NCBI GenBank assembly: GCA_036275915.1
Contig: DASUCV010000004.1
Location: 124,001-188,000, forward strand
Direction: 5' to 3'
DNA: 64,000 nucleotides
Source of the DNA: Candidatus Polarisedimenticolaceae bacterium
GTDB taxonomy: Bacteria > Acidobacteriota > Polarisedimenticolia > Polarisedimenticolales > DASRJG01
Shown one piece after another: positions 1 through 64,000 of the stretch. Under the pieces are notes generated by a model. The model saw only the letters and a program-made list of their open reading frames with translations, made no database searches and had not been told where the DNA came from. The position numbers and the translations under genes were made by a program. The number at the start of each line of letters is the position of its first letter. Position 1 is the stretch's first letter.

Positions 1-1333
1 CGGGGTACCGCCGGATCGGCGACGTAAAGTGGAGGTAATGCGGCGCCGCGAGGCCGAAGTGCCCCTCGTCCTCCGGCGCGTAGCGCGCCTGCTTCATCGA
101 ACGTAGGGCGAGCTGCGTGACGACGGGAAACGCAGGCAGCCCCTCCGCCTCGTCGAGCAGGCGCTGGACGTCGCCCGGCGTGATCTCCCCTCCCTTGGTG
201 CGCAGCGTGAGCCCGAGGCTCCGCGCGAACGCCGCCAGGCCGTCGATCTTGACCGGATCGGGTGCCTCGTGCACGCGGAAGAGGCACGGCACGTGGCGTG
301 ACGACATCCACGCCGCCACGGCTTCGTTGGCCGCGAGCATGAACTCCTCGATCATCCGGTGGGCCTTGTTCCGCTGCTCGACCTTGATGCCGGTCATGAC
401 CCCTTCGACATCGAGGAGGATCGTCGGCGCCGGCAGGTCGAAGTCGATGCTCCCGCGCGCGCGCCGCCGCGTCTCGAGTCGCGCACGCAGCACCTCGGCG
501 CTCCGAAGCATCGCGACGACGTCGTGCGCGATCGGAAGCCGCGTGCCGTTCCCGTCGAGCACCTCCGCGACCTGCGTGTAGGTGAGCCGCGCGGCGGAAC
601 GGATGACGCCGTCGGCGAAGCGCGTCGCGACCACGTTCCCCTTCTTGTCGTAATCGATGACCACCGACTGGACGAGCCGGTCCTCCCCCGGCCGGAGCGA
701 GCAGAGATCGTCGGCGAGGCGTTCCGGCACCATCGGGAAGACGCGGTCCGGAAAGTAGACGCTCGTCCCCCGCGCCGTCGCTTCCTTGTCGATCGGATCG
801 TTCGCCTTCACGTAATAAGACACGTCGGCGACGTGGACGTAGAGGCGGCACCCTCCGCCGGCCGCTTCCTCGACCGCGATCGCGTCGTCGAAATCGCGCG
901 CGCTCTCGCCGTCGATCGTGACCGGCGACGGCCGGTCGAACCGCTCGCGCTTCTTGAGCTCGGCTTCCGGGATCTTGCGGTCGATGCGCGCGGCGTGGAT
1001 GCGGACGCTTTCGGGAAACGTGCGACGCAGATGATGGCGGCGCGCGACGACCTCGCCGTCGACTCCCGGCGCCTCGACGTTGCCGAGCGACTCGACGATC
1101 TTCGCTTCCTCGGCGTGCTTCCTCGTCGCCGGGATCCGCGTCGCGACGACCGCGTCGCCTTCGCGCGCGTTGCCTCTCGACGTGACCGCGACTGGAGGCC
1201 CGTCATCCGCGTCGAACGGCTCGACGATCGAGCCGCGCAGGATGCCGATCAGCTCTTTCTTCGGCTCCGAACTGCGAACGGCGCGAGCGGGAGGCGCTCC
1301 GCTGCGGGCCGGCGACCTCCTCGTCTTGCGCAT
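1..1333 (-). CDS. rnr: Ribonuclease R (3'-5' exoribonuclease), 3' end outside window
   Basis: Processive RNase II/R family exonuclease that degrades structured RNA in the cytoplasm. About 444 codons are visible from an ATG at 1331-1333 (GGAG Shine-Dalgarno 7 nt upstream); the gene runs off the left edge. A basic N-terminus (MRKTRRSP) precedes a cold-shock-like OB region and then the RNB catalytic domain. The metal-binding signature DFDDAI lies near residues 147-152, and the typical string HVADVSYYV follows. Late in the visible part, LHFTSPIRRYP is the conserved RNB strand near the active site. The C-terminal S1 domain would lie beyond position 1, so RNase R rather than RNase II is inferred from the layout. 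It is divergent from the tRNA-Leu promoter. Confidence 0.93.
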   Translation of the reverse strand, partial: MRKTRRSPARSGAPPARAVRSSEPKKELIGILRGSIVEPFDADDGPPVAVTSRGNAREGDAVVATRIPATRKHAEEAKIVESLGNVEAPGVDGEVVARRHHLRRTFPESVRIHAARIDRKIPEAELKKRERFDRPSPVTIDGESARDFDDAIAVEEAAGGGCRLYVHVADVSYYVKANDPIDKEATARGTSVYFPDRVFPMVPERLADDLCSLRPGEDRLVQSVVIDYDKKGNVVATRFADGVIRSAARLTYTQVAEVLDGNGTRLPIAHDVVAMLRSAEVLRARLETRRRARGSIDFDLPAPTILLDVEGVMTGIKVEQRNKAHRMIEEFMLAANEAVAAWMSSRHVPCLFRVHEAPDPVKIDGLAAFARSLGLTLRTKGGEITPGDVQRLLDEAEGLPAFPVVTQLALRSMKQARYAPEDEGHFGLAAPHYLHFTSPIRRYP

Positions 1334-1358
1334 CGTTGCTCCGAATCTCGGGGATTTC

Positions 1359-1388
1359 TTGACACTGCTCGCGGGCGATTGGTAGTGT
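1359..1388 (+). promoter_or_regulatory. Promoter of tRNA-Leu
   Basis: A -35 hexamer TTGACA (1359-1364) is followed by an 18-bp spacer and a -10 TAGTGT (1383-1388), 14 nt before the tRNA 5' end. The same layout (TTGAC., 18 bp, TA.TCT) precedes both tRNA-Gly 5' halves elsewhere in this window, which supports a sigma-70 type reading. Confidence 0.75.
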
Positions 1389-1402
1389 AGCCGTTCGTTC
1401 TT

Positions 1403-1489
1403 GCCGAAGTGGCGGAATTGGTAGACGCGCTAGATTCAGGATCTAGTGGGCGCAAGCCTGTCGGGGTTCGAGTCCCCGCTTCGGCACCA
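1403..1489 (+). tRNA. tRNA-Leu(CAG) with encoded CCA
   Basis: An 87-nt class II tRNA. The acceptor stem gccgaag pairs with cttcggc, and a discriminator A and a genomically encoded CCA follow. The anticodon stem ctaga/tctag holds the 7-nt loop ttCAGga, so it reads CUG codons. A long variable arm and a canonical T-loop (ggttcgagtcc) are present. Its 3' portion (1434-1489) is repeated downstream at 2509-2564 and partly at 1826-1855, marking it as an integration target. Confidence 0.97.
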
Positions 1490-1551
1490 CCCCGAACGAA
1501 CTCTCTCGTTACGTCGTATGTTTTCGGTGTGGCCTTGAAGGAGGGGTCGTC

Positions 1552-1794
1552 ATGAACAACAGCGTTCGATCGTTGATGATCGCGCTCGCGATGGGCGCGG
1601 CGACGCTTGGAGCGATGAGCCTGCTGGCGCCGACGGCCTCCGCCGATCCGCGGCGGAAGATCTGCGGCGGAAAACCCGGGGGCGATGTCTGCCCGCTGGG
1701 CTACGTCTGCGTGGACTTCCCCGGCGACCACTGCGATCCGGCTCATGGCGACTCGGATTGCCCTGGCTACTGCAAGCCACAGCGGCCGCGATGA
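1552..1794 (+). CDS. Small secreted cysteine-rich protein
   Basis: An 80-residue protein with a strong Shine-Dalgarno (aaggagggg) before the ATG. Residues 1-32 form a signal peptide with a hydrophobic run ending in an A-S-A type cleavage site. The mature part of about 48 residues has six cysteines in a pattern like CGG-CPLGYVCVD-CDP-DCPGYC, which suggests a small disulfide-bonded extracellular module similar to cysteine-rich domains that occur in bacterial and eukaryotic secreted proteins. Function is unknown. It lies between two copies of the tRNA-Leu 3' end, so it may be cargo of a tRNA-targeted insertion. Confidence 0.75.
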   Translation: MNNSVRSLMIALAMGAATLGAMSLLAPTASADPRRKICGGKPGGDVCPLGYVCVDFPGDHCDPAHGDSDCPGYCKPQRPR

Positions 1795-1825
1795 GATTGA
1801 ACATGCCCCGCCGTTAGAACAGCCA

Positions 1826-1855
1826 GTCGGGGTTCGAGTCCCCGCTTCGGTACCA
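1826..1855 (+). repeat. Partial tRNA-Leu 3'-end copy (T-arm to CCA)
   Basis: Thirty nucleotides match the T-arm, acceptor 3' strand and CCA of the tRNA-Leu at 1403-1489 except for one C to T change in the acceptor. The anticodon part is absent. It lies between the cysteine-rich gene and the AlkD-like pseudogene, as expected for an internal attachment-site remnant. Confidence 0.85.
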
Positions 1856-1896
1856 CCGCCCTCTGCGGCGTCGAGCGGCGCGCGCTGTAAGAAGTC

Positions 1897-2404
1897 TCAG
1901 GCCGAGCGGTCGTCGATTGACTCCAAGATGGCCGCCGCTTCGCGCGGGCGCGTCCGTTTGACCTTTCGAAGCCCATCCCTGACGATCCACTGAGTGTGAG
2001 GATTCCTGGAGCGCGCCCAGCGAAGAGAGACTGAGCGCAAAGTCCGGGTGCTTGGTGCTCGCGTTCCGTAGGACATTCGCGACCGACTTCTTGACGTACA
2101 ACTGGGGATCCGCTCGGAGGTCCTCGAGTACGGGGCCGACCGATTGCGGATCTACCTTGACAATACCGCGCAGGCCTTCTCGCGGCACGCCGGACATTGG
2201 GGTCATCTTTTTTGCCCACCGTCGCGCTTCACGCAGCACCACGGCCGGGTGGCGCTTGCCGAGCTCGACCAGACCGGTAGCGGCTACTTCGCGCGTTTGC
2301 CGTTGGTCACTCGAAGCCAGCTTGATGAGTTCCGGCAACACGGCCTCGGGGTCCACACGGCCTCGTGTCAGGAGTGGTTTGATGTCCTCGATCTTCACGA
2401 TCAT
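1897..2404 (-). pseudogene. AlkD-like HEAT-repeat DNA alkylation repair protein, frameshifted
   Basis: Translation from the ATG at 2402-2404 gives MIVKIEDIKPLL, HEAT-like helices and the family-type segment YVKKSVANVLRNASTKHPD. After HPDFALSL the frame is lost near 2021-2033, in an agagaga run. The next frame continues in register with RWARSRNPHTQWIVRDGLR and ends at a TGA (1897-1899), which matches the C-terminal helices of AlkC/AlkD-like proteins. The whole is 508 bp, that is 169 codons plus one base, so a single inserted base explains it. Either a recent pseudogene or a sequencing error. It is shorter than typical AlkD (about 230 residues). It lies between tRNA-Leu 3'-end copies. Confidence 0.7.
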
Positions 2405-2508
2405 GACGAGCCCTATCGATCCCCCGACCTGTGGCGGTTTCTGTGGCGGAATGCAGTGTAACCCTGTGCCCAACCAGAATAAGAACGCCGTTTGGCTTGC
2501 ACCTGTGC

Positions 2509-2564
2509 ATTCAGGATCTAGTGGGCGCAAGCCTGTCGGGGTTCGAATCCCCGCTTCGGCACCA
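2509..2564 (+). repeat. Second long copy of the tRNA-Leu 3' half (att-like)
   Basis: Fifty-six nucleotides repeat 1434-1489 (anticodon loop to CCA) with one mismatch (A for G in the T-loop segment). No 5' half is present, so it is not a functional tRNA. The pair of repeats bounds about 1.0 kb and is the classic footprint of site-specific integration at a tRNA 3' end. No integrase remains. Confidence 0.9.
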
Positions 2565-2572
2565 ACCTCGAG

Positions 2573-2800
2573 CTAACGCTTCAGCGCCTGAGCCTCACTC
2601 GGCGCCTCGCTCGCAAGCGGCGCGTGCGGGAACGAGCGCGCGTTCCTGATCTTCACGACGGAGTGGTTGCCGCAGGCTTCGCAATCGAGGCGCAGGTGCG
2701 GGAACGCGGGATCGACGCCGAGGTAAGTGACGCGAATCGGCTCGTGCCCGCAGCCGCAGACGAGGCTCAGATAGCCTCCGAGCTTTCGACCTGTGATCAT
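2573..2800 (-). CDS. Small zinc-ribbon protein
   Basis: A 75-residue protein starting MITGRKLGGYLSLVCGCG. Two cysteine pairs (CGCG near residue 16 and CEAC near residue 40) form a likely zinc ribbon, and an Ala/Glu-rich tail follows. The ATG at 2798-2800 has a GAGG Shine-Dalgarno 5 nt upstream. An in-frame ATG at 2860 would add 20 residues, but it abuts the T-tract of the terminator at 2862-2892, so the shorter form is preferred. It follows the aminotransferase on the same strand but beyond that terminator. No function can be assigned. Confidence 0.6.
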   Translation of the reverse strand: MITGRKLGGYLSLVCGCGHEPIRVTYLGVDPAFPHLRLDCEACGNHSVVKIRNARSFPHAPLASEAPSEAQALKR

Positions 2801-2861
2801 TCGGACCTCGTGCCCCGGCGCAGCATACGCCCCGGTCGCGCGACGCCGAACGGTTTTCATG

Positions 2862-2892
2862 TAAAGAAAAAGAGCCGCGCGGTCGCGGCCCT
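2862..2892 (-). terminator. Rho-independent terminator after the aminotransferase gene
   Basis: On the minus strand a 9-bp GC-rich stem (agggccgcg paired with cgcggctct, one G-T pair) with a 4-nt loop is followed by a T-rich tract (ttttctttac). It lies 40 nt past the aminotransferase stop and ends transcription of the operon that starts at 6165. Confidence 0.85.
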
Positions 2893-2931
2893 TCTTCTTT
2901 CGCCTTCTTCTCGCTTCAGTCGGGAGAGGAC

Positions 2932-4113
2932 CTACGCGATCGCTTGGGCGATGCGTGCGAGCCCGTCCTCGATGCGCGCGAGCGCACAGGAGAAGGAGAG
3001 CCGAACATGATCGCGCGAGCCGAACGCCTCGCCGGGGACGACGGCGACGCGCGCGGTGTCGAGCAGCGCCTCGGCGACGTCTTGGCCGGAGCGCACGGTG
3101 CGTCCGCCGATCGAGCGACCGAACAGTGCCGACACGTTGGGAAACACATAGAAGGCGCCCGACGGCCTCACGCACGAGAAGCCGGGGAGCTTCGCGAGGC
3201 CTGCGACGATCGCGTCGCGGCGGCGCTCGAACTCCGCGGTCATCGTGCGGACGTCGTCCCCCGCCCACCGGAGCGCGACCTCGCCGGCGGCCTGCGCCAT
3301 CGCCGCGGGATGCGAGGTCGAATGGCTCTGCACGCGCCCCATCGCTTCGATCACGTCCCTCGGGCCCGCCGCATAGCCGAGTCGCCAGCCGGTCATCGCG
3401 AACGCCTTGCTCATCCCGTTGACGACGACGGTCCGCTCCTTCGCCTCCCGCGAGACGGCGGCGATGCTCGTGAAGCCCTTCCCGTCGTAGATCAGCTTCT
3501 CGTAGATCTCGTCGGCGATGATCGAGAGGCCGGCCGCGCCGGCGACGCGCGCGAGCGCGGCGAGCTCGTCACGGTCGTAGCAGGCCCCGGTGGGATTGCA
3601 GGGGTAGTTGAGGATGAGGCCCTTGGTCTTCGGGCCGATCGCTTCTTTCAGATCGTCGGGGGTCAGCTTGAACTCGCGGCTCTCCTTCGCCGTGACGACG
3701 ACCGGCGTGGCACCTGCGAGACGCACCTGCTCCGGATAGGAGACCCAGTACGGCGCGGGGATCAGGACCTCGTCGTCCGGGCCGAAGAGCGCCATCGCCG
3801 CGCAGAAGATCGAAGCCTTGGCGCCGGGAGAGACGAGGATCTCGCCCTCGCCGTACTCGAGGCCGTTGTCGTCCTTGAGCTTGCCCACGATCGCGCGGCG
3901 GAGCGGGAGCGTGCCCTCGTTCGCGGTGTAGCGCGTGACGTCGTGCGCGATCGCGTCGATCCCCGCGATCTTCGCGGCCGCCGGCGTCGGGAAGTCCGGC
4001 TCGCCCACGGAGAAGTCGAGAACGTCGATCCCGTCGGCCTGCAGCCGCTTCGCCTTCGCGTTGATCTTGAAAGTCGGCGAAAGCTCGATGCGGCCGATGC
4101 GCTCGGCGAGCAT
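2932..4113 (-). CDS. Class I PLP-dependent aminotransferase (aspartate/tyrosine type)
   Basis: A 393-residue fold-type I aminotransferase that swaps amino groups between amino acids and 2-oxo acids with pyridoxal phosphate. Visible motifs are FSVGEPDFPTP (33-43), Y-TANEG (62-67), NPTG (173-176), DEIYEKLIYDG (201-211) and the Schiff-base lysine in SKAFAMTGWRLGY (K236, with R244 for substrate carboxylate binding). Length and motifs fit the AspC/AspB subgroup, but exact substrate choice cannot be read from sequence. The ATG overlaps the stop of the upstream methyltransferase gene by one base (TGATG), so the two are translationally coupled. Confidence 0.9.
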   Translation of the reverse strand: MLAERIGRIELSPTFKINAKAKRLQADGIDVLDFSVGEPDFPTPAAAKIAGIDAIAHDVTRYTANEGTLPLRRAIVGKLKDDNGLEYGEGEILVSPGAKASIFCAAMALFGPDDEVLIPAPYWVSYPEQVRLAGATPVVVTAKESREFKLTPDDLKEAIGPKTKGLILNYPCNPTGACYDRDELAALARVAGAAGLSIIADEIYEKLIYDGKGFTSIAAVSREAKERTVVVNGMSKAFAMTGWRLGYAAGPRDVIEAMGRVQSHSTSHPAAMAQAAGEVALRWAGDDVRTMTAEFERRRDAIVAGLAKLPGFSCVRPSGAFYVFPNVSALFGRSIGGRTVRSGQDVAEALLDTARVAVVPGEAFGSRDHVRLSFSCALARIEDGLARIAQAIA

Positions 4114-4730
4114 CAACCCACCCCGGCCTTGGATGCGAGGATCTCCCGGAGCTGGTTGCGCTGGAGCTGGATCCCCTGGATCGAGAGACCGGCGAGCGCG
4201 CGCTCGATGTCGCGATTCGGATGGGTGTAGCGCCGCTTGAGATCGCCCGGCGGCTCTTCCCGGACGATGAGGTCGTCGGCGAGGAGGCGATAGCGCGGGA
4301 TCACGGCGTGCTCCGCCGGTGGCTTCTGATGCGCGAAGAGGAGGAGCTGCGCGCCGGTGCGCATCACGCGCACCAGCTCCGACCCGAACTCGACGAGGCG
4401 CTCCGGCGGAACGAAGTCGAGGATCTCCCACGCGAGCACGAGATCGCACTGGCCCGAAGGCAGCGCGATCGTGAACGGCAGCGGCGCCGACGGGCCCTCG
4501 CCCGGCTTGCTCGGTGGGATCGGATCCGGCAGCGTGATCTCGTCGACGTGGACGCGGGCGCCGCGTCCCGCGAGGTAGACGATGCTCTCGCCGCAGAGGG
4601 GACCCGCGGCGAGGATCTCCGGCTTCCCCTGCCGGAACGCGCGCGCGATCGCGCGCCCCAGCCCGCCACAGGGCTGGCCGCTCGGAGGCGGCGCCGCCTC
4701 GGACCCGGGATCTTGGGTGCCTCGCGCCAC
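4113..4730 (-). CDS. SAM-dependent methyltransferase-like protein
   Basis: A 205-residue protein with a GTG start. The order of elements suggests a Rossmann-like class I methyltransferase: an N-terminal motif (ILAAGPLCGESIVYLAGRGARVHVDEITLPDP), a central CDLVLAWEILDFVPPERL strand matching motif IV and post-motif, and a GAQLLLFAHQ strand. Glycines of motif I are partly degenerate. Substrate unknown. It lies 9 bp after the bactofilin gene and is coupled to the aminotransferase gene by a TGATG overlap. Possibly a cell-envelope or cytoskeletal partner gene, which is inference from position only. Confidence 0.65.
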   Translation of the reverse strand: MARGTQDPGSEAAPPPSGQPCGGLGRAIARAFRQGKPEILAAGPLCGESIVYLAGRGARVHVDEITLPDPIPPSKPGEGPSAPLPFTIALPSGQCDLVLAWEILDFVPPERLVEFGSELVRVMRTGAQLLLFAHQKPPAEHAVIPRYRLLADDLIVREEPPGDLKRRYTHPNRDIERALAGLSIQGIQLQRNQLREILASKAGVG

Positions 4731-4739
4731 GCGGACGGC

Positions 4740-5138
4740 CTAGACCGTTGCGGCTTTCGCCGCTCCCGCGCCGACCGGCTCCATCGCCGGCTTGGCCTGG
4801 GCCGGCGCCGTGGCCGGCTTCCGGTCCATGTCGATCGAGCCGCGGAACTTCGCGCCGTCGGCGAGGACGACCCGCGGTGCGGAGATGTCGCCGCGCATCG
4901 TGCCCGACGTCGCGACCTCGACCTTGTCGTCGGCGGTGATGTTCCCCGTGACCTCGCCCAGGACCATGACCGTCTTCGCCTGGATCTCGGCCGTGATCTT
5001 TCCGTTCGTCCCGATCGTGAGGTGATGGTCCTTGAGGAAGATCTTCCCCTCGACCTTGCCCTCGATCGTGAGGTCTTCGTTGCCGGTCAGCTCGCCCTTG
5101 ATGTGGATCGATTGCCCGATGTTCACGAACTTGTCCAT
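4740..5138 (-). CDS. Bactofilin family polymer-forming protein
   Basis: A 132-residue bactofilin: a short N-terminus, then a right-handed beta-helix core of repeated strands (GNEDLTIEGKVEGKIFL, TIGTNGKITAEIQAKTVMVLGEV, GNITADDKVEVATSGTMRGDI), and a Pro/Ala-rich tail. Bactofilins self-assemble without nucleotide into cytoskeletal filaments that scaffold envelope enzymes. The ATG at 5136-5138 has AGGAG upstream. It lies between the HEAT lipoprotein gene and a methyltransferase gene on the same strand with small gaps, so all are probably co-transcribed from upstream of 6165. Confidence 0.92.
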   Translation of the reverse strand: MDKFVNIGQSIHIKGELTGNEDLTIEGKVEGKIFLKDHHLTIGTNGKITAEIQAKTVMVLGEVTGNITADDKVEVATSGTMRGDISAPRVVLADGAKFRGSIDMDRKPATAPAQAKPAMEPVGAGAAKAATV

Positions 5139-5148
5139 CGACGGTCTC

Positions 5149-6165
5149 CTAGGAAGTTTTGGCGCCCTTGATCCGGTCGATCGCCTCGGCGGCCCGGCTG
5201 CGCACCAGGCCCTTCTTGTCCGCGAGCGCGCGCTCGAGGATGGGAACGTCCGACGGCCCACCGAGCTGGCCGAGCGCCAACGCCGCCTCGGCGCGGACGT
5301 CTTCCGGCTGGCCCTCGATGAGGAGCGTGCGCACGACGCCGAGGTGCGAGACGTCACCCGCCTTTCCCGCCGCCCACGCGAGATCGACGCGCACCATCCC
5401 CGTGGTCTCGACGCCGAGCCGCTTGACGATCGCTTGCTTCGCCTCCGCGTCGCCCGGCGCCAGCTTCGCGAGCGCGTGCGCGGCGAGGCAGCGGACCTTG
5501 TAGTACGGGTCGTCGAGCGCGCGGATGAGGGCGGGGACGCTCGACCGGTCGCCGACGTTGGCGAGGGCGAGCGCGGCGTTCGCGCGGACGAGATCCGACT
5601 CGGCGGAGAGCGCGCTCTCGAGCTTCGGCACGGCGTCCTTCTCGTGCCGCTCCGCGATGACCTTCATGACGTGGCTGCGGATCGCCTCGCTCTCGTCGGC
5701 GAGGGCGGTCCGGAGGAGCACCTGCATCGACTCGGGCCCGGGGATGTTGCCGAGCGCCTTCGCGGCGACGGTGCGGATCGTCTCGTCCGGATCTTGCAGC
5801 GCGCTCTCGAGGGCGGGCACGGCGCGCGGGTCGCCGATGAGTCCGAGGGCGCGGCAGGCCGCGATGCGCACGCCCGAGAGCGAATCGGAAGCGTAGGGGA
5901 TGATCGCGGGGACGGCGCGCGGGTCGCCGAGCGCGCCGAGGGCGCTGATGAAGTCGATGCGCACCGTCAATTCGGGGTCGTTCAGGTGAGGGACGATCTG
6001 ATCGACGCCGTCCGGCGCCTTCCGCTCGCCGAGGTGGATCGCGGCCTGCGAGCGGACGGCGGGATCGGGATCGGTGAGGCCGCCGGGGGCGCCGCGGCCC
6101 GAGCAGGCGGCCGCCGCGAGCATGGTGACGACGAGCGCGTACCTGGACTTCCGCGAAGCGAGCAT
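5149..6165 (-). CDS. HEAT-repeat lipoprotein
   Basis: A 338-residue protein with an N-terminal lipoprotein signal: a basic start MLASRKSRY, a hydrophobic run, and the lipobox LAAAAC near residues 17-22. The rest is a solenoid of about nine to ten HEAT/PBS-lyase-type repeats of roughly 31 residues (DPDPAVRSQAAIHLGERKAP, DPELTVRIDFISALGALGDPRAVPAI and so on). Such proteins usually act as protein-protein scaffolds. It is divergent from the GWxTD gene with only 43 bp between the starts, and it heads the operon with bactofilin. Confidence 0.88.
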   Translation of the reverse strand: MLASRKSRYALVVTMLAAAACSGRGAPGGLTDPDPAVRSQAAIHLGERKAPDGVDQIVPHLNDPELTVRIDFISALGALGDPRAVPAIIPYASDSLSGVRIAACRALGLIGDPRAVPALESALQDPDETIRTVAAKALGNIPGPESMQVLLRTALADESEAIRSHVMKVIAERHEKDAVPKLESALSAESDLVRANAALALANVGDRSSVPALIRALDDPYYKVRCLAAHALAKLAPGDAEAKQAIVKRLGVETTGMVRVDLAWAAGKAGDVSHLGVVRTLLIEGQPEDVRAEAALALGQLGGPSDVPILERALADKKGLVRSRAAEAIDRIKGAKTS

Positions 6166-6196
6166 CCGGCCCCCGAGCGTGATGGGAACGGCGGAT

Positions 6197-6202
6197 TATA
6201 CT
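6197..6202 (+). promoter_or_regulatory. -10 element TATACT, likely leaderless start
   Basis: TATACT ends 6 bp before the GTG at 6209, so the transcript would begin at or next to the start codon. No Shine-Dalgarno is seen before that GTG. No convincing -35 was found in the 43-bp divergent gap. Confidence 0.45.
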
Positions 6203-6208
6203 CCACGG

Positions 6209-7681
6209 GTGCGCCTCCTCCCCGCGGCCGGCCTCGCGCTCGGCGTCCTCGTCACGCACCTGGTCGCGGCCGCCGGCAGCAACAAGGACGACGTGAAGCA
6301 TTGGCTCGACGGGCCGGTGCACTACGTCATCACGCCGCAGGAGATCAAGGACTGGAAGGCGCTCAAGACCGACGCCGACCGCGTTGCCTTCGTCGAGCGG
6401 TTCTGGCGCCGCCGCGACCCGACCCCGGACACCCTCAGCAACGAGTATCGCCAGCTCTTCTGGACCCGGGTCCGCGAGGCGAACGACAAATTCCAGGACA
6501 GCTCCAAACCCGGGTGGATGACCGACCGTGGGAAGATCTACATCCTCTACGGGGCGCCCGACGACGTGAGGGACGACCCGAACGCCAAGGTCGATTCGAC
6601 GAAGACCGACAGCGCCGGCCTCATCCGCTGGGTCTACAACAGGCCGGGTGGCCGCCCCGACCTCGACCCGGTCGTCTACGTTCCGTTCGTTCGCGACGTG
6701 ACCGGCGAGTACCACGTCTCGTCCGACCCCTCGCTCGCGAGCCCATTCTTCGATCTCCACGAAGCGCAGGACCGGAAGGATGTCGGGATGGTCGCGCCCA
6801 CGAGCCGCTCGCCGCTCGGCGTGCTCCTCGACCTCGGCAAGATGCAAGAGGTGCCGCCGCAGGAGAAGTACATCCTCGACTCCGTCGAAGCGGTCGAGAC
6901 GTTCGCTTATCAGCCGCTGCCCCTCGCCGTCGACCGTTTCCGGCAAGAGAAGGGCGGGATGCTGGCCGTCGCGACCGTGGCGATTCCGGGAGAGGCGGAT
7001 TCGGCGCCACCCTCGCTCATCGCGAGGTTCGCCAAGCCTGGGAACGGCGGGACCGCGCACCTCCTCGGCGAGGGATCGTTCCGCGTCGAGGGCGAGGGGG
7101 TCGCGCGCACAGCGCAGGGGCGCGTCCAGCTCGAGCCCGGGGCGTGGGAGGTGACGGTTCTCGCCGTCGACCCATCGACCGGCGTGAGCCGAATCTACAG
7201 GGGCCGGATCGATCCGCTCCCTTCCGGCACCGGTGTCTCGGTCTCGGATACCGTCCTCGCGCGCACGATGGAGCCGCTCCCCTACGTGGCGCAGTCGAGC
7301 TACGACTCGCCCTACATCATCGGCGGGTTCCACGTCGTCCCGCGCGCCGCCGAGACGCTCGCGCGGGGTGATCCGGTCCGCGTCTTCTTCGAGATCTACG
7401 GAAGCGCGCCGCCGTACCACGTCACGTACCAGCTCGAGGGGAAGGAGACCGACGGGAGCTGGCGCGCGCTCGGGAGGCCGCAGGAGCGCGAGGCGACGAC
7501 GATCGGCCAGGGCTTCGAGCTGCCGACCGCCGCCAGCTGGCCGCTCGGCGCCTACCGTCTGAGGATCCGGGTCGTCGACGCGACGGCCGCGGCCGTCGAG
7601 ACGACGGCGCCGTTCTCTGTCGTCGAGCACGAAAACGCGGCGCCGGCCGACGCCCCGCAGCCGGTCGTCCCCAAGCCGTGA
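6209..7681 (+). CDS. GWxTD domain-containing secreted protein
   Basis: A 490-residue exported protein. Residues 1-22 form a signal peptide. The GWxTD domain follows: EIKDWKALKTDADRVAFVERFWRRRDPTP, then a long helix, then PGWMTDRGKIYILYGAPDD, with the name motif GWMTD at 102-106. The C-terminal 300 residues are beta-rich (LARTMEPLPYVAQSSYDS, RVFFEIYG), which suggests an Ig-like region. GWxTD proteins are frequent in Acidobacteriota and related phyla and their function is not established. An in-frame ATG at 6182 would add nine residues and spoil the signal peptide; the GTG is preferred. The stop overlaps the next gene (GTGA). Confidence 0.88.
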   Translation: MRLLPAAGLALGVLVTHLVAAAGSNKDDVKHWLDGPVHYVITPQEIKDWKALKTDADRVAFVERFWRRRDPTPDTLSNEYRQLFWTRVREANDKFQDSSKPGWMTDRGKIYILYGAPDDVRDDPNAKVDSTKTDSAGLIRWVYNRPGGRPDLDPVVYVPFVRDVTGEYHVSSDPSLASPFFDLHEAQDRKDVGMVAPTSRSPLGVLLDLGKMQEVPPQEKYILDSVEAVETFAYQPLPLAVDRFRQEKGGMLAVATVAIPGEADSAPPSLIARFAKPGNGGTAHLLGEGSFRVEGEGVARTAQGRVQLEPGAWEVTVLAVDPSTGVSRIYRGRIDPLPSGTGVSVSDTVLARTMEPLPYVAQSSYDSPYIIGGFHVVPRAAETLARGDPVRVFFEIYGSAPPYHVTYQLEGKETDGSWRALGRPQEREATTIGQGFELPTAASWPLGAYRLRIRVVDATAAAVETTAPFSVVEHENAAPADAPQPVVPKP

Positions 7682-9075
7682 TCCGCGGTGCCGCCGCGGC
7701 TCTCGTCGCCCTCGCCCTAGCGCCCGCGGCCCTCGCCGGCGAGGACGAAGCCTACGCGCGCGGCTCGCTCGCGTGGTTCTCATCGGCACGATACGAGCTC
7801 CTCGGCACCCTCGACGCGGAGGTCCCGCTCGCGACCCCCGGCGATTGGCGCGTCGCGGTGCGCGCCGGCCTCCTCACCGCGATCGAGAACGCCTCGGGGT
7901 TCACCTTCGCCGTGGGACAGATCGACTACCGCGTGGAGCTCGCCGCGCGCCGACCGCTCGGTCGCGGCTCGCTCGAGCTCTTCGCGGGAGAGCACGGATT
8001 CCAGGTCGTCGACGACGCCGGACGCGCGCGCGTCCGCGAGGCCGGCATCGCATGGGCGTCCCCCGGCTTCTTCGATGCGTTCCCTGAGAACGGCTTCGCC
8101 GGCCGGGCCGCCGCGGCCTACGTCTTCGAGTCGCACGGGGTGGACGCCTCCGCGACGGCGGCGGCGACCGTGCGCTTCATGCATCGACTCGGGGCGAAGC
8201 AGAGCGTCGCGATCGGCGTCGACGCGAGCGCCGACGCGCTCATCGGGAACGACCATGGGATCGATTGGCTCGCCGGCCCTCGTCTCGACGTCGATCTCGG
8301 TGGGAACCGCCGGTTCGGCCTCTTCGCACGCTGGCTGTCGTCGCGGAACCCGCTCGGCCTCGGCACCGACGGCTTGCTCGCCGGCTTCGATCTCGCGCAG
8401 GGACCGCGCGGGCCCCGTGCGCGCCCCGTGCCTCCCGAGATCGCCGGGCTCCTCGCGGCGGGGGGCGGCGATGCGGGACGCGCGAGCGCACGCTTCGATC
8501 TCCGGGTCGCCTCCCCTCCGTTCCTCGGCGGCACCTACGGCGAGATCGAGGTCGACTCCCACGTCCTCACGTCGGACGCCGGCAACGATCTCTACTACCT
8601 CTACGACGCCGGCATCGCCCATCCGCTCCCCGGTGACGCCTGGCGCGCGGGACTCTTCTTCCACCACCGGTCGAACCACCTCGTCGACGGCTTCAACCCC
8701 TCCGTGACGAGCATCGACGTGCTCGAGGGCGCGATCGAGACGAAAGGGTTCCTCGGTGCCGAGCCCGCGCTCGACTTCGGCCGCGCCGGTGGCCTCGATC
8801 TCTCGTTCCGCGCGGGCTGGCTCATCGACAGCGCGTTCGGCGAGGACGAGTCGTGGCATGCACGCGGAGCGATCCGCTGGGCGACGCCGCCCTGGCACGG
8901 CGCGCGGCTCTACCTCGCCGCCGCCGCCGAGCGCGGCGACATCGCGTCGAGCTCCTACGGCCTGGGCGCGCTCCTCCCCTCCCAATGGGACGTGCGCGTC
9001 GAAATCGCGCACGACGAGCAGCTCCTGAGCGGCGACACGCGCGGCATCTTCGGCATCGCCACGCGGCGGTTCTAA
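7678..9075 (+). CDS. Predicted outer-membrane beta-barrel protein
   Basis: A 465-residue protein with a signal peptide (MIRGAAAALVALALAPAALAG) followed by alternating amphipathic strands with aromatic girdles throughout (RYELLGTLDAEVPL, GLFARWLSSRNPLG, WRAGLFFHHRSNHL, ARLYLAAAAERGD), ending in a terminal phenylalanine (GIFGIATRRF) as Bam-dependent barrels usually do. Mid-protein segments (EIEVDSHVLTSDAGNDLYYLYDAGI) look like a long-barrel, DUF1207-like surface protein, but the family is uncertain. The GTG start overlaps the GWxTD stop, so the two are co-translated and may work together at the outer membrane. Confidence 0.75.
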   Translation: MIRGAAAALVALALAPAALAGEDEAYARGSLAWFSSARYELLGTLDAEVPLATPGDWRVAVRAGLLTAIENASGFTFAVGQIDYRVELAARRPLGRGSLELFAGEHGFQVVDDAGRARVREAGIAWASPGFFDAFPENGFAGRAAAAYVFESHGVDASATAAATVRFMHRLGAKQSVAIGVDASADALIGNDHGIDWLAGPRLDVDLGGNRRFGLFARWLSSRNPLGLGTDGLLAGFDLAQGPRGPRARPVPPEIAGLLAAGGGDAGRASARFDLRVASPPFLGGTYGEIEVDSHVLTSDAGNDLYYLYDAGIAHPLPGDAWRAGLFFHHRSNHLVDGFNPSVTSIDVLEGAIETKGFLGAEPALDFGRAGGLDLSFRAGWLIDSAFGEDESWHARGAIRWATPPWHGARLYLAAAAERGDIASSSYGLGALLPSQWDVRVEIAHDEQLLSGDTRGIFGIATRRF

Positions 9076-9092
9076 GGGGACAGTTACCGTAC
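9073..9092 (+). repeat. Dispersed motif TAAGGGGACAGTTACCGTAC at a convergent gene end
   Basis: This 20-mer begins with the stop codon of the barrel gene and contains the stop of the opposing DUF4340 gene. An 18/20 match lies at 19282-19301 between gcvP and gcvH, again starting at a TAA stop between convergent genes. Confidence 0.6.
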
Positions 9093-10292
9093 GGGCGGGA
9101 GCGGCGCAGCGAGACGAAAGACGGAGCCCGGCGCCTCGCTCCATGACGCGAGCCCCGAGACGACCTCGATGTGCCCCTTCGCTCCGTCGTCGGTCGCGTA
9201 GTCGATCGTCGCTCGCGTGCCGCCGGGAAGCGTCGCGGCTTCGCACGACGCCGTCGGCGCCTCGAGCAGGCCGACGAGGAGGGCGAGCACCGCGTCGTCG
9301 GACAGAGGCGTCCAGGTGCCCTTGACTCGCGTGGCGGTGAAGCGCTCCGCACCGTTGCGGTAGTCGAGCGAGACGACGTGATAGCGGTTGACGTTCGTCA
9401 GCTTGGTCTCGCGGAGCGCGTCGAGGCTCGTCCCCGCGAGCGCGGGGATCGCGACCGTGACGACACCGCGACGCCCTTCGCGCGACGCGTAGACGCGTCC
9501 CTCGCCCGCCCGGGCGCCGAACGTCAGCGCCCGCGCCGCGCCCGCCGCGGTGACCGCGACGCGCCGCCCTCCCGTGAGGCCGAAGCGCGGATCGGCCGCG
9601 TCGGCGGCATCGTCCCACGCCACGATCGACGCGCGTGCGAGCGCGGTGACCAGGGCGTCGACGCGCGCCGGCGACGCGGCGAGACGGCGCGGCTTCTCGA
9701 TCCACCACGCCCCCCCTTCCTTCCGGAGCGACGGACCGTCCGGGGCCAGATCGACCGCGGCGATCTCGCTCGCCTGCGCGCCGAGGAGCGACGCGTCGCG
9801 AAGGAGCGCGCACCGGACGGTCGAGAGCGCCGCGCACTCGGGGAGCTTGAGGACGACGACACCGGCGTGGCCGGCGACGCGCGCGTAGACGCCCTCGCCG
9901 GTCGGGATGCGGGCGCCGACGTCGATCGCAGGCGTGGCGACCCCTTCGAGCTCCACGTGGACCTCCGGAGGCACGAGGCCGAACGCCGGCGACGGCGCGG
10001 CCTCGGGCATCGCCCGCAGGATGGTCGCCCGGCCGGCCGCGACGAGGACCTCCTCGACCGCCGACGCGGAAGCGGCGTCATCGACAGGAGCGTCGAGCCT
10101 CCACCCCGCGCCGTCGCGGACGGCGCGGCACGACTCGCCGCCGGCGGCGACGGTGAGCGCCGTCACCCGGCGATGGTCGAACGCGGCGAGCCGCGCCTCG
10201 GACGTCGCCGGTCCGCGCGCGCGACTGGACCACACGTAAAGCGCCGCGAGCCCGCCGGCGGCCGCCAGGGCGAGGAGGAGGCGCGGCCGCAC
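9084..10292 (-). CDS. DUF4340 family membrane-anchored protein
   Basis: A 402-residue protein with one N-terminal membrane segment (LLLALAAAGGLAALYVWSS) and a large extracytoplasmic domain. It has the duplicated DUF4340 pattern: residues that recognise their own repeat unit (VTALTVAAGGESCRAVRDGAGWRLDAPVDDAAS; later DLAPDGPSLRKEGGAWWIEKPRRLAASPARVDAL). DUF4340 genes are commonly found next to Gld-type ABC exporters, as here: the GTG start lies 2 bp after the stop of the GldG-like gene. It is probably an accessory subunit of that exporter; the cargo is unknown. Confidence 0.82.
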   Translation of the reverse strand: MRPRLLLALAAAGGLAALYVWSSRARGPATSEARLAAFDHRRVTALTVAAGGESCRAVRDGAGWRLDAPVDDAASASAVEEVLVAAGRATILRAMPEAAPSPAFGLVPPEVHVELEGVATPAIDVGARIPTGEGVYARVAGHAGVVVLKLPECAALSTVRCALLRDASLLGAQASEIAAVDLAPDGPSLRKEGGAWWIEKPRRLAASPARVDALVTALARASIVAWDDAADAADPRFGLTGGRRVAVTAAGAARALTFGARAGEGRVYASREGRRGVVTVAIPALAGTSLDALRETKLTNVNRYHVVSLDYRNGAERFTATRVKGTWTPLSDDAVLALLVGLLEAPTASCEAATLPGGTRATIDYATDDGAKGHIEVVSGLASWSEAPGSVFRLAAPLPPVR

Positions 10293-10294
10293 GG

Positions 10295-11674
10295 TCAGAG
10301 GCGCCGGCGGCGCATGTGGACGGCGACGCCGATCGCGAGGACGAGAAAAGGGGGCGCGATCGCGATCGCGAGGAAGATCGCGCCGTCGCCCTGGCGCAGC
10401 CGGATCATCTGCGCCGCGAGCGGCGACGGCCGGATCGTGACCTGCCCGCGTGCGCGGGAGAGCCATCCCGCGCAGTTGAGGAGGAAATCGCGGTTCGAGG
10501 CCTCGGCGAGGAACGCGTTCGTCGCGAACGCGATGTCGCCGACGACGACGAGGCGGCCTTCGGCGGTCGCATCCGCCCTCGCCGGCTTGTAGGCTGCGGC
10601 GGCGAGCGCGAAGGGGCCCTGCGAGCGCTCCCCGGTGGGCGCGAGCCCTTCGGCGTACGCGGAGGTCTTGACGAGCGCATCCCGGAAGACCGCCGGGTCG
10701 CGGCCCTCGGTCGTCACCACGGCGGCGGCGAGAGGGAGGGCGAGCGGCTTCTCCGGACCGAACGGGCGCACGATCGGATGGCGGGTGTACTCCGAGACGA
10801 GCGGGATCTCGGCCTGTCCCCGCAATCCCTGGCTGCGGTCGACGACGCGGATCCTCGTGGCCTCGATCCCCCAGGCCGACCCGATGCTCTCGAGCCCCGT
10901 CGGGTGCTCGGGATCGACGAGCAAGAGGAACCGTCCGCCCGCATCGAGCCACGCGGCGAGCCGCTCGACATCGGCGGGCGGGACGGGGGCGCGCGGGCCG
11001 AACGCGACGAGCAGTGCGATGTCGGACGGAATGCCGGCGTCCAGACGCACGTCGACCAGCTTGTCGTACTCCCGGAGGAGGGCGTCGCGCAGGCGGCTCA
11101 CGCCGCCGTCCGCGGTCTCGTCGAGCTCCCGCGCCCCGTAGCCGCGGAGGACGCCGACGACACGTGGCGCCGACGACCCCGCCTCGAGGATCGCGTTCGT
11201 GACGTCTTCCTCGCCGACGCCGCGGAAGACCGCGTGGCGCGATCCCGAGATCGCGACGCTCACCCCGTTCTTGATCGTGTCGCGGTCGATGTCGGAGAGA
11301 TCGAGCGCCTGGAAGGCCGCGGGCCGGGCGTTCGGGTCGAAGATCTCGACGCTGACCTCGGGTGACGCCTGCCGGTAGCGCTGCAGGAGGTCCCAGTAGG
11401 TGCCGCGGCGGCGATCGTTGTCCTGCATCAGCCCGTGGATCGACACCGGCCGCTCGAGCGCCGCGAGCGCCTGCATGCTCTTCGGCGACAGGCTCATGGC
11501 CCCCTGCCGGGTGAGGTCCCAGGCGACGCGGAACCGCGCCGCGAGGAGGACCGCGAAGAGCATCGCCGCGAGGACGAGCGTCGTGTAGGCCAGGGCGCCG
11601 GCACCCGCGCGCGCGTCGCCGAGGGCGTCGATTCCCTCGGCGGCGGGCAGGTCCTCACGGCGGGTCACGGCCAT
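10295..11674 (-). CDS. GldG-like ABC exporter auxiliary protein
   Basis: A 459-residue protein. One membrane helix follows a cytoplasmic N-terminus (LAYTTLVLAAMLFAVLLAAR, near 28-47), then the GldG/ABC-auxiliary extracytoplasmic domain (DLTRQGAMSLSPKSMQALAALERPVSIHGLMQDND; LLVAFGPRAPVPPADVERLAAWLDAGGRFLLLVDPEH) and a C-terminal membrane helix (AIFLAIAIAPPFLVLAIGVAV) with a basic end. In Bacteroidetes, GldG pairs with GldF and GldA in gliding; elsewhere similar sets are exporters of unknown cargo. The ATG lies 2 bp after the permease stop, with a GGAG overlapping that stop as ribosome site. Confidence 0.85.
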   Translation of the reverse strand: MAVTRREDLPAAEGIDALGDARAGAGALAYTTLVLAAMLFAVLLAARFRVAWDLTRQGAMSLSPKSMQALAALERPVSIHGLMQDNDRRRGTYWDLLQRYRQASPEVSVEIFDPNARPAAFQALDLSDIDRDTIKNGVSVAISGSRHAVFRGVGEEDVTNAILEAGSSAPRVVGVLRGYGARELDETADGGVSRLRDALLREYDKLVDVRLDAGIPSDIALLVAFGPRAPVPPADVERLAAWLDAGGRFLLLVDPEHPTGLESIGSAWGIEATRIRVVDRSQGLRGQAEIPLVSEYTRHPIVRPFGPEKPLALPLAAAVVTTEGRDPAVFRDALVKTSAYAEGLAPTGERSQGPFALAAAAYKPARADATAEGRLVVVGDIAFATNAFLAEASNRDFLLNCAGWLSRARGQVTIRPSPLAAQMIRLRQGDGAIFLAIAIAPPFLVLAIGVAVHMRRRRL

Positions 11675-11676
11675 CG

Positions 11677-12441
11677 TCACCTCCACCGCGGCGAGTCGAT
11701 GACGCGCACCGCAAGGAACAGGAAGGCCGCGATGAGGATCGTTTGGAGGATGACGTACGCCGTGTCGATCGAGCCGAGCGCGGCGGCCTTCAGGGCGTAG
11801 CCGATGGCGAGCGCGCTCACGACCTGGTCGAACGGCGGCCGCACGAGCGGCACCGCGAACTCGACGAGAACGAGCGGCATGACGATCGCGTACGTGAGGA
11901 TGAGCGCGATGAACTGGCTCTCGGTCAGGGACGACGCGAAGACGCCGGCGGCCAGCATGACCGCGCCGTAGAAGAACAGGCCGAGGTACGCGGCACCGAG
12001 CGCCGCCAGCTCCGGCTCGCCCTTCCACGCCAGGAACGCGGGGAACGGGAGGGTAAGGAAGAGGATGAACGCGTAGAGCGTGACCGCGCCGAAGAACTTC
12101 CCGACGACGATCTGCGCCGAGGTGATCGGCGACGTGAAGAGGAGCTCGGCGGTGCCGAGCTTCTTCTCCTCGGAGAGGAGGCGCATCGAGAGCCCGGGCA
12201 GCGAGAAGAGCGCGGCGAAGTACCCCCACGTCACGAGCCCGTATTGGCCCGCCACGAGCTGAGTCCGGATCGTGAGGCCCCATTTCTCGAACACGGCGGC
12301 CGGGATCATCACGTAGCGCATGAATCCGACGGAGAAGCCCGCGGCGATGATGAAGAGGAACACCGCCATGAACGCGTACGCGACCGGCGACACGAAATAC
12401 GCCTGGAGCTCGCGCTTGACGACCGCCACGACCGCGCTCAC
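11677..12441 (-). CDS. GldF-like ABC exporter permease
   Basis: A 254-residue ABC-2 type permease with six predicted membrane helices (AYAFMAVFLFIIAAGFSVGF, LVTWGYFAALFSLPGLSM, TLYAFILFLTLPFPAFL, LGLFFYGAVMLAAGVFAS, FIALILTYAIVMPLVLVEF, YVILQTILIAAFLFLAV). The loop LLSEEKKLGTAELLFTSPITSAQIVVGKF is the hallmark of ABC-2/GldF permeases. Its GTG start overlaps the ATPase stop (GTGA), so ATPase, permease and auxiliary subunits are made from one transcript. Confidence 0.9.
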   Translation of the reverse strand: MSAVVAVVKRELQAYFVSPVAYAFMAVFLFIIAAGFSVGFMRYVMIPAAVFEKWGLTIRTQLVAGQYGLVTWGYFAALFSLPGLSMRLLSEEKKLGTAELLFTSPITSAQIVVGKFFGAVTLYAFILFLTLPFPAFLAWKGEPELAALGAAYLGLFFYGAVMLAAGVFASSLTESQFIALILTYAIVMPLVLVEFAVPLVRPPFDQVVSALAIGYALKAAALGSIDTAYVILQTILIAAFLFLAVRVIDSPRWR

Positions 12442-13376
12442 GCCGGCGCCTCCTCGCTCTCCTCGGTGACGAGATCGAGGAAGACGTCCTCGAGGCTCGC
12501 GCGCGAAGAGCTCAGCTCGAGGAGCCCCGCGCCGGCCGCGATCGCCGCCGCGGCGACGCGCTCGCAGGCGTCGTCGCCTCCCTCGGTCCGCACGGTGTAC
12601 GTCGCGGGCGCAGGCTGCGAGACCTCGCTCACCCCGGGGATCGCGGCGAGCCGCTCGGCGAGACCTGGAAGGTCGCGCGCGACACGGAGACGCACGAGCG
12701 GCGTCCGCCGCGCGCGTGCGGTCAGGTTCTCGATCGAGTCCTCGGCGACGAGCTGGCCTTCGCTGATGATGACCGCGCGCGAGCAGACCGCGGCGACCTC
12801 GGGAAGGATGTGGGTGGAGAGGATCACCGTCTGCTCCCCCGCGAGCCCGCGGATGAGCCGTCGCATCTCGGTGATCTGGCGTGGGTCGAGCCCGACCGTC
12901 GGCTCGTCCAGGACGAGGACCTTGGGCCGGTGGAGGATCGCCTGCGCGAGCCCGACGCGCTGGCGATAGCCCTTCGAGAGATGGCCGGCGACGCGGTGCG
13001 CGACCGGGACGAGGCCCGCGAGCTCGATCGCACGAGCGATCGCCGCCTTCCGCGCGGCCGGCGGCACGCGCTTGATCGCGGCGACGAAGTCGAGATACGC
13101 GCCGACCGTCATTTCGAGATAGACGGGGGGCATCTCGCAGAGATACCCGATCGAAGCCTTCGCGGCGAGGGGATCCTTGACGACGTCGTGGCCCGCGATC
13201 TTCGCCGATCCCGAGGAGGGAGGAAGGAACCCGGTCAGCATGCGCATCGTCGTCGTCTTCCCCGCGCCGTTCGGGCCGAGGAAGCCGAGGATCTCTCCGG
13301 GCGCGACCTCGAACGTGAGCCGCCAGACCGCGACGCGCGGACCGTAGACCTTGGTGAGCCGATCGACCGAGATCAT
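12438..13376 (-). CDS. ABC exporter ATP-binding protein (GldA-like)
   Basis: A 312-residue ABC ATPase. The Walker A is GPNGAGKTTT, the Q-loop region lies in IGYLCEMPPVYLEMT, the signature is LSKGYRQRVGLAQAI, the Walker B is VLVLDEPTVGLDP and the switch histidine is in STH. A C-terminal DUF4162-like domain follows (LVRLRVARDLPGLAERLAAIPGVSEV). It energises the permease at 11677-12441. The ATG at 13374-13376 gives the usual MISVDRLTKVYGPR start. It lies 14 bp after the DUF721 gene, which may share the transcript. Confidence 0.95.
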   Translation of the reverse strand: MISVDRLTKVYGPRVAVWRLTFEVAPGEILGFLGPNGAGKTTTMRMLTGFLPPSSGSAKIAGHDVVKDPLAAKASIGYLCEMPPVYLEMTVGAYLDFVAAIKRVPPAARKAAIARAIELAGLVPVAHRVAGHLSKGYRQRVGLAQAILHRPKVLVLDEPTVGLDPRQITEMRRLIRGLAGEQTVILSTHILPEVAAVCSRAVIISEGQLVAEDSIENLTARARRTPLVRLRVARDLPGLAERLAAIPGVSEVSQPAPATYTVRTEGGDDACERVAAAAIAAGAGLLELSSSRASLEDVFLDLVTEESEEAPA

Positions 13377-13390
13377 TTCCGGAATCGCCG

Positions 13391-13687
13391 TCAAACGATC
13401 CGGAATCGCACGACGCCGAGCGCCCCGTGTTCGCGGGCGAAGCGCGCCGAGAGCTCCGGCAGGAGGCGGTCGATCGCGCGCCGCCACGTCGGGTCGGCGA
13501 CGCGCAGGCTCAGGATGCCGCGCGACAGATCGACGACCGTCGCACGCTCGGCGAGGGAGCGGCCCGCGACGCGGCGCCAGGCGGCCTCGACGGCGAGCTG
13601 GCGCGCGCGGACGGGGGCGAGACCGAGCGCCGCGGCGCCCGCCGTTCCCACCCGCTCGAAACCCCGTGCGCGTCGATCGGCGATCAT
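13391..13687 (-). CDS. DUF721/DciA-like protein
   Basis: A 98-residue protein with the DUF721 pattern: an N-terminal helix (LGLAPVRARQLAVEAAWRRVAGRSLAERATVV), strands (RGILSLRVADPTWRRAI) and a C-terminal helix (LLPELSARFAREHG). DUF721 includes DciA, the ancestral loader of the replicative helicase DnaB in most bacteria lacking DnaC. This is a short version that retains the characteristic TWRR(A/E)ID motif. Whether it is the loader itself or a paralogue cannot be told. The ATG is at 13685-13687. Confidence 0.75.
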   Translation of the reverse strand: MIADRRARGFERVGTAGAAALGLAPVRARQLAVEAAWRRVAGRSLAERATVVDLSRGILSLRVADPTWRRAIDRLLPELSARFAREHGALGVVRFRIV

Positions 13688-13976
13688 CGAGCGGCCATTG
13701 TAGACGGAAGAGAAAGACGCCGGACCGAGATGCCGCCGAGGACCGCCATGAAGGGGGGCAACCTCCACGGGAGGGGGTGGACCTCGTCGACATCCCGGCC
13801 CGGCCCGAAGCGCCGGATCCATACCGGGGCTCCGTTGCCCGGCTCGTGCCGGGGCTGGGGGTCGCGGCTTCGGACTGCAAGGGGGCGGCCAACGGGAAAG
13901 GAGCGCGCCGTCGCGGACTCCCGGCCGCGACGCTCCCCACGGATTGGTCATCGGGGTAACGAACCGGGCGGGTGCC
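13688..13976. other. 289-bp GC-rich intergenic region with strong hairpins
   Basis: No credible coding frame lies here. At 13900-13936 there is an 8-bp perfect stem (CGTCGCGG with CCGCGACG), extended by GGAG/CTCC around a small bulge. Near 13838-13853 a second stem occurs (CCCGGC, TCGT loop, GCCGGG). Neither is followed by a T-tract. The region could hold a structured RNA, but I could not match it to tmRNA, SRP RNA or 6S RNA. Confidence 0.4.
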
Positions 13977-13982
13977 TATAAT
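13977..13982 (+). promoter_or_regulatory. -10 element TATAAT before the Cys/His protein gene
   Basis: A perfect TATAAT lies 16 nt before the GTG at 13999. The Shine-Dalgarno GGAGGA lies between them, so the transcript would carry a very short leader. No recognisable -35 at 16-18 bp upstream. Confidence 0.5.
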
Positions 13983-13998
13983 GCGCGCGGAGGATCGC

Positions 13999-14229
13999 GT
14001 GCCCTCACACTGCTTGTTCCGGACGAGCCTCGGCGGGTCGGAGTTCTGCCAGGATCCGAGCTACCTCGAAGGCTTCTGCCGCTTCCACTACGACGCGCTC
14101 AAGCGCGGCGAGATCAACGAGCGCGGCGTCATCAACGAGCTGCTGTCGGACCAGGCGCGCCGGAGGGAGATCAACTTCCACGGCCTCTCGCCGAAGCCGG
14201 TCTACGTCGAGGACGATCCGGCCGTCTGA
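13999..14229 (+). CDS. Small Cys/His protein, possible zinc binder
   Basis: A 76-residue protein (MPSHCLFRTSLGGSEFCQ) with a GTG start and GGAGGA Shine-Dalgarno 5 nt upstream. Cysteines at positions 5, 17 and 26 and histidines at 4 and 29 (EGFCRFHYDALKRGE) could bind one zinc. The C-terminus (REINFHGLSPKPVYVEDDP) is polar. No named family is recognised. Its last 28 bp overlap tail-to-tail with the ruvX gene on the other strand. Confidence 0.65.
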   Translation: MPSHCLFRTSLGGSEFCQDPSYLEGFCRFHYDALKRGEINERGVINELLSDQARRREINFHGLSPKPVYVEDDPAV

Positions 14230-14645
14230 GCGTCGAGCCAGCTCTGGAGCATGATCGCCGCCGCGGTCTGATCGACGATCTCGCGGCGCTTCGACCGCCG
14301 CACGTCCCCTTCGAGGAGCGCACGCTGCGCCTGCACCGTCGTGAGGCGCTCGTCCCACAGGACGATCCGGCACGGAAGCGCCTCCGCGAGGCGCGCGGCG
14401 AAAGCCTCGGCGCCGGCCGCCGCCGGGCCGGTGTCACCGGCGAGTGTGCGCGGATGACCGACGACGATCGTGCCGATCCCCTGCTCACGGATGAGCGCGG
14501 CGAGCGGCGCCAGATCCTTCGCCAGCGCACGGCGCGGCAAGAAGCCCCGCGGCTGCGCCGTCAGGCCGAGAGGATCGGAGAGCGCGAGACCGACGCGGAC
14601 GGTCCCGAGGTCGATCCCCAGGACGCGGCTCGCGCCTTCGGTCAA
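14202..14645 (-). CDS. ruvX: Putative pre-16S rRNA nuclease / Holliday junction resolvase (YqgF/RuvX)
   Basis: A 147-residue RNase H-fold nuclease. Family motifs are visible: VLGIDLGTVRVGLALSDP (strand 1, catalytic Asp at residue 11), IVVGHPRTLAGDTGP, VLWDERLTTVQAQRALLEG and the terminal DQTAAAIMLQSWLD with the last catalytic Asp. In E. coli this protein trims the 5' end of pre-16S rRNA. The start is an unusual TTG (14643-14645) that overlaps the upstream stop as TTGA, supporting coupling with the phosphatase gene. Confidence 0.92.
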   Translation of the reverse strand: MTEGASRVLGIDLGTVRVGLALSDPLGLTAQPRGFLPRRALAKDLAPLAALIREQGIGTIVVGHPRTLAGDTGPAAAGAEAFAARLAEALPCRIVLWDERLTTVQAQRALLEGDVRRSKRREIVDQTAAAIMLQSWLDAQTAGSSST

Positions 14646-15724
14646 TGACCCCCCGGAGCGGGGGTGGCGCCGATGGGCTTCAGCGCCTCGGCCGGCTTCG
14701 CGTCGGCGGCGGCCGGCCCGCCGATCTTCGCCTTGGCGTCCGCGACCGCGGCGGCCATCGCCTTGTCATCGGGAAAGCGCGCGGTCAGGAAGTGCATGTA
14801 GGAGGTGACGTCGGCGACCCGGCGTTTGGCGTCGAGATCGATGCGGCTCTCGCCGATGCGCTTCCCCTGGTTCCCGGTGTAGAGGATGCGCACCGGGCCC
14901 TCGCTCTCCTCGAGCGTGTTGTAGATCCCGCCGTACGAGCCGAGGATGAAATCGATCTGGGGAGCGCTCTTGGCGATGTCGTGCGCGTCTTCCTTGGAGA
15001 CCGCCGCGAGGAGCACGACGATGTCCGATTTCGCCCGGACCTCGCTCAGCACGAGCTGGACCATCTCCTCGGGGCCGGCGACGCCGAGGTTGTCCCCCGC
15101 CGGGCCGGCCTTCTGCCAGACCGGACTGTAACGGATGACGCCCATGACGCCGATCTTGACCGGCTTGCCGCTCGTCCCCTTGACCTCGACGATCGCGTAG
15201 GGCGGGAAGACGGTGCTCTTCGATCCCTGCTTCACGATGTTGGTCGAGATGAAATCCATCTTGAGGTCTTTGGTGCGCTGGATGAAGTCGTCGTAGCCGA
15301 GGGTGAGGTCGCGCTCGCCGACGTTGACGACCTTGTAGCCGAGCTTCGCCATGAAGTCGAGGAGCGCCGCGGTGCGGAGATCGCCGATCTCGGACGGGTT
15401 GTCGGCGAAGTTCCCGGAGTCGAGGAGCACGAGGGGCGTCTGCGGGTAGTTCGTCTTGAGCTGATTGACGAGCCACGCGCGCTTCGCGAGCCCGCCCGCC
15501 GGGTTCAGCTTGCAGCCGCAGTCCTCGAGATAACCGATGACGTCGCCGGTGTAGAGCAGCTCCAGCTCGGGCGCCTTGCCGGCGGCGACGAGGCCTCCGT
15601 CGGGGACGTCGAGCGGCTTCGGAACGCTGGCCGGCGCACCGGGCTTCGCCGGCGGTGCTGCCGCCGCCCCCGAAAAGAGAAACGCGATCGCAAGCACGCC
15701 CCGCGCCCAAGACGACGTGTTCAT
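14642..15724 (-). CDS. Secreted UshA-like metallophosphoesterase, divergent active site
   Basis: A 360-residue protein with a signal peptide ([25 protein letters not shown]) and a calcineurin-like 5'-nucleotidase fold: [74 protein letters not shown] and [10 protein letters not shown]. The GYLEDCGC variant belongs to a cysteine-bearing subgroup. The usual D-x-H and G-N-H-E metal motifs are replaced by GDVIGY and VGERD, so catalysis is uncertain. The GGAGG site before the ATG (15722-15724) is strong. It is divergent from maf and coupled to ruvX. Confidence 0.78.
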
Positions 15725-15806
15725 CGGCCCACCTCCGGAACGACCGTAAGACCCGAGGGAGTATAAGGAGGGCCCGTGGCTGCTGCCACACGACGGAGGT
15801 CCCCCC

Positions 15807-16421
15807 GTGCTGCCGCTCGTCCTCGCCTCGGCGTCGCCCCGCCGCCGGGAGCTGCTCGCCGTCCTGGGACTCCGCTTCGACGTTCGCCCGGCCGACGTGG
15901 ACGAGTCGCCGGCCCCGGGCGAGCGCCCCGAGGAGCACGTCGTTCGCCTCGCCGCGGCGAAGGCGGCCGCCGTCGCGCACGCCGTTCGCCTGGGCGGGGT
16001 CGACGCCCTCGTCCTCGCCGCCGACACGACGGTCGCTCTCGCCGGCGAGATCCTGGGGAAGCCCGGCGGCGAGGACGGCGCCCTCGCGATGCTCCGCCGC
16101 CTCGCCGGCCGGACGCACGAGGTGCTCACCGCGTGCCGTGTCGTCCGCACCGACGACGGGCGCACGGCGGCGGCGCTCGCCGTCACCCGCGTCACCTTCG
16201 CGCCGTGGGACGAGCGACGCGCGCGCTGGTACGTCGGGACCGGCGAGCCGATGGACAAGGCGGGCGCCTACGGCATCCAGGGCCACGGCGTGTTCCTCGC
16301 CGAAGGGATCGACGGATCGTGGAGCAACGTGGTCGGTTTGCCGCTCGAGACGCTTCCGAGATTGTTCGAGCAGGTCGGTTGCGACCTCCTCCACCACATG
16401 GAATCGGCCCGTCGCGGGTGA
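15807..16421 (+). CDS. maf: Maf family nucleoside triphosphate pyrophosphatase
   Basis: A 204-residue house-cleaning enzyme that hydrolyses non-canonical or dTTP/UTP-type nucleotides. Motifs are the start [16 protein letters not shown] (residues 2-17), the conserved Asp of [18 protein letters not shown] and the family segment [34 protein letters not shown]. These define the YhdE/YceF fold. The GTG start has GGAGG 8 nt upstream. The stop lies 16 bp before gcvP on the same strand. The activity subgroup (YhdE or YceF) is not resolved by eye. Confidence 0.95.
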
Positions 16422-16437
16422 TACCCTTTCGCCTCCC

Positions 16438-19281
<2,844 letters not shown>

Positions 19282-19284
<3 letters not shown>

Positions 19285-19301
19285 GGGGACAGCTACCGAA
19301 C
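19282..19301 (+). repeat. Dispersed motif TAAGGGGACAGCTACCGAAC at a convergent gene end
   Basis: An 18/20 match to 9073-9092. It begins with the gcvP stop codon and fills the 19-bp gap to the gcvH stop. Confidence 0.6.
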
Positions 19302-19303
19302 TT

Positions 19304-19684
19304 CTAGCCGGCGAGCGCCGCGTAGCGTCCCGAGTCGAGGAGCGCGTCGAGCTCGGCGGGCACCGTGACTGTGAGCTTGCAGATCCAGCCGGCGCCGTGC
19401 GGATCGGCGTTGATCGTCTCGGGCTTGTCGCCGAGGAGGCCGTTGACCTCCGCGACGGTTCCCGAGATCGGGGCGTAGATCTCAGAGACCGCCTTGACCG
19501 ACTCGATCGTGCCCAGAACCTCGCCCTGCGCCACGGTCCGTCCGACGGCGGGCAGCTCGACGTAGACGATGTCGCCGAGCTCTTTCTGGGCGAAATCGGT
19601 GATCCCCATCGTCGCGGTCGTTCCCGCGGTCAGGACCCACTCGTGCTCTTTGGTGTACCGGCGATCGCTGGGAAACATCGTCAT
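19304..19684 (-). CDS. gcvH: Glycine cleavage system H protein
   Basis: A 126-residue lipoyl carrier that shuttles the aminomethyl group between GcvP, GcvT and the L protein. MFPSDRRYTKEHEWVL opens the fold; the lipoylated lysine is K64 in GTIESVKAVSEIYAP, and the C-terminal GAGWICKLTV is typical. The ATG at 19682-19684 overlaps the gcvT stop (ATGA); a second in-frame ATG two codons later is also possible. Its stop is 19 bp from the gcvP stop on the other strand. Confidence 0.97.
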   Translation of the reverse strand: MTMFPSDRRYTKEHEWVLTAGTTATMGITDFAQKELGDIVYVELPAVGRTVAQGEVLGTIESVKAVSEIYAPISGTVAEVNGLLGDKPETINADPHGAGWICKLTVTVPAELDALLDSGRYAALAG

Positions 19685-20784
19685 CTCACCCTCTTGTAGA
19701 ACGGCGTCGGAATGACGACCGCGGGCTCGGCGCGCCCGCGGATCTCGACCTCGAAGCGTGTCCCGGGCTCGGTCAGCGCGACCGGAAGGTAGGCGAGCCC
19801 GATGTTCTTCTTGAGATAGGGCGCGAAGGTGCCGCTCGTCACGACGCCGACCGGCGTGCCGGAGGAGAGCGCCGTGTGGCCGTGGCGCGCGATCGCGCGC
19901 CCCTCGGTCTCGAAGCCGACGAGCTTGCGCGTGATTCCCTCGGCCTTCTGGCGGAGGAGCACGTCCCGCCCGAGGAATTCGCCCTTGTCGAGCTTCAAGA
20001 TCCAGCCGAGGTCGGCCTCGAGCACCGTCGTCGTGTCGTCGATGTCGTTCCCGTAGAGCGCCATCTTCGCCTCGAGGCGGAGCGTGTCGCGCGCGGCGAG
20101 CCCCGCGGGGACGAGCCCCACCGGGCGGCCCGCCTCGAGGAGGGCATCCCAGATCCCTTCCGCCGACTCGGCGGGACAATAGATCTCGAAGCCGTCTTCC
20201 CCGGTGTAGCCGGTGCGCGAGACGATGCAGCTCGTACCGGCAACTTCCGTCTTATCGAAGGCGTAGTACTTCATCGCCGGGAGAGCGGCGCGCGTCAGCG
20301 GCTGCAGGATCTCCTGCGCCTTCGGGCCCTGGAGGGCGATCTGGCCGTAGAGGTCGGAGACGTCCCGGACGCGAACGTCGAACCCCTTGGCGTGGTAACG
20401 GAGCCAGTCGAGATCCTTCGGCGTGTTCCCCGCGTTGATGACGAGAAGATAGTCGTCCTCCGCGAGCTTGTAGACGAGGAGGTCGTCGACGAACGTCCCC
20501 TCCGGTGTCGTCAGCGCGCTGTACTGGATCCGTCCCGGCGTGAGCCGCGACACGTCGTTCGACGTCACGTGCTGCAGGTAAGGGAGCGCCTCCGCCCCGC
20601 GCACCTCGGCCTCGCCCATGTGGCTGACGTCGAACAGCCCGGCGCGCGTGCGCACCGCCATGTGCTCGTCGATGACACCGGTGTACTGGACCGGCATGTC
20701 CCAGCCCGCGAACGAGACCATGCGCGCGCCGGCCTTGCGGTGCGCGCGGTTCAAGGGCGTCGACTTGACCGAAGGAACGCTCAC
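19681..20784 (-). CDS. gcvT: Aminomethyltransferase, glycine cleavage T protein
   Basis: A 367-residue T protein that releases ammonia and makes methylene-tetrahydrofolate from aminomethyl-GcvH. Visible family landmarks: [74 protein letters not shown] and [23 protein letters not shown]. The conserved Asp of YTGEDG-region and the folate-binding residues appear intact. GTG start. It lies 23 bp after hemD on the same strand, so it could be read from the haem operon as well as from its own promoter. Confidence 0.97.
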
Positions 20785-20807
20785 GAACCCTCCCCGGGCG
20801 CGCGATG

Positions 20808-21590
20808 TTAGCAGGTCGAAGCAGCGAGCGCGCGACCGATCGCCTCTCCCGTCGCGTCCTCGTCAGGCCTCGCGGCGACGGCATGAGCGGGGAGATGCGC
20901 GTCCTCGAGGGCGGCCGCGGTCGTCGCCCCGATCGCGACGCGCTTGACGCGGGAGAGGGCCTCCACGAGCGCCTGCTTCTTCTCGGCCGCCGCCTCGAGC
21001 CACAGCGTGAGCGACGACGGCGCGGTGAACGCGACCGCCGCGAACGCTCCCGCGATCGCGCGCTCGGCGAGCGGCCGCGCCATGTCGGACGCGATCGTGC
21101 GGTAGAGCGGCGCCTCGTCGACGCGCGCGCCCGCTCCGCGGAGAGCGGCGGCGAGGAGCGCCGGCCCTCCCTCCGGCTTGACGACGAGCACGCGCGCGCC
21201 CTCGCCGAGGCGCGGGCGGAGCGCCTCGACCAGACCCGCAGCGCGCGGATCGGCGGCGACGACGTCGACCGTCACGCCGGTCCCGCGGAGCGCCTCGGCG
21301 GTACGCTCGCCGACGGCGGCCACCTTGAGACCGCTCGGCAGGGAACGACGGTCGCGCGCGGCGAGACGGAGGGTCAGCGCCTTGACACCCTGCCCGCTCG
21401 TCGCGACGAGCCAGTCGTAGCCGGCGAGCGCGTCGAGCGCGCGCTCTCCGGGCGCGGGATCGAGCGGCTCGACCTGAACGGCCGTCGGCGCGAGCTCGAT
21501 CGCGATCGTCCCCGCGTAACGGGAGACGAGCGAGGGCCAGCTCCCCGCCGGGCGCGTGACGAGCACGCGCGCGGGAGGCGGACCGGTCAC
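20808..21590 (-). CDS. hemD: Uroporphyrinogen-III synthase
   Basis: A 260-residue protein with the loose but recognisable HemD pattern: VLVTRPAGSWPSLVSRYAG, VEPLDPAPGERALDALAGYDWLVATSGQGVKAL, VAAVGERTAEALRGTGVTVDVVAA, VLVVKPEGGPALLAAALRGAGARVDEAPLYRT and AFAAVAFTAPSSLTLWLEA. It inverts ring D and cyclises hydroxymethylbilane. HemD sequences are weakly conserved, so the call leans on its position: the GTG start overlaps the hemC stop (GTGA). Confidence 0.9.
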   Translation of the reverse strand: MTGPPPARVLVTRPAGSWPSLVSRYAGTIAIELAPTAVQVEPLDPAPGERALDALAGYDWLVATSGQGVKALTLRLAARDRRSLPSGLKVAAVGERTAEALRGTGVTVDVVAADPRAAGLVEALRPRLGEGARVLVVKPEGGPALLAAALRGAGARVDEAPLYRTIASDMARPLAERAIAGAFAAVAFTAPSSLTLWLEAAAEKKQALVEALSRVKRVAIGATTAAALEDAHLPAHAVAARPDEDATGEAIGRALAASTC

Positions 21591-22468
21591 GAGAGGCGAC
21601 CGGCGAGAGATGCGCCGAGCGACGCGGCGTCTTCGGCGGGGCCCGCGGCCGTGTCCCGCTGCACGGCGCCGGTCTCCGCGTCCCCGACCATCGCCTCGAG
21701 AACGATCCGGCCGCCGGACACCTGCGCGAAAGCGGCCGCGGGGGCGAGGCATCCCGCCCCCAGCTCTGCGAGGAAGGCGCGCTCGGCGGTCACGGCCGCG
21801 CGCGCGGCGGGATCGTCGAGCGCGGCGACGAGCTGTCGTGTCTCCGCATCGTCCGCGCGCGTCTCGAGACCGAGCGCACCTTGGCCCGGCGCCGGGAGGC
21901 AGATCTCCGTCGGGATCGGCGCGCGCGGCGGCGTCGCCAGGCCGAGGCGCTCGATCCCGGCGACGGCGAGGACGAGCGCGTCGAACTCGCCGCGCTCGAG
22001 CTTCTTCACGCGCGTGTCGACGTTGCCGCGGACCGCGACGAAGCGCAGGTCGGCGCGCCTCGCCTTGAGCTGGCACTGGCGCCTCGGGCTTCCGGTCGCG
22101 ACGAGGGCGCCCTCTTTCAGAGCGTCGAGGCGAGCGACGTCGCGCGCGATGAGCGCGTCCCGCGCGTCGTGGCGCTTCGGGATCGCCGCGAGCGTCAGGC
22201 CGCCGGGCAGTTCCGTCGGAAGGTCCTTGAGGCTGTGCACCGCCAGATCGATCGTGCCGGCGAGGAGCGCGTCCTCCAGCTCCTTCACGAAGAGCCCCTT
22301 GCCGCCGGCCGCGGTGAGCGAGGCGTCCGTGTTCCGGTCGCCTTCGGTGCGGACGATCGTGATCGGGACCGCGAGACCGGGATGCGCCCGCTCGAGCCAG
22401 GCTGCGACCATGCGGGACTGAGCGAGCGCGAGCGGGCTCCCGCGCGAGCCCAGACGGATCGTCGTCAC
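21587..22468 (-). CDS. hemC: Porphobilinogen deaminase (hydroxymethylbilane synthase)
   Basis: A 293-residue enzyme that joins four porphobilinogens into hydroxymethylbilane. Motifs are IRLGSRGSPLALAQSRMVA, VRTEGDRNTD, AVHSLKDLPTELPGGL, RDALI, VATGSPRRQCQL and LPAPGQGALGLETR. The dipyrromethane cofactor cysteine is in LGAGCLAPAAAFA. The GTG start at 22466-22468 overlaps the hemA stop. It is part of the run hemA-hemC-hemD. Confidence 0.97.
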   Translation of the reverse strand: MTTIRLGSRGSPLALAQSRMVAAWLERAHPGLAVPITIVRTEGDRNTDASLTAAGGKGLFVKELEDALLAGTIDLAVHSLKDLPTELPGGLTLAAIPKRHDARDALIARDVARLDALKEGALVATGSPRRQCQLKARRADLRFVAVRGNVDTRVKKLERGEFDALVLAVAGIERLGLATPPRAPIPTEICLPAPGQGALGLETRADDAETRQLVAALDDPAARAAVTAERAFLAELGAGCLAPAAAFAQVSGGRIVLEAMVGDAETGAVQRDTAAGPAEDAASLGASLAGRLS

Positions 22469-23793
22469 TCGTCCTTCCCCCCGGAGATCGCGTGGGTCGG
22501 CCCCGAGGCTTCGTCGCCGTTCCCGCCCTCGGCGAGATCGAGCCCGAAGATCTCGCGGTAGAGCGCGGTGCGCGCCGCGGCCTCGCCGCGCTCCGCCGCG
22601 GACTTGAGCGCCATGATCGGCGTGTGGAGCACCTTCTGGATGAGCGACCGCGCCAGCTCCTCGACGACGGCATGCTGCTCGGGAGAGAGCGATCCGAGGC
22701 GGCGGTGGAAGCGCTCGATCTCGTCGTGCCCGAGCTGATGGAGCTGCTGGCGGAGCGCCGCGATCGTCGGCGACAGATCGACCGCCTGGCGCCAGCGATC
22801 GAAAGCGACGACTTCCGCGTCGAGCATCCGTCGCGCCTCCTCGGCTGCGCGGCGCCGCTCGTTCAGCCCGGCGTCGACGACGTCCTGGAGGTCGTCGACG
22901 TCGTAGAGATAGACGCCGTCGAGATCGCCGGCGGACGGTTCGACGTCGCGGGGCACCGCGATGTCGACGATGAAGAGCGGCCGTCCCTTGCGCGAGCGCA
23001 GCGCTTCCTTGACGTGCGACCGGAGCACGACCGGCTGTGTCGCCGCTGTCCCGGTGACCACGATGTCGACCCGGGAGAGCTGGACCTGTCTCTCGTCCCA
23101 CGGAACCGCGCGCCCGCCGAGCGAGGTCGCGAGGTCGAGCGCCCGCGCGTAGGTGCGATTCGTCACGGTGAGGTCGCGCACGCCCTGGCTCTCGAGGTGC
23201 CGCGCGGCCAGCTCCGACATCTTGCCGGCGCCCATGAGGAGGACGGAGCACCCTTCGAGATCGTCGAAGATCGTCCGCGCGAGGGTCGAGGCGGCGTAGG
23301 CGACCGAGACCGCGTGGCGCGAGATTCCCGTCGCGGTGCGGACGCGCTTGGCGGCGGCGAGGGCATGCTGCATGAGACGGTCGAGGACCGGTCCCACCGC
23401 GTGCGCCTCCCGCGCGAGCGCGTACGCCCGCTTGACCTGGCCCAAGATCTGGGGCTCGCCGAGCACCATCGAGTCGAGGCCGCAGGCGACCGCGAAGACG
23501 TGGTGGGCCGCCTGGAGCCCTTCGTGGACGTAGACGTGCTGCTCGACCGTCTCCGGAGCGATCCCCCGCTCGCGCGCGAGGAACGCGCGGATCGCCTCGG
23601 GGGCGGGGCGGCCGTCGACGGTGCGTGTCAGGATCTCGACGCGGTTGCAGGTCGCGACGATGAGCGCCTCGGCCGCGCCCCCTTCGTCGCGGAGGCGCGC
23701 GAGCGCCGCGGGGATCCCGTCCTCGGGGAAGCACGCCTGCTCGCGGAGCGAGAGCGGCGCGCTCCTGTGGTTCATCCCCACGAGCGTGAGCAT
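22465..23793 (-). CDS. hemA: Glutamyl-tRNA reductase
   Basis: A 442-residue NADPH-dependent enzyme that makes glutamate-1-semialdehyde from Glu-tRNA, the first step of the C5 haem route. It shows GMNHRSAPLSLREQACF, the active-site TCNRVEIL (catalytic Cys near residue 49), GLDSMVLGEPQILGQVKRAY, GAGKMSELAARHL for NADPH binding, and the C-terminal dimerisation helices (LSPEQHAVVEELARSLIQKVLHTP). The ATG overlaps the upstream CcsA-like stop by one base (TGATG). Confidence 0.97.
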   Translation of the reverse strand: MLTLVGMNHRSAPLSLREQACFPEDGIPAALARLRDEGGAAEALIVATCNRVEILTRTVDGRPAPEAIRAFLARERGIAPETVEQHVYVHEGLQAAHHVFAVACGLDSMVLGEPQILGQVKRAYALAREAHAVGPVLDRLMQHALAAAKRVRTATGISRHAVSVAYAASTLARTIFDDLEGCSVLLMGAGKMSELAARHLESQGVRDLTVTNRTYARALDLATSLGGRAVPWDERQVQLSRVDIVVTGTAATQPVVLRSHVKEALRSRKGRPLFIVDIAVPRDVEPSAGDLDGVYLYDVDDLQDVVDAGLNERRRAAEEARRMLDAEVVAFDRWRQAVDLSPTIAALRQQLHQLGHDEIERFHRRLGSLSPEQHAVVEELARSLIQKVLHTPIMALKSAAERGEAAARTALYREIFGLDLAEGGNGDEASGPTHAISGGKDE

Positions 23794-24575
23794 CAGCGCA
23801 CCATGCCGACGAAGGTCAGGAGCGCGAGGGCGAATCCGGCGATGACGAGGATCGCCGAGCGCCGCCCGCGCACGCCGCCGGCGAAGCGCGCCCACAGGAT
23901 GACCGCGAAGACGATCCACGCGAGGAGCGGGAAGATCTCCTTCAGGCCCCACAGGAAGATCCGGTCGTGGACGAGGTCGCTGTAGACCATCCCGGTCGCG
24001 ATGCCGAGCGTCAAGAGCGGAAATCCGTAGAGCATCGCCTGGAAGCCGAGACGGTCGAGCGACTCGAGCGCGGGGAGGCGCTCGAGCACCGCGAGCGAGC
24101 GCTTCTCCTTGAGGGCGCGCTCCTTGACGAGGAAGAGGAGGCTCATCGCGAACGCGACGGCGAGCGCGGCGACGCCCATCGTCGCGATCACCGTGTGGAA
24201 GACGAACCAGCCGTGCGTCGGAAGCTCGCCGACCTCGCGCCCGCCCTGGAGCGCGAAGCCGACGAGGAGCATGAGCTCGGAGATCGGCGGCAGCACGAGC
24301 GCCGCGGCGGAGACCCGCGACCGGAACCAGAGGGCGAGGTGGAGCGTCAGGACGAGGAAGCCGAGCGTGAGCATGTATTCCGGACCGTTCCGGATCGGAA
24401 TGGAGCCGGACGCGACGACGGTGGCCACCCCGGCGAGCTCGAGCGCCCACGCGAGGCCCAGGACGGCGGCGCCGGCGTTCGAAAACTTCGCGCTGCGGCG
24501 CAGCTCGCCGAGCGCGGCGAGGGCTACGCCGATCGCCTGCACCCCGAGAGCGATCCCGAGAAGGATGCGCGCCAT
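23793..24575 (-). CDS. Cytochrome c assembly (CcsA/HemX-like) membrane protein
   Basis: A 260-residue integral membrane protein of about eight helices. It carries the CcsA/ResC/HemX-type core: GFLVLTLHLALWF, THGWFVFHTVIATMGVAALAVAFAMSLLFLV, LDRLGFQAMLYGFPLLTLGIATGMVYSD and the strand WGLKEIFPLLAWIVFAVILWAR, which resembles the W-rich and histidine-bearing haem-handling loop of the family. Members next to hemA are often called HemX. The ATG at 24573-24575 is preferred over an in-frame start 18 bp upstream. It is coupled to hemA. Confidence 0.85.
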   Translation of the reverse strand: MARILLGIALGVQAIGVALAALGELRRSAKFSNAGAAVLGLAWALELAGVATVVASGSIPIRNGPEYMLTLGFLVLTLHLALWFRSRVSAAALVLPPISELMLLVGFALQGGREVGELPTHGWFVFHTVIATMGVAALAVAFAMSLLFLVKERALKEKRSLAVLERLPALESLDRLGFQAMLYGFPLLTLGIATGMVYSDLVHDRIFLWGLKEIFPLLAWIVFAVILWARFAGGVRGRRSAILVIAGFALALLTFVGMVR

Positions 24576-24593
24576 GGCCGCGCAGCCTACCAC

Positions 24594-24980
24594 CTACGCG
24601 AGGAGAGCGGCCAACTCCCGGAGCGCGGCATCTTGCAGGGTCGCGAGCTGACGGTAACGCTTGAGATCGAGGCACCCGAGCCGGCGCGCGAGGTAGAGGA
24701 AGTACCGGATCTCGAGCATCCCGCGGTGCGCCGAAGCGAGCGCGCGCTTCGCGTCGGGATCGTCCTCCGCGGCGGAGGCCGCCGCGACGAGGGAGCCGCC
24801 GCTCCTCGCGACGGCGCCTCGGATCTCGCGCGCGAGGTCTTCGCCTTCGGGACGCGCGAACGCCTTCACCGCCTGATAGACCGCGACCGCGAAGTGGTCG
24901 GTCGCGCGGAAGGCGCGCACGCGCCGCCCCGCCTCGGAGTCGGCGGGCGCTTCGGGAACGGCCGGCATCAGAGCGTCCAT
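24594..24980 (-). CDS. Four-helix bundle protein (S23-like)
   Basis: A 128-residue all-helical protein. The pattern FRATDHFAVAVYQAVKAFARPEGEDLAREIRGAVARSGGSLVAAASAAE, followed by ALASAHRGMLEIRYFLYLARRLGCLD, matches the four-helix-bundle family first named from ORFs in 23S rRNA intervening sequences. Function is unsettled. Its start overlaps the pseudopilin stop by 13 bp. It is not inside an rRNA here. Confidence 0.8.
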   Translation of the reverse strand: MDALMPAVPEAPADSEAGRRVRAFRATDHFAVAVYQAVKAFARPEGEDLAREIRGAVARSGGSLVAAASAAEDDPDAKRALASAHRGMLEIRYFLYLARRLGCLDLKRYRQLATLQDAALRELAALLA

Positions 24981-25561
24981 CGGCGCTCCCTCGGATTCCA
25001 CCGCCACACCCTGAGGCGCGTCGTCGGCCCGAAGAGGACGACGGCGTAGAGCCCCTCGTGGCCGTCGGTGACGTAGAGCGTGCCGGACGACGACGCGCCG
25101 AGCGGCGAGAACGAGACGAGATCGGAGACGCCGAAGCGAACCGGATCGTCGCCGGTCTGCACCCGTCCCGTGCCCGGCGGCGCCTCGGGGAACGAGCCGC
25201 CGGGTGGAAAGCCGAGCGTGACGTGATCGACGCGGGCCGAGAGCGACTGGTCGCCCGAGACGACGGCATCGACGCCGCGCGTGATCTCGGCGGTCCTGAG
25301 CCCGTTGCCGTTTCCGTCGCGCACCTCGCGCCAGGTCCAGTCCGCGCCTTGCTTCCGGAACTGGAAGCCGGTCGTCGTGCCGGAGGTCGTGCTCTTCCAT
25401 CGCTGCGAGGAGAACAGAGTCGCCATCGCGCGCGCCCCGGCCGCGGCGCGCCCCGCATCGCGGAGCTGCGCCGCGGCCGGCAGGGTGACGGCGAGCGCGA
25501 TCGCCGCGATCGCGAGGACCGCCAGCATCTCGACGAGAGAGGTGCCCCGCTCGGCCGTCAC
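24968..25561 (-). CDS. Type II secretion/type IV pilus pseudopilin (GspH/FimT-like)
   Basis: A 197-residue prepilin. The N-terminus MTAERGTSLVEMLAVLAIAAIALAV has the prepilin peptidase site (G before T-S-L-V-E, with the +5 glutamate) and the hydrophobic helix. The C-terminal globular part is beta-rich (WTWREVRDGNGNGLRTAEI, RVDHVTLGFPPGG, GTLYVTDGHEGLYAVVLFG) as in GspH/FimT. A GTG start lies at 25559-25561. No other secretion genes lie near, so the partner machinery is elsewhere. It follows the ComEA gene by 8 bp. Confidence 0.87.
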   Translation of the reverse strand: MTAERGTSLVEMLAVLAIAAIALAVTLPAAAQLRDAGRAAAGARAMATLFSSQRWKSTTSGTTTGFQFRKQGADWTWREVRDGNGNGLRTAEITRGVDAVVSGDQSLSARVDHVTLGFPPGGSFPEAPPGTGRVQTGDDPVRFGVSDLVSFSPLGASSSGTLYVTDGHEGLYAVVLFGPTTRLRVWRWNPRERRWTL

Positions 25562-25569
25562 GGCGCGAT

Positions 25570-25896
25570 TCACTTCGCCTTCGCGACGACCAGGTAGGGG
25601 CGCAGCTTCTCGAGCGACTTCTCGCCGATCCCCTGGATCTTGAGGAGGTCGTCGACGCTTCCGTACGCGCCGTTCTTCTCGCGGAACGCGAGGATGCGCG
25701 AGGCGAGCGACTTCCCGATGCCGGGGACCGCCTCGAGGTCCGCCGACGTCGCGGTGTTGATGTCGACCGGCCGGAGATCTTGCGACGCGGCGTGCGCCGC
25801 GGCGGGCGCCGAGGCGCGCGACGGGGCGGACCAGGCGAGGAGCGGGAGCGCCAAGGCGAAAACGAGGATCGGGACGATGCGCGAGCTTCTGAGCAT
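25570..25896 (-). CDS. ComEA-like helix-hairpin-helix protein
   Basis: A 108-residue exported protein: a signal peptide or anchor (IVPILVFALALPLLAWSAPSRA), a short linker, and a tandem HhH domain (VDINTATSADLEAVPGIGKSLASRILAFREKNGAYGSVDDLLKIQGIGEKSLEKLRPYL). ComEA binds incoming DNA in natural transformation; short HhH proteins of this kind also have other roles. A strong GGAGG precedes the ATG (25894-25896). It lies next to a pseudopilin gene, which fits a DNA-uptake or pilus link. Confidence 0.88.
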   Translation of the reverse strand: MLRSSRIVPILVFALALPLLAWSAPSRASAPAAAHAASQDLRPVDINTATSADLEAVPGIGKSLASRILAFREKNGAYGSVDDLLKIQGIGEKSLEKLRPYLVVAKAK

Positions 25897-26037
25897 GCGG
25901 GCCTCCGGAGGTGAGCGCCGCGCTCCGTTGCGCGGCGGTCTTCCGAAGGGCAACGCCGATGCCAGCCGGGACGGCGCGCGGATCGCGGGTTTCGTCGTCC
26001 GCGGAGCGTCCGCGGCGTCCGCTCGGGCGCCTTCGCG

Positions 26038-26820
26038 TTACGCCGCGCCGCGCACCTGGAGGAGCTCGGCCACGATCGACACCGCGATCTCCTCGGGGGT
26101 CTCGCCGCCGATCGGCAGGCCGATGGGGCAGCGCACGGCGGCGAGCGCCTCTTCGGCGATCCCGTCCTGCTGGAGGAGCTCGCGGAAGATGACCGCCTTC
26201 TTCCGCCGGCTTCCGATGAGCCCGACGTAGCGGAGCGGGCGGCCGACGACGTGCTTGAGCGCGAGCCGGTCGGTCGCGTGGCAGCGCGTCACGACGGCGA
26301 CGAAGCATCCGGGGTCGAGATCGGGCACGCCGGCCTCGTAGCGCGCGTCGCAGCGGAAGACGCGCCCGACGCCTGCGGCCCGCGCCGCCTCGCACATCGG
26401 CTCGCGGTCGTCGACGATCTCGGGGGCGAAGCCGACGCGCGCGGCGAGCGTCGCGAGTGCCAGGCCCACGTGCCCCGCGCCGAAGACGACGAGCCTCGCC
26501 CCGGGGCCGAGCACTTCCAGGAGGACCTCGGCCGTGCCGCCGCACGCCATCCCGAGCGCGTTCTCCCCGGTCTCGGTGAAGGTGTAGGTGCGGAGCTGCG
26601 GCGGCTTTTCGGACCCGCCGAGCAGCTCCCTGGCGTCGGCACCGATCATCGCCTCGAACGCGCCGCCGCCGATCGTTCCCGACGTCGTGCCGTCGGCGCG
26701 GACGAGCATGCGAGCGCCCGGCCCGCGCGGCGTCGAGCCGCTCGCCCGCACGATCGTCGCGAGCACGCAGCGCCGTCCGCGCTTGACCTCGTCCAGGAGC
26801 TCTGCGAGGACAGGCAGCAT
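26038..26820 (-). CDS. XdhC/CoxI family protein
   Basis: A 260-residue protein with the two XdhC domains. The N-terminal one has VLATIVRASGSTPRGPGARMLVRADGTTSGTIGGGAFEA. The C-terminal Rossmann domain has LVVFGAGHVGLALATLAARVGF, VDDRE and RYVGLIGSRRKKAVIFRELLQQDG. XdhC delivers sulfurated molybdenum cofactor to xanthine dehydrogenase-type enzymes. No molybdoenzyme gene is nearby, so the target is unknown. It lies 11 bp after rseP and probably shares that transcript. Confidence 0.92.
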   Translation of the reverse strand: MLPVLAELLDEVKRGRRCVLATIVRASGSTPRGPGARMLVRADGTTSGTIGGGAFEAMIGADARELLGGSEKPPQLRTYTFTETGENALGMACGGTAEVLLEVLGPGARLVVFGAGHVGLALATLAARVGFAPEIVDDREPMCEAARAAGVGRVFRCDARYEAGVPDLDPGCFVAVVTRCHATDRLALKHVVGRPLRYVGLIGSRRKKAVIFRELLQQDGIAEEALAAVRCPIGLPIGGETPEEIAVSIVAELLQVRGAA

Positions 26821-26831
26821 GGGGGCCGGCG

Positions 26832-28160
26832 TTACATCCTCGCCTTGAGGATGTCGAAGAAAATCACGACGCCGAAGAACGCGAGCAGGAAGACGAAGCC
26901 GACCGTCATGACGCGCTCCTTGACGCGGTCGGAGAAGTCCCGCCTGAGGAGGCCTTCGAGCGCGAGGATGAGGATGTGTCCGCCGTCCAGGACCGGGATC
27001 GGCATGAGGTTCAGGATCCCGAGCTGCAGGCTGATGAAGGCGAGGATCGTGAAGAACTGCTCGGCCGCGCGGACCGCCTCGCGCGAGACGCGCGCGATCT
27101 CGATCGGGCCCGAGAGCGCCCTCATCGAGATCTTCGCGGTGACGAGCTTGCCCAAGGTCTGGAAAACCGTGCGCGTCGTGTCCCCCGCCCAGCCGCAGGC
27201 GGCGACGAACGCGTCGCCGGCGCCGAGGTCGCGATGGACCCGGTTCCCGTCGGCGAACATCACGCCGATCTTCCCCTTCCCGTCCTCGTCGGCCGGGGTG
27301 ACCGTGACGTCGCGGCGCGCTCCGCCCCGTTCGATCGTCATCGCCACCGGCTTGCCGGCGCTCCGCTCGAGGATCGCGCGGATCTCGAGCTCGCCCTGCG
27401 GAGTGCGGCCCTCGATCGCGACGATGCGGTCCATGCGCTCGAGACCTGCGCGGCTCGCCGGCGAGCCGCCCATGACCATGTCGACGCGCGGCGGCCCGTT
27501 ACCCTCCTGGACGACGCGCCAGCCCGGCCAGCCGAGGTGGTAGACGACGTCGTGGCCGGTCCCCATCGAGAGCGTGACGCGGGCGCCGTCGCGCTCGAGC
27601 GTCACCGGCTTCGTCTGGTCCGGCGAGAGCAGGATCTCCTCCTGCTGCGTCATCGGATCGCGCGCGTCCTTGCCGCCGATCGCGACGACCTTGTCCCCCG
27701 CGCGCACGCCGGACTTCGCGGCGTCGAGCGCGGGGTCGACGTCGGCGACGACGGGGAACGCCTCGAGGCGGACGACGTCGTCCTTCCCCCAGACCGTGAA
27801 GACGAAGGTCATCGCGGCGATCGCGAGGAGGATGTTGAACGTCGCCCCAGCGACGAACACGAGGAAGCGCTGCCACCTCGGGCGCGAGCCGAACTCCTCG
27901 GGGGCGCCGGTCTTGTTCTCGTCGGCCTCGTCGCCGGCGAGGCGCACGTAGCCGCCGAGCGGGATCGCGGAGACCTTGTACTCGGTCTCGCCGCGGCGGA
28001 AGCCGAAGAGCCTCGGTCCGAACCCGAGCGAGAAGACCGGCACGCCGATCCCGAACGCCTTCGCGACGAGGAAGTGTCCCAGCTCGTGCACGAAGACGAG
28101 GATGCCGAGGACGAGGATGAAGGAGAGGAGGGTCTCACCGATCTGGATCAGATGCGTCAC
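26832..28160 (-). CDS. rseP: RIP metalloprotease RseP (site-2 protease)
   Basis: A 442-residue intramembrane zinc protease. HELGH is at residues 25-29 in the first helix (LVFVHELGHFLVAKAFGIGV). The third ligand region is PIPVLDGGHILILALEGL near the C-terminus. At least one PDZ domain is clear in the periplasmic part (DVDPALDAAKSGVRAGDKVVAIGG) and a second is likely (MVMGGSPASRAGLERMDRIVAIEG). It cleaves anti-sigma factors and signal peptide remnants. GTG start overlapping the dxr stop (GTGA). Linkage to dxr-cdsA-uppS is the common bacterial order. Confidence 0.97.
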   Translation of the reverse strand: MTHLIQIGETLLSFILVLGILVFVHELGHFLVAKAFGIGVPVFSLGFGPRLFGFRRGETEYKVSAIPLGGYVRLAGDEADENKTGAPEEFGSRPRWQRFLVFVAGATFNILLAIAAMTFVFTVWGKDDVVRLEAFPVVADVDPALDAAKSGVRAGDKVVAIGGKDARDPMTQQEEILLSPDQTKPVTLERDGARVTLSMGTGHDVVYHLGWPGWRVVQEGNGPPRVDMVMGGSPASRAGLERMDRIVAIEGRTPQGELEIRAILERSAGKPVAMTIERGGARRDVTVTPADEDGKGKIGVMFADGNRVHRDLGAGDAFVAACGWAGDTTRTVFQTLGKLVTAKISMRALSGPIEIARVSREAVRAAEQFFTILAFISLQLGILNLMPIPVLDGGHILILALEGLLRRDFSDRVKERVMTVGFVFLLAFFGVVIFFDILKARM

Positions 28161-29320
28161 GACTTGACTCCGCAATCGAGCAGCTTCGCCGCCGCCGCGC
28201 GGGCGCGACGGTCGGCGTCGAGGAGGTCGGCCAGGGTTCCCGCGGGTGCGTCGCCGAGTGCGACGAGCACCGCGCGAACGGTGTCGGGAATGTCGAAGAA
28301 TCCCGCGCGCCCGGCGAGGAACGCCTCGACCGCGATCTCGTTCGCCGCGTTCAGGACCGCCGGGGCCGCCCCGCCTCGCGCGAGCGCCTCGTAGGCGAGC
28401 GGCAGGCACGGGAAGCGCTCGAGGTCGGGCGCCTCGAACGCGAGCGGGCCCGCGCCGAGGAGGTCGAACGGCGGCAGCGCCGCGGGCAGACGCCGCGGGT
28501 AGGTCAGCGCGTACTGGATCGGGTGGCGCATGTCGGTCACGCCGAGCTGCGCCTTGAACGATCCGTCCGTCATCTCGACGAGCGAGTGCACGACGCTCTT
28601 CGGGTGGACCACGACCTTGATCCTCTCCCCGGGAAGGCCGAACAGCCAGTGAGCCTCGATGACCTCGAGCCCCTTGTTCATGAGCGTCGCCGAATCGATC
28701 GTGATCTTCGGCCCCATGACCCACGTCGGATGGCGGAGCGCCTGCTCGGGGCCGGCGCCGGCGAGGGCGCGCGCGTCCATCGTGCGGAACGGGCCGCCCG
28801 ACGCGGTGAGCCAGAGCGCCTTGATCTCCGCGCGGTCCTCACCCCGCAGACACTGGTGGATCGCGTTGTGCTCGCTGTCGATCGGCAGAATCGCCGAGCC
28901 GGTCTCGTTCGCCCGCGCCGTGAGGAAGGCCCCCGCGGCGACGAGCGCTTCCTTGTTGGCGAGCGCGAGGTCTTTCCCCGCATCGATCGCGGCGTACGCG
29001 GGCTCGACCCCGGCGGCGCCGACGAGCGCGCAGACGACGGTCGCGGCCTCGGGGTGGCGTGCCGCCTCGAAGAGCCCGTCGCGGCCGTGCACCACGCGCG
29101 TTCCGGCCGGCACCTCGGAGCGGAGCGCCGACGCCGCCTCGGCGTCCGAGACGGCGACGAGCGCGGGGCGGAAGCGCCTCGCCTGGTCCGCGAGGAGCGC
29201 GACGTTCCGCCCGCCGGTGAGCGCGACGACGCGGAAGGCGCCGGGCATCGACGCCACGACGTCGAGCGTCTGGCGTCCGATCGATCCGGTTGCGCCCAAG
29301 AGGGCGAGGCCCTTCGCCAT
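28157..29320 (-). CDS. dxr: 1-deoxy-D-xylulose 5-phosphate reductoisomerase
   Basis: A 387-residue MEP-pathway enzyme that makes 2-C-methyl-D-erythritol 4-phosphate from DXP with NADPH. Motifs are the N-terminal GATGSIGRQTLDVV, ALANKEALVAAG, ILPIDSEHNAIHQCL (metal site), WLTASGGPFR, HPTWVMGPKITIDSATLMNKGLEVIEAHWLF and HPKSVVHSLVEMTDGS. Length is normal. It shows that isoprenoids come from the MEP route, which feeds undecaprenyl synthesis by uppS in the same cluster. Confidence 0.98.
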   Translation of the reverse strand: MAKGLALLGATGSIGRQTLDVVASMPGAFRVVALTGGRNVALLADQARRFRPALVAVSDAEAASALRSEVPAGTRVVHGRDGLFEAARHPEAATVVCALVGAAGVEPAYAAIDAGKDLALANKEALVAAGAFLTARANETGSAILPIDSEHNAIHQCLRGEDRAEIKALWLTASGGPFRTMDARALAGAGPEQALRHPTWVMGPKITIDSATLMNKGLEVIEAHWLFGLPGERIKVVVHPKSVVHSLVEMTDGSFKAQLGVTDMRHPIQYALTYPRRLPAALPPFDLLGAGPLAFEAPDLERFPCLPLAYEALARGGAAPAVLNAANEIAVEAFLAGRAGFFDIPDTVRAVLVALGDAPAGTLADLLDADRRARAAAAKLLDCGVKS

Positions 29321-29324
29321 TGTC

Positions 29325-30137
29325 TCAGATCACTCCCACGAGAAATGCCCGCCAGTAATAGTAGAGGACGGGGGCCGCGACCATCAGGCTGTCGACGCGA
29401 TCGAGCACTCCCCCGTGGCCGGGGAGGAGGGACGAGGAGTCCTTGGCGCCGGCGGCGCGCTTCAGGAGGCTCTCGGCGAGGTCGCCCGCGATCCCCGCGG
29501 CGCAGAGGAGCGTCCCGAGGACGGCGGCGTGAACGATCGAAAGGCGCTGAAAGAACCAGAAATGGGCCAGCCCCGCGCCGAAAAGACTCGCCGCCCAGCC
29601 GCCGAGGACGCCCTCCCAGGTCTTCTTCGGCGAGATGGACGGGGCGAGAGGGTGTTTCCCGAACGCGCTCCCGAGGTAGTAGGCGCCGGTGTCCGAGAGG
29701 GTCGCGCAGACCATGGCGAGCATGAGGAGGTCGGAGCCGTTCTCGCCGGGGACCGCCCGGAGCGCGGCGCAGTGGGCGAGCCCGACGCCGACGAGAGCGA
29801 CGGGGACGATCGTTCCCGTGATCGCGTCGAGCATCGCCTCGGCGCCCGCGCGAGCGACCATCGCGCCCACGGGGATCACGAGGAAGAGCGCGACCAGCAC
29901 GTCGATCGGGTCGAGCCGCGGCGAGAGACCGGCGTAGGCCCAGACGAAGGCGAGGCTCGCGATCGTTCCACCCCAGCGGAACGGCTTCGCCCCGCGTGTC
30001 TCGAAGAGGCCGAGCGCCTCCCACGCGGCGAGCCCGACGACGGCCGCGAGCGCCGCGAGGAAGAGCGGGAACGGCGCCTTCTTGCAGAGGTACCAGGCGG
30101 CCGGGATCAGGAGGGACGCGGTGAGGAGGCGCGTCAT
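29325..30137 (-). CDS. cdsA: Phosphatidate cytidylyltransferase
   Basis: A 270-residue membrane enzyme that makes CDP-diacylglycerol from phosphatidate and CTP. About eight membrane helices. The family signature lies near the C-terminus: SPKKTWEGVLGGW, then GDLAESLLKRAAGAKDSSSLLPGHGGVLDRVDS. The ATG overlaps the uppS stop (ATGA), and dxr follows after 4 bp. Confidence 0.97.
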   Translation of the reverse strand: MTRLLTASLLIPAAWYLCKKAPFPLFLAALAAVVGLAAWEALGLFETRGAKPFRWGGTIASLAFVWAYAGLSPRLDPIDVLVALFLVIPVGAMVARAGAEAMLDAITGTIVPVALVGVGLAHCAALRAVPGENGSDLLMLAMVCATLSDTGAYYLGSAFGKHPLAPSISPKKTWEGVLGGWAASLFGAGLAHFWFFQRLSIVHAAVLGTLLCAAGIAGDLAESLLKRAAGAKDSSSLLPGHGGVLDRVDSLMVAAPVLYYYWRAFLVGVI

Positions 30138-30934
30138 CCTTGCACGAGCGCCGGCGACCCTTCCGCCGCTTCGCGCGGCGAGAGCCCGCCGAAGCGCCGC
30201 TCGCGCGTCTGGTACTCGAGGAGCGCGGCGAGGAGGTGGTTCCTCCGGAAGTCGGGCCAGAGCACCTCCGACACGACGAGCTCGGCGTAGGCGATCTGCC
30301 AGAGCAGGAAGTTGGAGACGCGCATCTCGCCCCCGGTCCGCACGACGAGGTCGGGCTCCGGCTGCCCCGCCGTGTAGAGGCTCTTCGCGAACGAGGCCTC
30401 GTCGACCTCCTCGGGACGGACGCCGAGGCGGATCAGCGCGCGGCAGGCGTCGACGATCTCCGCGCGGCCGCCGTACGAGAGGGCGAGGTTGAGCACGAGC
30501 CCTTCGTTCGCGCGGGTCGCCTCGACGGCGCGATGCAGCTCGTCCTGGACCGCCGGCGGCAGCTCATGCATCCGGCCGACGACCTGGACGCGGACGCCGT
30601 TCCGGTGCAGGTCGTCGAGCTCCTTGCGCAGGTACTCGCGGAGAAGGTCCATCAGGAAGTCGACCTCGGCCTTGGGCCGCTTCCAGTTCTCCTTCGAGAA
30701 CGCGTAGACGGTGAGCACCTGGAGGTCGAGGCAGCCGCACGCCTCGACGATGTCCCGGACCGAGGCGATGCCCGCGCGATGGCCGGCGATCCGCGGAAGA
30801 TGCCTCTTCCGCGCCCAGCGCCCGTTGCCGTCCATGATGAGGGCGACATGGCGAGGCAGACGCGCGAGATCGAGCTGCCGGAGCAGCCTCTCCCCTTCGC
30901 TCCCCGGGGGTGCCAGTCGCGTTAGGTTCGCCAT
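30134..30934 (-). CDS. uppS: Isoprenyl (undecaprenyl diphosphate) synthase
   Basis: A 266-residue cis-prenyltransferase that makes the lipid carrier for peptidoglycan. HVALIMDGNGRWARKR holds the catalytic Asp35; then HRAGIASVRDIVEAC, LTVYAFSKENWKRP and the C-terminal PEPDLVVRTGGEMRVSNFLLWQIAYAELVVSEVLWPDF. The ATG at 30932-30934 gives a 20-residue lead before the domain. First gene of the uppS-cdsA-dxr-rseP run. Confidence 0.97.
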   Translation of the reverse strand: MANLTRLAPPGSEGERLLRQLDLARLPRHVALIMDGNGRWARKRHLPRIAGHRAGIASVRDIVEACGCLDLQVLTVYAFSKENWKRPKAEVDFLMDLLREYLRKELDDLHRNGVRVQVVGRMHELPPAVQDELHRAVEATRANEGLVLNLALSYGGRAEIVDACRALIRLGVRPEEVDEASFAKSLYTAGQPEPDLVVRTGGEMRVSNFLLWQIAYAELVVSEVLWPDFRRNHLLAALLEYQTRERRFGGLSPREAAEGSPALVQG

Positions 30935-31002
30935 TCCCTCGCCGTGAAAAGTGAAGCGCGGGCGAATCTTAATGCCTTCTCCGCGAGAGCGGCAACCCGT
31001 GC

Positions 31003-32007
31003 CTAAAGCTTGTCGCCGTAGCCTTGCGGGTGCGCCCGATGCCAGGTCCATGCGGTCTTGACGATCGCGTCCAGGCTCGGCCGTTTGGCCCGCCAGCCGA
31101 GGCGCCGGATCGCCCTCTCGGCCGACGCGACGAGGATCGCCGGGTCGCCGGCGCGCCTCGGCGCGCGCTCGGTCGGCGGCGCGGCGCCCGCCACACGTGT
31201 GACGGCGGCGACGACCTCGCGCACCGAGAACCCCTCGCCGTTCCCGAGGTTGAACGCGCCGGATTCGAGCGTGCCGCGCTCGATCGCCCCCAGGGCGAGC
31301 GCGTGGGCCTCGGCGAGGTCCATGACGTGCACGTAGTCCCGGACGCACGTGCCGTCCGAGGTGGGGTAATCCTCGCCGAGGATCGGCGTCGGCGCCCCGC
31401 CGTCGACGATCGACCCGAGGAGGCGCGGGATCAGATGCGACTCCCGATCCCCATGGTCCTCGCCGATCTCGCCGCTCTCGTGCGCGCCGGCGGCGTTGAA
31501 GTAGCGCAGCGCCGCATGGCGCAAGCCGTAGGCGCGCTGGTACCACTGGAGCACCCGCTCGATCGCGAGCTTGGTCTCGCCGTACGGGTTCGTCGGCAGG
31601 CAGGGATGCTCCTCGCGGATCGGCACGTCCCGCGGCTCGCCGTAGACGGCGGCCGACGAGGAGAAGACGAACGTCTTGACGTCGTGCTTGCGCATCGCGT
31701 CCAAGAGGACGAGGGTCTTGACCACGTTGTTCGCGTAGTACGCCGCCGGATCGGTCATCGACGCGCCGACGAGGCAGCTTCCGGCCATGTGGACGACCGC
31801 GTCGACGCTCCGGCCCGCGAAGATCCCGTCGAGCACCGACGCGTCGCCGAAATCGCCCTCGATGAACGTCGCGCGGCCCGCCGCGGCGCGATGGCCGAAC
31901 GACAGGTCGTCGAGGATGATGACGTCGCGGCGCGCTTCCTCTTGGAGGTACCGCGCGACGTGGCTGCCGACGTAGCCCGCGCCACCCGTGACGAGAACCT
32001 GGCTCAT
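31003..32007 (-). CDS. galE: UDP-glucose 4-epimerase
   Basis: A 334-residue extended short-chain dehydrogenase. It has the NAD-binding VLVTGGAGYVGSHVARYL, the Ser of FVFSSSAAVYGEPRDVP, the YxxxK in NPYGETKLAIERVL, and the GalE strings RYFNAAGAHESGEIGEDH and DGTCVRDYVHVMDLAEAHALAL. It interconverts UDP-glucose and UDP-galactose for surface glycans. The ATG overlaps the truA stop (ATGA). It is divergent from nothing close; uppS starts 68 bp downstream on the same strand. Confidence 0.96.
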   Translation of the reverse strand: MSQVLVTGGAGYVGSHVARYLQEEARRDVIILDDLSFGHRAAAGRATFIEGDFGDASVLDGIFAGRSVDAVVHMAGSCLVGASMTDPAAYYANNVVKTLVLLDAMRKHDVKTFVFSSSAAVYGEPRDVPIREEHPCLPTNPYGETKLAIERVLQWYQRAYGLRHAALRYFNAAGAHESGEIGEDHGDRESHLIPRLLGSIVDGGAPTPILGEDYPTSDGTCVRDYVHVMDLAEAHALALGAIERGTLESGAFNLGNGEGFSVREVVAAVTRVAGAAPPTERAPRRAGDPAILVASAERAIRRLGWRAKRPSLDAIVKTAWTWHRAHPQGYGDKL

Positions 32008-32777
32008 CGGGCGCGCATGGTAACACCGTAATCGACCCGCTCGAGCGTGAGCGCGCGCGCCGCCGCGGTCGGTCCCGCGAGCCGCCTCTCGCCGGACGCG
32101 AGCACCTCGGCGATGCGCTGCGGGTCGAAGCGTCCGGCGCCGATCTCGAGGAGCGTGCCCACGATGTTGCGCACCATGTGCGTGAGGAAACCGTCGGCCG
32201 TGAACGCGAGCGCGTCGAGCGACGGACGGATCGCGACCCGCCGTGCGACGGTCATCGTCCGCACGCGATCGGCGACGACGCAGGACGCCGCCGCGAAGCC
32301 GGTGAAGTCGCGGCGCCCCGGCAGGAGCGTGAGCGCCGCGTCGATGGCATCGAGATCGAGGCGGCGCGTCGCGTGGAGCGCGTAGCGCGCGAGGAACGGA
32401 TCGCCCGCCGGCGAGCGGTCGACGTAGTACGCGTACGTCTTCGCGATCGCGTCGTGCCTGGAGTGAAATCCGTCCGGCACCGTCGCGACGTCCTGCACCC
32501 GTATCGCGTCGGGGAGGATCCGCCGGAGCGCATGCGCGATCGCTGTGTCATCCTCGGCGAGCGCGACCGTGGCGTCGGCGACCTGGCCGCGTGCGTGCAC
32601 GCCCGCATCGGTGCGGCCGGCCCCGCGCACGTTGACGCGCGTTCCGCCGTGCAGGCGCGCGAGCGCCTCCTCGACCGTCCCCTGGATCGTCGGCCGGTTC
32701 GGCTGGACCTGCCAGCCGGCGTAACCGGTCCCGTCGTAGGCGAGGTCGAGGCGGATCCGCCGCGCCGCCCTCGTCAC
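32004..32777 (-). CDS. truA: tRNA pseudouridine(38-40) synthase
   Basis: A 257-residue TruA. IRLDLAYDGTGYAGWQVQPNRPTIQGTVEEAL opens the domain; the catalytic Asp57 is in RGAGRTDAGVHARGQVA; HSRHDAIAKTYAYYV and GFLTHMVRNIVGTLLEIGAGR close it. It modifies U38-40 in the anticodon arm of many tRNAs. The GTG at 32775-32777 overlaps the upstream carboxypeptidase stop (GTGA). Confidence 0.97.
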   Translation of the reverse strand: MTRAARRIRLDLAYDGTGYAGWQVQPNRPTIQGTVEEALARLHGGTRVNVRGAGRTDAGVHARGQVADATVALAEDDTAIAHALRRILPDAIRVQDVATVPDGFHSRHDAIAKTYAYYVDRSPAGDPFLARYALHATRRLDLDAIDAALTLLPGRRDFTGFAAASCVVADRVRTMTVARRVAIRPSLDALAFTADGFLTHMVRNIVGTLLEIGAGRFDPQRIAEVLASGERRLAGPTAAARALTLERVDYGVTMRAR

Positions 32778-33679
32778 CGGGCTGGCTTCGGCGTGAACGT
32801 CACGACGCGACGCGCCGTGTCTACCACGGCGCCGCCGCCGATCGGGATCGTCCACTTGCCGTCGCCGTGGCCGACGGGGATCCCGGTCACGACGGGAACT
32901 CCGAGCGGCAGCAGGTGGTCGCGAAGGACCTCCCGGACGTCGCGATCGCCCGGGAAGGTACGCGTCGTGCGCGGGACGAGCAGCTGGCCGACGAGCACCG
33001 CCGCCAGGCCGCGGAGCGCCCCCGCCATCTTCATGTGGTTGAGCAGACGGTCGATCCGGTACGCCTGCTCGCCCGCCTCCTCGAAGAAGAGGACCGAGCC
33101 GCGGAGATCGGGCATGTGGCGCGTGCCCAGGAGGTGCGTGAGCACCGTGAGGTTCCCGCCCATGAGCCGGCCGCGCGCCTTCCCGCCGGAGAGCACATCG
33201 CGCGCGGCAAGGGGGCGTTTCACGGCGCGGCCGGCGAGCATCGCGGCGAGCGACGGCGCGTGGAACGCCTCCTTCCGTCCGAGCTCCGCGACGAACGGCG
33301 CGTGGAGGCAGAGCGCCTTCGTCCGCGCGAGGAGGGCGCCCGCGAGCGCCGTGACGTCGCTGTAGCCGAGGAGCAGCTTCGGCTCCCGGACGAGCCGCGC
33401 CAGGTCGATGCGGTCGAGCAGGCGCGCGGTGCCGTAGCCGCCCCGCGCGAACCAGATCGCGTCGAGCGCTCGATCCTCGATCGCGGTCTCGAGATCGGCC
33501 TGACGCGCGGCGTCGTCCCCCGCGAAGTAGCCGTCGACCGCGCGAAGATGCTCGCCCTCGGCGGCACGGATCCCGCGCTTCGCGAGCGCTTCGAGACCGG
33601 CGTCGAGCGCCTCGGGAAGTACGGCGAACCCCGGAGCGACGACGCCCACGCGGTCGCCGCGCGCGAGGAGCGCGCTCAT
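32774..33679 (-). CDS. LD-carboxypeptidase (peptidase S66)
   Basis: A 301-residue S66 serine peptidase that trims the terminal D-Ala from tetrapeptides in murein recycling. Family strings are GDRVGVVAPGF, AIWFARGGYGTARLLDRID, LLGYSDVTALAGALLAR (nucleophile Ser of GYSD), GNLTVLTHLLGT and FFEEAGEQAYRIDRLLNHM (catalytic Glu). The C-terminal GIPVGHGDGKWTIPIG carries the catalytic His. No signal peptide is seen, so it acts in the cytoplasm. It heads the ldcA-truA-galE set. Confidence 0.93.
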   Translation of the reverse strand: MSALLARGDRVGVVAPGFAVLPEALDAGLEALAKRGIRAAEGEHLRAVDGYFAGDDAARQADLETAIEDRALDAIWFARGGYGTARLLDRIDLARLVREPKLLLGYSDVTALAGALLARTKALCLHAPFVAELGRKEAFHAPSLAAMLAGRAVKRPLAARDVLSGGKARGRLMGGNLTVLTHLLGTRHMPDLRGSVLFFEEAGEQAYRIDRLLNHMKMAGALRGLAAVLVGQLLVPRTTRTFPGDRDVREVLRDHLLPLGVPVVTGIPVGHGDGKWTIPIGGGAVVDTARRVVTFTPKPAR

Positions 33680-33738
33680 GCGTGAAATCCGCCGCCGCCG
33701 GTTCCGGCCACCCGGACCCGGCGGTAGCGAGCGTCGTC

Positions 33739-34142
<404 letters not shown>

Positions 34143-34144
34143 TC

Positions 34145-34150
34145 ATTATG
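34145..34150 (-). promoter_or_regulatory. -10 element CATAAT of rnpB
   Basis: CATAAT on the minus strand ends a few bases before the predicted 5' end of RNase P RNA. No good -35 hexamer was found. The opposing methylase gene starts only 14 bp away. Confidence 0.5.
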
Positions 34151-34164
34151 GCATCTTCATCGTC

Positions 34165-34953
34165 GTGCTCACCCGCCGCCACCCGCTCGTCCGGCAGCTC
34201 CGCGACCTGCGTCGCGATGCGGCGGCGCGTCGCGACGCCGGGCTCCTCGTCGCCGAGGGGGTCCATCTCGTGCAGGAGGCGCTCGCGTCGCACGCCACGA
34301 TCGAGACCGCCGTCGTCGTGCCGCGGCTTCGCGATCTCCCCGAGGGGCGGGATCTGCTCGACGCCCTGAGACGGCGCGGGGTGACGATCGAGGAGGCGAG
34401 CGACGAGGTCCTGGACGCGCTGCAGGATGCGAGGGCGCCGCAGCCGGTTTTGGCCCTCGTGCGCCACGCGGCTCGGTCGCTGGACGACGTCATGAGCGGG
34501 CTGCCGCTCGTCGTCGTGGCCTGCGGGGTCCAGGACCCCGGGAACCTCGGCTCGCTCGTCCGCTCGACCGAGGCGGCCGGCGGGACCGGCCTCGTCGCGA
34601 CGCCGGGAAGCGCCGATCTCACGCACCCGCGCACGGTGCGCGCGACGATGGGGTCGATTTTCCGCCTTCCGTCCGTCGCGGCGCAGCTCCCCGCGGTGAT
34701 CGAAGCGGCGCGCGCCCGCGGCCTTCTCCTCCTCGGCGCCTCGCCCTCCGGGACGCCTTACGACGAAGCCCCGTGGACGAAGCCGGTGGCCCTCTTCCTC
34801 GGGGCCGAAGGCTCCGGTCTTCCCGAGGCGCTGAGGGGCGCTCTCGACGCCACGGTCGCGATACCGATGAGCGGAGCGGTCGAGAGCCTGTCGGTGGGAG
34901 CGGCCGGCGCCGTGCTCCTCATCGAGGCGGCTCGGGCGCGACGAAGAGCCTAG
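34165..34953 (+). CDS. TrmH/SpoU family RNA 2'-O-methyltransferase
   Basis: A 262-residue SPOUT enzyme. An N-terminal substrate-binding part (HPLVRQLRDLRRDAAARRDAGLLVAEGVHLVQEAL) precedes the knotted domain with PLVVVACGVQDPGNLGSLVRSTEAAGGTGLV, RATMGSIFRLP, VALFLGAEGSGLPEAL and IPMSGAVESLSVGAAGAVLLIEA, the three SpoU motifs. It methylates ribose in tRNA or rRNA; which one is not resolved. GTG start. It is divergent from rnpB and overlaps the kinase gene by 4 bp tail to tail. Confidence 0.93.
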   Translation: MLTRRHPLVRQLRDLRRDAAARRDAGLLVAEGVHLVQEALASHATIETAVVVPRLRDLPEGRDLLDALRRRGVTIEEASDEVLDALQDARAPQPVLALVRHAARSLDDVMSGLPLVVVACGVQDPGNLGSLVRSTEAAGGTGLVATPGSADLTHPRTVRATMGSIFRLPSVAAQLPAVIEAARARGLLLLGASPSGTPYDEAPWTKPVALFLGAEGSGLPEALRGALDATVAIPMSGAVESLSVGAAGAVLLIEAARARRRA

Positions 34954-37292
34954 CGGCGGATGATGCGAAGGCGCGGACGCTCCGGCGCCTCGTGCGCGGG
35001 GGGATCCTCCGCGACCGGAGGCTCGGGATCGGGGACGGCGACCGGCCGCGGCGGCTCGGCCTCGCGCTCCGCCGCGATCGGGAGGGTGAACGAGAAGATC
35101 GTGCCCTCGCCCGGAGTGCTCGTCGCGTGGATGACGCACCCGTGCAGCCGCAGGATGTTCCGCACGATCGCGAGCCCGATGCCGGTCCCTTCCTTTCCGC
35201 CTTCGCCCGCGCGGCTTCCCGCCTGATAGAAGCGATCGAAGATCTTCTCGAGATCCTCGCGCGCGATCCCACTTCCGGTGTCCTTGACGTGGACGAGCGC
35301 GAAGCCGGGCTTGCCGCGCGCGAACTCGATCGCGATCGAGCCGCGGTCGCGGTTGAACTTCACGGCGTTCGAGAGGAGGTTCACGAAGACCTGGAGGATC
35401 TTGTCCCGGTCGGCGCGCACGAGGAGCGCGGGATCGGCCGCCGTGCGCGTGACGCGCAGCTCCTTCGCCTCGATCTTCTCGCGCAGGAGCGCGAGCGCCT
35501 CGTCGGCGACCGCCGCCGGCGGAAAGACGCGCAGGTCGATGGCGCCGCCGTCGCGGTCCATCCGGGCGAAGGCGAGGAGGTTGTCGATCATCGCGATGAG
35601 ACGGTCGATGTTGCGCAGCGAGAGCGAGAGCCCCTGCTTCTGCTCGTCGTTGATCGGCCCGAGCCGCCCCTTGAGGATCATCTCGGTGTAGCCGCGGATC
35701 GATACGAGCGGCGTCTGCAGCTCGTGGCTGACGTTCGCGAGCAGGTCGGACTTCATCGTGTCGAGCCTCTGCAACTCCTGGTTCAGCCGCTCGGCCTCGG
35801 CCCGGCGCGACGCGAGATCGTCGTGGAGCGCGCGCAGCTTCGCCTGCGCCGTCTCCGCCGCCTCGAGCCTTCGCCGGAGCGACGCGGTGTCCCGCGCGCG
35901 CTCGGCGTCGCGCGCGGATTGCGCGGTGACGTCGCGCGCGAGGAGGAGACGGCCGGTGACCGGACCGTCGGGACCTCCGAGCGGGCGCGCGGCGAGCGCC
36001 ACCGTGCGCGTTCCCGCGGTGACGACGTCCTCGACCGTCGTCGCTTCGGCGGCGGCGAGGCACGCCGCGGCCGCGGCGCCGAGCTCGCCCCGGTCACGGA
36101 GCGTGCGGAGCAGGTCCCCCTCGGTCGCCCCGGCGGCCGACGACGCCGCCAGTCCGAAGAGATGCGCGAAGGCGGGGTTGGCGAAGCGTACGCGCGGCCC
36201 TCCGGGACCGTCCTCGACGAGGACGACCGCCTCGTCGATCGTGTCGAGGATCGTGGCGAGCCGCGCCTCCTGCGCCGCGACCGCGCCCTGCGCCCGTCCC
36301 AGCGCCGTCTCGTCCCGGAAGACGACGAGCGCTCCGGCGCGCCCCTCGTGGCGGTGGGCGATTGCGAGCCAGCTCACCTTCGGACCCTCGCGACCCGCCG
36401 CGTCGCGAAGCCTGAGCGTTCCCTCGAACCGCGGCGGCCCGTCGCCGCGCTCGATCGCAGAGAGCGCGTCTTGCACGACGAGCACGTCGCCGGTCGCCAC
36501 GCGATCGCGGAGCGCGAAGCCCGGCAGCTCGCCGGACTCGATCTCGAGGAGGGCGCGGAGCGCGCCGTTGCCGGAGACGATGCGTCCGCCCTGGACGACG
36601 CCGACGCCCCCCGGCAGCTTCTCCAGGATGTCCTGCGCCCGCTCCTCGTCGCGATGCTTGCCGGTCGTCTCGCGGTCCTGGTCGGACACGTCCTGCACGA
36701 CGACGAGAAAACCGGGGTGATCGTCGGACGGGCCGCGGAGGAGGCGGATGGTCAGGCGCGCGGAGAATCGCGTCCCGTCCTTCCGCACCATGACGCCGCG
36801 CGACTCGATGCCGCGCTCCCTCAGGCTCCTGCGCGCGAGCTTCGGAAGGACGTCCTTCCACGATGCCTCGTCGAACAACATCGCGACGTTCCGGCCGACG
36901 AGCGCCTCCTCTTCCCAGCCGAACAGCGACACCGCGCCCGGCGAGACGATTCGGAGATCGCCGTCGGCGTCGGTGGCGACGACGCCGTAGCCGGTCGCGG
37001 CGTCCTGAAGCGCGTGGTATGCCTCGCCCGCCGCCTCGGTGCGCGCCCAGCGAACGGACAGGTCCTGGCCGAGCCGGTTCGCCGCGTCGGCGATCGGCGC
37101 GTAAGGCGAGCGCGGCTCGATCTCGAGACGCCCGCGCGGACGTCCTCCGCGCATCTCCTCGAGCACCCGGACGATCTCCTGCGTCTCGCGCCGGCTGCCG
37201 CGCCGCGCGGCGAAGAGCAGCGCCATCGCCCCCGCCGCCGCGACGGCGACGATGACGGCGAGCAGGCCGACGAGAGCGGACGGCAAGGTCAT
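34950..37292 (-). CDS. PAS-domain sensor histidine kinase
   Basis: A 780-residue kinase. One N-terminal membrane helix (LVGLLAVIVAVAAAGAMALLFAA) is followed by three to four PAS-type domains (YGVVATDADGDLRIVSPGAVSLFGWEEEALVGRN; ILEKLPGGVGVVQGGRIVSGNGAL; ILDTIDEAVVLVEDGPGGPRVRFANPAFAHLFG), a coiled-coil linker and the HisKA domain with VSHELQTPLVSIRGY (phospho-acceptor H523). The HATPase has NLLSNAVKFN, VKDTGSGIAREDL and GTGIGLAIVRNI. Its start overlaps the EAL gene stop, so it belongs to the PilZ-receiver-EAL-kinase operon. The C-terminus is Pro/Glu-rich. Confidence 0.93.
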   Translation of the reverse strand: MTLPSALVGLLAVIVAVAAAGAMALLFAARRGSRRETQEIVRVLEEMRGGRPRGRLEIEPRSPYAPIADAANRLGQDLSVRWARTEAAGEAYHALQDAATGYGVVATDADGDLRIVSPGAVSLFGWEEEALVGRNVAMLFDEASWKDVLPKLARRSLRERGIESRGVMVRKDGTRFSARLTIRLLRGPSDDHPGFLVVVQDVSDQDRETTGKHRDEERAQDILEKLPGGVGVVQGGRIVSGNGALRALLEIESGELPGFALRDRVATGDVLVVQDALSAIERGDGPPRFEGTLRLRDAAGREGPKVSWLAIAHRHEGRAGALVVFRDETALGRAQGAVAAQEARLATILDTIDEAVVLVEDGPGGPRVRFANPAFAHLFGLAASSAAGATEGDLLRTLRDRGELGAAAAACLAAAEATTVEDVVTAGTRTVALAARPLGGPDGPVTGRLLLARDVTAQSARDAERARDTASLRRRLEAAETAQAKLRALHDDLASRRAEAERLNQELQRLDTMKSDLLANVSHELQTPLVSIRGYTEMILKGRLGPINDEQKQGLSLSLRNIDRLIAMIDNLLAFARMDRDGGAIDLRVFPPAAVADEALALLREKIEAKELRVTRTAADPALLVRADRDKILQVFVNLLSNAVKFNRDRGSIAIEFARGKPGFALVHVKDTGSGIAREDLEKIFDRFYQAGSRAGEGGKEGTGIGLAIVRNILRLHGCVIHATSTPGEGTIFSFTLPIAAEREAEPPRPVAVPDPEPPVAEDPPAHEAPERPRLRIIRR

Positions 37293-38596
37293 GACACCCA
37301 GCGCTCGCGCGGGGCCGGCCCCGCGAAGTGATACCCCTGGCCGTACGTCGAGCCGAGGGCCCGCACGGTCTCGAGCTCCGGCGCCGACTCGATCCCGACG
37401 GCGACGACGCGCGCGCCGACGGCACCGCCCTGACGCGCGATCGTCGCGAAGATCTCCTGCTTGACGAGGTTCCGGTCGATCCCCCTCACGACCGACGCAT
37501 CGACCTTGACGTACTCGGGACGGAGGCGGTCGAGCGCTTCGCCGCCGTCACGGCCGGTGCCGACGTCGTCGATCGCGATCGCGAAGCCGTCCTGCCGTAG
37601 CGACGAGCAGGCCACGGCAAGCGTCTCCGCGTCGGCGCCGACCGCACGCTCCGAGACCTCGACGACGACGTCCTCGGGTCTGCGGCCCGAGGCCGCGAGG
37701 AGCGAGGGCACGGCACCGTCCCGCCACTCGGGGTCGGCGAGGGTCGAAGGGAGAACGTTGACGAAGAGCTTGCGCGCGCCTGCGACCTCCGCACTCTCGC
37801 GGATGGCGGCGGCGCGGCAGAGGCGGTCGAGATCGCCCGAGGCGCCGACGCGCCCCGAGAGCGCGAACATCGCGCGGGGCATCTCGAAGAGGCTGTCCTT
37901 GGGTCCACGCGCGAGCGCCTCGAACCCGAAGACGTCGCCGGAGGCGATCTCGATGACCGGCTGCCAGACCGTGCGGATCCGCGCGTCGCGGATCAGCTCG
38001 CGGAGCTCGGCGCCCCAGACGCGGTCGCGGTCGCGCTCGCGCCTCTCGGAGAGGGTCCGCGCCTCCTCGACCGCCGCGTGGACGCGCCGCTCGAAACGGT
38101 AGAACGGATCCTCCGACAGGAACGAATGCCCGACGCGGACGAGGAGGCGGGGCGCCATCGTCGCGAACGGGTCGGTATCGAGCGCCGTGTCGAGACGCAC
38201 CTTGACGGCCGCGGCCATCGCGGCGAGATCGGACGCCGAGGGCTCGCCACCACCGGCGGTCCGGGGGACGAAGACGACGAAGCGATCGGCCGGCACCCCG
38301 CCGACGGCGAGGAGGGTTCCCTCCGGCAGCTCGGCGCCGGGCATCGCCTTCATGACCGCCGCGAGGCGCGCCATCGTGCGGTCGAAGACCTGCCAGCCGT
38401 AGAGCGACTCGACGAGGTCGATGTTCGCGGCCTCGACGTGGAGGACGCCGAGCTTCCGGCGCTGATCGAGGAGCGTGCGCAGCTCGTCGAAGAGGACCGG
38501 GTAGGCGGGGATCCGGGTCGCGCGATCGTGGAGCGCGCTCCGGAGCTTGAGGTATCCGTTCCTGAAATGCTCGAGGGCCTGGGTCGATCGGTCCAT
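37289..38596 (-). CDS. EAL-domain protein with degenerate GGDEF-like N-terminus
   Basis: A 435-residue protein. The N-terminal 200 residues resemble a GGDEF fold without the GGDEF motif. The EAL domain begins FGFEALARGP (E226 of EAL) and keeps VNVLP, VEVSERA, IDDVGTG and KVDASVV, which carry most metal and catalytic residues. The usual A-E-G-V-E appears as AVGIES, and the last motif is YGQGYHFAGP. It is probably a c-di-GMP phosphodiesterase or a degenerate sensor. The ATG at 38594-38596 is preferred over an upstream TTG that overlaps the receiver gene. Confidence 0.83.
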   Translation of the reverse strand: MDRSTQALEHFRNGYLKLRSALHDRATRIPAYPVLFDELRTLLDQRRKLGVLHVEAANIDLVESLYGWQVFDRTMARLAAVMKAMPGAELPEGTLLAVGGVPADRFVVFVPRTAGGGEPSASDLAAMAAAVKVRLDTALDTDPFATMAPRLLVRVGHSFLSEDPFYRFERRVHAAVEEARTLSERRERDRDRVWGAELRELIRDARIRTVWQPVIEIASGDVFGFEALARGPKDSLFEMPRAMFALSGRVGASGDLDRLCRAAAIRESAEVAGARKLFVNVLPSTLADPEWRDGAVPSLLAASGRRPEDVVVEVSERAVGADAETLAVACSSLRQDGFAIAIDDVGTGRDGGEALDRLRPEYVKVDASVVRGIDRNLVKQEIFATIARQGGAVGARVVAVGIESAPELETVRALGSTYGQGYHFAGPAPRERWVS

Positions 38597-38601
38597 GGCT
38601 C

Positions 38602-38991
38602 TTACCAAGGGGAGGCGGAGGGGACCGCGGAGAGAATGCGCGCGACGCGCGCGACCAGCTCGTCGATGCCGAACGGCTTCGTGATGTAGTCGACGGCGCC
38701 GTCCTGGAGGCTCGCGACCTTGTCGCGAACCTCGCCCTTGACGGAGAACATCGCCACGCGAAGCGACTCGAGCGCTTCGTCGGCGCGGACGAGCCGGAGC
38801 GTCGCCCAGCCGTCGAGATCGGGCATGTTGATGTCAAGGAGCATGAGGTCGAACGGCTCGGAGCGGGCGAGCCGGAGCGCCTCGCGGCCGGAGGGCGCCG
38901 CGACCACCTCGTATCCGGCGCTCGCGAGCACCGCGCGCGCCGTCTCCCGGATGTCGTCCTGATCGTCGACGACGAGGATGCGCCCGCTCAC
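38602..38991 (-). CDS. Single-domain response regulator
   Basis: A 129-residue receiver with no output domain. ILVVDDQDDIRE gives the acidic pair, D53 in LMLLDINMPDLDGW is the phosphorylation site, and DYITKPFGIDEL has the conserved Lys-Pro. Likely partner of the histidine kinase three genes on, by co-location. GTG start overlapping the PilZ gene stop. Confidence 0.93.
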   Translation of the reverse strand: MSGRILVVDDQDDIRETARAVLASAGYEVVAAPSGREALRLARSEPFDLMLLDINMPDLDGWATLRLVRADEALESLRVAMFSVKGEVRDKVASLQDGAVDYITKPFGIDELVARVARILSAVPSASPW

Positions 38992-39659
38992 GCCACACCC
39001 CGGCGCTGCGCCCTCAGGTAGCGGCCCAGCTCGACCCGGTCCGCCGCCGCGATCGTCGTGAAGCGGAGCGCGATCCCCGCGGACTCGACGCGCACGACCT
39101 CGGCCTCGGCGCGCACCTCGCGCGCGCCGGGGATCGGGAGTTGGAACGCGAGCGCGATGCTCTCGCCGGCCGCGGCCGGCTCGTGCGTGAGGAGAAAGCA
39201 GCCGTCGATCCCCATGTCGCGCGTGTAGGCGAGCCCCTCGACGCCGCCGCGCACGATCGTCACCTTGAGCGCGACCTCGGCGCGCTCGTCCCTGCGGAAC
39301 GCCACGGGGTGGTACTTCTTGATCGCCTCGACGAGCCGCGCCTGCGTGAGGGGTCGCGTGACGAGCCCGGCGATGCCGGCCGCTTCCGCGCGCGCCGCGT
39401 CGGCGGAGTTGCCGAGCGCCAAGACGGTCACCGAGTCGCCGAGCGCTTCGAGGATCTGCGCCGCGGCGGCGAAGGCGTCGAGCCCGGGGACGTGAGGATC
39501 GAGAACGACGAGGTCGGGGCGATGCTCGCGAGCGAGCGGCACGAACGTGTCGGTCGTCTCGGCCCAGACGAAACGCACCTCCGCGCGCTGCAGCACGGAA
39601 TCGTCGAGCTCGAGGAAGGAGGAACACTCCTTCCCCAGGAGGATCGTCGTCACAACCAC
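38988..39659 (-). CDS. PilZ-domain protein with degenerate receiver-like N-terminus
   Basis: A 223-residue protein. Residues 1-120 look like a receiver that keeps an Asp (DLVVLDPHVPGLDAF) but lacks the N-terminal acidic pair and has Arg in place of the conserved Lys (LVTRPLT). The C-terminal part is a PilZ domain: RRDERAEVALKVTIV (RxxxR-type c-di-GMP site) and YTRDMGIDGCFLLTHEP (D-x-S-x-x-G-like, here DMGIDG), then RVESAGIALRF. It probably senses c-di-GMP. Its GTG may be 39659 or 39653. First gene of the operon. Confidence 0.78.
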   Translation of the reverse strand: MVVTTILLGKECSSFLELDDSVLQRAEVRFVWAETTDTFVPLAREHRPDLVVLDPHVPGLDAFAAAAQILEALGDSVTVLALGNSADAARAEAAGIAGLVTRPLTQARLVEAIKKYHPVAFRRDERAEVALKVTIVRGGVEGLAYTRDMGIDGCFLLTHEPAAAGESIALAFQLPIPGAREVRAEAEVVRVESAGIALRFTTIAAADRVELGRYLRAQRRGVA

Positions 39660-39891
39660 CCCGCGTCGGGACGCATCGCGCCCATCTCAGGTCGGAACCA
39701 CGGAAAATTACCACCAGCGATCATCGGGAACCATCGCTAATCCGGGTGCCACTCCCCGACAAGGCCGAGGCGGCGGAAAGCTCGGGGGCTCGGATGGTCC
39801 CGTTACGAAACGGGAGGCGGGAACCGGTGCGACCATAGCATCGGCGCGCGCTCCCGCGGCGCCGGCGGGCGCCTCCGACGGTTTCCGATGG

Positions 39892-41559
39892 TCAACGGAG
39901 ACGGGCCCGCGCTCCCTCGTGCCCCGGCACGTACCGGAGCTGCGTGCGATAAGACTGCTGCGCTCCGGTGCTGTCCCCATTGGCTTCCTGGGCGAGACCG
40001 AGGAGATACCACCCATCCGGGGTATACGGGTTCGCCTGCACGCACCGGCCGATGCTCGTCACCGCTCCCGCCGCGTCGCGGAGCCGCAGTCGCAGCTTCC
40101 CGTCCTCGCAGAGGAGGCGTGCATCCCCGGGCTCACGGCGAAGCGCGTCGTCGACGACGCGCCGCGCCGAGACGAAGTCGCCGCGCTCCTGGTACAGCTC
40201 GGCCAGCGACGCCGCGCTCGTCGTGTCCTCGATGCGGTAGGACGGGAAGGCGAGCGCCGAGGTCGCGGCGAGCGCGACGGCGGCGAGACCGGGAACGAGC
40301 AGGCGGCGGCCTTCTCCCTGACGCAACCGCTCCGCGCTCCATACGATCCCGGCGCCGGCGAACGCCGCGAGGAGCGGGACCACGTGGAGCCTGTACCGGG
40401 AAAAGATGAAGAAGGCGATCACCGACGCGCTGTAGATGACGATCCACGCCGCCATGACCCGCCCGCCCTCCGTGCGCAATGCGGGAATCAGACCCAGAAC
40501 CGCCAACCCCAGGAACAATGAGAAAGGAAGGAGCGGCCGCAGCGGCGGCGAGAACCGCTCGATGAACGGCAGGTCCCACGCGTCCGCGACCTCCACGTCA
40601 CTCCAGAACAGCGCCGCCTTCGACGCCATCGCGCGCGCCGCGAACGCCGGCTCCGCCTCCATCGTGTGGAGCGATTCGCGGAACCAGTACGACGACGCCT
40701 CCTTCGCCGTGAGCGGATGCCCCACGCGCCGCTCGGCCTCCGCCAGGAAATCCCCCTCCTCGTGGGCCGTCTCCGGCCGCACGAACGGCACCGCGCGGAA
40801 CCGGCCGTCGTGATTCGCCGGGTTGTTCCCGGTATAGAAATTCTGTCCCATCCCCGACGCCGTGAGCACCCACTCGTGCGCGACGAGACCGTTGCGCAGC
40901 GTGACCGGCATGATGACGACGAGCGTGCCGAGCACGAGCGCGACGGCGGGACGCCACTCCTTGCGCCACCCGAAGTAGACGAGAGCCGCCGGCACCATCA
41001 GCAGGAGATTCGCGCGCGTGAGCGCCGCGAGGCCGAGCGCGACGCCGGCGCCCAACATCCACCAGGTTCCTCGGCGAAGAAAGCAGACGAGCGAGAGTGT
41101 CGCCAGGAAGACCGACAGCGCCGTCTTCTCGAACTCGCCCTCTTGAAACACCGCCGCGCGATTGAGCGCCATCAACAACGCGCCGAGGTTCCCCGCTGCG
41201 GGGCCCGCGAGCTGCCGGCCGAGCGCTGCGACGAGCCCGCACGTCGCGACGCCGCACGCCACCTGGACGAGGCGCACGAGCAGAAGATCGCGTCCGAACA
41301 ATTTGTAGAGAGCCGCGAGCACGTACGGGTAGAGCGGGTCCTGATAGAAGGGACGCGCACCGGAGAGCCAATCCCCCGCCGCGATCCGCTGTGCCCAAAG
41401 GTCGTAGGCCTCCGAATCGACGATGAGGCGATCGAAGAGCGGAAGCTGCCGGAGGGCCAGGACATGCCACACGCGGAACGTCGCGGCGAGGACGAGCACA
41501 CCCGCGAGGAACCACGGCGAGGCGAGGATCCGGCGGATCCGCCGAGGACGTGTCGACAT
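39892..41559 (-). CDS. Membrane glycosyltransferase (PMT/ArnT-like) with TPR tail
   Basis: A 555-residue protein with about ten membrane helices and a C-terminal soluble TPR region. After the first helix the loop LIVDSEAYDLWAQRIAAGDWLSGARPFYQDPLYPYVLAALYKLFG carries acidic residues where GT-C enzymes have their catalytic Asp, and the P-L-Y-P-Y motif is typical of the PMT_2 group. The tail (SLAELYQERGDFVSARRVVDDALRREPGDARLL; DGWYLLGLAQEANGDSTGAQQSY) is two to three TPRs. Probably transfers a lipid-linked sugar to protein or lipid in the periplasm. Confidence 0.82.
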   Translation of the reverse strand: MSTRPRRIRRILASPWFLAGVLVLAATFRVWHVLALRQLPLFDRLIVDSEAYDLWAQRIAAGDWLSGARPFYQDPLYPYVLAALYKLFGRDLLLVRLVQVACGVATCGLVAALGRQLAGPAAGNLGALLMALNRAAVFQEGEFEKTALSVFLATLSLVCFLRRGTWWMLGAGVALGLAALTRANLLLMVPAALVYFGWRKEWRPAVALVLGTLVVIMPVTLRNGLVAHEWVLTASGMGQNFYTGNNPANHDGRFRAVPFVRPETAHEEGDFLAEAERRVGHPLTAKEASSYWFRESLHTMEAEPAFAARAMASKAALFWSDVEVADAWDLPFIERFSPPLRPLLPFSLFLGLAVLGLIPALRTEGGRVMAAWIVIYSASVIAFFIFSRYRLHVVPLLAAFAGAGIVWSAERLRQGEGRRLLVPGLAAVALAATSALAFPSYRIEDTTSAASLAELYQERGDFVSARRVVDDALRREPGDARLLCEDGKLRLRLRDAAGAVTSIGRCVQANPYTPDGWYLLGLAQEANGDSTGAQQSYRTQLRYVPGHEGARARLR

Positions 41560-41639
41560 GTTCGATGCATGAACCGGCGGTCGTTGCCCCGGCCGATGCC
41601 CCCTCCGTCAGAGAGTGTACGGGCAGTTCGGCCCTCGGA

Positions 41640-41774
41640 TCACCGCTCCCTGAGAAGCTCCCGCAACACCAGAAGGTCCGTATTCACCACGTACGCCTCG
41701 GCGCCGGCCTGCCGGGCCGCGTCTCGCAAGTCGTCGTGCTCGTGGGGATCACGCCCTCTCGTTTCGGAGTGCAC
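41640..41774 (-). CDS. 44-residue remnant-like ORF resembling a receiver C-terminus
   Basis: It begins with a GTG 1 bp after the anti-sigma stop. The sequence DLRDAARQAGAEAYVVNTDLLVLRELLRER resembles the last third of response-regulator receiver domains (AGA.AYV.K, with Asn here). No upstream receiver part is found in any frame, so it may be a gene remnant, or chance similarity. The rest of 41560-41639 holds nothing I recognise. Confidence 0.35.
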   Translation of the reverse strand: MHSETRGRDPHEHDDLRDAARQAGAEAYVVNTDLLVLRELLRER

Positions 41775-41775
41775 G

Positions 41776-42198
41776 CTAGGAAGCGACCGCGGCGTCTCCG
41801 ACGGCCCGGAGGAGGTTCCAGAGCGAGAGCGTCGCGGCCAATCCCGCACCTGCGAGCATCGCGCCCGCAAGAGCCTCGTGCGCCAGACCGAGCATCGCGA
41901 CCGCGGCGACGAGAAGCGCGCACACTGCGAACGCGAGCGCATGGAGGGCCACACGCGTCATCGCGCACCGCGCGAGACGACGCTCCTCGATGATCAGAGC
42001 GGCCTCGAGGCGCATCGCCTCGGCGGAGATGGACGCTCGCCGGCCCTCGGCCGCTGCGAGAACGGTCAGCCCGCGCTCCAGCGCGAGCGCATCGGAGCAG
42101 TCGCCGCACCTTCGGACGTGCACCGCCGCCGCGGGGTCCCCGCGCCGGAATGCGGTGAGCGTTTCGGGCAGGTGCGGGCAGGGGCTTCGGTGGCTCAC
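41776..42198 (-). CDS. Putative membrane anti-sigma factor
   Basis: A 140-residue protein. The soluble N-terminus has a cysteine/histidine cluster (SPCPHLPETL, VHVRRCGDCSDAL) like a zinc-containing anti-sigma domain. Two hydrophobic helices follow (VALHALAFAVCALLVAAVAMLGLA; ALAGAMLAGAGLAATLSLW). GTG start overlapping the stop of the ECF sigma gene (GTGA), the classic pair arrangement. It likely holds the sigma factor at the membrane. Confidence 0.7.
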   Translation of the reverse strand: MSHRSPCPHLPETLTAFRRGDPAAAVHVRRCGDCSDALALERGLTVLAAAEGRRASISAEAMRLEAALIIEERRLARCAMTRVALHALAFAVCALLVAAVAMLGLAHEALAGAMLAGAGLAATLSLWNLLRAVGDAAVAS

Positions 42199-42743
42199 GG
42201 CGCACCTCGAGGGGTCTTCGTCTCGCGGAGCGCCGCGGCGGCGCGCTTCCGCGCACGGTGAAGCAGGACGCGAATGCTCCGCGGCCGGAGGTCCAGAATC
42301 GCGGCGATCTCGTCGTGGTCGTAGTGCTCCACGTGGGCGAGCCATACGAGCGCTCGCTCGCGAGGGGAAAGGCACGCGAGCGCGTGGACGACTTGCTCCC
42401 GCATCGCGGCCTGCGCGTCGGGCGCGAGCTCCGTGTCCGACGGAAGATCGTCAATCTCGTCGCCTGTCCCGTCGGGCTGCGGGCGGCGCGGCTTGAGCCA
42501 GCGTTGGAGCCAGGAATCGCGACGCCAGGCGTCGGTGGCCAGTCGCGACGCGATCGTGAAGACGTAGGCGCGGACCGACGGCAGGTCGGCGGTCCGCGGC
42601 GGATGGGTCAGGAGGCGAACCCACGTTTCCTGGAACAGATCGTCGGCGGCAGCGGCGCTCCCCGTGATGCGCCGCAGGTACCCGCGCAGCGGGACGCGCA
42701 GCTCGGTGTACCAGGCGTCGAAGTGGGCCGGCGTCACCGCCAC
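42195..42743 (-). CDS. ECF-type RNA polymerase sigma factor
   Basis: About 182 residues from a GTG at 42741-42743 (a GTG two codons later is as good). Region 2 is VPLRGYLRRITGSAAAADDLFQETWVRLLTH, with RAYVFTIASRLATDAWRR; region 4 is LACLSPRERALVWLAHVEHYDHDEIAAILDLRPRSIRVLLHRARKRAAAAL. Length and two-region layout are those of extracytoplasmic-function sigma factors. It is followed by its likely anti-sigma gene. Target promoters are unknown; the secreted protein gene at 43408 is a candidate by proximity. Confidence 0.9.
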   Translation of the reverse strand: MAVTPAHFDAWYTELRVPLRGYLRRITGSAAAADDLFQETWVRLLTHPPRTADLPSVRAYVFTIASRLATDAWRRDSWLQRWLKPRRPQPDGTGDEIDDLPSDTELAPDAQAAMREQVVHALACLSPRERALVWLAHVEHYDHDEIAAILDLRPRSIRVLLHRARKRAAAALRETKTPRGAP

Positions 42744-42781
42744 GGGCCCCGCCCGCGTACCCACGATCGTTGCCAATGACG

Positions 42782-43231
42782 TCAGCGCCGGTCGAGCCAA
42801 CGCGCCAGCACTCCCGAAGCCGTCAGGGCGATTCCCGCGCACAACGAGAGTGTGCCCCACGTCGCCATGTTCTGTTTGGCCAATCTCTCCCACAGCTCCT
42901 TGCCCTCGGGCAAGTTCGCGGACGAGATCTTCGCGCCGATGCCGAGCGCCAGGACGAGCAACCCGACGCTCAGGAGGCCGAGACCGGCGCGCCACGGGTT
43001 CCGCGCCGGCTCTGCCGTGGCCGACAGGAGGCGCCGTCCCTCCTCGGACCGCGCGAAGTCGAGGAACGCCTGCGAATCGGCGAACTTCTCGAAGACGCGG
43101 TGGCGGATCTCGAACTCACGGAGCTTGAGATCGGCCCGCACGTGGTGCCACCGGATCGCGAGCGCGATCGCGAGCGCGCCGGCCGCGACCGTCAACGCCG
43201 CCACCAGGATCTGGAACAGTTGCCAATCCAT
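42782..43231 (-). CDS. Small membrane protein of unknown function
   Basis: A 149-residue protein. One helix lies at the N-terminus (LFQILVAALTVAAGALAIALAI), a charged central part follows (HHVRADLKLREFEIRHRVFEKFADSQAFLDFARSEEGRRLLS), then two helices (LGLLSVGLLVLALGIGAKI; WGTLSLCAGIALTASGVLA). GGAGGA precedes the ATG (43229-43231). It lies upstream of the ECF sigma gene on the same strand and is divergent from the large secreted protein gene. No named family recognised. Confidence 0.7.
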   Translation of the reverse strand: MDWQLFQILVAALTVAAGALAIALAIRWHHVRADLKLREFEIRHRVFEKFADSQAFLDFARSEEGRRLLSATAEPARNPWRAGLGLLSVGLLVLALGIGAKISSANLPEGKELWERLAKQNMATWGTLSLCAGIALTASGVLARWLDRR

Positions 43232-43407
43232 GCCGTCCTCCGCGCGAGGCCGGAAGCGGCCTCTGCCGGTGAGACGGCGGCGGCGCGCTCGGGGTTAACT
43301 CGCGTCGCGGCTTGCGGGCCGGATGCGGCACGATCGCCATGCGTTTCCCCCGCGGTCATCCCTTCCTGACTATCGTCGGGGTACGACCTACCGAATCGGA
43401 GGACGTC

Positions 43408-45774
43408 ATGCGCACCATGATCGTTCCCGCGCTCCTCGTCATTTCCAACCTCGCTCAAGCGGCAACCGCGACCGATCCCCTCCAGGCGGCCTGGGAGAGC
43501 TTCGGACGTGGCGCCAAGCCCAAGTCGACCTACGCTCGCGTGCTCGACGACAAGCTCAGCGATCTCCTCTGGACGGCGGCGCACGCGCGAAAGTCCCTGG
43601 ACGAGGCGGCGGCGCTCGTCGCGAGCGCGCACCACGTCGGGCCCGAGGCGGCCGCGGACCTCGTCGAGGCGAGCGTCATCACGGAGAGCATGCCCGGACG
43701 CTTCGACGACGATCGCGACCCCGCGCTCGCCGAGCGCGCTGCGTCAGCGCTCTGGCGCGCCTACCGTCGCGAACCGGCGGCGCGCATCGTCCTCGATCAG
43801 GCCGGATGGATCGTGTTCGAGATCGAAGATGATCCTGCGGAGCTGCATCGCATGGTCGACGAGCTGCGGCGGAGCGCCGACCCGGCTCCGCTCGCGGCGT
43901 ACGTCGCGGCGATGGGTCTGGGCAGGGAGGAGATCGACCGCGAGGCCCTCGCAATCGGACTCGCGAGCCGGCCCGACGCCCCGGGGTTGCTCCTCGGCGC
44001 TGCGGGGCTCGATCGAGAAGACCCGTGCGCTGCCGCCGCGTGGGCACGCGAGGCGCTCGCGAGCGCGGAGGCGAGAAACGTTCGCGATGCCCCGTTCCTC
44101 GGCGCGGCGCGGAACACTCTCCTCGCAGCGCTCCTCGAAGCGGGGCTCGACCGCGAGGCGCTCGATCGCTTCGAGGCCATGCCGATCGCGGGGCGCAGCG
44201 CCGCGCTGGGAGAGGATGTCGAGGGAAACTCCAACACCCGGCTCGACGACCTCGACTATTCGTTCCGCTCCGTACGGCTCCGCTCGTCGTTGGCCTCCGC
44301 GGCGTTTCTCGCGGGGGAGCGGGAACGCGCGATCCGTCTCGCGAGCGGAGACCCGCCGCCGCTGAAGGACAAGGAGCGCGACGAGGAGCGGGAGCGCCTC
44401 GCGATCGTCCGCGCCGCGTTCGAGCGCATCGCCGGCGGCGGGCCGGCCGATGCGTTCGACACGCTCGAAAAGGCGCTGGTGTCCGGCGAATCGTTCGAGC
44501 GCATGCCCCGGCCTCTGACCGCGCTGTGGGCGCGGCTCGCGAGCGAGACCGACTACCCGGATATCGCGGCGGAGCTCTGGCGCCGCCGGAACGCCTGGCG
44601 GAACGATCCCGCGCCCGTGCCGGCGCGGATCGCGGCCGCCGTCGCGGCCTGCCGATCCGTCTCGGTCGACCCTGCGGCGGCGAGCGAGGCGCGTGAGCGC
44701 GCGGATGCGGCGTCGGCGGGGATCGCGTCCAGGCTCGCTGCGGAGCCGCTGAAGGTCTTTGCGGAGCATCCGCTTCCGGCCGGCGTCGCGCCGTGGGATC
44801 CGCCCGACGCGGAGCGCAGGCCGCTCGAGGAGAAGCTGAAGGCCTGGAAGCTTCCCGGACTCTGGCCCGTGCGCGTCGATGCGGCGGGAAACGACGTGGT
44901 CGCGATCGGTCTGGCGCAGGACTACGACCCCGCGGGCGAGGTCTCGGGGGGCGGCTACTGGGTCGCGCGCTCGCACGATCGCGGGAAGACGTGGTCGCGG
45001 GCGCTCTACACGGGGCTACGGCCGATGCAGCCTTACGTCATCCGGTCGTTCTCGAAGCTGGCGATGATCGACGGCGACCGCCTGCGGATCGAGGTCGACC
45101 TCCGCGAGCTCGATACGACGAAGATCACCTTCCCTCCAATCGGCCGATCGTTCACGAGGACGGAATCGGGGATCTATCTCGAGGCCGCGTGGGCCGACCT
45201 CGAGCGCGATCGCGACGGCGACGGGCTCACGGATCTCGCGGAGGAGCGGCTCATGACCGACCCGGACTCCGCCGACACCGACGGGGACGGGCTGCGGGAC
45301 GGGGAGGATCCGCTGCCCCACGTCGCGGCCTCGAGCAAGGCGAGCGCCCTCACCGGAGCGCTCGCCGCGCTGCTCCAGGGCGGCGGCTACCAGGCGCGCC
45401 CGATCCTCACCGGCGATCCCGGAGGCCAGAAGACCGACGCCGACGACACGAAGAACGTCGAAGCGGTGATGGAGAAGATGCTCAAGGATGCCGTCGCTCT
45501 GACCTCCGAGGCGACGACCTTCATTCGCGGTGACCGGGCGGCGTTCGCCGGGATGACCGCCGACCACCGGATCGTCGTTCTCAGCGACTCCGAGGCCGAT
45601 CGCGCCCGCGAGCGCTTCGGCGTCCACTACCCGGCGACGATCCGCATCTTCATGGACCATGCCGGAAGCAAGGCTCTGGCGATCTGGAACGAGAGCTGGC
45701 GCGGCGAGACCGTTCATCTCGAGAAGGTGGGTGGGGTCTGGCGGAGGACGCCGGTGAGCTCGTGGATCACCTAG
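43408..45774 (+). CDS. Large secreted protein with thrombospondin type-3 calcium repeats
   Basis: A 788-residue protein with a short signal peptide (MRTMIVPALLVISNLAQAA). Residues 20-480 are mostly helical and Ala/Arg-rich, without a recognised domain. Residues 500-590 are strand-rich (VVAIGLAQDYDPAGEVSGGGYWVARSHDRGKTWSR, similar to BNR/Asp-box repeats). Two TSP3-type repeats follow near 600-634 (DRDGDGLTDLAEERL, DTDGDGLRDGEDP), with Asp ladders that bind calcium. The C-terminus ends in strands. GGAGGA precedes the ATG. It ends next to tRNA-Gly, 36 bp away. Confidence 0.8.
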   Translation: MRTMIVPALLVISNLAQAATATDPLQAAWESFGRGAKPKSTYARVLDDKLSDLLWTAAHARKSLDEAAALVASAHHVGPEAAADLVEASVITESMPGRFDDDRDPALAERAASALWRAYRREPAARIVLDQAGWIVFEIEDDPAELHRMVDELRRSADPAPLAAYVAAMGLGREEIDREALAIGLASRPDAPGLLLGAAGLDREDPCAAAAWAREALASAEARNVRDAPFLGAARNTLLAALLEAGLDREALDRFEAMPIAGRSAALGEDVEGNSNTRLDDLDYSFRSVRLRSSLASAAFLAGERERAIRLASGDPPPLKDKERDEERERLAIVRAAFERIAGGGPADAFDTLEKALVSGESFERMPRPLTALWARLASETDYPDIAAELWRRRNAWRNDPAPVPARIAAAVAACRSVSVDPAAASEARERADAASAGIASRLAAEPLKVFAEHPLPAGVAPWDPPDAERRPLEEKLKAWKLPGLWPVRVDAAGNDVVAIGLAQDYDPAGEVSGGGYWVARSHDRGKTWSRALYTGLRPMQPYVIRSFSKLAMIDGDRLRIEVDLRELDTTKITFPPIGRSFTRTESGIYLEAAWADLERDRDGDGLTDLAEERLMTDPDSADTDGDGLRDGEDPLPHVAASSKASALTGALAALLQGGGYQARPILTGDPGGQKTDADDTKNVEAVMEKMLKDAVALTSEATTFIRGDRAAFAGMTADHRIVVLSDSEADRARERFGVHYPATIRIFMDHAGSKALAIWNESWRGETVHLEKVGGVWRRTPVSSWIT

Positions 45775-45810
45775 CGGACACGCGGGAGCTCAGCCAAGCC
45801 TGCTGGAATT

Positions 45811-45886
45811 TGGAGCGGGAAACGGGGTTCGAACCCGCGACCCTCAGCTTGGGAAGCTGATGCTCTACCAACTGAGCTATTCCCGC
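45811..45886 (-). tRNA. tRNA-Gly(CCC) with encoded CCA
   Basis: A 76-nt tRNA. Acceptor GCGGGAA pairs with TTCCCGC, then TCCA. The D-arm is AGCTCAGTTGGTAGAGC, and the anticodon stem TCAGC/GCTGA with loop TTCCCAA gives anticodon CCC, reading GGG. It is intact, but its 5' half (45847-45886) is one copy of the 43-bp repeat that bounds the mobile element, so this half came with the element. Confidence 0.97.
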
Positions 45887-45889
45887 ACT
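45847..45889. repeat. Attachment core, left copy (within tRNA-Gly 5' half)
   Basis: 43 bp, identical to 60461-60503. It covers the tRNA from the anticodon loop to the 5' end plus 3 bp upstream. Together with the 3' half at 45811-45846 it makes the intact tRNA. Confidence 0.95.
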
Positions 45890-45904
45890 AGGTGAGCAAG
45901 TCCA

Positions 45905-45934
45905 AGAGTAGCGGGAGTTAGCTCGGTTCGTCAA
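45905..45934 (-). promoter_or_regulatory. Element-supplied promoter of tRNA-Gly
   Basis: TTGACG (45929-45934), 18-bp spacer, TACTCT (45905-45910), then 18 nt to the tRNA 5' end. The integrase stop TGA (45931-45933) lies inside the -35 hexamer. It parallels the promoter at 60517-60546. Confidence 0.8.
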
Positions 45935-47142
45935 GCGCGCGCGGTGGCCTCCGAGGAAGGCGTTTCGGGACGAGTGTCCACCTGAGTGTCCACGCCAGAA
46001 ACGAGACGGCGATCGAGAGCCGAGACGACGTTCGCCGTGCGGTCTGCGTCCGACCGCACGTAGAAGCGTTGGGTCGTGCGGACGTCGGCGTGGCCGAGGA
46101 GCGCCTTCGTCTCGCCGACCGGGATGCCCTCCTCTTCCGCCCAGCTCGCCGCGGTCGTGCGGAGGCTCTTGAAGCTCGCCCACGGCATGCCGGCGGTCTC
46201 GGCCGCGTCTCTCCACCTCTGCGAGACCCGGTTGCGCTCGCGCTTCGAGTGAAGCGTCCCGCCGTTCGGGTAGACGAACACGAACTCGGGGACCGACGAC
46301 GTCGCCCGTGCGACCTCCTTCCGAACGCGCTCCATGTCCGCGAGGACCGCCTTCGCCGCCTCGCCGAGCTTGACGCGCTTCGATCGGGCCATCTTGCTCT
46401 CGGCCGAGAAGTAGATGAACCCGCCGCGGGTGTCGACGTCGGACCACCGGAGGCGGACCGCCTCCTGGAGCCGCGCGCCGGCCGCCAAGGCGAACAGCGA
46501 GAGCGCGCGGAGCGTCGGGGTGAGCTGCGCCGCGACCTTCCCCCATTCCTCGGTCGAGAGCGGCCGGCCCTGCGGCTCCGGTTCCTTCGGCTTCTCGACG
46601 TCGGCCGCCGGGTTCGTGTCGATCACCCCCCACCGCTTCGCGAGCTTGAACATGGTCGAGAGGAGCGTGAGGTCTTTCCGGACCGTGGACGCCGAGAGCT
46701 GGCGCCCCTGGTAGCTCGCATTCGACCGCTCGAGGCGGAAGGCGTCGAAGTCGGCCGGCCGGAACTCACGCATGTACCGGGCGCCCAACTCGCGGCGAAG
46801 CGGGCCGGCGCGCTTCTCTTTCACGCCGGGTGCCGGCTCGATCGCCGGCCGTAGCCGCTGTTCGTAGTAGTCGGAGCGCCGAGCGGACGCGTACTCACGG
46901 ATGAACCGATCCGCGAACTCGGCGAATGTCGGGCCCTTCGCCTCCTCGGCCTTGCGCGCCTCCTTCTTCGGGTTGCGATACGTGCCGTCGAGAACCTGTC
47001 CCTTCCGCTTCGTGAGGAGGCTCTTCGCCTGAGTCATCGTCGTGCCGGCGGCCTCGCGGACGCGGTCGCCGTCCTGGTCTCGGAAGTCGATGTCATAGAC
47101 CGTGATCCCGGTCCGTTTGAGAGTGCGTGCTTTGATTGCCAT
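45931..47142 (-). CDS. Tyrosine recombinase/integrase of the element
   Basis: A 403-residue phage-type integrase. An N-terminal arm-binding region (ITVYDIDFRDQDGDRVREAAGTTMTQAKSLL) and a SAM-like core-binding domain (PTFAEFADRFIREYASARR ... SASTVRKDLTLLSTMFKLAKRWGVIDTNPA) precede the catalytic domain. Catalytic residues are R224 (AAGARLQEAVRLRW), K near 250, R328 (FKSLRTTAASW), H351 (LLGHADVRTTQRFY) and the nucleophile Y361. The box II histidine before R328 is Lys here. The ATG at 47140-47142 is preferred. The last codons carry the left arm-type repeat. It should catalyse integration at tRNA-Gly. Confidence 0.93.
   Translation of the reverse strand: MAIKARTLKRTGITVYDIDFRDQDGDRVREAAGTTMTQAKSLLTKRKGQVLDGTYRNPKKEARKAEEAKGPTFAEFADRFIREYASARRSDYYEQRLRPAIEPAPGVKEKRAGPLRRELGARYMREFRPADFDAFRLERSNASYQGRQLSASTVRKDLTLLSTMFKLAKRWGVIDTNPAADVEKPKEPEPQGRPLSTEEWGKVAAQLTPTLRALSLFALAAGARLQEAVRLRWSDVDTRGGFIYFSAESKMARSKRVKLGEAAKAVLADMERVRKEVARATSSVPEFVFVYPNGGTLHSKRERNRVSQRWRDAAETAGMPWASFKSLRTTAASWAEEEGIPVGETKALLGHADVRTTQRFYVRSDADRTANVVSALDRRLVSGVDTQVDTRPETPSSEATARA
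45974..45992. repeat. Candidate integrase arm-type site, left
   Basis: GTGTCCACCTGAGTGTCCA, 84 bp inside the left core and within the 3' end of the integrase gene. It matches 60349-60367 at 17 of 19 positions in the same orientation; each contains GTGTCC twice, 12 bp apart. Confidence 0.65.
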
Positions 47143-47144
47143 GG

Positions 47145-47738
47145 TCAGAAACTCCTTAGCCTGTGCGTCGCGATGAACCGCACGATTCGGAGAAAACGAA
47201 CCTCCTCGAACATCGCATCGCGGAGCGCATCCGCAGTTGCGAAGCACTGCGCGACGAGTTCCCTTCCGTGGACGCTCGTGACGTCGTGGTCAGGATTCAT
47301 GAAATCGATATTGACCAGGACGGCCTGTGCCTCCCGCATGGCGGCGACGTAGGCGGCCGCGGCGCCTCGCACACGAGGCGTGTTGAAGAGTCGGGCGGCG
47401 TCCTGAAACGCCCCTGTACGAAGAAGCACGTCAAGAGTCGCGAGCGCATGCTCGCCGAGTCTGTCGTAGATTTTCGTCAGGCCGTCTCGCCGCTCGTCTT
47501 CATCCTCCGAGAGGTTGTCCCTGTTCTCCTGGCAAGATTCGATCGACTTGACCAACGCAGTGAACGCCGCTGTTGCGTCGTCGAGCAAGACCGAGACGCG
47601 ATCAAACGACCGGAGGAGGACGTCGCGTCGCGCGGTGACGAGGCCCCACCCGATCGAGAAGAAGCCGCCACCGGCGAGCATGACCAGGAGCTGCGGCCAG
47701 AGGTTGGACCAGACGCCGGGGGCGCTACAGGCCGCCAT
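47145..47738 (-). CDS. Membrane-anchored helical protein of the element
   Basis: A 197-residue protein with one N-terminal membrane helix (WPQLLVMLAGGGFFSIGWGLV) followed by a long helical cytoplasmic part (DRVSVLLDDATAAFTALVKSIESCQENRDNLSEDEDERRDGLTKIYDRLGEHALATLDVLLRTG). No family recognised. It ends 2 bp before the integrase start, so the two are probably co-transcribed. Single-helix proteins at this position occur in prophages as superinfection or lysogeny accessories, but that is not shown here. Confidence 0.6.
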   Translation of the reverse strand: MAACSAPGVWSNLWPQLLVMLAGGGFFSIGWGLVTARRDVLLRSFDRVSVLLDDATAAFTALVKSIESCQENRDNLSEDEDERRDGLTKIYDRLGEHALATLDVLLRTGAFQDAARLFNTPRVRGAAAAYVAAMREAQAVLVNIDFMNPDHDVTSVHGRELVAQCFATADALRDAMFEEVRFLRIVRFIATHRLRSF

Positions 47739-47740
47739 GG

Positions 47741-48139
47741 TTACGCCTCCTCCTCATCGCGCGCGGCGCGCTTAAGTTCCGACGCCAAGGCTTCGAGGGT
47801 GTGAACGCTCCCGTAGGTCGTATTACGGATCGCCCGCCTCATCCCGTCGCTCATCGGTCCGTCGTCGCGACCGCCCATAGCGTCGGCGTCGGCCTCGAGC
47901 GAACTCGCGATACTCAGGAGCGCCGGCGCGGTGCGCGCGGCGACGATCGCGAGATCGCGAAGCTCCATCCTCGGGTCGCCCTTACCGGCTCGCTTGTACA
48001 GCTCGTCGGCGACGGCGGTCAGGAAGTAGCCCGGCGCAGCCTCCATGAAGCCGGGAGGAGGCTCGATCGCGGCCGCTACGCGAGCGGCCGGCGTGACGTG
48101 GGCGCTCGCCTTGCTTTCGATCGTCTTCGGCATGGTCAC
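47741..48139 (-). CDS. Hypothetical element protein (132 aa)
   Basis: A mostly helical 132-residue protein (VTPAARVAAAIEPPPGFMEAAPGYFLTAVADELYKRAGKGDPRMELRDLAIVAARTAPALLSIASSLEADADAM) with an acidic C-terminus ending DEEEA. No family recognised. Its ATG overlaps the upstream gene stop by 4 bp, and the next gene starts 2 bp after it. Compact spacing supports it as a real gene of the integrase transcript. Confidence 0.55.
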   Translation of the reverse strand: MTMPKTIESKASAHVTPAARVAAAIEPPPGFMEAAPGYFLTAVADELYKRAGKGDPRMELRDLAIVAARTAPALLSIASSLEADADAMGGRDDGPMSDGMRRAIRNTTYGSVHTLEALASELKRAARDEEEA

Positions 48140-48567
48140 GCCCTCGTTTCCGGCTGCCTATCACGCAGCGCGCGGTACGCCCCGACCAACCGCGCATCGA
48201 CCGCATCGGGGTGATCGGAGAACGGAAACGGAACCGCGGGAGTGCCGCGGTACGGGGAGAGCAGCCGATCGTCCGCTTCGGTGGGGTACGCCTTCATCAA
48301 CGCGCGATAGAGCGGGGAACCGTACGGCGCGAAGTCCATTTCAAGGCGGAGAACCGATGCGCCCTTCTCGGTGGTGGTGGTCGCCGGGATGTCTACTTCC
48401 GTCGGGCGGTAACCGGCGGGGAGGCGATGCTTCAGGCGCGCAGCGGCTTCGAGTAGGCGGTCGTAAGTACCGGAGACGTAGCGCCCCGCCATCGCTTCGA
48501 CGAGCCGGTTAAGCTCGCCCTCCGCGCGTTCGTATGCCTCGTCGGTCGTGATCTTGTGCTTCGCCAT
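48136..48567 (-). CDS. Hypothetical element protein (143 aa)
   Basis: A 143-residue protein beginning MAKHKITTDEAYERAEGELNRLVEAM, helical at first, then mixed (LPAGYRPTEVDIPATTTTEKGASVLRLEMDFAPYGSPLYRALMKAYPTEADDRLL). No family recognised. It overlaps the next gene by 4 bp and follows the 74-residue gene by 3 bp. Confidence 0.55.
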   Translation of the reverse strand: MAKHKITTDEAYERAEGELNRLVEAMAGRYVSGTYDRLLEAAARLKHRLPAGYRPTEVDIPATTTTEKGASVLRLEMDFAPYGSPLYRALMKAYPTEADDRLLSPYRGTPAVPFPFSDHPDAVDARLVGAYRALRDRQPETRA

Positions 48568-48570
48568 GGC

Positions 48571-48795
48571 TCACCCCCTCGCCGCGACGGCATCGTTGTA
48601 CCTAGCCAACATGAATGCCTTCGATCCGACCGAGCCTTTCGCCCTGCGGACCTGTTCGATGACGGCTTCGGGGGTTCCGACTCGCTGGGCACGCTCGATC
48701 TGGTACGCGAAGTCGCTGCGTTCCATTCGACGCGCCAGTACATAGAGCGCGTCGCCAATCTCAACCTCTGCGGCGCGCGCCGGGAACTTGACCAC
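48571..48795 (-). CDS. Hypothetical element protein (74 aa)
   Basis: From the GTG at 48793-48795 the protein reads MVKFPARAAEVEIGDALYVLARRMERSDFAYQIERAQRVG and ends NDAVAARG. It is short and helical and not recognised. A GTG at 48852 would lengthen it to 93 residues but would put the 10-bp perfect hairpin (48827-48849) inside the gene, so the shorter form is preferred. Confidence 0.45.
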   Translation of the reverse strand: MVKFPARAAEVEIGDALYVLARRMERSDFAYQIERAQRVGTPEAVIEQVRRAKGSVGSKAFMLARYNDAVAARG

Positions 48796-48826
48796 CGCGC
48801 CGCCGTTCGCGGGTGGGAGATTTCTA

Positions 48827-48849
48827 CTTCCCGCCAGCGTGGCGGGAAG
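48827..48849 (-). terminator. Hairpin after the ribbon-helix-helix gene, possible attenuator or terminator
   Basis: Perfect 10-bp stem (CTTCCCGCCA with TGGCGGGAAG) and a 3-nt loop, starting 16 nt after the RHH stop. No T-tract follows (TAGAAATC), so it may only slow or process the transcript. Confidence 0.4.
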
Positions 48850-48865
48850 CACGAAGGGTAGGACG

Positions 48866-49147
48866 TTACTTCGCGGGCTTCCTTTTCCTGCTCTCACGGT
48901 TCTCTCCCTTTTCAGGCGCGTGGACTTTCCACGTCCGGTACGCGCCCTCGTCTGCGGCCAGCGCCAACGCGGCGTTGACCCAATTCGATCTCGACAGGCT
49001 GACCTTGTCGGCCGCCGCGTCGATCTTCTCCATGAGCGTGCTGCTGATGCGGACCTGTAGCGTCGCGTCCTTTGCTCGGACCACGGCATCCCCCTTCGCC
49101 GGCTTCCTTGCCGGTGCGGCGGATTCTACGGTCCTCGCTCGACGCAT
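48866..49147 (-). CDS. Ribbon-helix-helix DNA-binding regulator
   Basis: A 93-residue protein with a basic Ala-rich N-terminus and an Arc/CopG-like fold: LQVRISSTLMEKIDAAADKVSLSRSNWVNAALALAADEG (strand, helix, turn, helix) near residues 30-67, then a basic tail (ESRKRKPAK). The ATG at 49145-49147 has GGAGGA 5 nt upstream. A promoter with a perfect 18-bp palindrome between its -35 and -10 lies 20 bp before it, which suggests autoregulation. Confidence 0.82.
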   Translation of the reverse strand: MRRARTVESAAPARKPAKGDAVVRAKDATLQVRISSTLMEKIDAAADKVSLSRSNWVNAALALAADEGAYRTWKVHAPEKGENRESRKRKPAK

Positions 49148-49167
49148 CTCGTCCTCCGTCACTTCTA

Positions 49168-49197
49168 ACTGTAGTACCAAGGTACTACCCATGTCAA
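49168..49197 (-). promoter_or_regulatory. Promoter with palindromic operator for the RHH gene
   Basis: TTGACA (49192-49197), 18-bp spacer, TACAGT (49168-49173). The spacer and first -10 bases contain the perfect inverted repeat GTAGTACCTTGGTACTAC (49171-49188). A bound RHH dimer or tetramer there would block polymerase. Confidence 0.75.
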
Positions 49198-49290
49198 GAA
49201 TCCCGAGGAAGGGTGGAAATCGCGGGTTCGGGGGAGATTCCGCTTCCCGCGATAGGGCCGCCGCCTCGGGGACACCGGCCCCCGAGTCCG

Positions 49291-49779
49291 TCAAACGTTG
49301 ATGAACACTCCCGGCGCGTAGAAGCCGCTGTAGCAAAGCCAATTCCGCTCGTAGACCGTGACGATGATCAGTTGGTTCGTGACGTAGGTCATCCCTTGCA
49401 GCGTCGCCGGGACGTCGCTCGTCGAGGGGACTGTTCCGCTCGTCGTCGCTTGGACCTCCGCGAACCCGCCCCGCGCGGTGTAGCTGTAGTGGTCGAAGTC
49501 CGTGATCTGTCCCGCGGTGTACAGGTCGCTCGTCGTGATCGGTGGCGAGAACTGCCAACCAAAATCCCACAGGACGTTGTGAATCGGATTGCTCCATCCC
49601 ACCGCGTTTGCCCACGCCTCCGGGCTTCCCGCGGCTTGTGGGTTGGCATACGGATTGACCGGAGGGGTCGACGGCTGCACTGGCGTGACGACCCCTCCTA
49701 CGACGACGGTCGCCGGCTTCGTGGTGAACGGAATCTGGGTGTGCGTGACTCCGTTACGGTCGATGACGGTGAGTGCCAT
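49291..49779 (-). CDS. Hypothetical element protein (162 aa), possible surface/structural
   Basis: A 162-residue protein with a Pro/Thr/Val-rich N-terminus (GGVVTPVQPSTPPVNPYANPQAAG) and a strand- and aromatic-rich C-terminus (WGWQFSPPITTSDLYTAGQ-type, VYERNWLCYSGFYAPGVFINV). Composition unlike its regulator neighbours and resembling phage fibre or decoration proteins, but no family is recognised. The ATG overlaps the upstream stop (TGATG). A promoter for the RHH gene lies downstream of its stop. Confidence 0.5.
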   Translation of the reverse strand: MALTVIDRNGVTHTQIPFTTKPATVVVGGVVTPVQPSTPPVNPYANPQAAGSPEAWANAVGWSNPIHNVLWDFGWQFSPPITTSDLYTAGQITDFDHYSYTARGGFAEVQATTSGTVPSTSDVPATLQGMTYVTNQLIIVTVYERNWLCYSGFYAPGVFINV

Positions 49780-49985
49780 CAGTCCTCCTCCTCTGACTTG
49801 CGCCGAACCGGCTCCAGCCGCTCCGCAACGCCGAGTAGGTGCCTCAGTTCCGCGAGCCCTTCGTGCGCGGCGTTCAGTCGTTCGGCCAGCCGGTTCATCG
49901 CGTGCCTCGTCGCCGAGCGCGGGCGGTCGCGGTGCGGGTCTTCTGTGTCGCGTAGCACTTCGCGGTCGCGGTCACGACGACGCAT
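49779..49985 (-). CDS. Small charged element protein (68 aa)
   Basis: Begins MRRRDRDREVLRDTEDPHRDRPR, followed by one amphipathic helix (MNRLAERLNAAHEGLAELRHLLGVAERLEPV) and an acidic end (KSEEED). The ATG at 49983-49985 has GAGGTG upstream; an in-frame GTG at 50006 would add seven residues. No family recognised. It may be a small coiled-coil partner of the neighbouring gene products. Confidence 0.5.
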   Translation of the reverse strand: MRRRDRDREVLRDTEDPHRDRPRSATRHAMNRLAERLNAAHEGLAELRHLLGVAERLEPVRRKSEEED

Positions 49986-50056
49986 CGTCACCTCAATTGA
50001 AAACACCGTCGCCGGGTGAACCCCAGCGACGGCGGTCCGTTCATCGCGATCTCACC

Positions 50057-51070
50057 TCAGTGGCGATAGGCAGCCTGGAAACGGGCATGGAGCTCGGGCT
50101 GCTCCCTCGCGGCGAGTGCGACACCGGCAATGAAGTCGTTCGCGGGGACCCGTCCATTCGCGAACGCCCGCTGGATGAACTCCCTCATCTCGTCCGTCGC
50201 GCTCCGCTTCTCGGCGGCGCTGAGTTGGACCACCGGCCGCTCCGGCTCGGTGCGGGCTTCGCCGCGGTCCCGCATCCCCGCCGCGTAGAGCGCCGGGTTC
50301 TCTTGCTTGACGACGTCGAGCGCGTCGCCGAAGCCAATGTTCCGCTCCGCTTCGATCCGCTTGGCCTCGAGGAGCAGCCGCTCCTCGTTCGGCCCATGCA
50401 TTCCGGCCCTCTCCTGCGACGACAGCTTGCGGTTGCCATCCGGAGCCGAAGGTGTCGGGACGACCTGACCGCGCGCGCGCTCGACGAGATCGGGGTTCTT
50501 CGTCGCGATCTGCTTGAGCGCGTCGGGGGGATTGCTCGCGATGCCGCGGTCGAGCAATTCCTCCACGAGCTGCGCGAGTTCGTGACGCGCCACGAGCGGC
50601 CCGACGAATGTCGCAGGGAGGAATTTGTCGACGGCGGCCTGGTCGCCGGTCGCCGAGAAGTTGGCGTAACTCTCCAATGCGAGCTTGTAGATCGCTGGCA
50701 TGTTCGCCTTGATCGCTTCCACCGCGGTCTCGTAGTCGCAGTTGTGGGCCCGCTTGTAGTCCCCGATCTGCTCGAGGACGATCTTCTTCGCCCGCGTCGG
50801 AGTCATGGTGCTGTGATTGCTCGTCATGTGCGTGCTCCTGGCGCTCGTGCGCCCGTTGTTCGATTCAAGATCCTCCGCGCTCAGCGTGACGGCATCGCAG
50901 CCATCTCTGTCCTCGAGCGTGAGCTTGCTTCCGGCGCGTAGCGCGGCCTTGATCGCCGGCCACGCACCGTTATTGATCGCGGCGACGGCCTCCGGCACAC
51001 TGCCGAGGTGATAGACGCGGCGCCGGAGTTCGTCGAGCTCCTGGCAGAGATCCGCCGGTAGGTTGATCAC
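50057..51070 (-). CDS. Element protein with repeated helical motif (337 aa)
   Basis: A GTG-started 337-residue protein. Residues 1-81 form a separate part (INLPADLCQELDELRRRVYHLGSVPEAVAAINNGAWPAI). Two later segments resemble each other: CDYETAVEAIKANMPAIYKLALESY near residue 103 and IGFGDALDVVKQENPALYAAGMRDRG near 250. This motif is often seen in the tails of phage head protease or scaffold proteins, so a scaffold-like role is possible. An internal ATG (residue 82) with a good Shine-Dalgarno could give a shorter product. It follows the coiled-coil gene by 4 bp. Confidence 0.55.
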   Translation of the reverse strand: MINLPADLCQELDELRRRVYHLGSVPEAVAAINNGAWPAIKAALRAGSKLTLEDRDGCDAVTLSAEDLESNNGRTSARSTHMTSNHSTMTPTRAKKIVLEQIGDYKRAHNCDYETAVEAIKANMPAIYKLALESYANFSATGDQAAVDKFLPATFVGPLVARHELAQLVEELLDRGIASNPPDALKQIATKNPDLVERARGQVVPTPSAPDGNRKLSSQERAGMHGPNEERLLLEAKRIEAERNIGFGDALDVVKQENPALYAAGMRDRGEARTEPERPVVQLSAAEKRSATDEMREFIQRAFANGRVPANDFIAGVALAAREQPELHARFQAAYRH

Positions 51071-51074
51071 GGCC

Positions 51075-51848
51075 TCACTTCGCCTTCGCGATCACGTCGT
51101 GGAGCTGGGCCGCGGCGAGGCCGGGAATCGAGAACTCCCGCGAGAGACCGGCGACGATCTCGGCCGCGCTCGTGTACATGCCGATCGCCATCTCGCCGGC
51201 GGCGAGCCGGAGCTCGTCGCGCCTACGCCCCTTTGCCGCGATCCTGGACGCGTCGGGCAGAATCTCTCTCCGGAGGACGTCGAGCATCTTCGTGCGCAGC
51301 GCCTCGCAGTCGGCCGGGGTCTCGTTGTGCAGCTTCATCGCCTCGTCGAGGTCCGCCTTCCGCTGGTGCTTCTTCAGCTCGGCGACCGAGGCATCGTGCT
51401 CGGCGGTGAGACGGACGTGCTCGGCCCTGAAGGCGTCTCGCCGGCCGGTCATGGTGATCCGTTCCATGATCGCGTCGTCGCGGTCCTTGTCGCTCGTCGC
51501 CGAGTCCTGGATCCGCTCCGAGAGCTCGGCGATCTTGTCGTCATGCGCCTGGACCTTGTCGCCCATCCGGTTCTTGCTCTCCCCGGCGGCCGACGCGGCC
51601 TTGCGCGCGTCCTCGAGCGTCGTCGGTCCCTTGGGCTTGTCGCTCGACGTGAACGCGTTCCCGTAGGGCGTGCGGCCCTGCGAGTTGTGCAGCGGCGCGT
51701 CGTCGACCTCTTCGGCCTCGCCGGTGGCGCACATGCGCATGCCGTCGGCGTGCGGGACGAAGCCGACGACACCGGGCGGGATGAGCTGATTCGACGGCCA
51801 GCCCGCGAGGGTGTCCGTGTTGAGCTGCTTGAGTGTGCGGATCTTCAT
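51075..51848 (-). CDS. Coiled-coil element protein (257 aa)
   Basis: The protein begins MKIRTLKQLNTDTLAGWPSNQLIPPGVVGFVPHADGMRM, a compact N-terminal part. A long charged coiled-coil region follows (MGDKVQAHDDKIAELSERIQDSATSDKDRDDAIMERI; HVRLTAEHDASVAELKKHQRKADLDEAMKL). The end is helical. The ATG at 51846-51848 is chosen. It lies directly after TerL, where phages usually have portal genes, but it does not look like a portal. No family recognised. Confidence 0.55.
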   Translation of the reverse strand: MKIRTLKQLNTDTLAGWPSNQLIPPGVVGFVPHADGMRMCATGEAEEVDDAPLHNSQGRTPYGNAFTSSDKPKGPTTLEDARKAASAAGESKNRMGDKVQAHDDKIAELSERIQDSATSDKDRDDAIMERITMTGRRDAFRAEHVRLTAEHDASVAELKKHQRKADLDEAMKLHNETPADCEALRTKMLDVLRREILPDASRIAAKGRRRDELRLAAGEMAIGMYTSAAEIVAGLSREFSIPGLAAAQLHDVIAKAK

Positions 51849-51879
51849 CGTGTCTCTCCATGCGGCGCGCGGGCCGCGA

Positions 51880-53349
51880 TCAAAACGCTTCAAAAGCCGG
51901 GTTCGGGTGACGTGTCCAAATCGACGGGCGCCACTGGCCGCCGCGGATGCCGCCGGTTGACGACTGCCCGAGCCGCCATAACGCGTAACCCGCCGCGTCA
52001 GAGAAGTGCGTCAGCGACTTGTCTCTCTTGTCGATCTCGCGCGTGCCGGGCCGCCACGAGACGCGAGAAAAATCCCGAACGAGAAACTTGCACCGCGGGT
52101 GGATGTGGAGCTTCACGGCACCGTCGGCGGAGCGCAAAAAGGCGTTTACCTTGGCCACGCGCTCGGACACCGGAGGATTCGAGTCGCTCTCCCGCACCGA
52201 GAGCCGGTGGTAGTACTTGCCGAGCTCACTGCGGATAATTTCGTAGTCCGTCGCCGTCGCCGACGTCTTCCGCGCTCGGCCCGAGCTGTCTCCGTAGACC
52301 ACGACTTCGAGCGTCTTGTCGGGGTACCGACGAATAAACTCTTTGCACGCGCGCTCGGTCGTCGCGCCGCCAGCGATGACAAGCTCGTCGATGATCCAAG
52401 CCTCGTGCTGGTGATGCTGCATCACGACCCACGCCATCGGGTCGACGTTGAAGTCGCAGGACAAGATCAGCGGAAGGCCGGCTTGCAGCGCGACACGCTC
52501 CACAACGTGCGTCGAGCGATCAAACGCCTCGTACGCAGGCAGAGACGTGCCGTCGAGCCACTCGGCTTCGTACAGGCGACGGAACTCCGACGCCGACAGC
52601 CTGCTCCGCTCCCGCGCGATGAACCGAACGTACTGACCGCGACCGCAGTCGGGCCGATGCCCGTCGACCGTTTCGAGCGCGACAGGGATCGCGGAGCGTT
52701 TCGCCCCGCACCGACACGCATGCGCCGACGCGCGATCCCGCCAGGTCCACCGGCGGCACGCGAAGCCGGCCGCTCCCGACTCCGCCGCGCGATAGAGCGA
52801 CTCCGCCGTCCCGCCGACGTCGCCGACGTTCCCGAGGTAGACGAGCCGCCCCTCACCGCGGCTGATGGTCTCGGCGCGTCTCGAGGAGATCACCGCGTAG
52901 GCGTCCGGCGTCAACTGGCCGAACTCGTCGACCACGCCGCCACGCGTCGGCGGTCCGTACAGGAGTTCCGGCCTGTCCCACGAGCGCGCCTGAATCTGCG
53001 CGCCGTTCTTGAGTGTGAGCCGAAAGGGAGGCGTCGTCGTCGGCTCCCCGCGCAAGATCCCCGCGCTCCGCGCCATCGCCGCGAGCCCCTTGAAGCCGTG
53101 CTCGCACTGCCCGTGCGTCGGCGCGAACCAAGACCACGGGATCTCGCCCGGGCCTCCGCGCCACGCGACGGCCAAGAGCCACGCCTCACCGACCGTCGTC
53201 TTCCCGAGCTGGGGCGCCGAGATCGTGAGGTCGTCCCGCGCCGGAGACGTGAGCACCGGGAGCTGGTACTCGCGCAGCGCCGGCAGCCGGAGGATCTCGG
53301 TCCGGTGTGCGGGCTGCACTCGGGGCGCCGTCGCGGTCACTTGCGCCAC
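51880..53349 (-). CDS. Phage terminase large subunit (packaging ATPase-nuclease)
   Basis: A 489-residue TerL. The ATPase has the Walker A-like SAPQLGKTT (44-52) and Walker B GGVVDEFGQL (D141, E142), then SSRRAET as coupling motif. The RNase H-like nuclease has LILSCDFNVDPMAWVV (D299), VVVYGDSSG (D353) and THFSDAAGYALW (D450). Four Cys (CRRWTWRD, HACRCGA, DCGRG) may bind zinc. It pumps DNA into a procapsid. GTG start, overlapping the OB-like gene by 13 bp. It appears intact, so packaging function is likely retained. Confidence 0.9.
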   Translation of the reverse strand: MAQVTATAPRVQPAHRTEILRLPALREYQLPVLTSPARDDLTISAPQLGKTTVGEAWLLAVAWRGGPGEIPWSWFAPTHGQCEHGFKGLAAMARSAGILRGEPTTTPPFRLTLKNGAQIQARSWDRPELLYGPPTRGGVVDEFGQLTPDAYAVISSRRAETISRGEGRLVYLGNVGDVGGTAESLYRAAESGAAGFACRRWTWRDRASAHACRCGAKRSAIPVALETVDGHRPDCGRGQYVRFIARERSRLSASEFRRLYEAEWLDGTSLPAYEAFDRSTHVVERVALQAGLPLILSCDFNVDPMAWVVMQHHQHEAWIIDELVIAGGATTERACKEFIRRYPDKTLEVVVYGDSSGRARKTSATATDYEIIRSELGKYYHRLSVRESDSNPPVSERVAKVNAFLRSADGAVKLHIHPRCKFLVRDFSRVSWRPGTREIDKRDKSLTHFSDAAGYALWRLGQSSTGGIRGGQWRPSIWTRHPNPAFEAF

Positions 53350-53855
53350 CCCTGTACATTGGCGGCATGCGCTTGAACACCCGATGGCTCTTCCGAGACT
53401 GGCGTTGGCACACGGTCGATCAGAACGCCCAAGGCTGGCGACAAGTGCTCTCCCGACTTTTCAAGGGGTAGCGCCTTCGCCTTCCACCGCTCGACCTCGG
53501 GCGAGACCCTCTCGACCCGGAGGTACGTCACCGTGCGCACCTTCCCGGTGAGCCGCAGGCGCATCCCGCCGACGATCACCCGCCCGAGCCGCCTCGCCTC
53601 CTCGCCGCGCACCGTGACCTGGAGGCGCTGACGACGGAAGAGCCCGGGCACGTCGAGCTCGAGCGCGAACGCCAGGATCGGACGGCCGCGCTTGCCCTTG
53701 GCTCGTCGGATCGTGTCGCGGACCACCGTGCCGAGGACGACGTGCGAGGAACGGGGCGCCGGTGCGGCCGACGATGACACCGCGGTTGAGTCGACCCGCG
53801 AGTCCGCTCCAATGAGACGGACTGAGGAGGTCACCGCACCGGCTCCCATGGTCAT
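53337..53855 (-). CDS. Possible OB-fold protein (172 aa)
   Basis: A 172-residue protein. The disordered start (MTMGAGAVTSSVRLIGADSR) is followed by a strand-rich core with a basic rim (GRPILAFALELDVPGLFRRQRLQVTVRGEEARRLGRVIVGGMRLRLTGKVRTVTYLRVERVSPEVE), which looks like an OB fold such as in single-strand DNA-binding proteins. This is pattern-based and weak. It is coupled to TerL (13-bp overlap) and to the BRO-N gene (4-bp overlap). Confidence 0.5.
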   Translation of the reverse strand: MTMGAGAVTSSVRLIGADSRVDSTAVSSSAAPAPRSSHVVLGTVVRDTIRRAKGKRGRPILAFALELDVPGLFRRQRLQVTVRGEEARRLGRVIVGGMRLRLTGKVRTVTYLRVERVSPEVERWKAKALPLEKSGEHLSPALGVLIDRVPTPVSEEPSGVQAHAANVQGWRK

Positions 53856-54136
53856 GCTTGGGCTCGCGCCTTCCGGAGTCGCGCCGCACGCTGCTTGGCT
53901 TCGGGCTTCCGGCTCCTCGCAACGAGCCGATACAGCCCCGGCTCGGTGACGGTGAGAAGCTCCTGGGGGCCGCCAGGGGTAGTCATAATCTGACGCCCCT
54001 TGCAGTCCTCTGGCATGCCAGCTAGCGCGCGGTGATGCTGCTCAATCCCCAACACCGCGCACACGTCCGCCGCGATCCATTCGGGGGCTTCCTGCGTCCC
54101 AACCATGCGGGCGAGGACGAGGGCCGTGCTCGTCAC
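53852..54136 (-). CDS. Stand-alone BRO-N domain protein
   Basis: A 94-residue protein with the BRO-N core: PEWIAADVCAVLGIEQHHRALAGMPEDCKG, then TTPGGPQELLTVTEPGLYRLVARSRKPEAKQ. Normal family members go on to a short helix with R-W-V-.-.-E-V-L-P and often a C-terminal domain; here the protein ends after a basic stretch (RAARLRKARAQA). BRO domains bind DNA and are common in phages and large DNA viruses. It overlaps both neighbours by 4 bp. Confidence 0.75.
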   Translation of the reverse strand: MTSTALVLARMVGTQEAPEWIAADVCAVLGIEQHHRALAGMPEDCKGRQIMTTPGGPQELLTVTEPGLYRLVARSRKPEAKQRAARLRKARAQA

Positions 54137-54801
54137 GACTGCGCCTCGCTCTCACCGTTGCCCGCTGTCGCGCGTTCCTCGCCCTCGACGGCCTCGACAT
54201 CGGCACCGGTGGCCGGCGATCCTGAGGCGTCCTGTGAGGCCAAAGTGTTGTAAAGGTCGGTGCCGTCGCTGAGCTGGACGACGTAGAGGGTCTCGGCCGC
54301 GTGCGGCGCCGCCTGCGCCTTCAGCTCGGCGAGGCGGTCGATCAACTGGCGCACCTCGGCGCGGTCTTCCTTCTCGAGCGAGACCAGGCGCTCGTACGTC
54401 GGCGTAAGCGAGCCGTCGCGGCGGACGCGGCCGGTCCGGTCGACGATCTTCGCCATGGTCTCGATCTCGTGCTCGGCACGCGCGAGACGACGGGCAAGGC
54501 GCTCCCCGATCGGCGACGCCGCGATGCCAGCCTCGAGGATCACGCGCAGCGCCTCGGCGACGTGCTTCTTCAGCCGCTCGCCCTCGCCACGCTTGGCGAG
54601 CCGGCGGGCCTCGCGCATGCGGAGCGTGAACTCCGGGTCACGGGCAGCGTTGACGTTGCCCTTCGGCGCGCCGCCGCGACGCGGCTTCGCCGGGTCGGTC
54701 GTGGGGGTGACGGGCGGTCGTTTCGAGCTCGTCGCGGTCTCGCCCGTGGACACCTGCGGCGACGACGTGCCGGAAGTCGCGACGTTTCGGGGTTTCGTCA
54801 T
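54133..54801 (-). CDS. Possible terminase small subunit-like protein
   Basis: A 222-residue protein. A Ser/Thr/Pro-rich start leads to RRGGAPKGNVNAARDPEFTLRMREARRLAKRG, a lead common in phage DNA-binding proteins and some small terminases. A long helical centre follows (LARAEHEIETMAKIVDRTGRVRRDGSLTPTYERLVSLEKEDRAEVRQLIDRLAELKAQ). It sits three genes before TerL, the usual place of TerS. The assignment rests on position and composition, not on a clear family match. Confidence 0.4.
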   Translation of the reverse strand: MTKPRNVATSGTSSPQVSTGETATSSKRPPVTPTTDPAKPRRGGAPKGNVNAARDPEFTLRMREARRLAKRGEGERLKKHVAEALRVILEAGIAASPIGERLARRLARAEHEIETMAKIVDRTGRVRRDGSLTPTYERLVSLEKEDRAEVRQLIDRLAELKAQAAPHAAETLYVVQLSDGTDLYNTLASQDASGSPATGADVEAVEGEERATAGNGESEAQS

Positions 54802-54950
54802 GCCGTCATCCGCCTACAGAGCCGATGCGTGAAAGCGTTGAGGGGTGAGAGGCCGAGGGCGAAAGCGCGGCGGGCGGTCGCGACGGTCTTTCGTCGCCTT
54901 CCGAGGGTGTCTTCGGAGGCTCCCAGGGTGACGTATCGGCCTTAGTAAAT

Positions 54951-55135
54951 CCGATACCCCGATACCCCCCTCGCGCGGGGGAAGACTCCTTACAGTCGTC
55001 TCTTCCCCCCCGACGCGCGATGTCTTGCGGGGGCTGTCGATCCGACACCTTCCGATACCCTCCGATACCAGCACGAGAAGCGTTCATTTCTCGGGCTCCT
55101 TGGTATCGGGCTCATCTCCGACACCTTCCGATACC
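54951..55135. repeat. Iteron-like CCGATACC repeats, candidate element origin
   Basis: CCGATACC (or CCGACACC) occurs at 54951, 54959, 55042, 55052, 55062, 55118 and 55128, and inverted at 55102. The 19-mer TCCGACACCTTCCGATACC is exact at 55041-55059 and 55117-55135. Spacing of 8-10 bp within groups suggests protein binding on one DNA face. The right group lies inside the 3' end of the primase gene; the rest fill the 282-bp gap at 54802-55083, which has no gene. Confidence 0.65.
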
Positions 55136-56859
55136 GACACGTAGAGCGGGCTCCCGTTCACTTTCCTGCCCGTGTCCTTCAGGAGACCGGCCGCCACGGC
55201 GGCCTTGATCGAGTCGACGATGGTCGTCGGGGCGCCGAGATTCGCGGCCTTCGCCTCGGCCTGCGTCGCCTCGCCCTTCCCCTTGAACCAAGCGACGGTC
55301 GCCCTCGCCGTCGGCGACAACACCTTCGACGTGGCCGTGCCGACGTACGTCAGCGTGAACGATCCATCCGCGTGCCACGTCGGCTCGAGCGTGAACGGAG
55401 ACGGCTTGCGCGCGCCTCTAACCTTCTCCGGCCCGACCTTCACGAGCCCGTCGTCATCGCTGAGGCTGAAGATCGTGTCGGTCGAGGCCCACAGGTCGAC
55501 GCCGCCGCGGTAGGACGTGCCGTCTTTCCCGGAGTGATGGAGGATCACGAAGAGGAGCTCATGCTTCTCGGCGAGCCCGCGGAGCATGAGGTGCAGCTCG
55601 TTTCCGGCGTCGTTGTCGAGGTCCCACTTCACGCGCTGGCCGTTGACTTCCTTCGGCCGCAGGCCGGTAAGCGAGTCCAGGATGACCGCGTCGTAGGGTC
55701 CGGTCGATTCGATGATCGCGGGGAGGTCGTCGGTCGTGATCCGGTTCTCGGCGCTTGCGGCGAAGAGGTAGAGCAGCTCGCCGTCGAGCTTGGCCTTCCC
55801 GAGCCCCTTGAGGCACTTCTCCCCGATCTCCCGCAGCTCGCCCGCCGACTCCTCGCAGGCAATGACGAGCGCCCGCTTCCACCGCTTCTCGATCCACAGG
55901 TCCGGGTGCCCGAACAGGCGACCGCAGCCGGTGTCGACGAGCATCTCGTGACAGAGGGTCATCGCCGTGTGGGTCTTCCGTCCGCCCGGCGTCGCCCACA
56001 TGACCGCGAGGCCCTTCTCGCGCAAGAGGTTCTTGACGGCGAACTTCGGTTTCGTAGGCTTGATCGACTCGTCGTAGAGATTGACGGGGACGATCGCCGG
56101 CATGCTCGGCGCGGGGGTGCCGTACGGCACGAACTCGTCGAGCGTGTGGCCGCCCTTGAGGTGGTCGAAGCCGTCCTTTCCAATCCGCGCCTCGACGACC
56201 CCCACGGATGCCGCGATGCCCTGTAGGTGATGCCGAACGTCTAGGGCATGCTTTCGTCCCGGCTCATCCTTGTCGGCGACGATGACGACGCGAGCGCCGC
56301 GGAGCGTCTCGGAGTATTCGGGCCGCCACTTCCCGGCGCCTCCCGCGTTTGTCGTCGCGATGAAGCCGGACCCTTCGATCGCGTTGATCGCGTCGGCATC
56401 CTTCTCGCCTTCGACGACGTAGATCGTTTCGTCCTGGCGTACCGCCTCGACGAGGTCGGGGAGGCGGTAGAGCACGCGGCGCGCGTTCGCCATGTTCCAG
56501 ACCCAACCGCCCGCACCATCGGGGCGCCGCTGTCGAAAGTCCTTCGGATCGAATCGCACGACCTGGAAGAGCACGTCGCCGTTCTCGTCCGTGTAGTCGT
56601 AGGTCTTGACGATGCGCTCGGCCTTCGTCGCAGCGACGAACAGGTCGGTCATCTTCAGCCCGACGCGGGCGACGATCTCCTCGCATGGGCAACCCGCCTG
56701 ACAGTGGACGAGCGCGCGGCCGTCGTCGCCTTCCTCGAGGTGCGCGCTCGGCGTGTGGTCCTCGTGCGCCGGGCACCGGAAGTCCCACCCGCGGCCATTG
56801 CGCTTCGGCTTGCAGTCGCACGCCGCGAGAGCGTCGAGCACACGCTGGACGGGGCTCAC
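55084..56859 (-). CDS. Primase-helicase-like replication protein (CHC2, Toprim, RepA-type ATPase)
   Basis: A 591-residue protein. A CHC2 zinc finger lies at the N-terminus (FRCPAHEDHTPSAHL ... VHCQAGCPCEEI; C29, H32, C53, C57). A Toprim domain follows (ETIYVVEGEKDADAI with E150; RVVIVADKDEPGRKHA with D196/D198). The C-terminal half is a RecA-like ATPase with the Walker A variant WATPGGRKTHTAM (about 288-300), VIACEESAGEL and Walker B YDAVILDSLTGL. It should prime and drive element replication. GTG start overlapping the zinc protein stop. Iteron-like repeats run into its 3' end. Confidence 0.88.
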   Translation of the reverse strand: MSPVQRVLDALAACDCKPKRNGRGWDFRCPAHEDHTPSAHLEEGDDGRALVHCQAGCPCEEIVARVGLKMTDLFVAATKAERIVKTYDYTDENGDVLFQVVRFDPKDFRQRRPDGAGGWVWNMANARRVLYRLPDLVEAVRQDETIYVVEGEKDADAINAIEGSGFIATTNAGGAGKWRPEYSETLRGARVVIVADKDEPGRKHALDVRHHLQGIAASVGVVEARIGKDGFDHLKGGHTLDEFVPYGTPAPSMPAIVPVNLYDESIKPTKPKFAVKNLLREKGLAVMWATPGGRKTHTAMTLCHEMLVDTGCGRLFGHPDLWIEKRWKRALVIACEESAGELREIGEKCLKGLGKAKLDGELLYLFAASAENRITTDDLPAIIESTGPYDAVILDSLTGLRPKEVNGQRVKWDLDNDAGNELHLMLRGLAEKHELLFVILHHSGKDGTSYRGGVDLWASTDTIFSLSDDDGLVKVGPEKVRGARKPSPFTLEPTWHADGSFTLTYVGTATSKVLSPTARATVAWFKGKGEATQAEAKAANLGAPTTIVDSIKAAVAAGLLKDTGRKVNGSPLYVSVSEGVGDEPDTKEPEK

Positions 56860-57029
56860 TGTTCGCGTCCTTCCGGCTCGCCGACGTGCACGAGCAGCGT
56901 GCGCTCGCCGTGACAGCACGGGCACGCGGCGACAATCCCTCGGCCGTCCGCCGTAAGCTTCGGTTCGCAGCCGTGCTCCTCGAGCGCGTCGAACATCTTC
57001 CGGAGCGCCTGCGCGGCCTGGGCGGTCAT
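56856..57029 (-). CDS. Small zinc-ribbon-like element protein (57 aa)
   Basis: MTAQAAQALRKMFDALEEHG opens an amphipathic helix, then CEPKLTADGRGIVAACPCCHGERTLLVHVGE. Three cysteines and a histidine (C-P-C-C-H plus an earlier C) could hold zinc. It overlaps the primase start by GTGA and the next gene by ATGA, so it is a real coupled gene in spite of its length. It may assist the primase. Confidence 0.6.
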   Translation of the reverse strand: MTAQAAQALRKMFDALEEHGCEPKLTADGRGIVAACPCCHGERTLLVHVGEPEGREQ

Positions 57030-57217
57030 GCCGCCCGCCTCCGGGCTTCACGTCGCCGCAACTCGACGAGATCCTTCAGCCACGCGGCCCTAGCCTCGGC
57101 GATGTGCACGAACCCATGCGCGCGCCGGCGACACTCCGCGGCGTCGGCTCTCGACTCCCACGCGAACCGCGCGAGCGCCTTGAGCGGGATGATCTCGTCG
57201 CGGGGGCGGTAGTTCAC
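57026..57217 (-). CDS. Small basic element protein (63 aa)
   Basis: GTG-started (MNYRPRDEIIPLKALARFAWE). Highly basic and helical (CRRRAHGFVHIAEARAAWLKDLVELRRREARRR). No family recognised. It overlaps both neighbours by 4 bp, which supports it as part of the replication transcript. Confidence 0.55.
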   Translation of the reverse strand: MNYRPRDEIIPLKALARFAWESRADAAECRRRAHGFVHIAEARAAWLKDLVELRRREARRRAA

Positions 57218-57432
57218 TTCGACCTCGTCGCCTTGCTACGCGTGCGCTCGAGGAACTCGTCGAGCTGCTCGCGCGTGACGAGGATGACGTGGCGCTTACC
57301 CTTACCTACCCGGTGGCACCCGAGGGTGCCGTTCCTCGTCCAGTCGTGAAGCGTGGACTTCGGGACGCCGAGCATCCCGGAGAGCTCGTCCAAGCGGAAG
57401 GCAAGACGCTCGGGAGCCGCCGACGCAGTCAT
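57214..57432 (-). CDS. MerR-like helix-turn-helix protein, possible excisionase
   Basis: A 72-residue protein with a winged HTH of the excisionase/MerR type: FRLDELSGMLGVPKSTLHDWTRNGTLGCHRVGKGKRHVILVTREQLDEFLERTR. This layout is shared by phage Xis-like proteins and small activators. It may direct excision by the integrase or control the replication genes that follow. The ATG overlaps the XRE gene stop by 4 bp. Confidence 0.78.
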   Translation of the reverse strand: MTASAAPERLAFRLDELSGMLGVPKSTLHDWTRNGTLGCHRVGKGKRHVILVTREQLDEFLERTRSKATRSK

Positions 57433-57704
57433 CGGGCCGCCTCGGCAAGTTCACGATCGGCGGCCGGTTGCGGTTCCTCGAAGAGCGCCATGATCGGGAG
57501 GCCGAGGGCCGCCGCGATCGTCGCCTGCTCGTCGGCCGTCGCCGGAAGAAGTCGCAGCTCAATCCGAGAAATACGCGACTGCGACAGGCCGCAAAGCCGC
57601 GCGAGCGATGCTTGAGAATGCAGGCAGCCGCGCCTGTGAGCCTTGAACGAGAGGCTCCGGGCAAAGGCATGGCCGGTGGGCTTGCTCGCGTCGATTGATT
57701 CCAC
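57429..57704 (-). CDS. XRE-family (Cro/CI-type) repressor
   Basis: A 91-residue protein. A basic lead precedes a Cro/CI-like HTH: SQASLARLCGLSQSRISRIELRLLPATADEQATIAAALGLPIMALF, near residues 30-76. Recognition helix is SQSRISRIE. The end is acidic. GTG start at 57702-57704. It probably holds the early gene block in check. It stands first among the regulators of the replication run. Confidence 0.8.
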   Translation of the reverse strand: MESIDASKPTGHAFARSLSFKAHRRGCLHSQASLARLCGLSQSRISRIELRLLPATADEQATIAAALGLPIMALFEEPQPAADRELAEAAR

Positions 57705-57733
57705 GCGAGAAGTTTCACGGCTGCGGGCTTCGG

Positions 57734-58453
57734 TTAGGTCTGTGTAACCCGTCGCTTTTCGGCGTGAGGTTGCACACCGATGGCGATCGCTGCGTGGGGT
57801 TGCCTCTTTCGCCGCGCGCGCTCAGGTCGCGCGATGTCGAGGACACGATCGTCGGACAACTCGACGCCCTGCTCTACCAGAAACGCGCTCACGATTCGGA
57901 CGGCAAGGCTCGAGGCCGTCGGCCTGCGACCAATCCTCACGCGCTCGAGGATTCGCCGAACCCTCTCACTGATCGCATCGGACGCACCGCGCCGGAACAT
58001 ACCGACGTCGAGCGCGTCGGCGATCTCTACGGCTGACCTTGCGATCGCGCCGTCGAGCCATCCGAGAACGACGAGCACGCTTCGATACAAATGGCGGATC
58101 TCGGTCTCTGCCGCCTTCGCCTCAAGGGGTGTATCGCCGAGCGTTGTCGTGCGTCGGCCGGGTCGACGATTCGTCGTGCGCTTGAATGCCGTGACGGCCG
58201 CTCCGAAGTCTTCGACGCGCTTGTGGATCGCCATGAGGCGGTCCCACTCGCCCGAGCCGTGGAGCTCCTGGTAGAGGTCCATGAGGTCTCTTTCGGTGCG
58301 AATCGGAACTTCGATGAGCCTCGCGCCCATAGGCTCGGTGTCGTCCGGCGCGGTGCGTTTCCGGCGAACCGTCACGAGCTTCATGCCCGGCGATGGCTGG
58401 AGAGCGTGGACCGGCGACGGCCGGTAGAACTCGCGGAGGGAGAAGCGTTGCAT
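57734..58453 (-). CDS. Hypothetical element protein (239 aa)
   Basis: A 239-residue protein, not recognised. The N-terminal quarter is strand-rich and basic (MKLVTVRRKRTAPDDTEPMGARLIEVPIRTERDLMDLYQELHGSGEWDRLMAIHKRVEDFGAAV), followed by helices (AAETEIRHLYRSVLVVLGWLDGAIARSAVEIADALDVGMF) and a basic end (RPERARRKRQP). It lies 29 bp upstream of the XRE gene on the same strand. Its position among regulators suggests a control or accessory role. Confidence 0.5.
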   Translation of the reverse strand: MQRFSLREFYRPSPVHALQPSPGMKLVTVRRKRTAPDDTEPMGARLIEVPIRTERDLMDLYQELHGSGEWDRLMAIHKRVEDFGAAVTAFKRTTNRRPGRRTTTLGDTPLEAKAAETEIRHLYRSVLVVLGWLDGAIARSAVEIADALDVGMFRRGASDAISERVRRILERVRIGRRPTASSLAVRIVSAFLVEQGVELSDDRVLDIARPERARRKRQPHAAIAIGVQPHAEKRRVTQT

Positions 58454-58550
58454 CCCGCCTCCTGTCGGCGGTCCTGAAAGGGTAGTGACGGCCCCGCAGG
58501 CGAGTCAGGTTCCCGCCCCGGTAGCTATCCGGTGCGGGGCCGGCGCGATT

Positions 58551-58703
58551 CTACGACGATCTCAGACGGCTCAGAATGACGAGGCCCGCGCCAACGGCAA
58601 GGAGGCACGCGAGCGACAACGGCACCGAACGCGGGAAGGCGGCGGCCGCGAGAAGGCCCGCAATGCAGAGCGCGACTCCGGCGAGCCTGGTCATGGTTCT
58701 CAT
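58551..58703 (-). CDS. Small two-helix membrane protein (50 aa)
   Basis: Reads MRTMTRLAGVALCIAGLLAA, then a second hydrophobic stretch (LSLACLLAVGAGLVILS) and a basic end (RLRSS). Two membrane helices with a short turn. Small holins look like this, but so do many other peptides. The adjacent stretches 58454-58550 and 58704-58819 hold no gene I can support. Confidence 0.45.
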   Translation of the reverse strand: MRTMTRLAGVALCIAGLLAAAAFPRSVPLSLACLLAVGAGLVILSRLRSS

Positions 58704-58819
58704 TCGCAACCCCCGCTGCAACCCGCGCCGCCATCCCGGTCCTGCGAGGGGTAAAGGCGTCCCCGCTGCGCGGGCAGGAGCCGCATCCTCTGGGTCGAGG
58801 GTGCGGGGCCGCGCGGATT

Positions 58820-59947
58820 CTATCGCGCTCGGCGACTCGGGGGCACGACCTCCAAGGACACGAGCTCGCCCCGACGATCGGCAGGCCTCGGACGGTAACT
58901 GTCCGGAGCGCGGTCAGGCTGCTCGCCGCGCGCGTCGCGGCGGACGGCTGCATTTGCCCGATGACCTGCCGCCCGCTTCGAGTGAGGCACTCGCTTCGCA
59001 CGACGACGAAGTTCGCAGACGGACAGGTTGAGGTGCGCCTGCGGCATGAGCTGGAACGCGTGCACCTGGCCTTCTCTTGGGTCGTCGACGCGTTCGTACA
59101 CCTCGACGTTCATCGCCTTCGGCGCCCGCAGTGGTGCGTAGCGATCGACGAGCCGCCTGATGCCGGCGACGTCGTTCTCGTCGGAGAGCAGGATGCTTTC
59201 ATCGGCGCTGAGAACCTGGAGGCCGTTGAGCATCTCGACGTCGCGCGCGGTCACGGCGATGGCATCCCCCGAAGCGAGCTTATACACCGCAGGATCGAAC
59301 AGCATGACGGTGACTTCCGGCGACACCGGCAAGAAGACCTGAAGGCCGCGCTGGGCGATCCCGAGTACTCCGGTTCCGTGCACTCCCTCGCAGAATTGGT
59401 TGTACAGAAAGACCGGATCATCCGACGTTACGAACCGCACGCCGGTGGGGGCGACAAGGGTACGCATGTGAAGATCGACAAGACCGTGCGCTGCTTCGTT
59501 CACAACGCCGAGCGCGAGCCTCATCGCCTCTACTGACGAGATCGGCCCCGACCAGCCGTCGCGCACGAGCTCCGGTGACATCGGGCCGAGCGCCTTCCGC
59601 ATGTTTTCCCAAGACTCCACTGACGATTCAACGGCGGCGACGCTACGACGGTGCTGAAGGGCGATGAACGTAACCAGGTGTCCCATCGTCGCCGTATTTC
59701 GGGCGGGAGGTCGTTGCGTCAAGATCACTTCTTGAACGACCGGCGCGAACGCATCTTCGAGCTTCTGGAGCCGCTCCTCAAGACCGGGAAACTCCCCGTA
59801 GAAACTCGGCTCACAGCACTGGTCGCGAAGACTCGCCTTCAAGAAGGCCTCACGCCGCTCGAGGTTAAAGACGTGGATCTGCCGAGCGTTCTGCGAGAAC
59901 GCCCTCAGGTAGAACTTCGGCACGAAGTGATGCCGGCCAGTGTCCAC
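58820..59947 (-). CDS. DUF4238 family protein
   Basis: A 375-residue protein with the DUF4238 opening GRHHFVPKFYLRAFSQNARQIHVFNLE, the centre FIALQHRRSVAAVESSVESWENMRK and the closing region VRFVTSDDPVFLYN followed by FLPVSPEVTVMLFDP. Function is unknown; such genes are often in variable, horizontally moved regions. The C-terminal 60 residues are basic and low in complexity. GTG start at 59945-59947. It pairs with the DUF2513 gene at the right end, where satellites and prophages commonly keep cargo. Confidence 0.85.
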   Translation of the reverse strand: MDTGRHHFVPKFYLRAFSQNARQIHVFNLERREAFLKASLRDQCCEPSFYGEFPGLEERLQKLEDAFAPVVQEVILTQRPPARNTATMGHLVTFIALQHRRSVAAVESSVESWENMRKALGPMSPELVRDGWSGPISSVEAMRLALGVVNEAAHGLVDLHMRTLVAPTGVRFVTSDDPVFLYNQFCEGVHGTGVLGIAQRGLQVFLPVSPEVTVMLFDPAVYKLASGDAIAVTARDVEMLNGLQVLSADESILLSDENDVAGIRRLVDRYAPLRAPKAMNVEVYERVDDPREGQVHAFQLMPQAHLNLSVCELRRRAKRVPHSKRAAGHRANAAVRRDARGEQPDRAPDSYRPRPADRRGELVSLEVVPPSRRAR

Positions 59948-59961
59948 GTCGCTCGCCCCCT

Positions 59962-60330
59962 CTATGCGAGGCCCATCTGCGCCTTCGCGATTTCCGCGGC
60001 CACCTTCGCGAAGACCTCGATCGACGCTGACCGCAGTTGCTCGCCGATCGTCGCCTTCGTCTTGGTCCACACCTCCGGCGTGCGGATGTTGTCGAGGTAG
60101 TCGTGCCCGGTGGACGTGAGGCGGAGGACGGTGAAGACGGGGACGGGGCGCTGTTGGAGGTCGAGGAACCTCGCCTGCACGAAGCCCGCATCGTCGAGCA
60201 ACTGAACGTGGTAACCGATCATCGTCTTGTCGAAGCCGTCGATCGCCAGCTCGCTCTCGCTGAGCGGGCCCGGGCCGGCCTCTTCCACGCGGAGAAGGAT
60301 CGCTCGCAGAAGATCGTGATCGCGCTTCAT
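59962..60330 (-). CDS. DUF2513 family protein
   Basis: A 122-residue protein with the typical start MKRDHDLLRAILLRVEEAG and core TMIGYHVQLLDDAGFVQARFLD, then VLRLTSTGHDYLDNIRTPEVWTKTKATIG. The fold is probably a winged helix. Members are widespread in prophages and mobile islands; function is unproven. It lies 14 bp before the DUF4238 gene and is the last gene before the right end. Confidence 0.88.
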   Translation of the reverse strand: MKRDHDLLRAILLRVEEAGPGPLSESELAIDGFDKTMIGYHVQLLDDAGFVQARFLDLQQRPVPVFTVLRLTSTGHDYLDNIRTPEVWTKTKATIGEQLRSASIEVFAKVAAEIAKAQMGLA

Positions 60331-60348
60331 TCCGTCACCCGCCCGCAG

Positions 60349-60367
60349 GTGTCCGCCTGGGTGTCCA
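60349..60367. repeat. Candidate integrase arm-type site, right
   Basis: GTGTCCGCCTGGGTGTCCA, 93 bp inside the right core. See 45974-45992 for its partner (17/19, same orientation). Confidence 0.65.
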
Positions 60368-60408
60368 AGCTGCGCGGATTCTACCGGCGTCGTCGGATTT
60401 GTCGGATG

Positions 60409-60446
60409 AAAAAAGAAAGGCCCGGCGTGAGAAGTGCCGGGCCTTT
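60409..60446 (-). terminator. Strong intrinsic terminator just inside the right end
   Basis: Perfect 11-bp stem (AAAGGCCCGGC with GCCGGGCCTTT, 9-nt loop), followed on the minus strand by a T-rich run (TTTCTTTTTT). It stops minus-strand transcripts entering the element, including any from the orphan tRNA-Gly promoter at 60517-60546. Confidence 0.9.
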
Positions 60447-60460
60447 CAGCTACTTGCGTT

Positions 60461-60503
60461 GCTTGGGAAGCTGATGCTCTACCAACTGAGCTATTCCCGC
60501 ACT
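60461..60503. repeat. Attachment core, right copy = orphan 5' half of tRNA-Gly
   Basis: 43 bp identical to 45847-45889. On the minus strand it is the tRNA-Gly from 3 nt upstream of the 5' end to the anticodon loop; no 3' half follows. It marks the original chromosomal 5' half left by integration. Confidence 0.95.
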
Positions 60504-60516
60504 CCGAGGACGCTCC

Positions 60517-60546
60517 AGACTACCGGGCGCCTGCTCGTTCCGTCAA
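60517..60546 (-). promoter_or_regulatory. Original tRNA-Gly promoter, now driving an orphan tRNA half
   Basis: TTGACG (60541-60546), 18-bp spacer, TAGTCT (60517-60522), then 16 nt to the tRNA 5' end. Same hexamers and spacing as the element copy at 45905-45934, with unrelated flanks. Confidence 0.8.
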
Positions 60547-60555
60547 GCGAGGGAA

Positions 60556-61563
60556 TCACTGAGGGAGGACGCCGTCTCCCTCCTGGCTCCGGACGTCGCC
60601 GTCGATGTTGTCCGTCCCGTAATCGAGCACCGGCTCGGGGACGACGACCCGGAAGGTGTTCCCGGAGTATTCGTTACCGCTCGACAGCTCATCGAAGACG
60701 ATGCCGTGCGCGCAGCCGCCCTGGAAGGCGTTGGCGTCGATCCAGCCCGCGGTGCCGAAGTTGACGCCGATGCTCGTGTTGCCGGGGCCGCAGCGGCCGA
60801 TACGGTTCAAGTCGAGCTTGGCGTCGGAGGTTTGCGTGAGCGTGACGTAACCGTTCACGCTGTTGCGCGCGACGTAGATGTCGGAGGCGCCCTCGCCGGC
60901 GTTCTCGCCGCCGATCTCGAGGTTGCCGCCGATCGTGTTCGACGCGATGAGGATGTGCGCGGTGTCTCGCTCGCTGTTGCCGCGGACCATGATCGAGCCG
61001 CCCCGCGAGACGTTGCCGACGATGTTGCCGCCGTCGTCGCCGAGGACGACGATGTCGCCGCCGATGAGGCGGTTGCCGCGGACGTGGGACTGCGGTCCGC
61101 CGACGTTGTTGACGACGAAGATCCCGCCGCTCGTGAACACGCTCCGGGTGAGCGTGATGACCGTGTCCTCGACGTAGAGGTCGGCGGACTGGAACTGCGC
61201 GCCGTCGATCGTGAGCGTCGGACGGCACGCGTCGGGCCCGCCGGTCATCGAGACGAGCCCGTACCCGCCGGCGACGACGCCGTTCCTGAGGGTGAGCGTG
61301 CGGCAGCTGTCGTCGTCGTGGGTGGCGCGGACCTGCACCACCGGTGCGCCGTACGCCGTGATGGTGTGGCCCGCGAGGTCGATGTCCGCGTTGACCTCAC
61401 CGGACAGCTTGATCGCCGGCTGAAAGATCGCGTCGATATCGGCGACGAGCACGTAGCTTCCGGACTGCGAGATCGTCATGGGCGCGCCGCCGATCGGAAT
61501 CCGGCCGGCGAACGCCGCCGTGGCGAGACACGTCGCCGCAAGAACGAGGACTGGAGCTTTCAT
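60556..61563 (-). CDS. Secreted right-handed beta-helix protein
   Basis: A 335-residue exported protein with a signal peptide (MKAPVLVLAATCLATAAFAG). The opening ISQSGSYVLVADI ... INLKLSG-type region (AIKLSGEVNADIDLAGHTITAYG) and repeated short strands (LTIDGAQFQSADLYVEDTVITLTRSVF, NRLIGGDIVVLGDDGGNIVGNVSRGGSIMV, NTIGGNLEIGG, NSVNGYVTL) are those of parallel beta-helix (pectate-lyase-like) proteins. No catalytic signature is visible. It ends next to the former tRNA-Gly locus. Confidence 0.85.
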   Translation of the reverse strand: MKAPVLVLAATCLATAAFAGRIPIGGAPMTISQSGSYVLVADIDAIFQPAIKLSGEVNADIDLAGHTITAYGAPVVQVRATHDDDSCRTLTLRNGVVAGGYGLVSMTGGPDACRPTLTIDGAQFQSADLYVEDTVITLTRSVFTSGGIFVVNNVGGPQSHVRGNRLIGGDIVVLGDDGGNIVGNVSRGGSIMVRGNSERDTAHILIASNTIGGNLEIGGENAGEGASDIYVARNSVNGYVTLTQTSDAKLDLNRIGRCGPGNTSIGVNFGTAGWIDANAFQGGCAHGIVFDELSSGNEYSGNTFRVVVPEPVLDYGTDNIDGDVRSQEGDGVLPQ

Positions 61564-61693
61564 GGTGCTGCGCCTCCCCTGGCCCGACGGCCCTTACGAT
61601 CGCAGGGCGCATGCCGACGAAATCGGTCGGTTCGGGGGCCTCAGCGGGCGGCGCGACGTCGAACTTCGTAACGGACGTTACGGAGAGGAAACG

Positions 61694-62743
61694 TCAGGAC
61701 GCGATCCAGCCGCCGCCGAGCACGAGGTCGCCGTCGTAGAAGACGGCCGCCTGGCCCGGCGTGACGGCGCGCTGCGCCTCTTCGAACGTGACGGTCGCGG
61801 TGCCGTCCCCGTGGTCGCGGACCTCCGCGATGACGCCCTCGTGCCCCGAGCGGATGCGTGCGGTGGCGCGCAGAGCTCCGGCAGGACGGTCGAACGGGAG
61901 CCATCGCACCCGATCGATCGTGCAGGTCTCGCGGTAGAGATCCTTCTCCTCGCCGACGACGACGCGATGCGCCGCGGCATCGAGGGCGATGACGTAGAGC
62001 TTGCCGCCGGTCGCGACGCCGAGACCGCGCCGCTGACCGATCGTGAACTGCGCGATGCCGCCGTGCGAGCCGAGCGCCCGCCCCGAGCGGTCGACGATCT
62101 CCCCCGCGACACCGGTGCCGACCATGCCGCGATAGCTCTCACCCTTGGCGACGAAGCAGAGGTCCATCGACTCCGGCTTCTCGGCGGTGGTGAGGCCCAT
62201 CGCGCGCGCCTCCACGCGCACCGCGTCCTTCGTCAATGCGCCGAGCGGGAACTCCGCGCGGCGGCGCTGCTCCTCCGAGAGGTCGAAGAGGAAGTACGAC
62301 TGGTCCTTGTCGTCGTCCGCGGCGGTGCGGAGGAGCGTGCGCCCGAGCGCCGGATCGTAGTCGAGACGCGCGTAGTGGCCGGTCGCGACACGATCGGCGC
62401 CGACCCCGCGGGCACGCGTGAGCAGCGCGTCGAACTTGACGAAGGTGTTGCAGCGCACGCACGGCGACGGCGTGCGGCCCGCGGCGTAGTCGTCCTTGAA
62501 CGGCTCGAGGACCGCGCGGCGGAAGTCGTCCTCCATGCCGAGGACGTAGTGGGGGAAGCCGATCGTGTCCGCGACGGCGCGCGCGTCCCGGAAGTCGTCG
62601 GGAGAGCAGCAGCGCCCGTGCCGGTCCGCGGCGAGATTCATCGAGAAGCCGACGAGGCGCCGGCCGAGGCGCGCGAGGAGGCCCGCGGCGACCGAGCTGT
62701 CGACGCCCCCGCTCATCGCGACCGCGGTGAGGTTCCCGTTCAT
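61694..62743 (-). CDS. mnmA: tRNA-specific 2-thiouridylase MnmA
   Basis: A 349-residue ATP-pyrophosphatase that makes 2-thiouridine at U34 of Lys, Glu and Gln tRNAs. The PP-loop is VAMSGGVDSSVAAGLL (about 8-23). Catalytic cysteines are in TPSPCVRCNTFVKF and SMDLCFVAKGESYR. ATGHYARL, KDQSYFLFDLSEEQ and IGQRRGLGVA are further family landmarks. The ATG overlaps the cysteine desulfurase stop (ATGA), so sulfur donor and user are made together. Confidence 0.97.
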   Translation of the reverse strand: MNGNLTAVAMSGGVDSSVAAGLLARLGRRLVGFSMNLAADRHGRCCSPDDFRDARAVADTIGFPHYVLGMEDDFRRAVLEPFKDDYAAGRTPSPCVRCNTFVKFDALLTRARGVGADRVATGHYARLDYDPALGRTLLRTAADDDKDQSYFLFDLSEEQRRRAEFPLGALTKDAVRVEARAMGLTTAEKPESMDLCFVAKGESYRGMVGTGVAGEIVDRSGRALGSHGGIAQFTIGQRRGLGVATGGKLYVIALDAAAHRVVVGEEKDLYRETCTIDRVRWLPFDRPAGALRATARIRSGHEGVIAEVRDHGDGTATVTFEEAQRAVTPGQAAVFYDGDLVLGGGWIAS

Positions 62744-63801
62744 CGGCCCGCCATCGTAGCGCGCGCCAGAAGCCCGGGGAGGATTCCGAGGAGCGTGTCG
62801 ACGTCGCGCTCGGTCGAGGACCACCCGAGCGAGAAGCGGACGGCCTGAGATCCCTCTCCCATCGCGCGGAGGACGTGCGACGGCCTCGCCGCCCCGGAGG
62901 CGCACGCCGAGCCGGTCGACGCCGCGACCCCTGCGAGGTCGAGCGCGATGACGAGCGTCTCGCCGGGGACGTCGGGGAAGGTGACCGAGGTCGTGTTCGG
63001 GACCCGCGGGACCGAGGCGCCGTGCACGCGCGCGCCGTGCGGAAGACCCGCCTCGAGCCGGTCGCGGAGCGGAGCGAGATCGCGGTCGTGCTTCGTTGCG
63101 GCGCACGCGGCGCCGAACGCCGCGATGAGCGCGACCGCCTCGGTGCCGCCGCGGCGGCGCCTCTCCTGCGCGCCGCCGGCGATGAGCGGCGTCAGCGCCA
63201 GGCCGTCGCGAACGATCAACGCGCCGGTGCCCTGCGGGGCGCCGAGCTTGTGGCCCGAGAGCGCGACGAGATCGGCGCGCGGGATGGGAATCTTTCCCGC
63301 CGCCTGCACCGCGTCGACCAGCAGTGGGATGCCGAGATCGCGGCAAACCGTCGCGATCTCCTCGACCGGCTGGAGGACCCCCGTCTCGTTGTTCGCCGCC
63401 TGGATCGCCGCGAGCGAGACGCCGGGACGGAGCGCCTCGATGAACCGGCCGGCGTCGACGCGTCCGCTCCGCTCGCACGGTACGAGGATCACGTCGAGGT
63501 TGCGCACGCCCTCGAGCACCGCCGAGTGCTCGATCGCGGAGACGACGACCGTCCCGGCGGCACCGTGCAGCGCCGCCGCGATCCCCTCCGAGCCGCCGCT
63601 CGTGAAGACGACCTCGCCGGGTGAGGCACCGGAGAGCGCGGCGACCTCGGCCCGCGCCTTCTCGACGAGCGCGCGGGCCGCGCGCCCCTCCTGGTGCAGC
63701 GACGACGGGTTTCCCGCCGCCGCGTCGAGCGCCGCGTCGAGGGCGCGGCGCGCCTCGGGCCGCAGGGGCGACGTCGCGTTGTGGTCGAGATAGGTCCGCA
63801 T
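62740..63801 (-). CDS. Cysteine desulfurase (NifS/IscS family)
   Basis: A 353-residue PLP enzyme that takes sulfur from cysteine. It opens YLDHNATSPLRPEARRAL; GNPSSLHQEGRAAR, FTSGGSEGIAAAL, SAIEHSAVLEGV, AANNETGVLQPVEEI, VDAVQAAGKIPI and the PLP lysine in LVALSGHKLGAPQGTGAL follow. The active-site Cys is in STGSACASGAARPSHVL. It is slightly shorter than IscS. Coupled to mnmA, it probably serves tRNA thiolation; a role in Fe-S assembly is possible too. It is divergent from ileS. Confidence 0.95.
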   Translation of the reverse strand: MRTYLDHNATSPLRPEARRALDAALDAAAGNPSSLHQEGRAARALVEKARAEVAALSGASPGEVVFTSGGSEGIAAALHGAAGTVVVSAIEHSAVLEGVRNLDVILVPCERSGRVDAGRFIEALRPGVSLAAIQAANNETGVLQPVEEIATVCRDLGIPLLVDAVQAAGKIPIPRADLVALSGHKLGAPQGTGALIVRDGLALTPLIAGGAQERRRRGGTEAVALIAAFGAACAATKHDRDLAPLRDRLEAGLPHGARVHGASVPRVPNTTSVTFPDVPGETLVIALDLAGVAASTGSACASGAARPSHVLRAMGEGSQAVRFSLGWSSTERDVDTLLGILPGLLARATMAGR

Positions 63802-63842
63802 GATGCGTGTGTTACAGTACCCGCTTGCCCGAGGGCTGCCAA

Positions 63843-64000
63843 GTGTCGCAGAACATTGAACTTAAGAGCACGGTCCACCTGCCGCGGACCGACTTCCCGA
63901 TGAAGGCGGATCTCCCGAAGCGGGAGCCGACGATCCTCGACTGGTGGGACCGGATCGACGCCTACGGGAAGATCCGCGCCGCGCGGGCCGGGCGCGCGCC
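63843..64000 (+). CDS. ileS: Isoleucyl-tRNA synthetase, 5' end only
   Basis: The first 52 codons of a class I synthetase that charges tRNA-Ile. GTG start with GAGGG upstream. It reads MSQNIELKSTVHLPRTDFPM, then DLPKREPTILDWWDRIDAYGKIR, typical of the IleS N-terminus just before the HIGH domain. A TACAGT at 63813-63818 is a possible -10. The rest lies beyond the window. Confidence 0.88.
   Translation, partial: MSQNIELKSTVHLPRTDFPMKADLPKREPTILDWWDRIDAYGKIRAARAGRA

What the first reader, a model, noticed from the sequence alone, without database searches (positions are those of the whole stretch)
45847..60503. Phage-satellite-like element with terminase and primase but no recognised capsid, portal or tail genes
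Seen: a 14.7-kb unit between perfect 43-bp repeats, with integrase, XRE/MerR-like/RHH regulators, a CHC2-Toprim-ATPase replication protein, an intact-looking TerL (all ATPase and nuclease acids present) and a large share of unrecognised small genes, all on one strand. Known: phage satellites such as PICIs keep integrase, regulators, primase and packaging genes and borrow particles from a helper; a reduced prophage is the alternative. Inference: an intact TerL and coherent 4-bp gene overlaps argue for selection rather than decay. If the host is an acidobacterium, satellites there are poorly known.
Basis: partly seen in the sequence, partly recalled or inferred. Interest (0 to 1): 0.85.

Follow-up and report, generated by a model that had tools for sequence, protein, structure and literature searches.

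The report
Phage satellite with its own terminase
A 14.6-kb element in a tRNA gene of an acidobacterium carries its own DNA-packaging motor but no recognisable particle genes, and relatives in other acidobacteria have the same layout with a lone capsid gene instead of the motor, so it most likely packs itself into another phage's particles.

Summary
Window 45847-60503 is a tRNA-Gly-inserted element bounded by perfect 43-bp repeats, with integrase, XRE and excisionase-like regulators, a CHC2-Toprim-AAA primase and an intact TerL; all genes called are on one strand. PHROGs and Pfam find no portal, protease, capsid or tail gene, although PHROGs finds portal and capsid at once in full phages, including the phage (L008) with the closest TerL (56% identity over 449 residues).

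New evidence: four tRNA-bounded elements of 8.9-11.3 kb (three in Acidobacteria bacterium Prado002, one in another acidobacterial family) share the layout integrase ... replication protein - TerS or TerS-like protein - variable slot. The slot holds a lone HK97 major capsid protein in three, nothing recognisable in one, and TerL in the window. None has a recognisable portal. Two carry the same TerS-like protein as the window, a family found in no other searched genome. This fits phage satellites with exchangeable hijacking genes better than a decayed prophage.

Not shown: a helper, particles, excision, or that the TerL works. The window's unknown genes (337, 257, 162 aa) remain open; only one was modelled, at low confidence. 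Verdict: real; new variant of a known kind.

The parts
45811..45886 (-). intact tRNA-Gly(ccc), the integration target
   Evidence: ARAGORN
45847..45889 (.). attachment repeat, copy inside the tRNA 5' half
   Evidence: 100% identical 43-bp repeat
60461..60503 (.). attachment repeat, far copy (displaced tRNA 5' half)
45931..47247 (-). tyrosine integrase; likely start 47142
   Evidence: phrog_1 1.2e-55, PF00589 1e-20; start from coding model
47145..47738 (-). 197-aa protein, hydrophobic N-terminus, unknown
   Evidence: ORF; no family
47741..48139 (-). 132-aa unknown
   Evidence: ORF; 4-bp overlap with next gene
48136..48567 (-). 143-aa unknown
   Evidence: ORF; no family above cut-off
48571..48795 (-). 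74-aa unknown (short form of the 172-aa ORF 48571-49089)
   Evidence: coding model
48866..49147 (-). 93-aa unknown
   Evidence: coding model
49291..49779 (-). 162-aa unknown; beta-rich by eye; no relative found
49779..49985 (-). small unknown, 68 aa
   Evidence: coding model
50004..50034 (-). terminator-like hairpin after the 337-aa gene
   Evidence: 13-bp stem then TTTT; scan total not above chance
50057..51070 (-). 337-aa unknown, mostly helical; C-terminal repeated helical segments
   Evidence: AF2 mean pLDDT 57, residues 223-337 higher; no match
51075..51848 (-). 257-aa unknown, coiled-coil-like centre (ORF to 51893)
   Evidence: strong coding signal; no relative
51880..53349 (-). large terminase TerL, ATPase and nuclease motifs intact
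   Evidence: phrog_10250 4e-18; motifs; profile hits solved TerLs
53337..53855 (-). 172-aa unknown overlapping the start of TerL
   Evidence: ORF; no family
53852..54136 (-). Bro-N / anti-repressor-like domain
   Evidence: PF02498 1.1e-9, phrog_130 1.6e-17
54133..54801 (-). TerS-like protein, marker of the element family
   Evidence: homologues in L027 and L125; slot held by a PHROG-recognised TerS in L147; helical-bundle model
55084..57051 (-). CHC2-Toprim-AAA primase/helicase; likely start 56859
   Evidence: phrog_6088 2.4e-25, AAA_25 2.7e-10; 51% identical to L027 over about 290 aa
56856..57217 (-). two small unknown ORFs, 57 and 63 aa
   Evidence: coding model
57214..57432 (-). HTH_17 excisionase/AlpA-type regulator
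   Evidence: PF12728 2.9e-10, phrog_66 8e-7
57429..57704 (-). XRE-type repressor-like protein
   Evidence: phrog_4583 2.5e-7, HTH_31 6e-6
57734..58453 (-). 239-aa unknown
   Evidence: coding model; no family
58820..59947 (-). DUF4238 protein, possible cargo
   Evidence: PF14022 2.6e-35
59962..60330 (-). DUF2513 protein
   Evidence: PF10711 8e-24, phrog_585 2e-27

Best explanation
The element is a chromosomally integrated phage satellite of an acidobacterium. Its integrase inserted it into tRNA-Gly(ccc). On signals from a helper phage (inferred) the regulators release it, the primase/helicase replicates it, and its own terminase, TerL with the TerS-like protein as likely DNA-recognition subunit, cuts its DNA and drives it into heads whose portal, capsid and tail come from the helper. 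Relatives use the same chassis but carry a lone major capsid protein in the slot where this one has TerL, which suggests exchangeable hijacking genes: some may redirect the capsid, this one would bring the motor. Shown: boundaries, gene content, intact TerL motifs, colinear relatives without a recognisable portal. Inferred: TerS role, helper, packaging, mobility.
For: Perfect 43-bp attachment repeats in a tRNA. Intact TerL beside no recognised portal, protease or MCP, while PHROGs detects these genes in the phage with the nearest TerL (portal 3.8e-30, MCP 2.7e-28) and in an acidobacterial prophage (portal 3e-83, protease 2e-78). Four relatives of 8.9-11.3 kb with perfect tRNA-derived repeats: L027 (tRNA-Leu, 39 bp), L125 (tRNA-Pro, 50 bp), L149/L147 (tRNA-SeC, 37 bp), L161 (tRNA-Ser, 62 bp). 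Same order integrase...replication protein-TerS(-like)-slot; the slot is MCP in L027, L147 and L161 (PHROG 1e-43, 1.8e-23, 7e-33), TerL in the window. The window TerS-like protein has homologues in L027 and L125 (E 5e-20, 7e-15), and a PHROG TerS fills that slot in L147 (8e-8). Genes are intact and overlapping, 92% coding.
Against: No helper, particle, excision or transfer data. No other phrog_2-type TerL or phrog_10-type MCP in the host genome, so no resident helper was seen, though other families were not searched. The TerS-like protein is not matched by PHROGs or Pfam and its fold hits are weak (best named TerS E 0.16). The shared layout is loose: unknown genes between TerL and integrase have no counterparts in the relatives, L161 shares no marker protein with the window beyond generic integrase and primase types, and sigma-region-4 genes of L027, L125 and L147 are missing here. 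The 257- and 162-aa proteins could still hide a virion protein.
Confidence: 0.68

Rival explanations
1. A reduced or decaying prophage: a once complete phage that lost its portal, capsid and tail genes and keeps TerL as a relic.
For: The nearest TerL (56% identity) sits in a 30-kb phage contig with portal, protease and MCP directly downstream, exactly where the window has unknown genes; anti-repressor-like Bro-N and XRE genes are phage-typical.
Against: No broken genes, 92% coding, perfect attachment repeats. At least two relatives with the same TerS-like marker have the same small size and no portal, so the reduced state is shared rather than a one-off loss. The primase relatives lie in such small elements too.
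Confidence: 0.17
2. A small autonomous phage whose portal, capsid and tail proteins are too divergent to recognise.
For: Ten or so genes have no relatives in any library; the 337-, 257- and 162-aa genes directly follow TerL where virion genes usually lie.
Against: Only about 6 kb between TerL and the tRNA, of which 1.2 kb is integrase: little room for portal, head and tail genes. The 337-aa model is mostly helical without an HK97-like or portal match, but at low confidence. PHROGs recognises the virion genes of the phage with the nearest TerL.
Confidence: 0.08
3. An integrative element that moves by other means (for example with a conjugative partner) and carries TerL and TerS-like genes for another purpose.
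For: Acidobacterial genome G130 holds small tRNA-bounded integrase-primase elements with no clear packaging gene.
Against: No relaxase or mobilisation gene matched in the families searched; TerL, TerS-like, Bro-N and excisionase genes are phage-type; relatives carry MCP.
Confidence: 0.07

Closest known systems
PICI, especially cos-type SaPIs such as SaPIbov5 with the capsid-protein homologue Ccm (PMC8569155)
   Same: Integrase, repressor, primase, small size; the lone MCP of L027, L147 and L161 resembles the idea of Ccm, a single capsid homologue used to redirect helper capsids.
   Different: The window has TerL and no MCP; other host phylum; no sequence relation tested; SaPIs that redirect packaging bring TerS and use the helper's TerL (PMC10690885 introduction).
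Capsid-forming PICI (cf-PICI)
   Same: Encodes a large terminase and probably a small one.
   Different: cf-PICIs also encode MCP, protease, portal, connectors and HNH (as summarised in PMC10690885); none recognised here.
PICMI minimalist islands of Vibrionaceae (PMC10803314)
   Same: Small integrase - HTH_17/AlpA-type - primase chassis.
   Different: No Fis-type gene or DUF3987/DUF5906 primase matched here; PICMIs have no terminase gene.
Streptomyces satellites MulchRoom and MiniFlayer (PMC10690885)
   Same: Satellites bringing their own terminase.
   Different: They also encode portal, MCP, scaffold and adaptor.
TG93 satellite-plasmid of Vibrio (PISP; PMC13230959)
   Different: Episomal, has capsid and protease, no TerL mentioned.

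Membership tests
Phage satellite (general) | Integrated between attachment repeats, own integrase and replication gene | tested here: met
Phage satellite (general) | Lacks a complete set of virion genes | tested here: inconclusive
   No portal, capsid, protease or tail match by PHROGs/Pfam, but several unknown genes were not modelled or only poorly
Phage satellite (general) | Induced and packaged by a helper phage | not testable with these tools
   needs culture and particles
cf-PICI | MCP, head protease, portal and connectors encoded | tested here: not met
   no match; positive controls found
cf-PICI | Large and small terminase encoded | tested here: inconclusive
   TerL met; TerS only by homology of slot
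PICI (SaPI type) | Repressor, integrase, primase and TerS or capsid-remodelling gene without TerL | tested here: not met
   TerL present
PICMI | Integrase plus AlpA-type (PF12728) regulator | tested here: met
PICMI | DUF3987/DUF5906 primase and Fis (PF02954) | tested here: not met
   primase is Toprim/AAA_25; no Fis match among scanned genes
Complete prophage | TerL followed by portal and MCP | tested here: not met
   against controls 20 and 108; hidden divergent folds not excluded
P4-like satellite | P4 alpha-type replication, Sid/Psu genes | not tested
   no dedicated models searched beyond PHROGs/Pfam

The most novel reading that the evidence does not exclude
A satellite type that brings its own complete packaging motor (TerL plus an orphan TerS family) but no head or portal, docking on the portal of a helper, as one option in an acidobacterial satellite family whose slot after the small terminase is exchanged between a motor gene and a lone capsid gene.
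Probability: 0.4. Interest if true: 0.75.

Novelty: new variant of a known kind. Interest (0 to 1): 0.6.

Why it matters
Satellites described in the papers read here bring a small terminase, a capsid-remodelling gene, or a whole head set. One that brings TerL without any head would show that the packaging motor itself can be the hijacking tool, and would need a motor able to dock on a foreign portal, a directly testable point. The relatives give a comparative series in which one slot changes (MCP, TerL or neither) on a shared chassis. No paper in the held library mentions both Acidobacteria and 'phage satellite', so this may be a first family for an abundant soil phylum.

Tried and rejected
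IMG/VR scans for the 337-aa, 272-aa (51075-51893), single-sequence primase and TerS-like queries gave no confirmed relative; the primase alignment gave 80 contigs, none with the window's marker genes except generic integrases. Phage-record tblastn for the 337-, 162- and 222-aa proteins: none; for the 272-aa ORF only E 0.4. Portal family phrog_113 in the own genome: none, but its control also stayed silent, so uninformative. Fold searches of the 337-aa model: nothing with E under 0.2, model too poor. VIA-align of the TerS-like model: only helical-bundle look-alikes up to Z 8, not meaningful. Empty-site test: the left flank gene is absent from the nearest relative and its match in G004 lies in another context without tRNA-Gly, so no empty site was shown. 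PADLOC: only a weak Toprim-region hit in the primase, not a defence system. G130 elements L028 and L030 are not counted as members: only a weak TerS match (0.017). L162 and L163 carry MCP within what look like full prophages and serve as contrast.
Full report
OBSERVATION. Two 43-bp repeats, 100% identical, lie at 45847-45889 and 60461-60503; such a match is expected 2.6e-16 times by chance in this stretch. The left copy is the 5' half, up to the anticodon region, of an intact tRNA-Gly(ccc) at 45811-45886 on the minus strand. GC is 66.8% inside against about 71.5% outside. Every gene called inside is on the minus strand, with 92% coding, one stop each and high GC3.

GENES. Read in the direction of transcription: DUF2513 and DUF4238 proteins, a 239-aa unknown, an XRE-type repressor, an HTH_17 excisionase-like regulator, two small ORFs, a primase with CHC2, Toprim and AAA parts, the 222-aa TerS-like protein, a Bro-N protein, a 172-aa unknown, TerL, then unknown proteins of 257, 337, 68, 162, 93, 74, 143, 132 and 197 aa, and finally the integrase next to the tRNA. 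TerL has Walker A, Walker B and the three nuclease aspartates in register with relatives, and a profile of these sequences finds solved phage TerLs.

ARE VIRION GENES MISSING? PHROGs and Pfam give no significant portal, protease, capsid or tail match for the 20 genes scanned. As a control, the closest TerL known here, 56% identical over 449 residues, lies in a 30-kb IMG/VR contig (L008) where PHROGs finds portal (3.8e-30), protease and MCP (2.7e-28) directly downstream, and an acidobacterial prophage (L162) shows portal 3e-83 and protease 2e-78. The method would therefore probably see ordinary virion genes. A divergent fold is not excluded: only the 337-aa protein was modelled among the genes after TerL, as a single sequence, with mean pLDDT 57; it looks mostly helical and has no match.

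RELATIVES. The primase search led to G031, which the named scan identifies as Acidobacteria bacterium Prado002, same class as the window host. Element L027 (tRNA-Leu, 39-bp perfect repeats, 8.86 kb) has integrase, a sigma-region-4 gene, a lone HK97 MCP (1e-43), a homologue of the window's TerS-like protein, and the primase. Element L125 (tRNA-Pro, 50-bp repeats, 9.9 kb) has the TerS-like protein, an AAA protein, a sigma-region-4 gene and integrase, with neither MCP nor TerL recognised. Element L147/L149 (tRNA-SeC, 37-bp repeats, 11.3 kb) has integrase, a 687-aa protein that looks like a tape measure by eye (no PHROG match), sigma-region-4, MCP (1.8e-23), a PHROG-recognised TerS (8e-8) and a primase. 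In a different acidobacterial family, element L161 (tRNA-Ser, 62-bp repeats, 10.4 kb) has integrase, primase, a weak TerS match (0.005) and a lone MCP (7e-33). No portal was recognised in the proteins scanned from these elements; not every gene of L125 was scanned with PHROGs.

The order replication protein - TerS or TerS-like - slot - ... - integrase - tRNA is shared by the window, L027, L125 and L147. In L161 the integrase lies at the other side of the primase, so it is a looser relative. The TerS-like family was found in no other of 396 sampled genomes of the phylum, none other of the class, and none other among about 85,000 genomes by pattern scan, which is less sensitive.

TerS CALL. The 222-aa protein has a confident three-helix core (residues 56-164, pLDDT about 90). 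Fold searches reach no significant match; several TerS proteins appear among the best viral hits at E 0.16 and above, HK97 TerS in the PDB list only at E 4.6. Its TerS role rests mainly on position: the equivalent slot in L147 holds a recognised TerS. This is inference.

HOW IT LIKELY WORKS. The most economical reading is a satellite: excision by integrase and HTH_17 protein, replication by the primase, packaging by its own terminase into helper particles. The relatives' lone MCP recalls SaPIbov5 Ccm, a capsid homologue that redirects helper assembly (PMC8569155). None of helper, induction, packaging or transfer is shown. The host genome shows no second phrog_2 TerL of convincing score and no phrog_10 MCP, so a resident helper was not seen; other families were not searched.

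KNOWN OR NEW. Satellites in the papers read bring TerS, Rpp or scaffolds (PICI), the whole head plus both terminases (cf-PICI, MulchRoom), or no packaging gene (PICMI) (PMC10690885, PMC10803314, PMC11389934). TerL without any recognised head gene fits none of these definitions. The review PMC11389934 notes that terminase genes in an element suggest phage mobilisation. I rate it a new variant of a known kind; absence from the literature was checked only in the held open-access library.

Noticed in passing
window 45811-45889; L027:4567-4655; L149:2867-2967: Three of the elements recombine in the 5' half of the tRNA, so the element supplies the 5' half and whatever lies upstream of it, while the original 5' half and its upstream DNA sit at the far end; L125 and L161 use the 3' half.
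   Followed up: partly
L147:8014-9639: The integrase reading frame of the tRNA-SeC element runs on through the attachment site and the tRNA; selenocysteine tRNA is the integration target.
   Followed up: no
window 58820-60330: DUF4238 plus DUF2513 pair at the far end of the element, possible cargo; no PADLOC match.
   Followed up: partly
L027:6778-7146, L125:11971-12564, L147:12358-12960: Sigma-70 region 4 proteins recur in three elements but not in the window one; possible late-gene regulators.
   Followed up: partly
L028:955-8268 and L030:6991-14618 (genome G130): Two tRNA-bounded 7.3- to 7.6-kb integrase-primase elements in one acidobacterial genome, with no clear packaging gene; that genome holds four primase relatives.
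   Followed up: partly
window 50004-50034: Strong hairpin followed by TTTT after the 337-aa gene, which may split the element into two transcription units.
   Followed up: no
L147:10302-12365: 687-aa protein resembling a tape-measure protein by eye, without PHROG match, in an element without other recognised tail genes.
   Followed up: no
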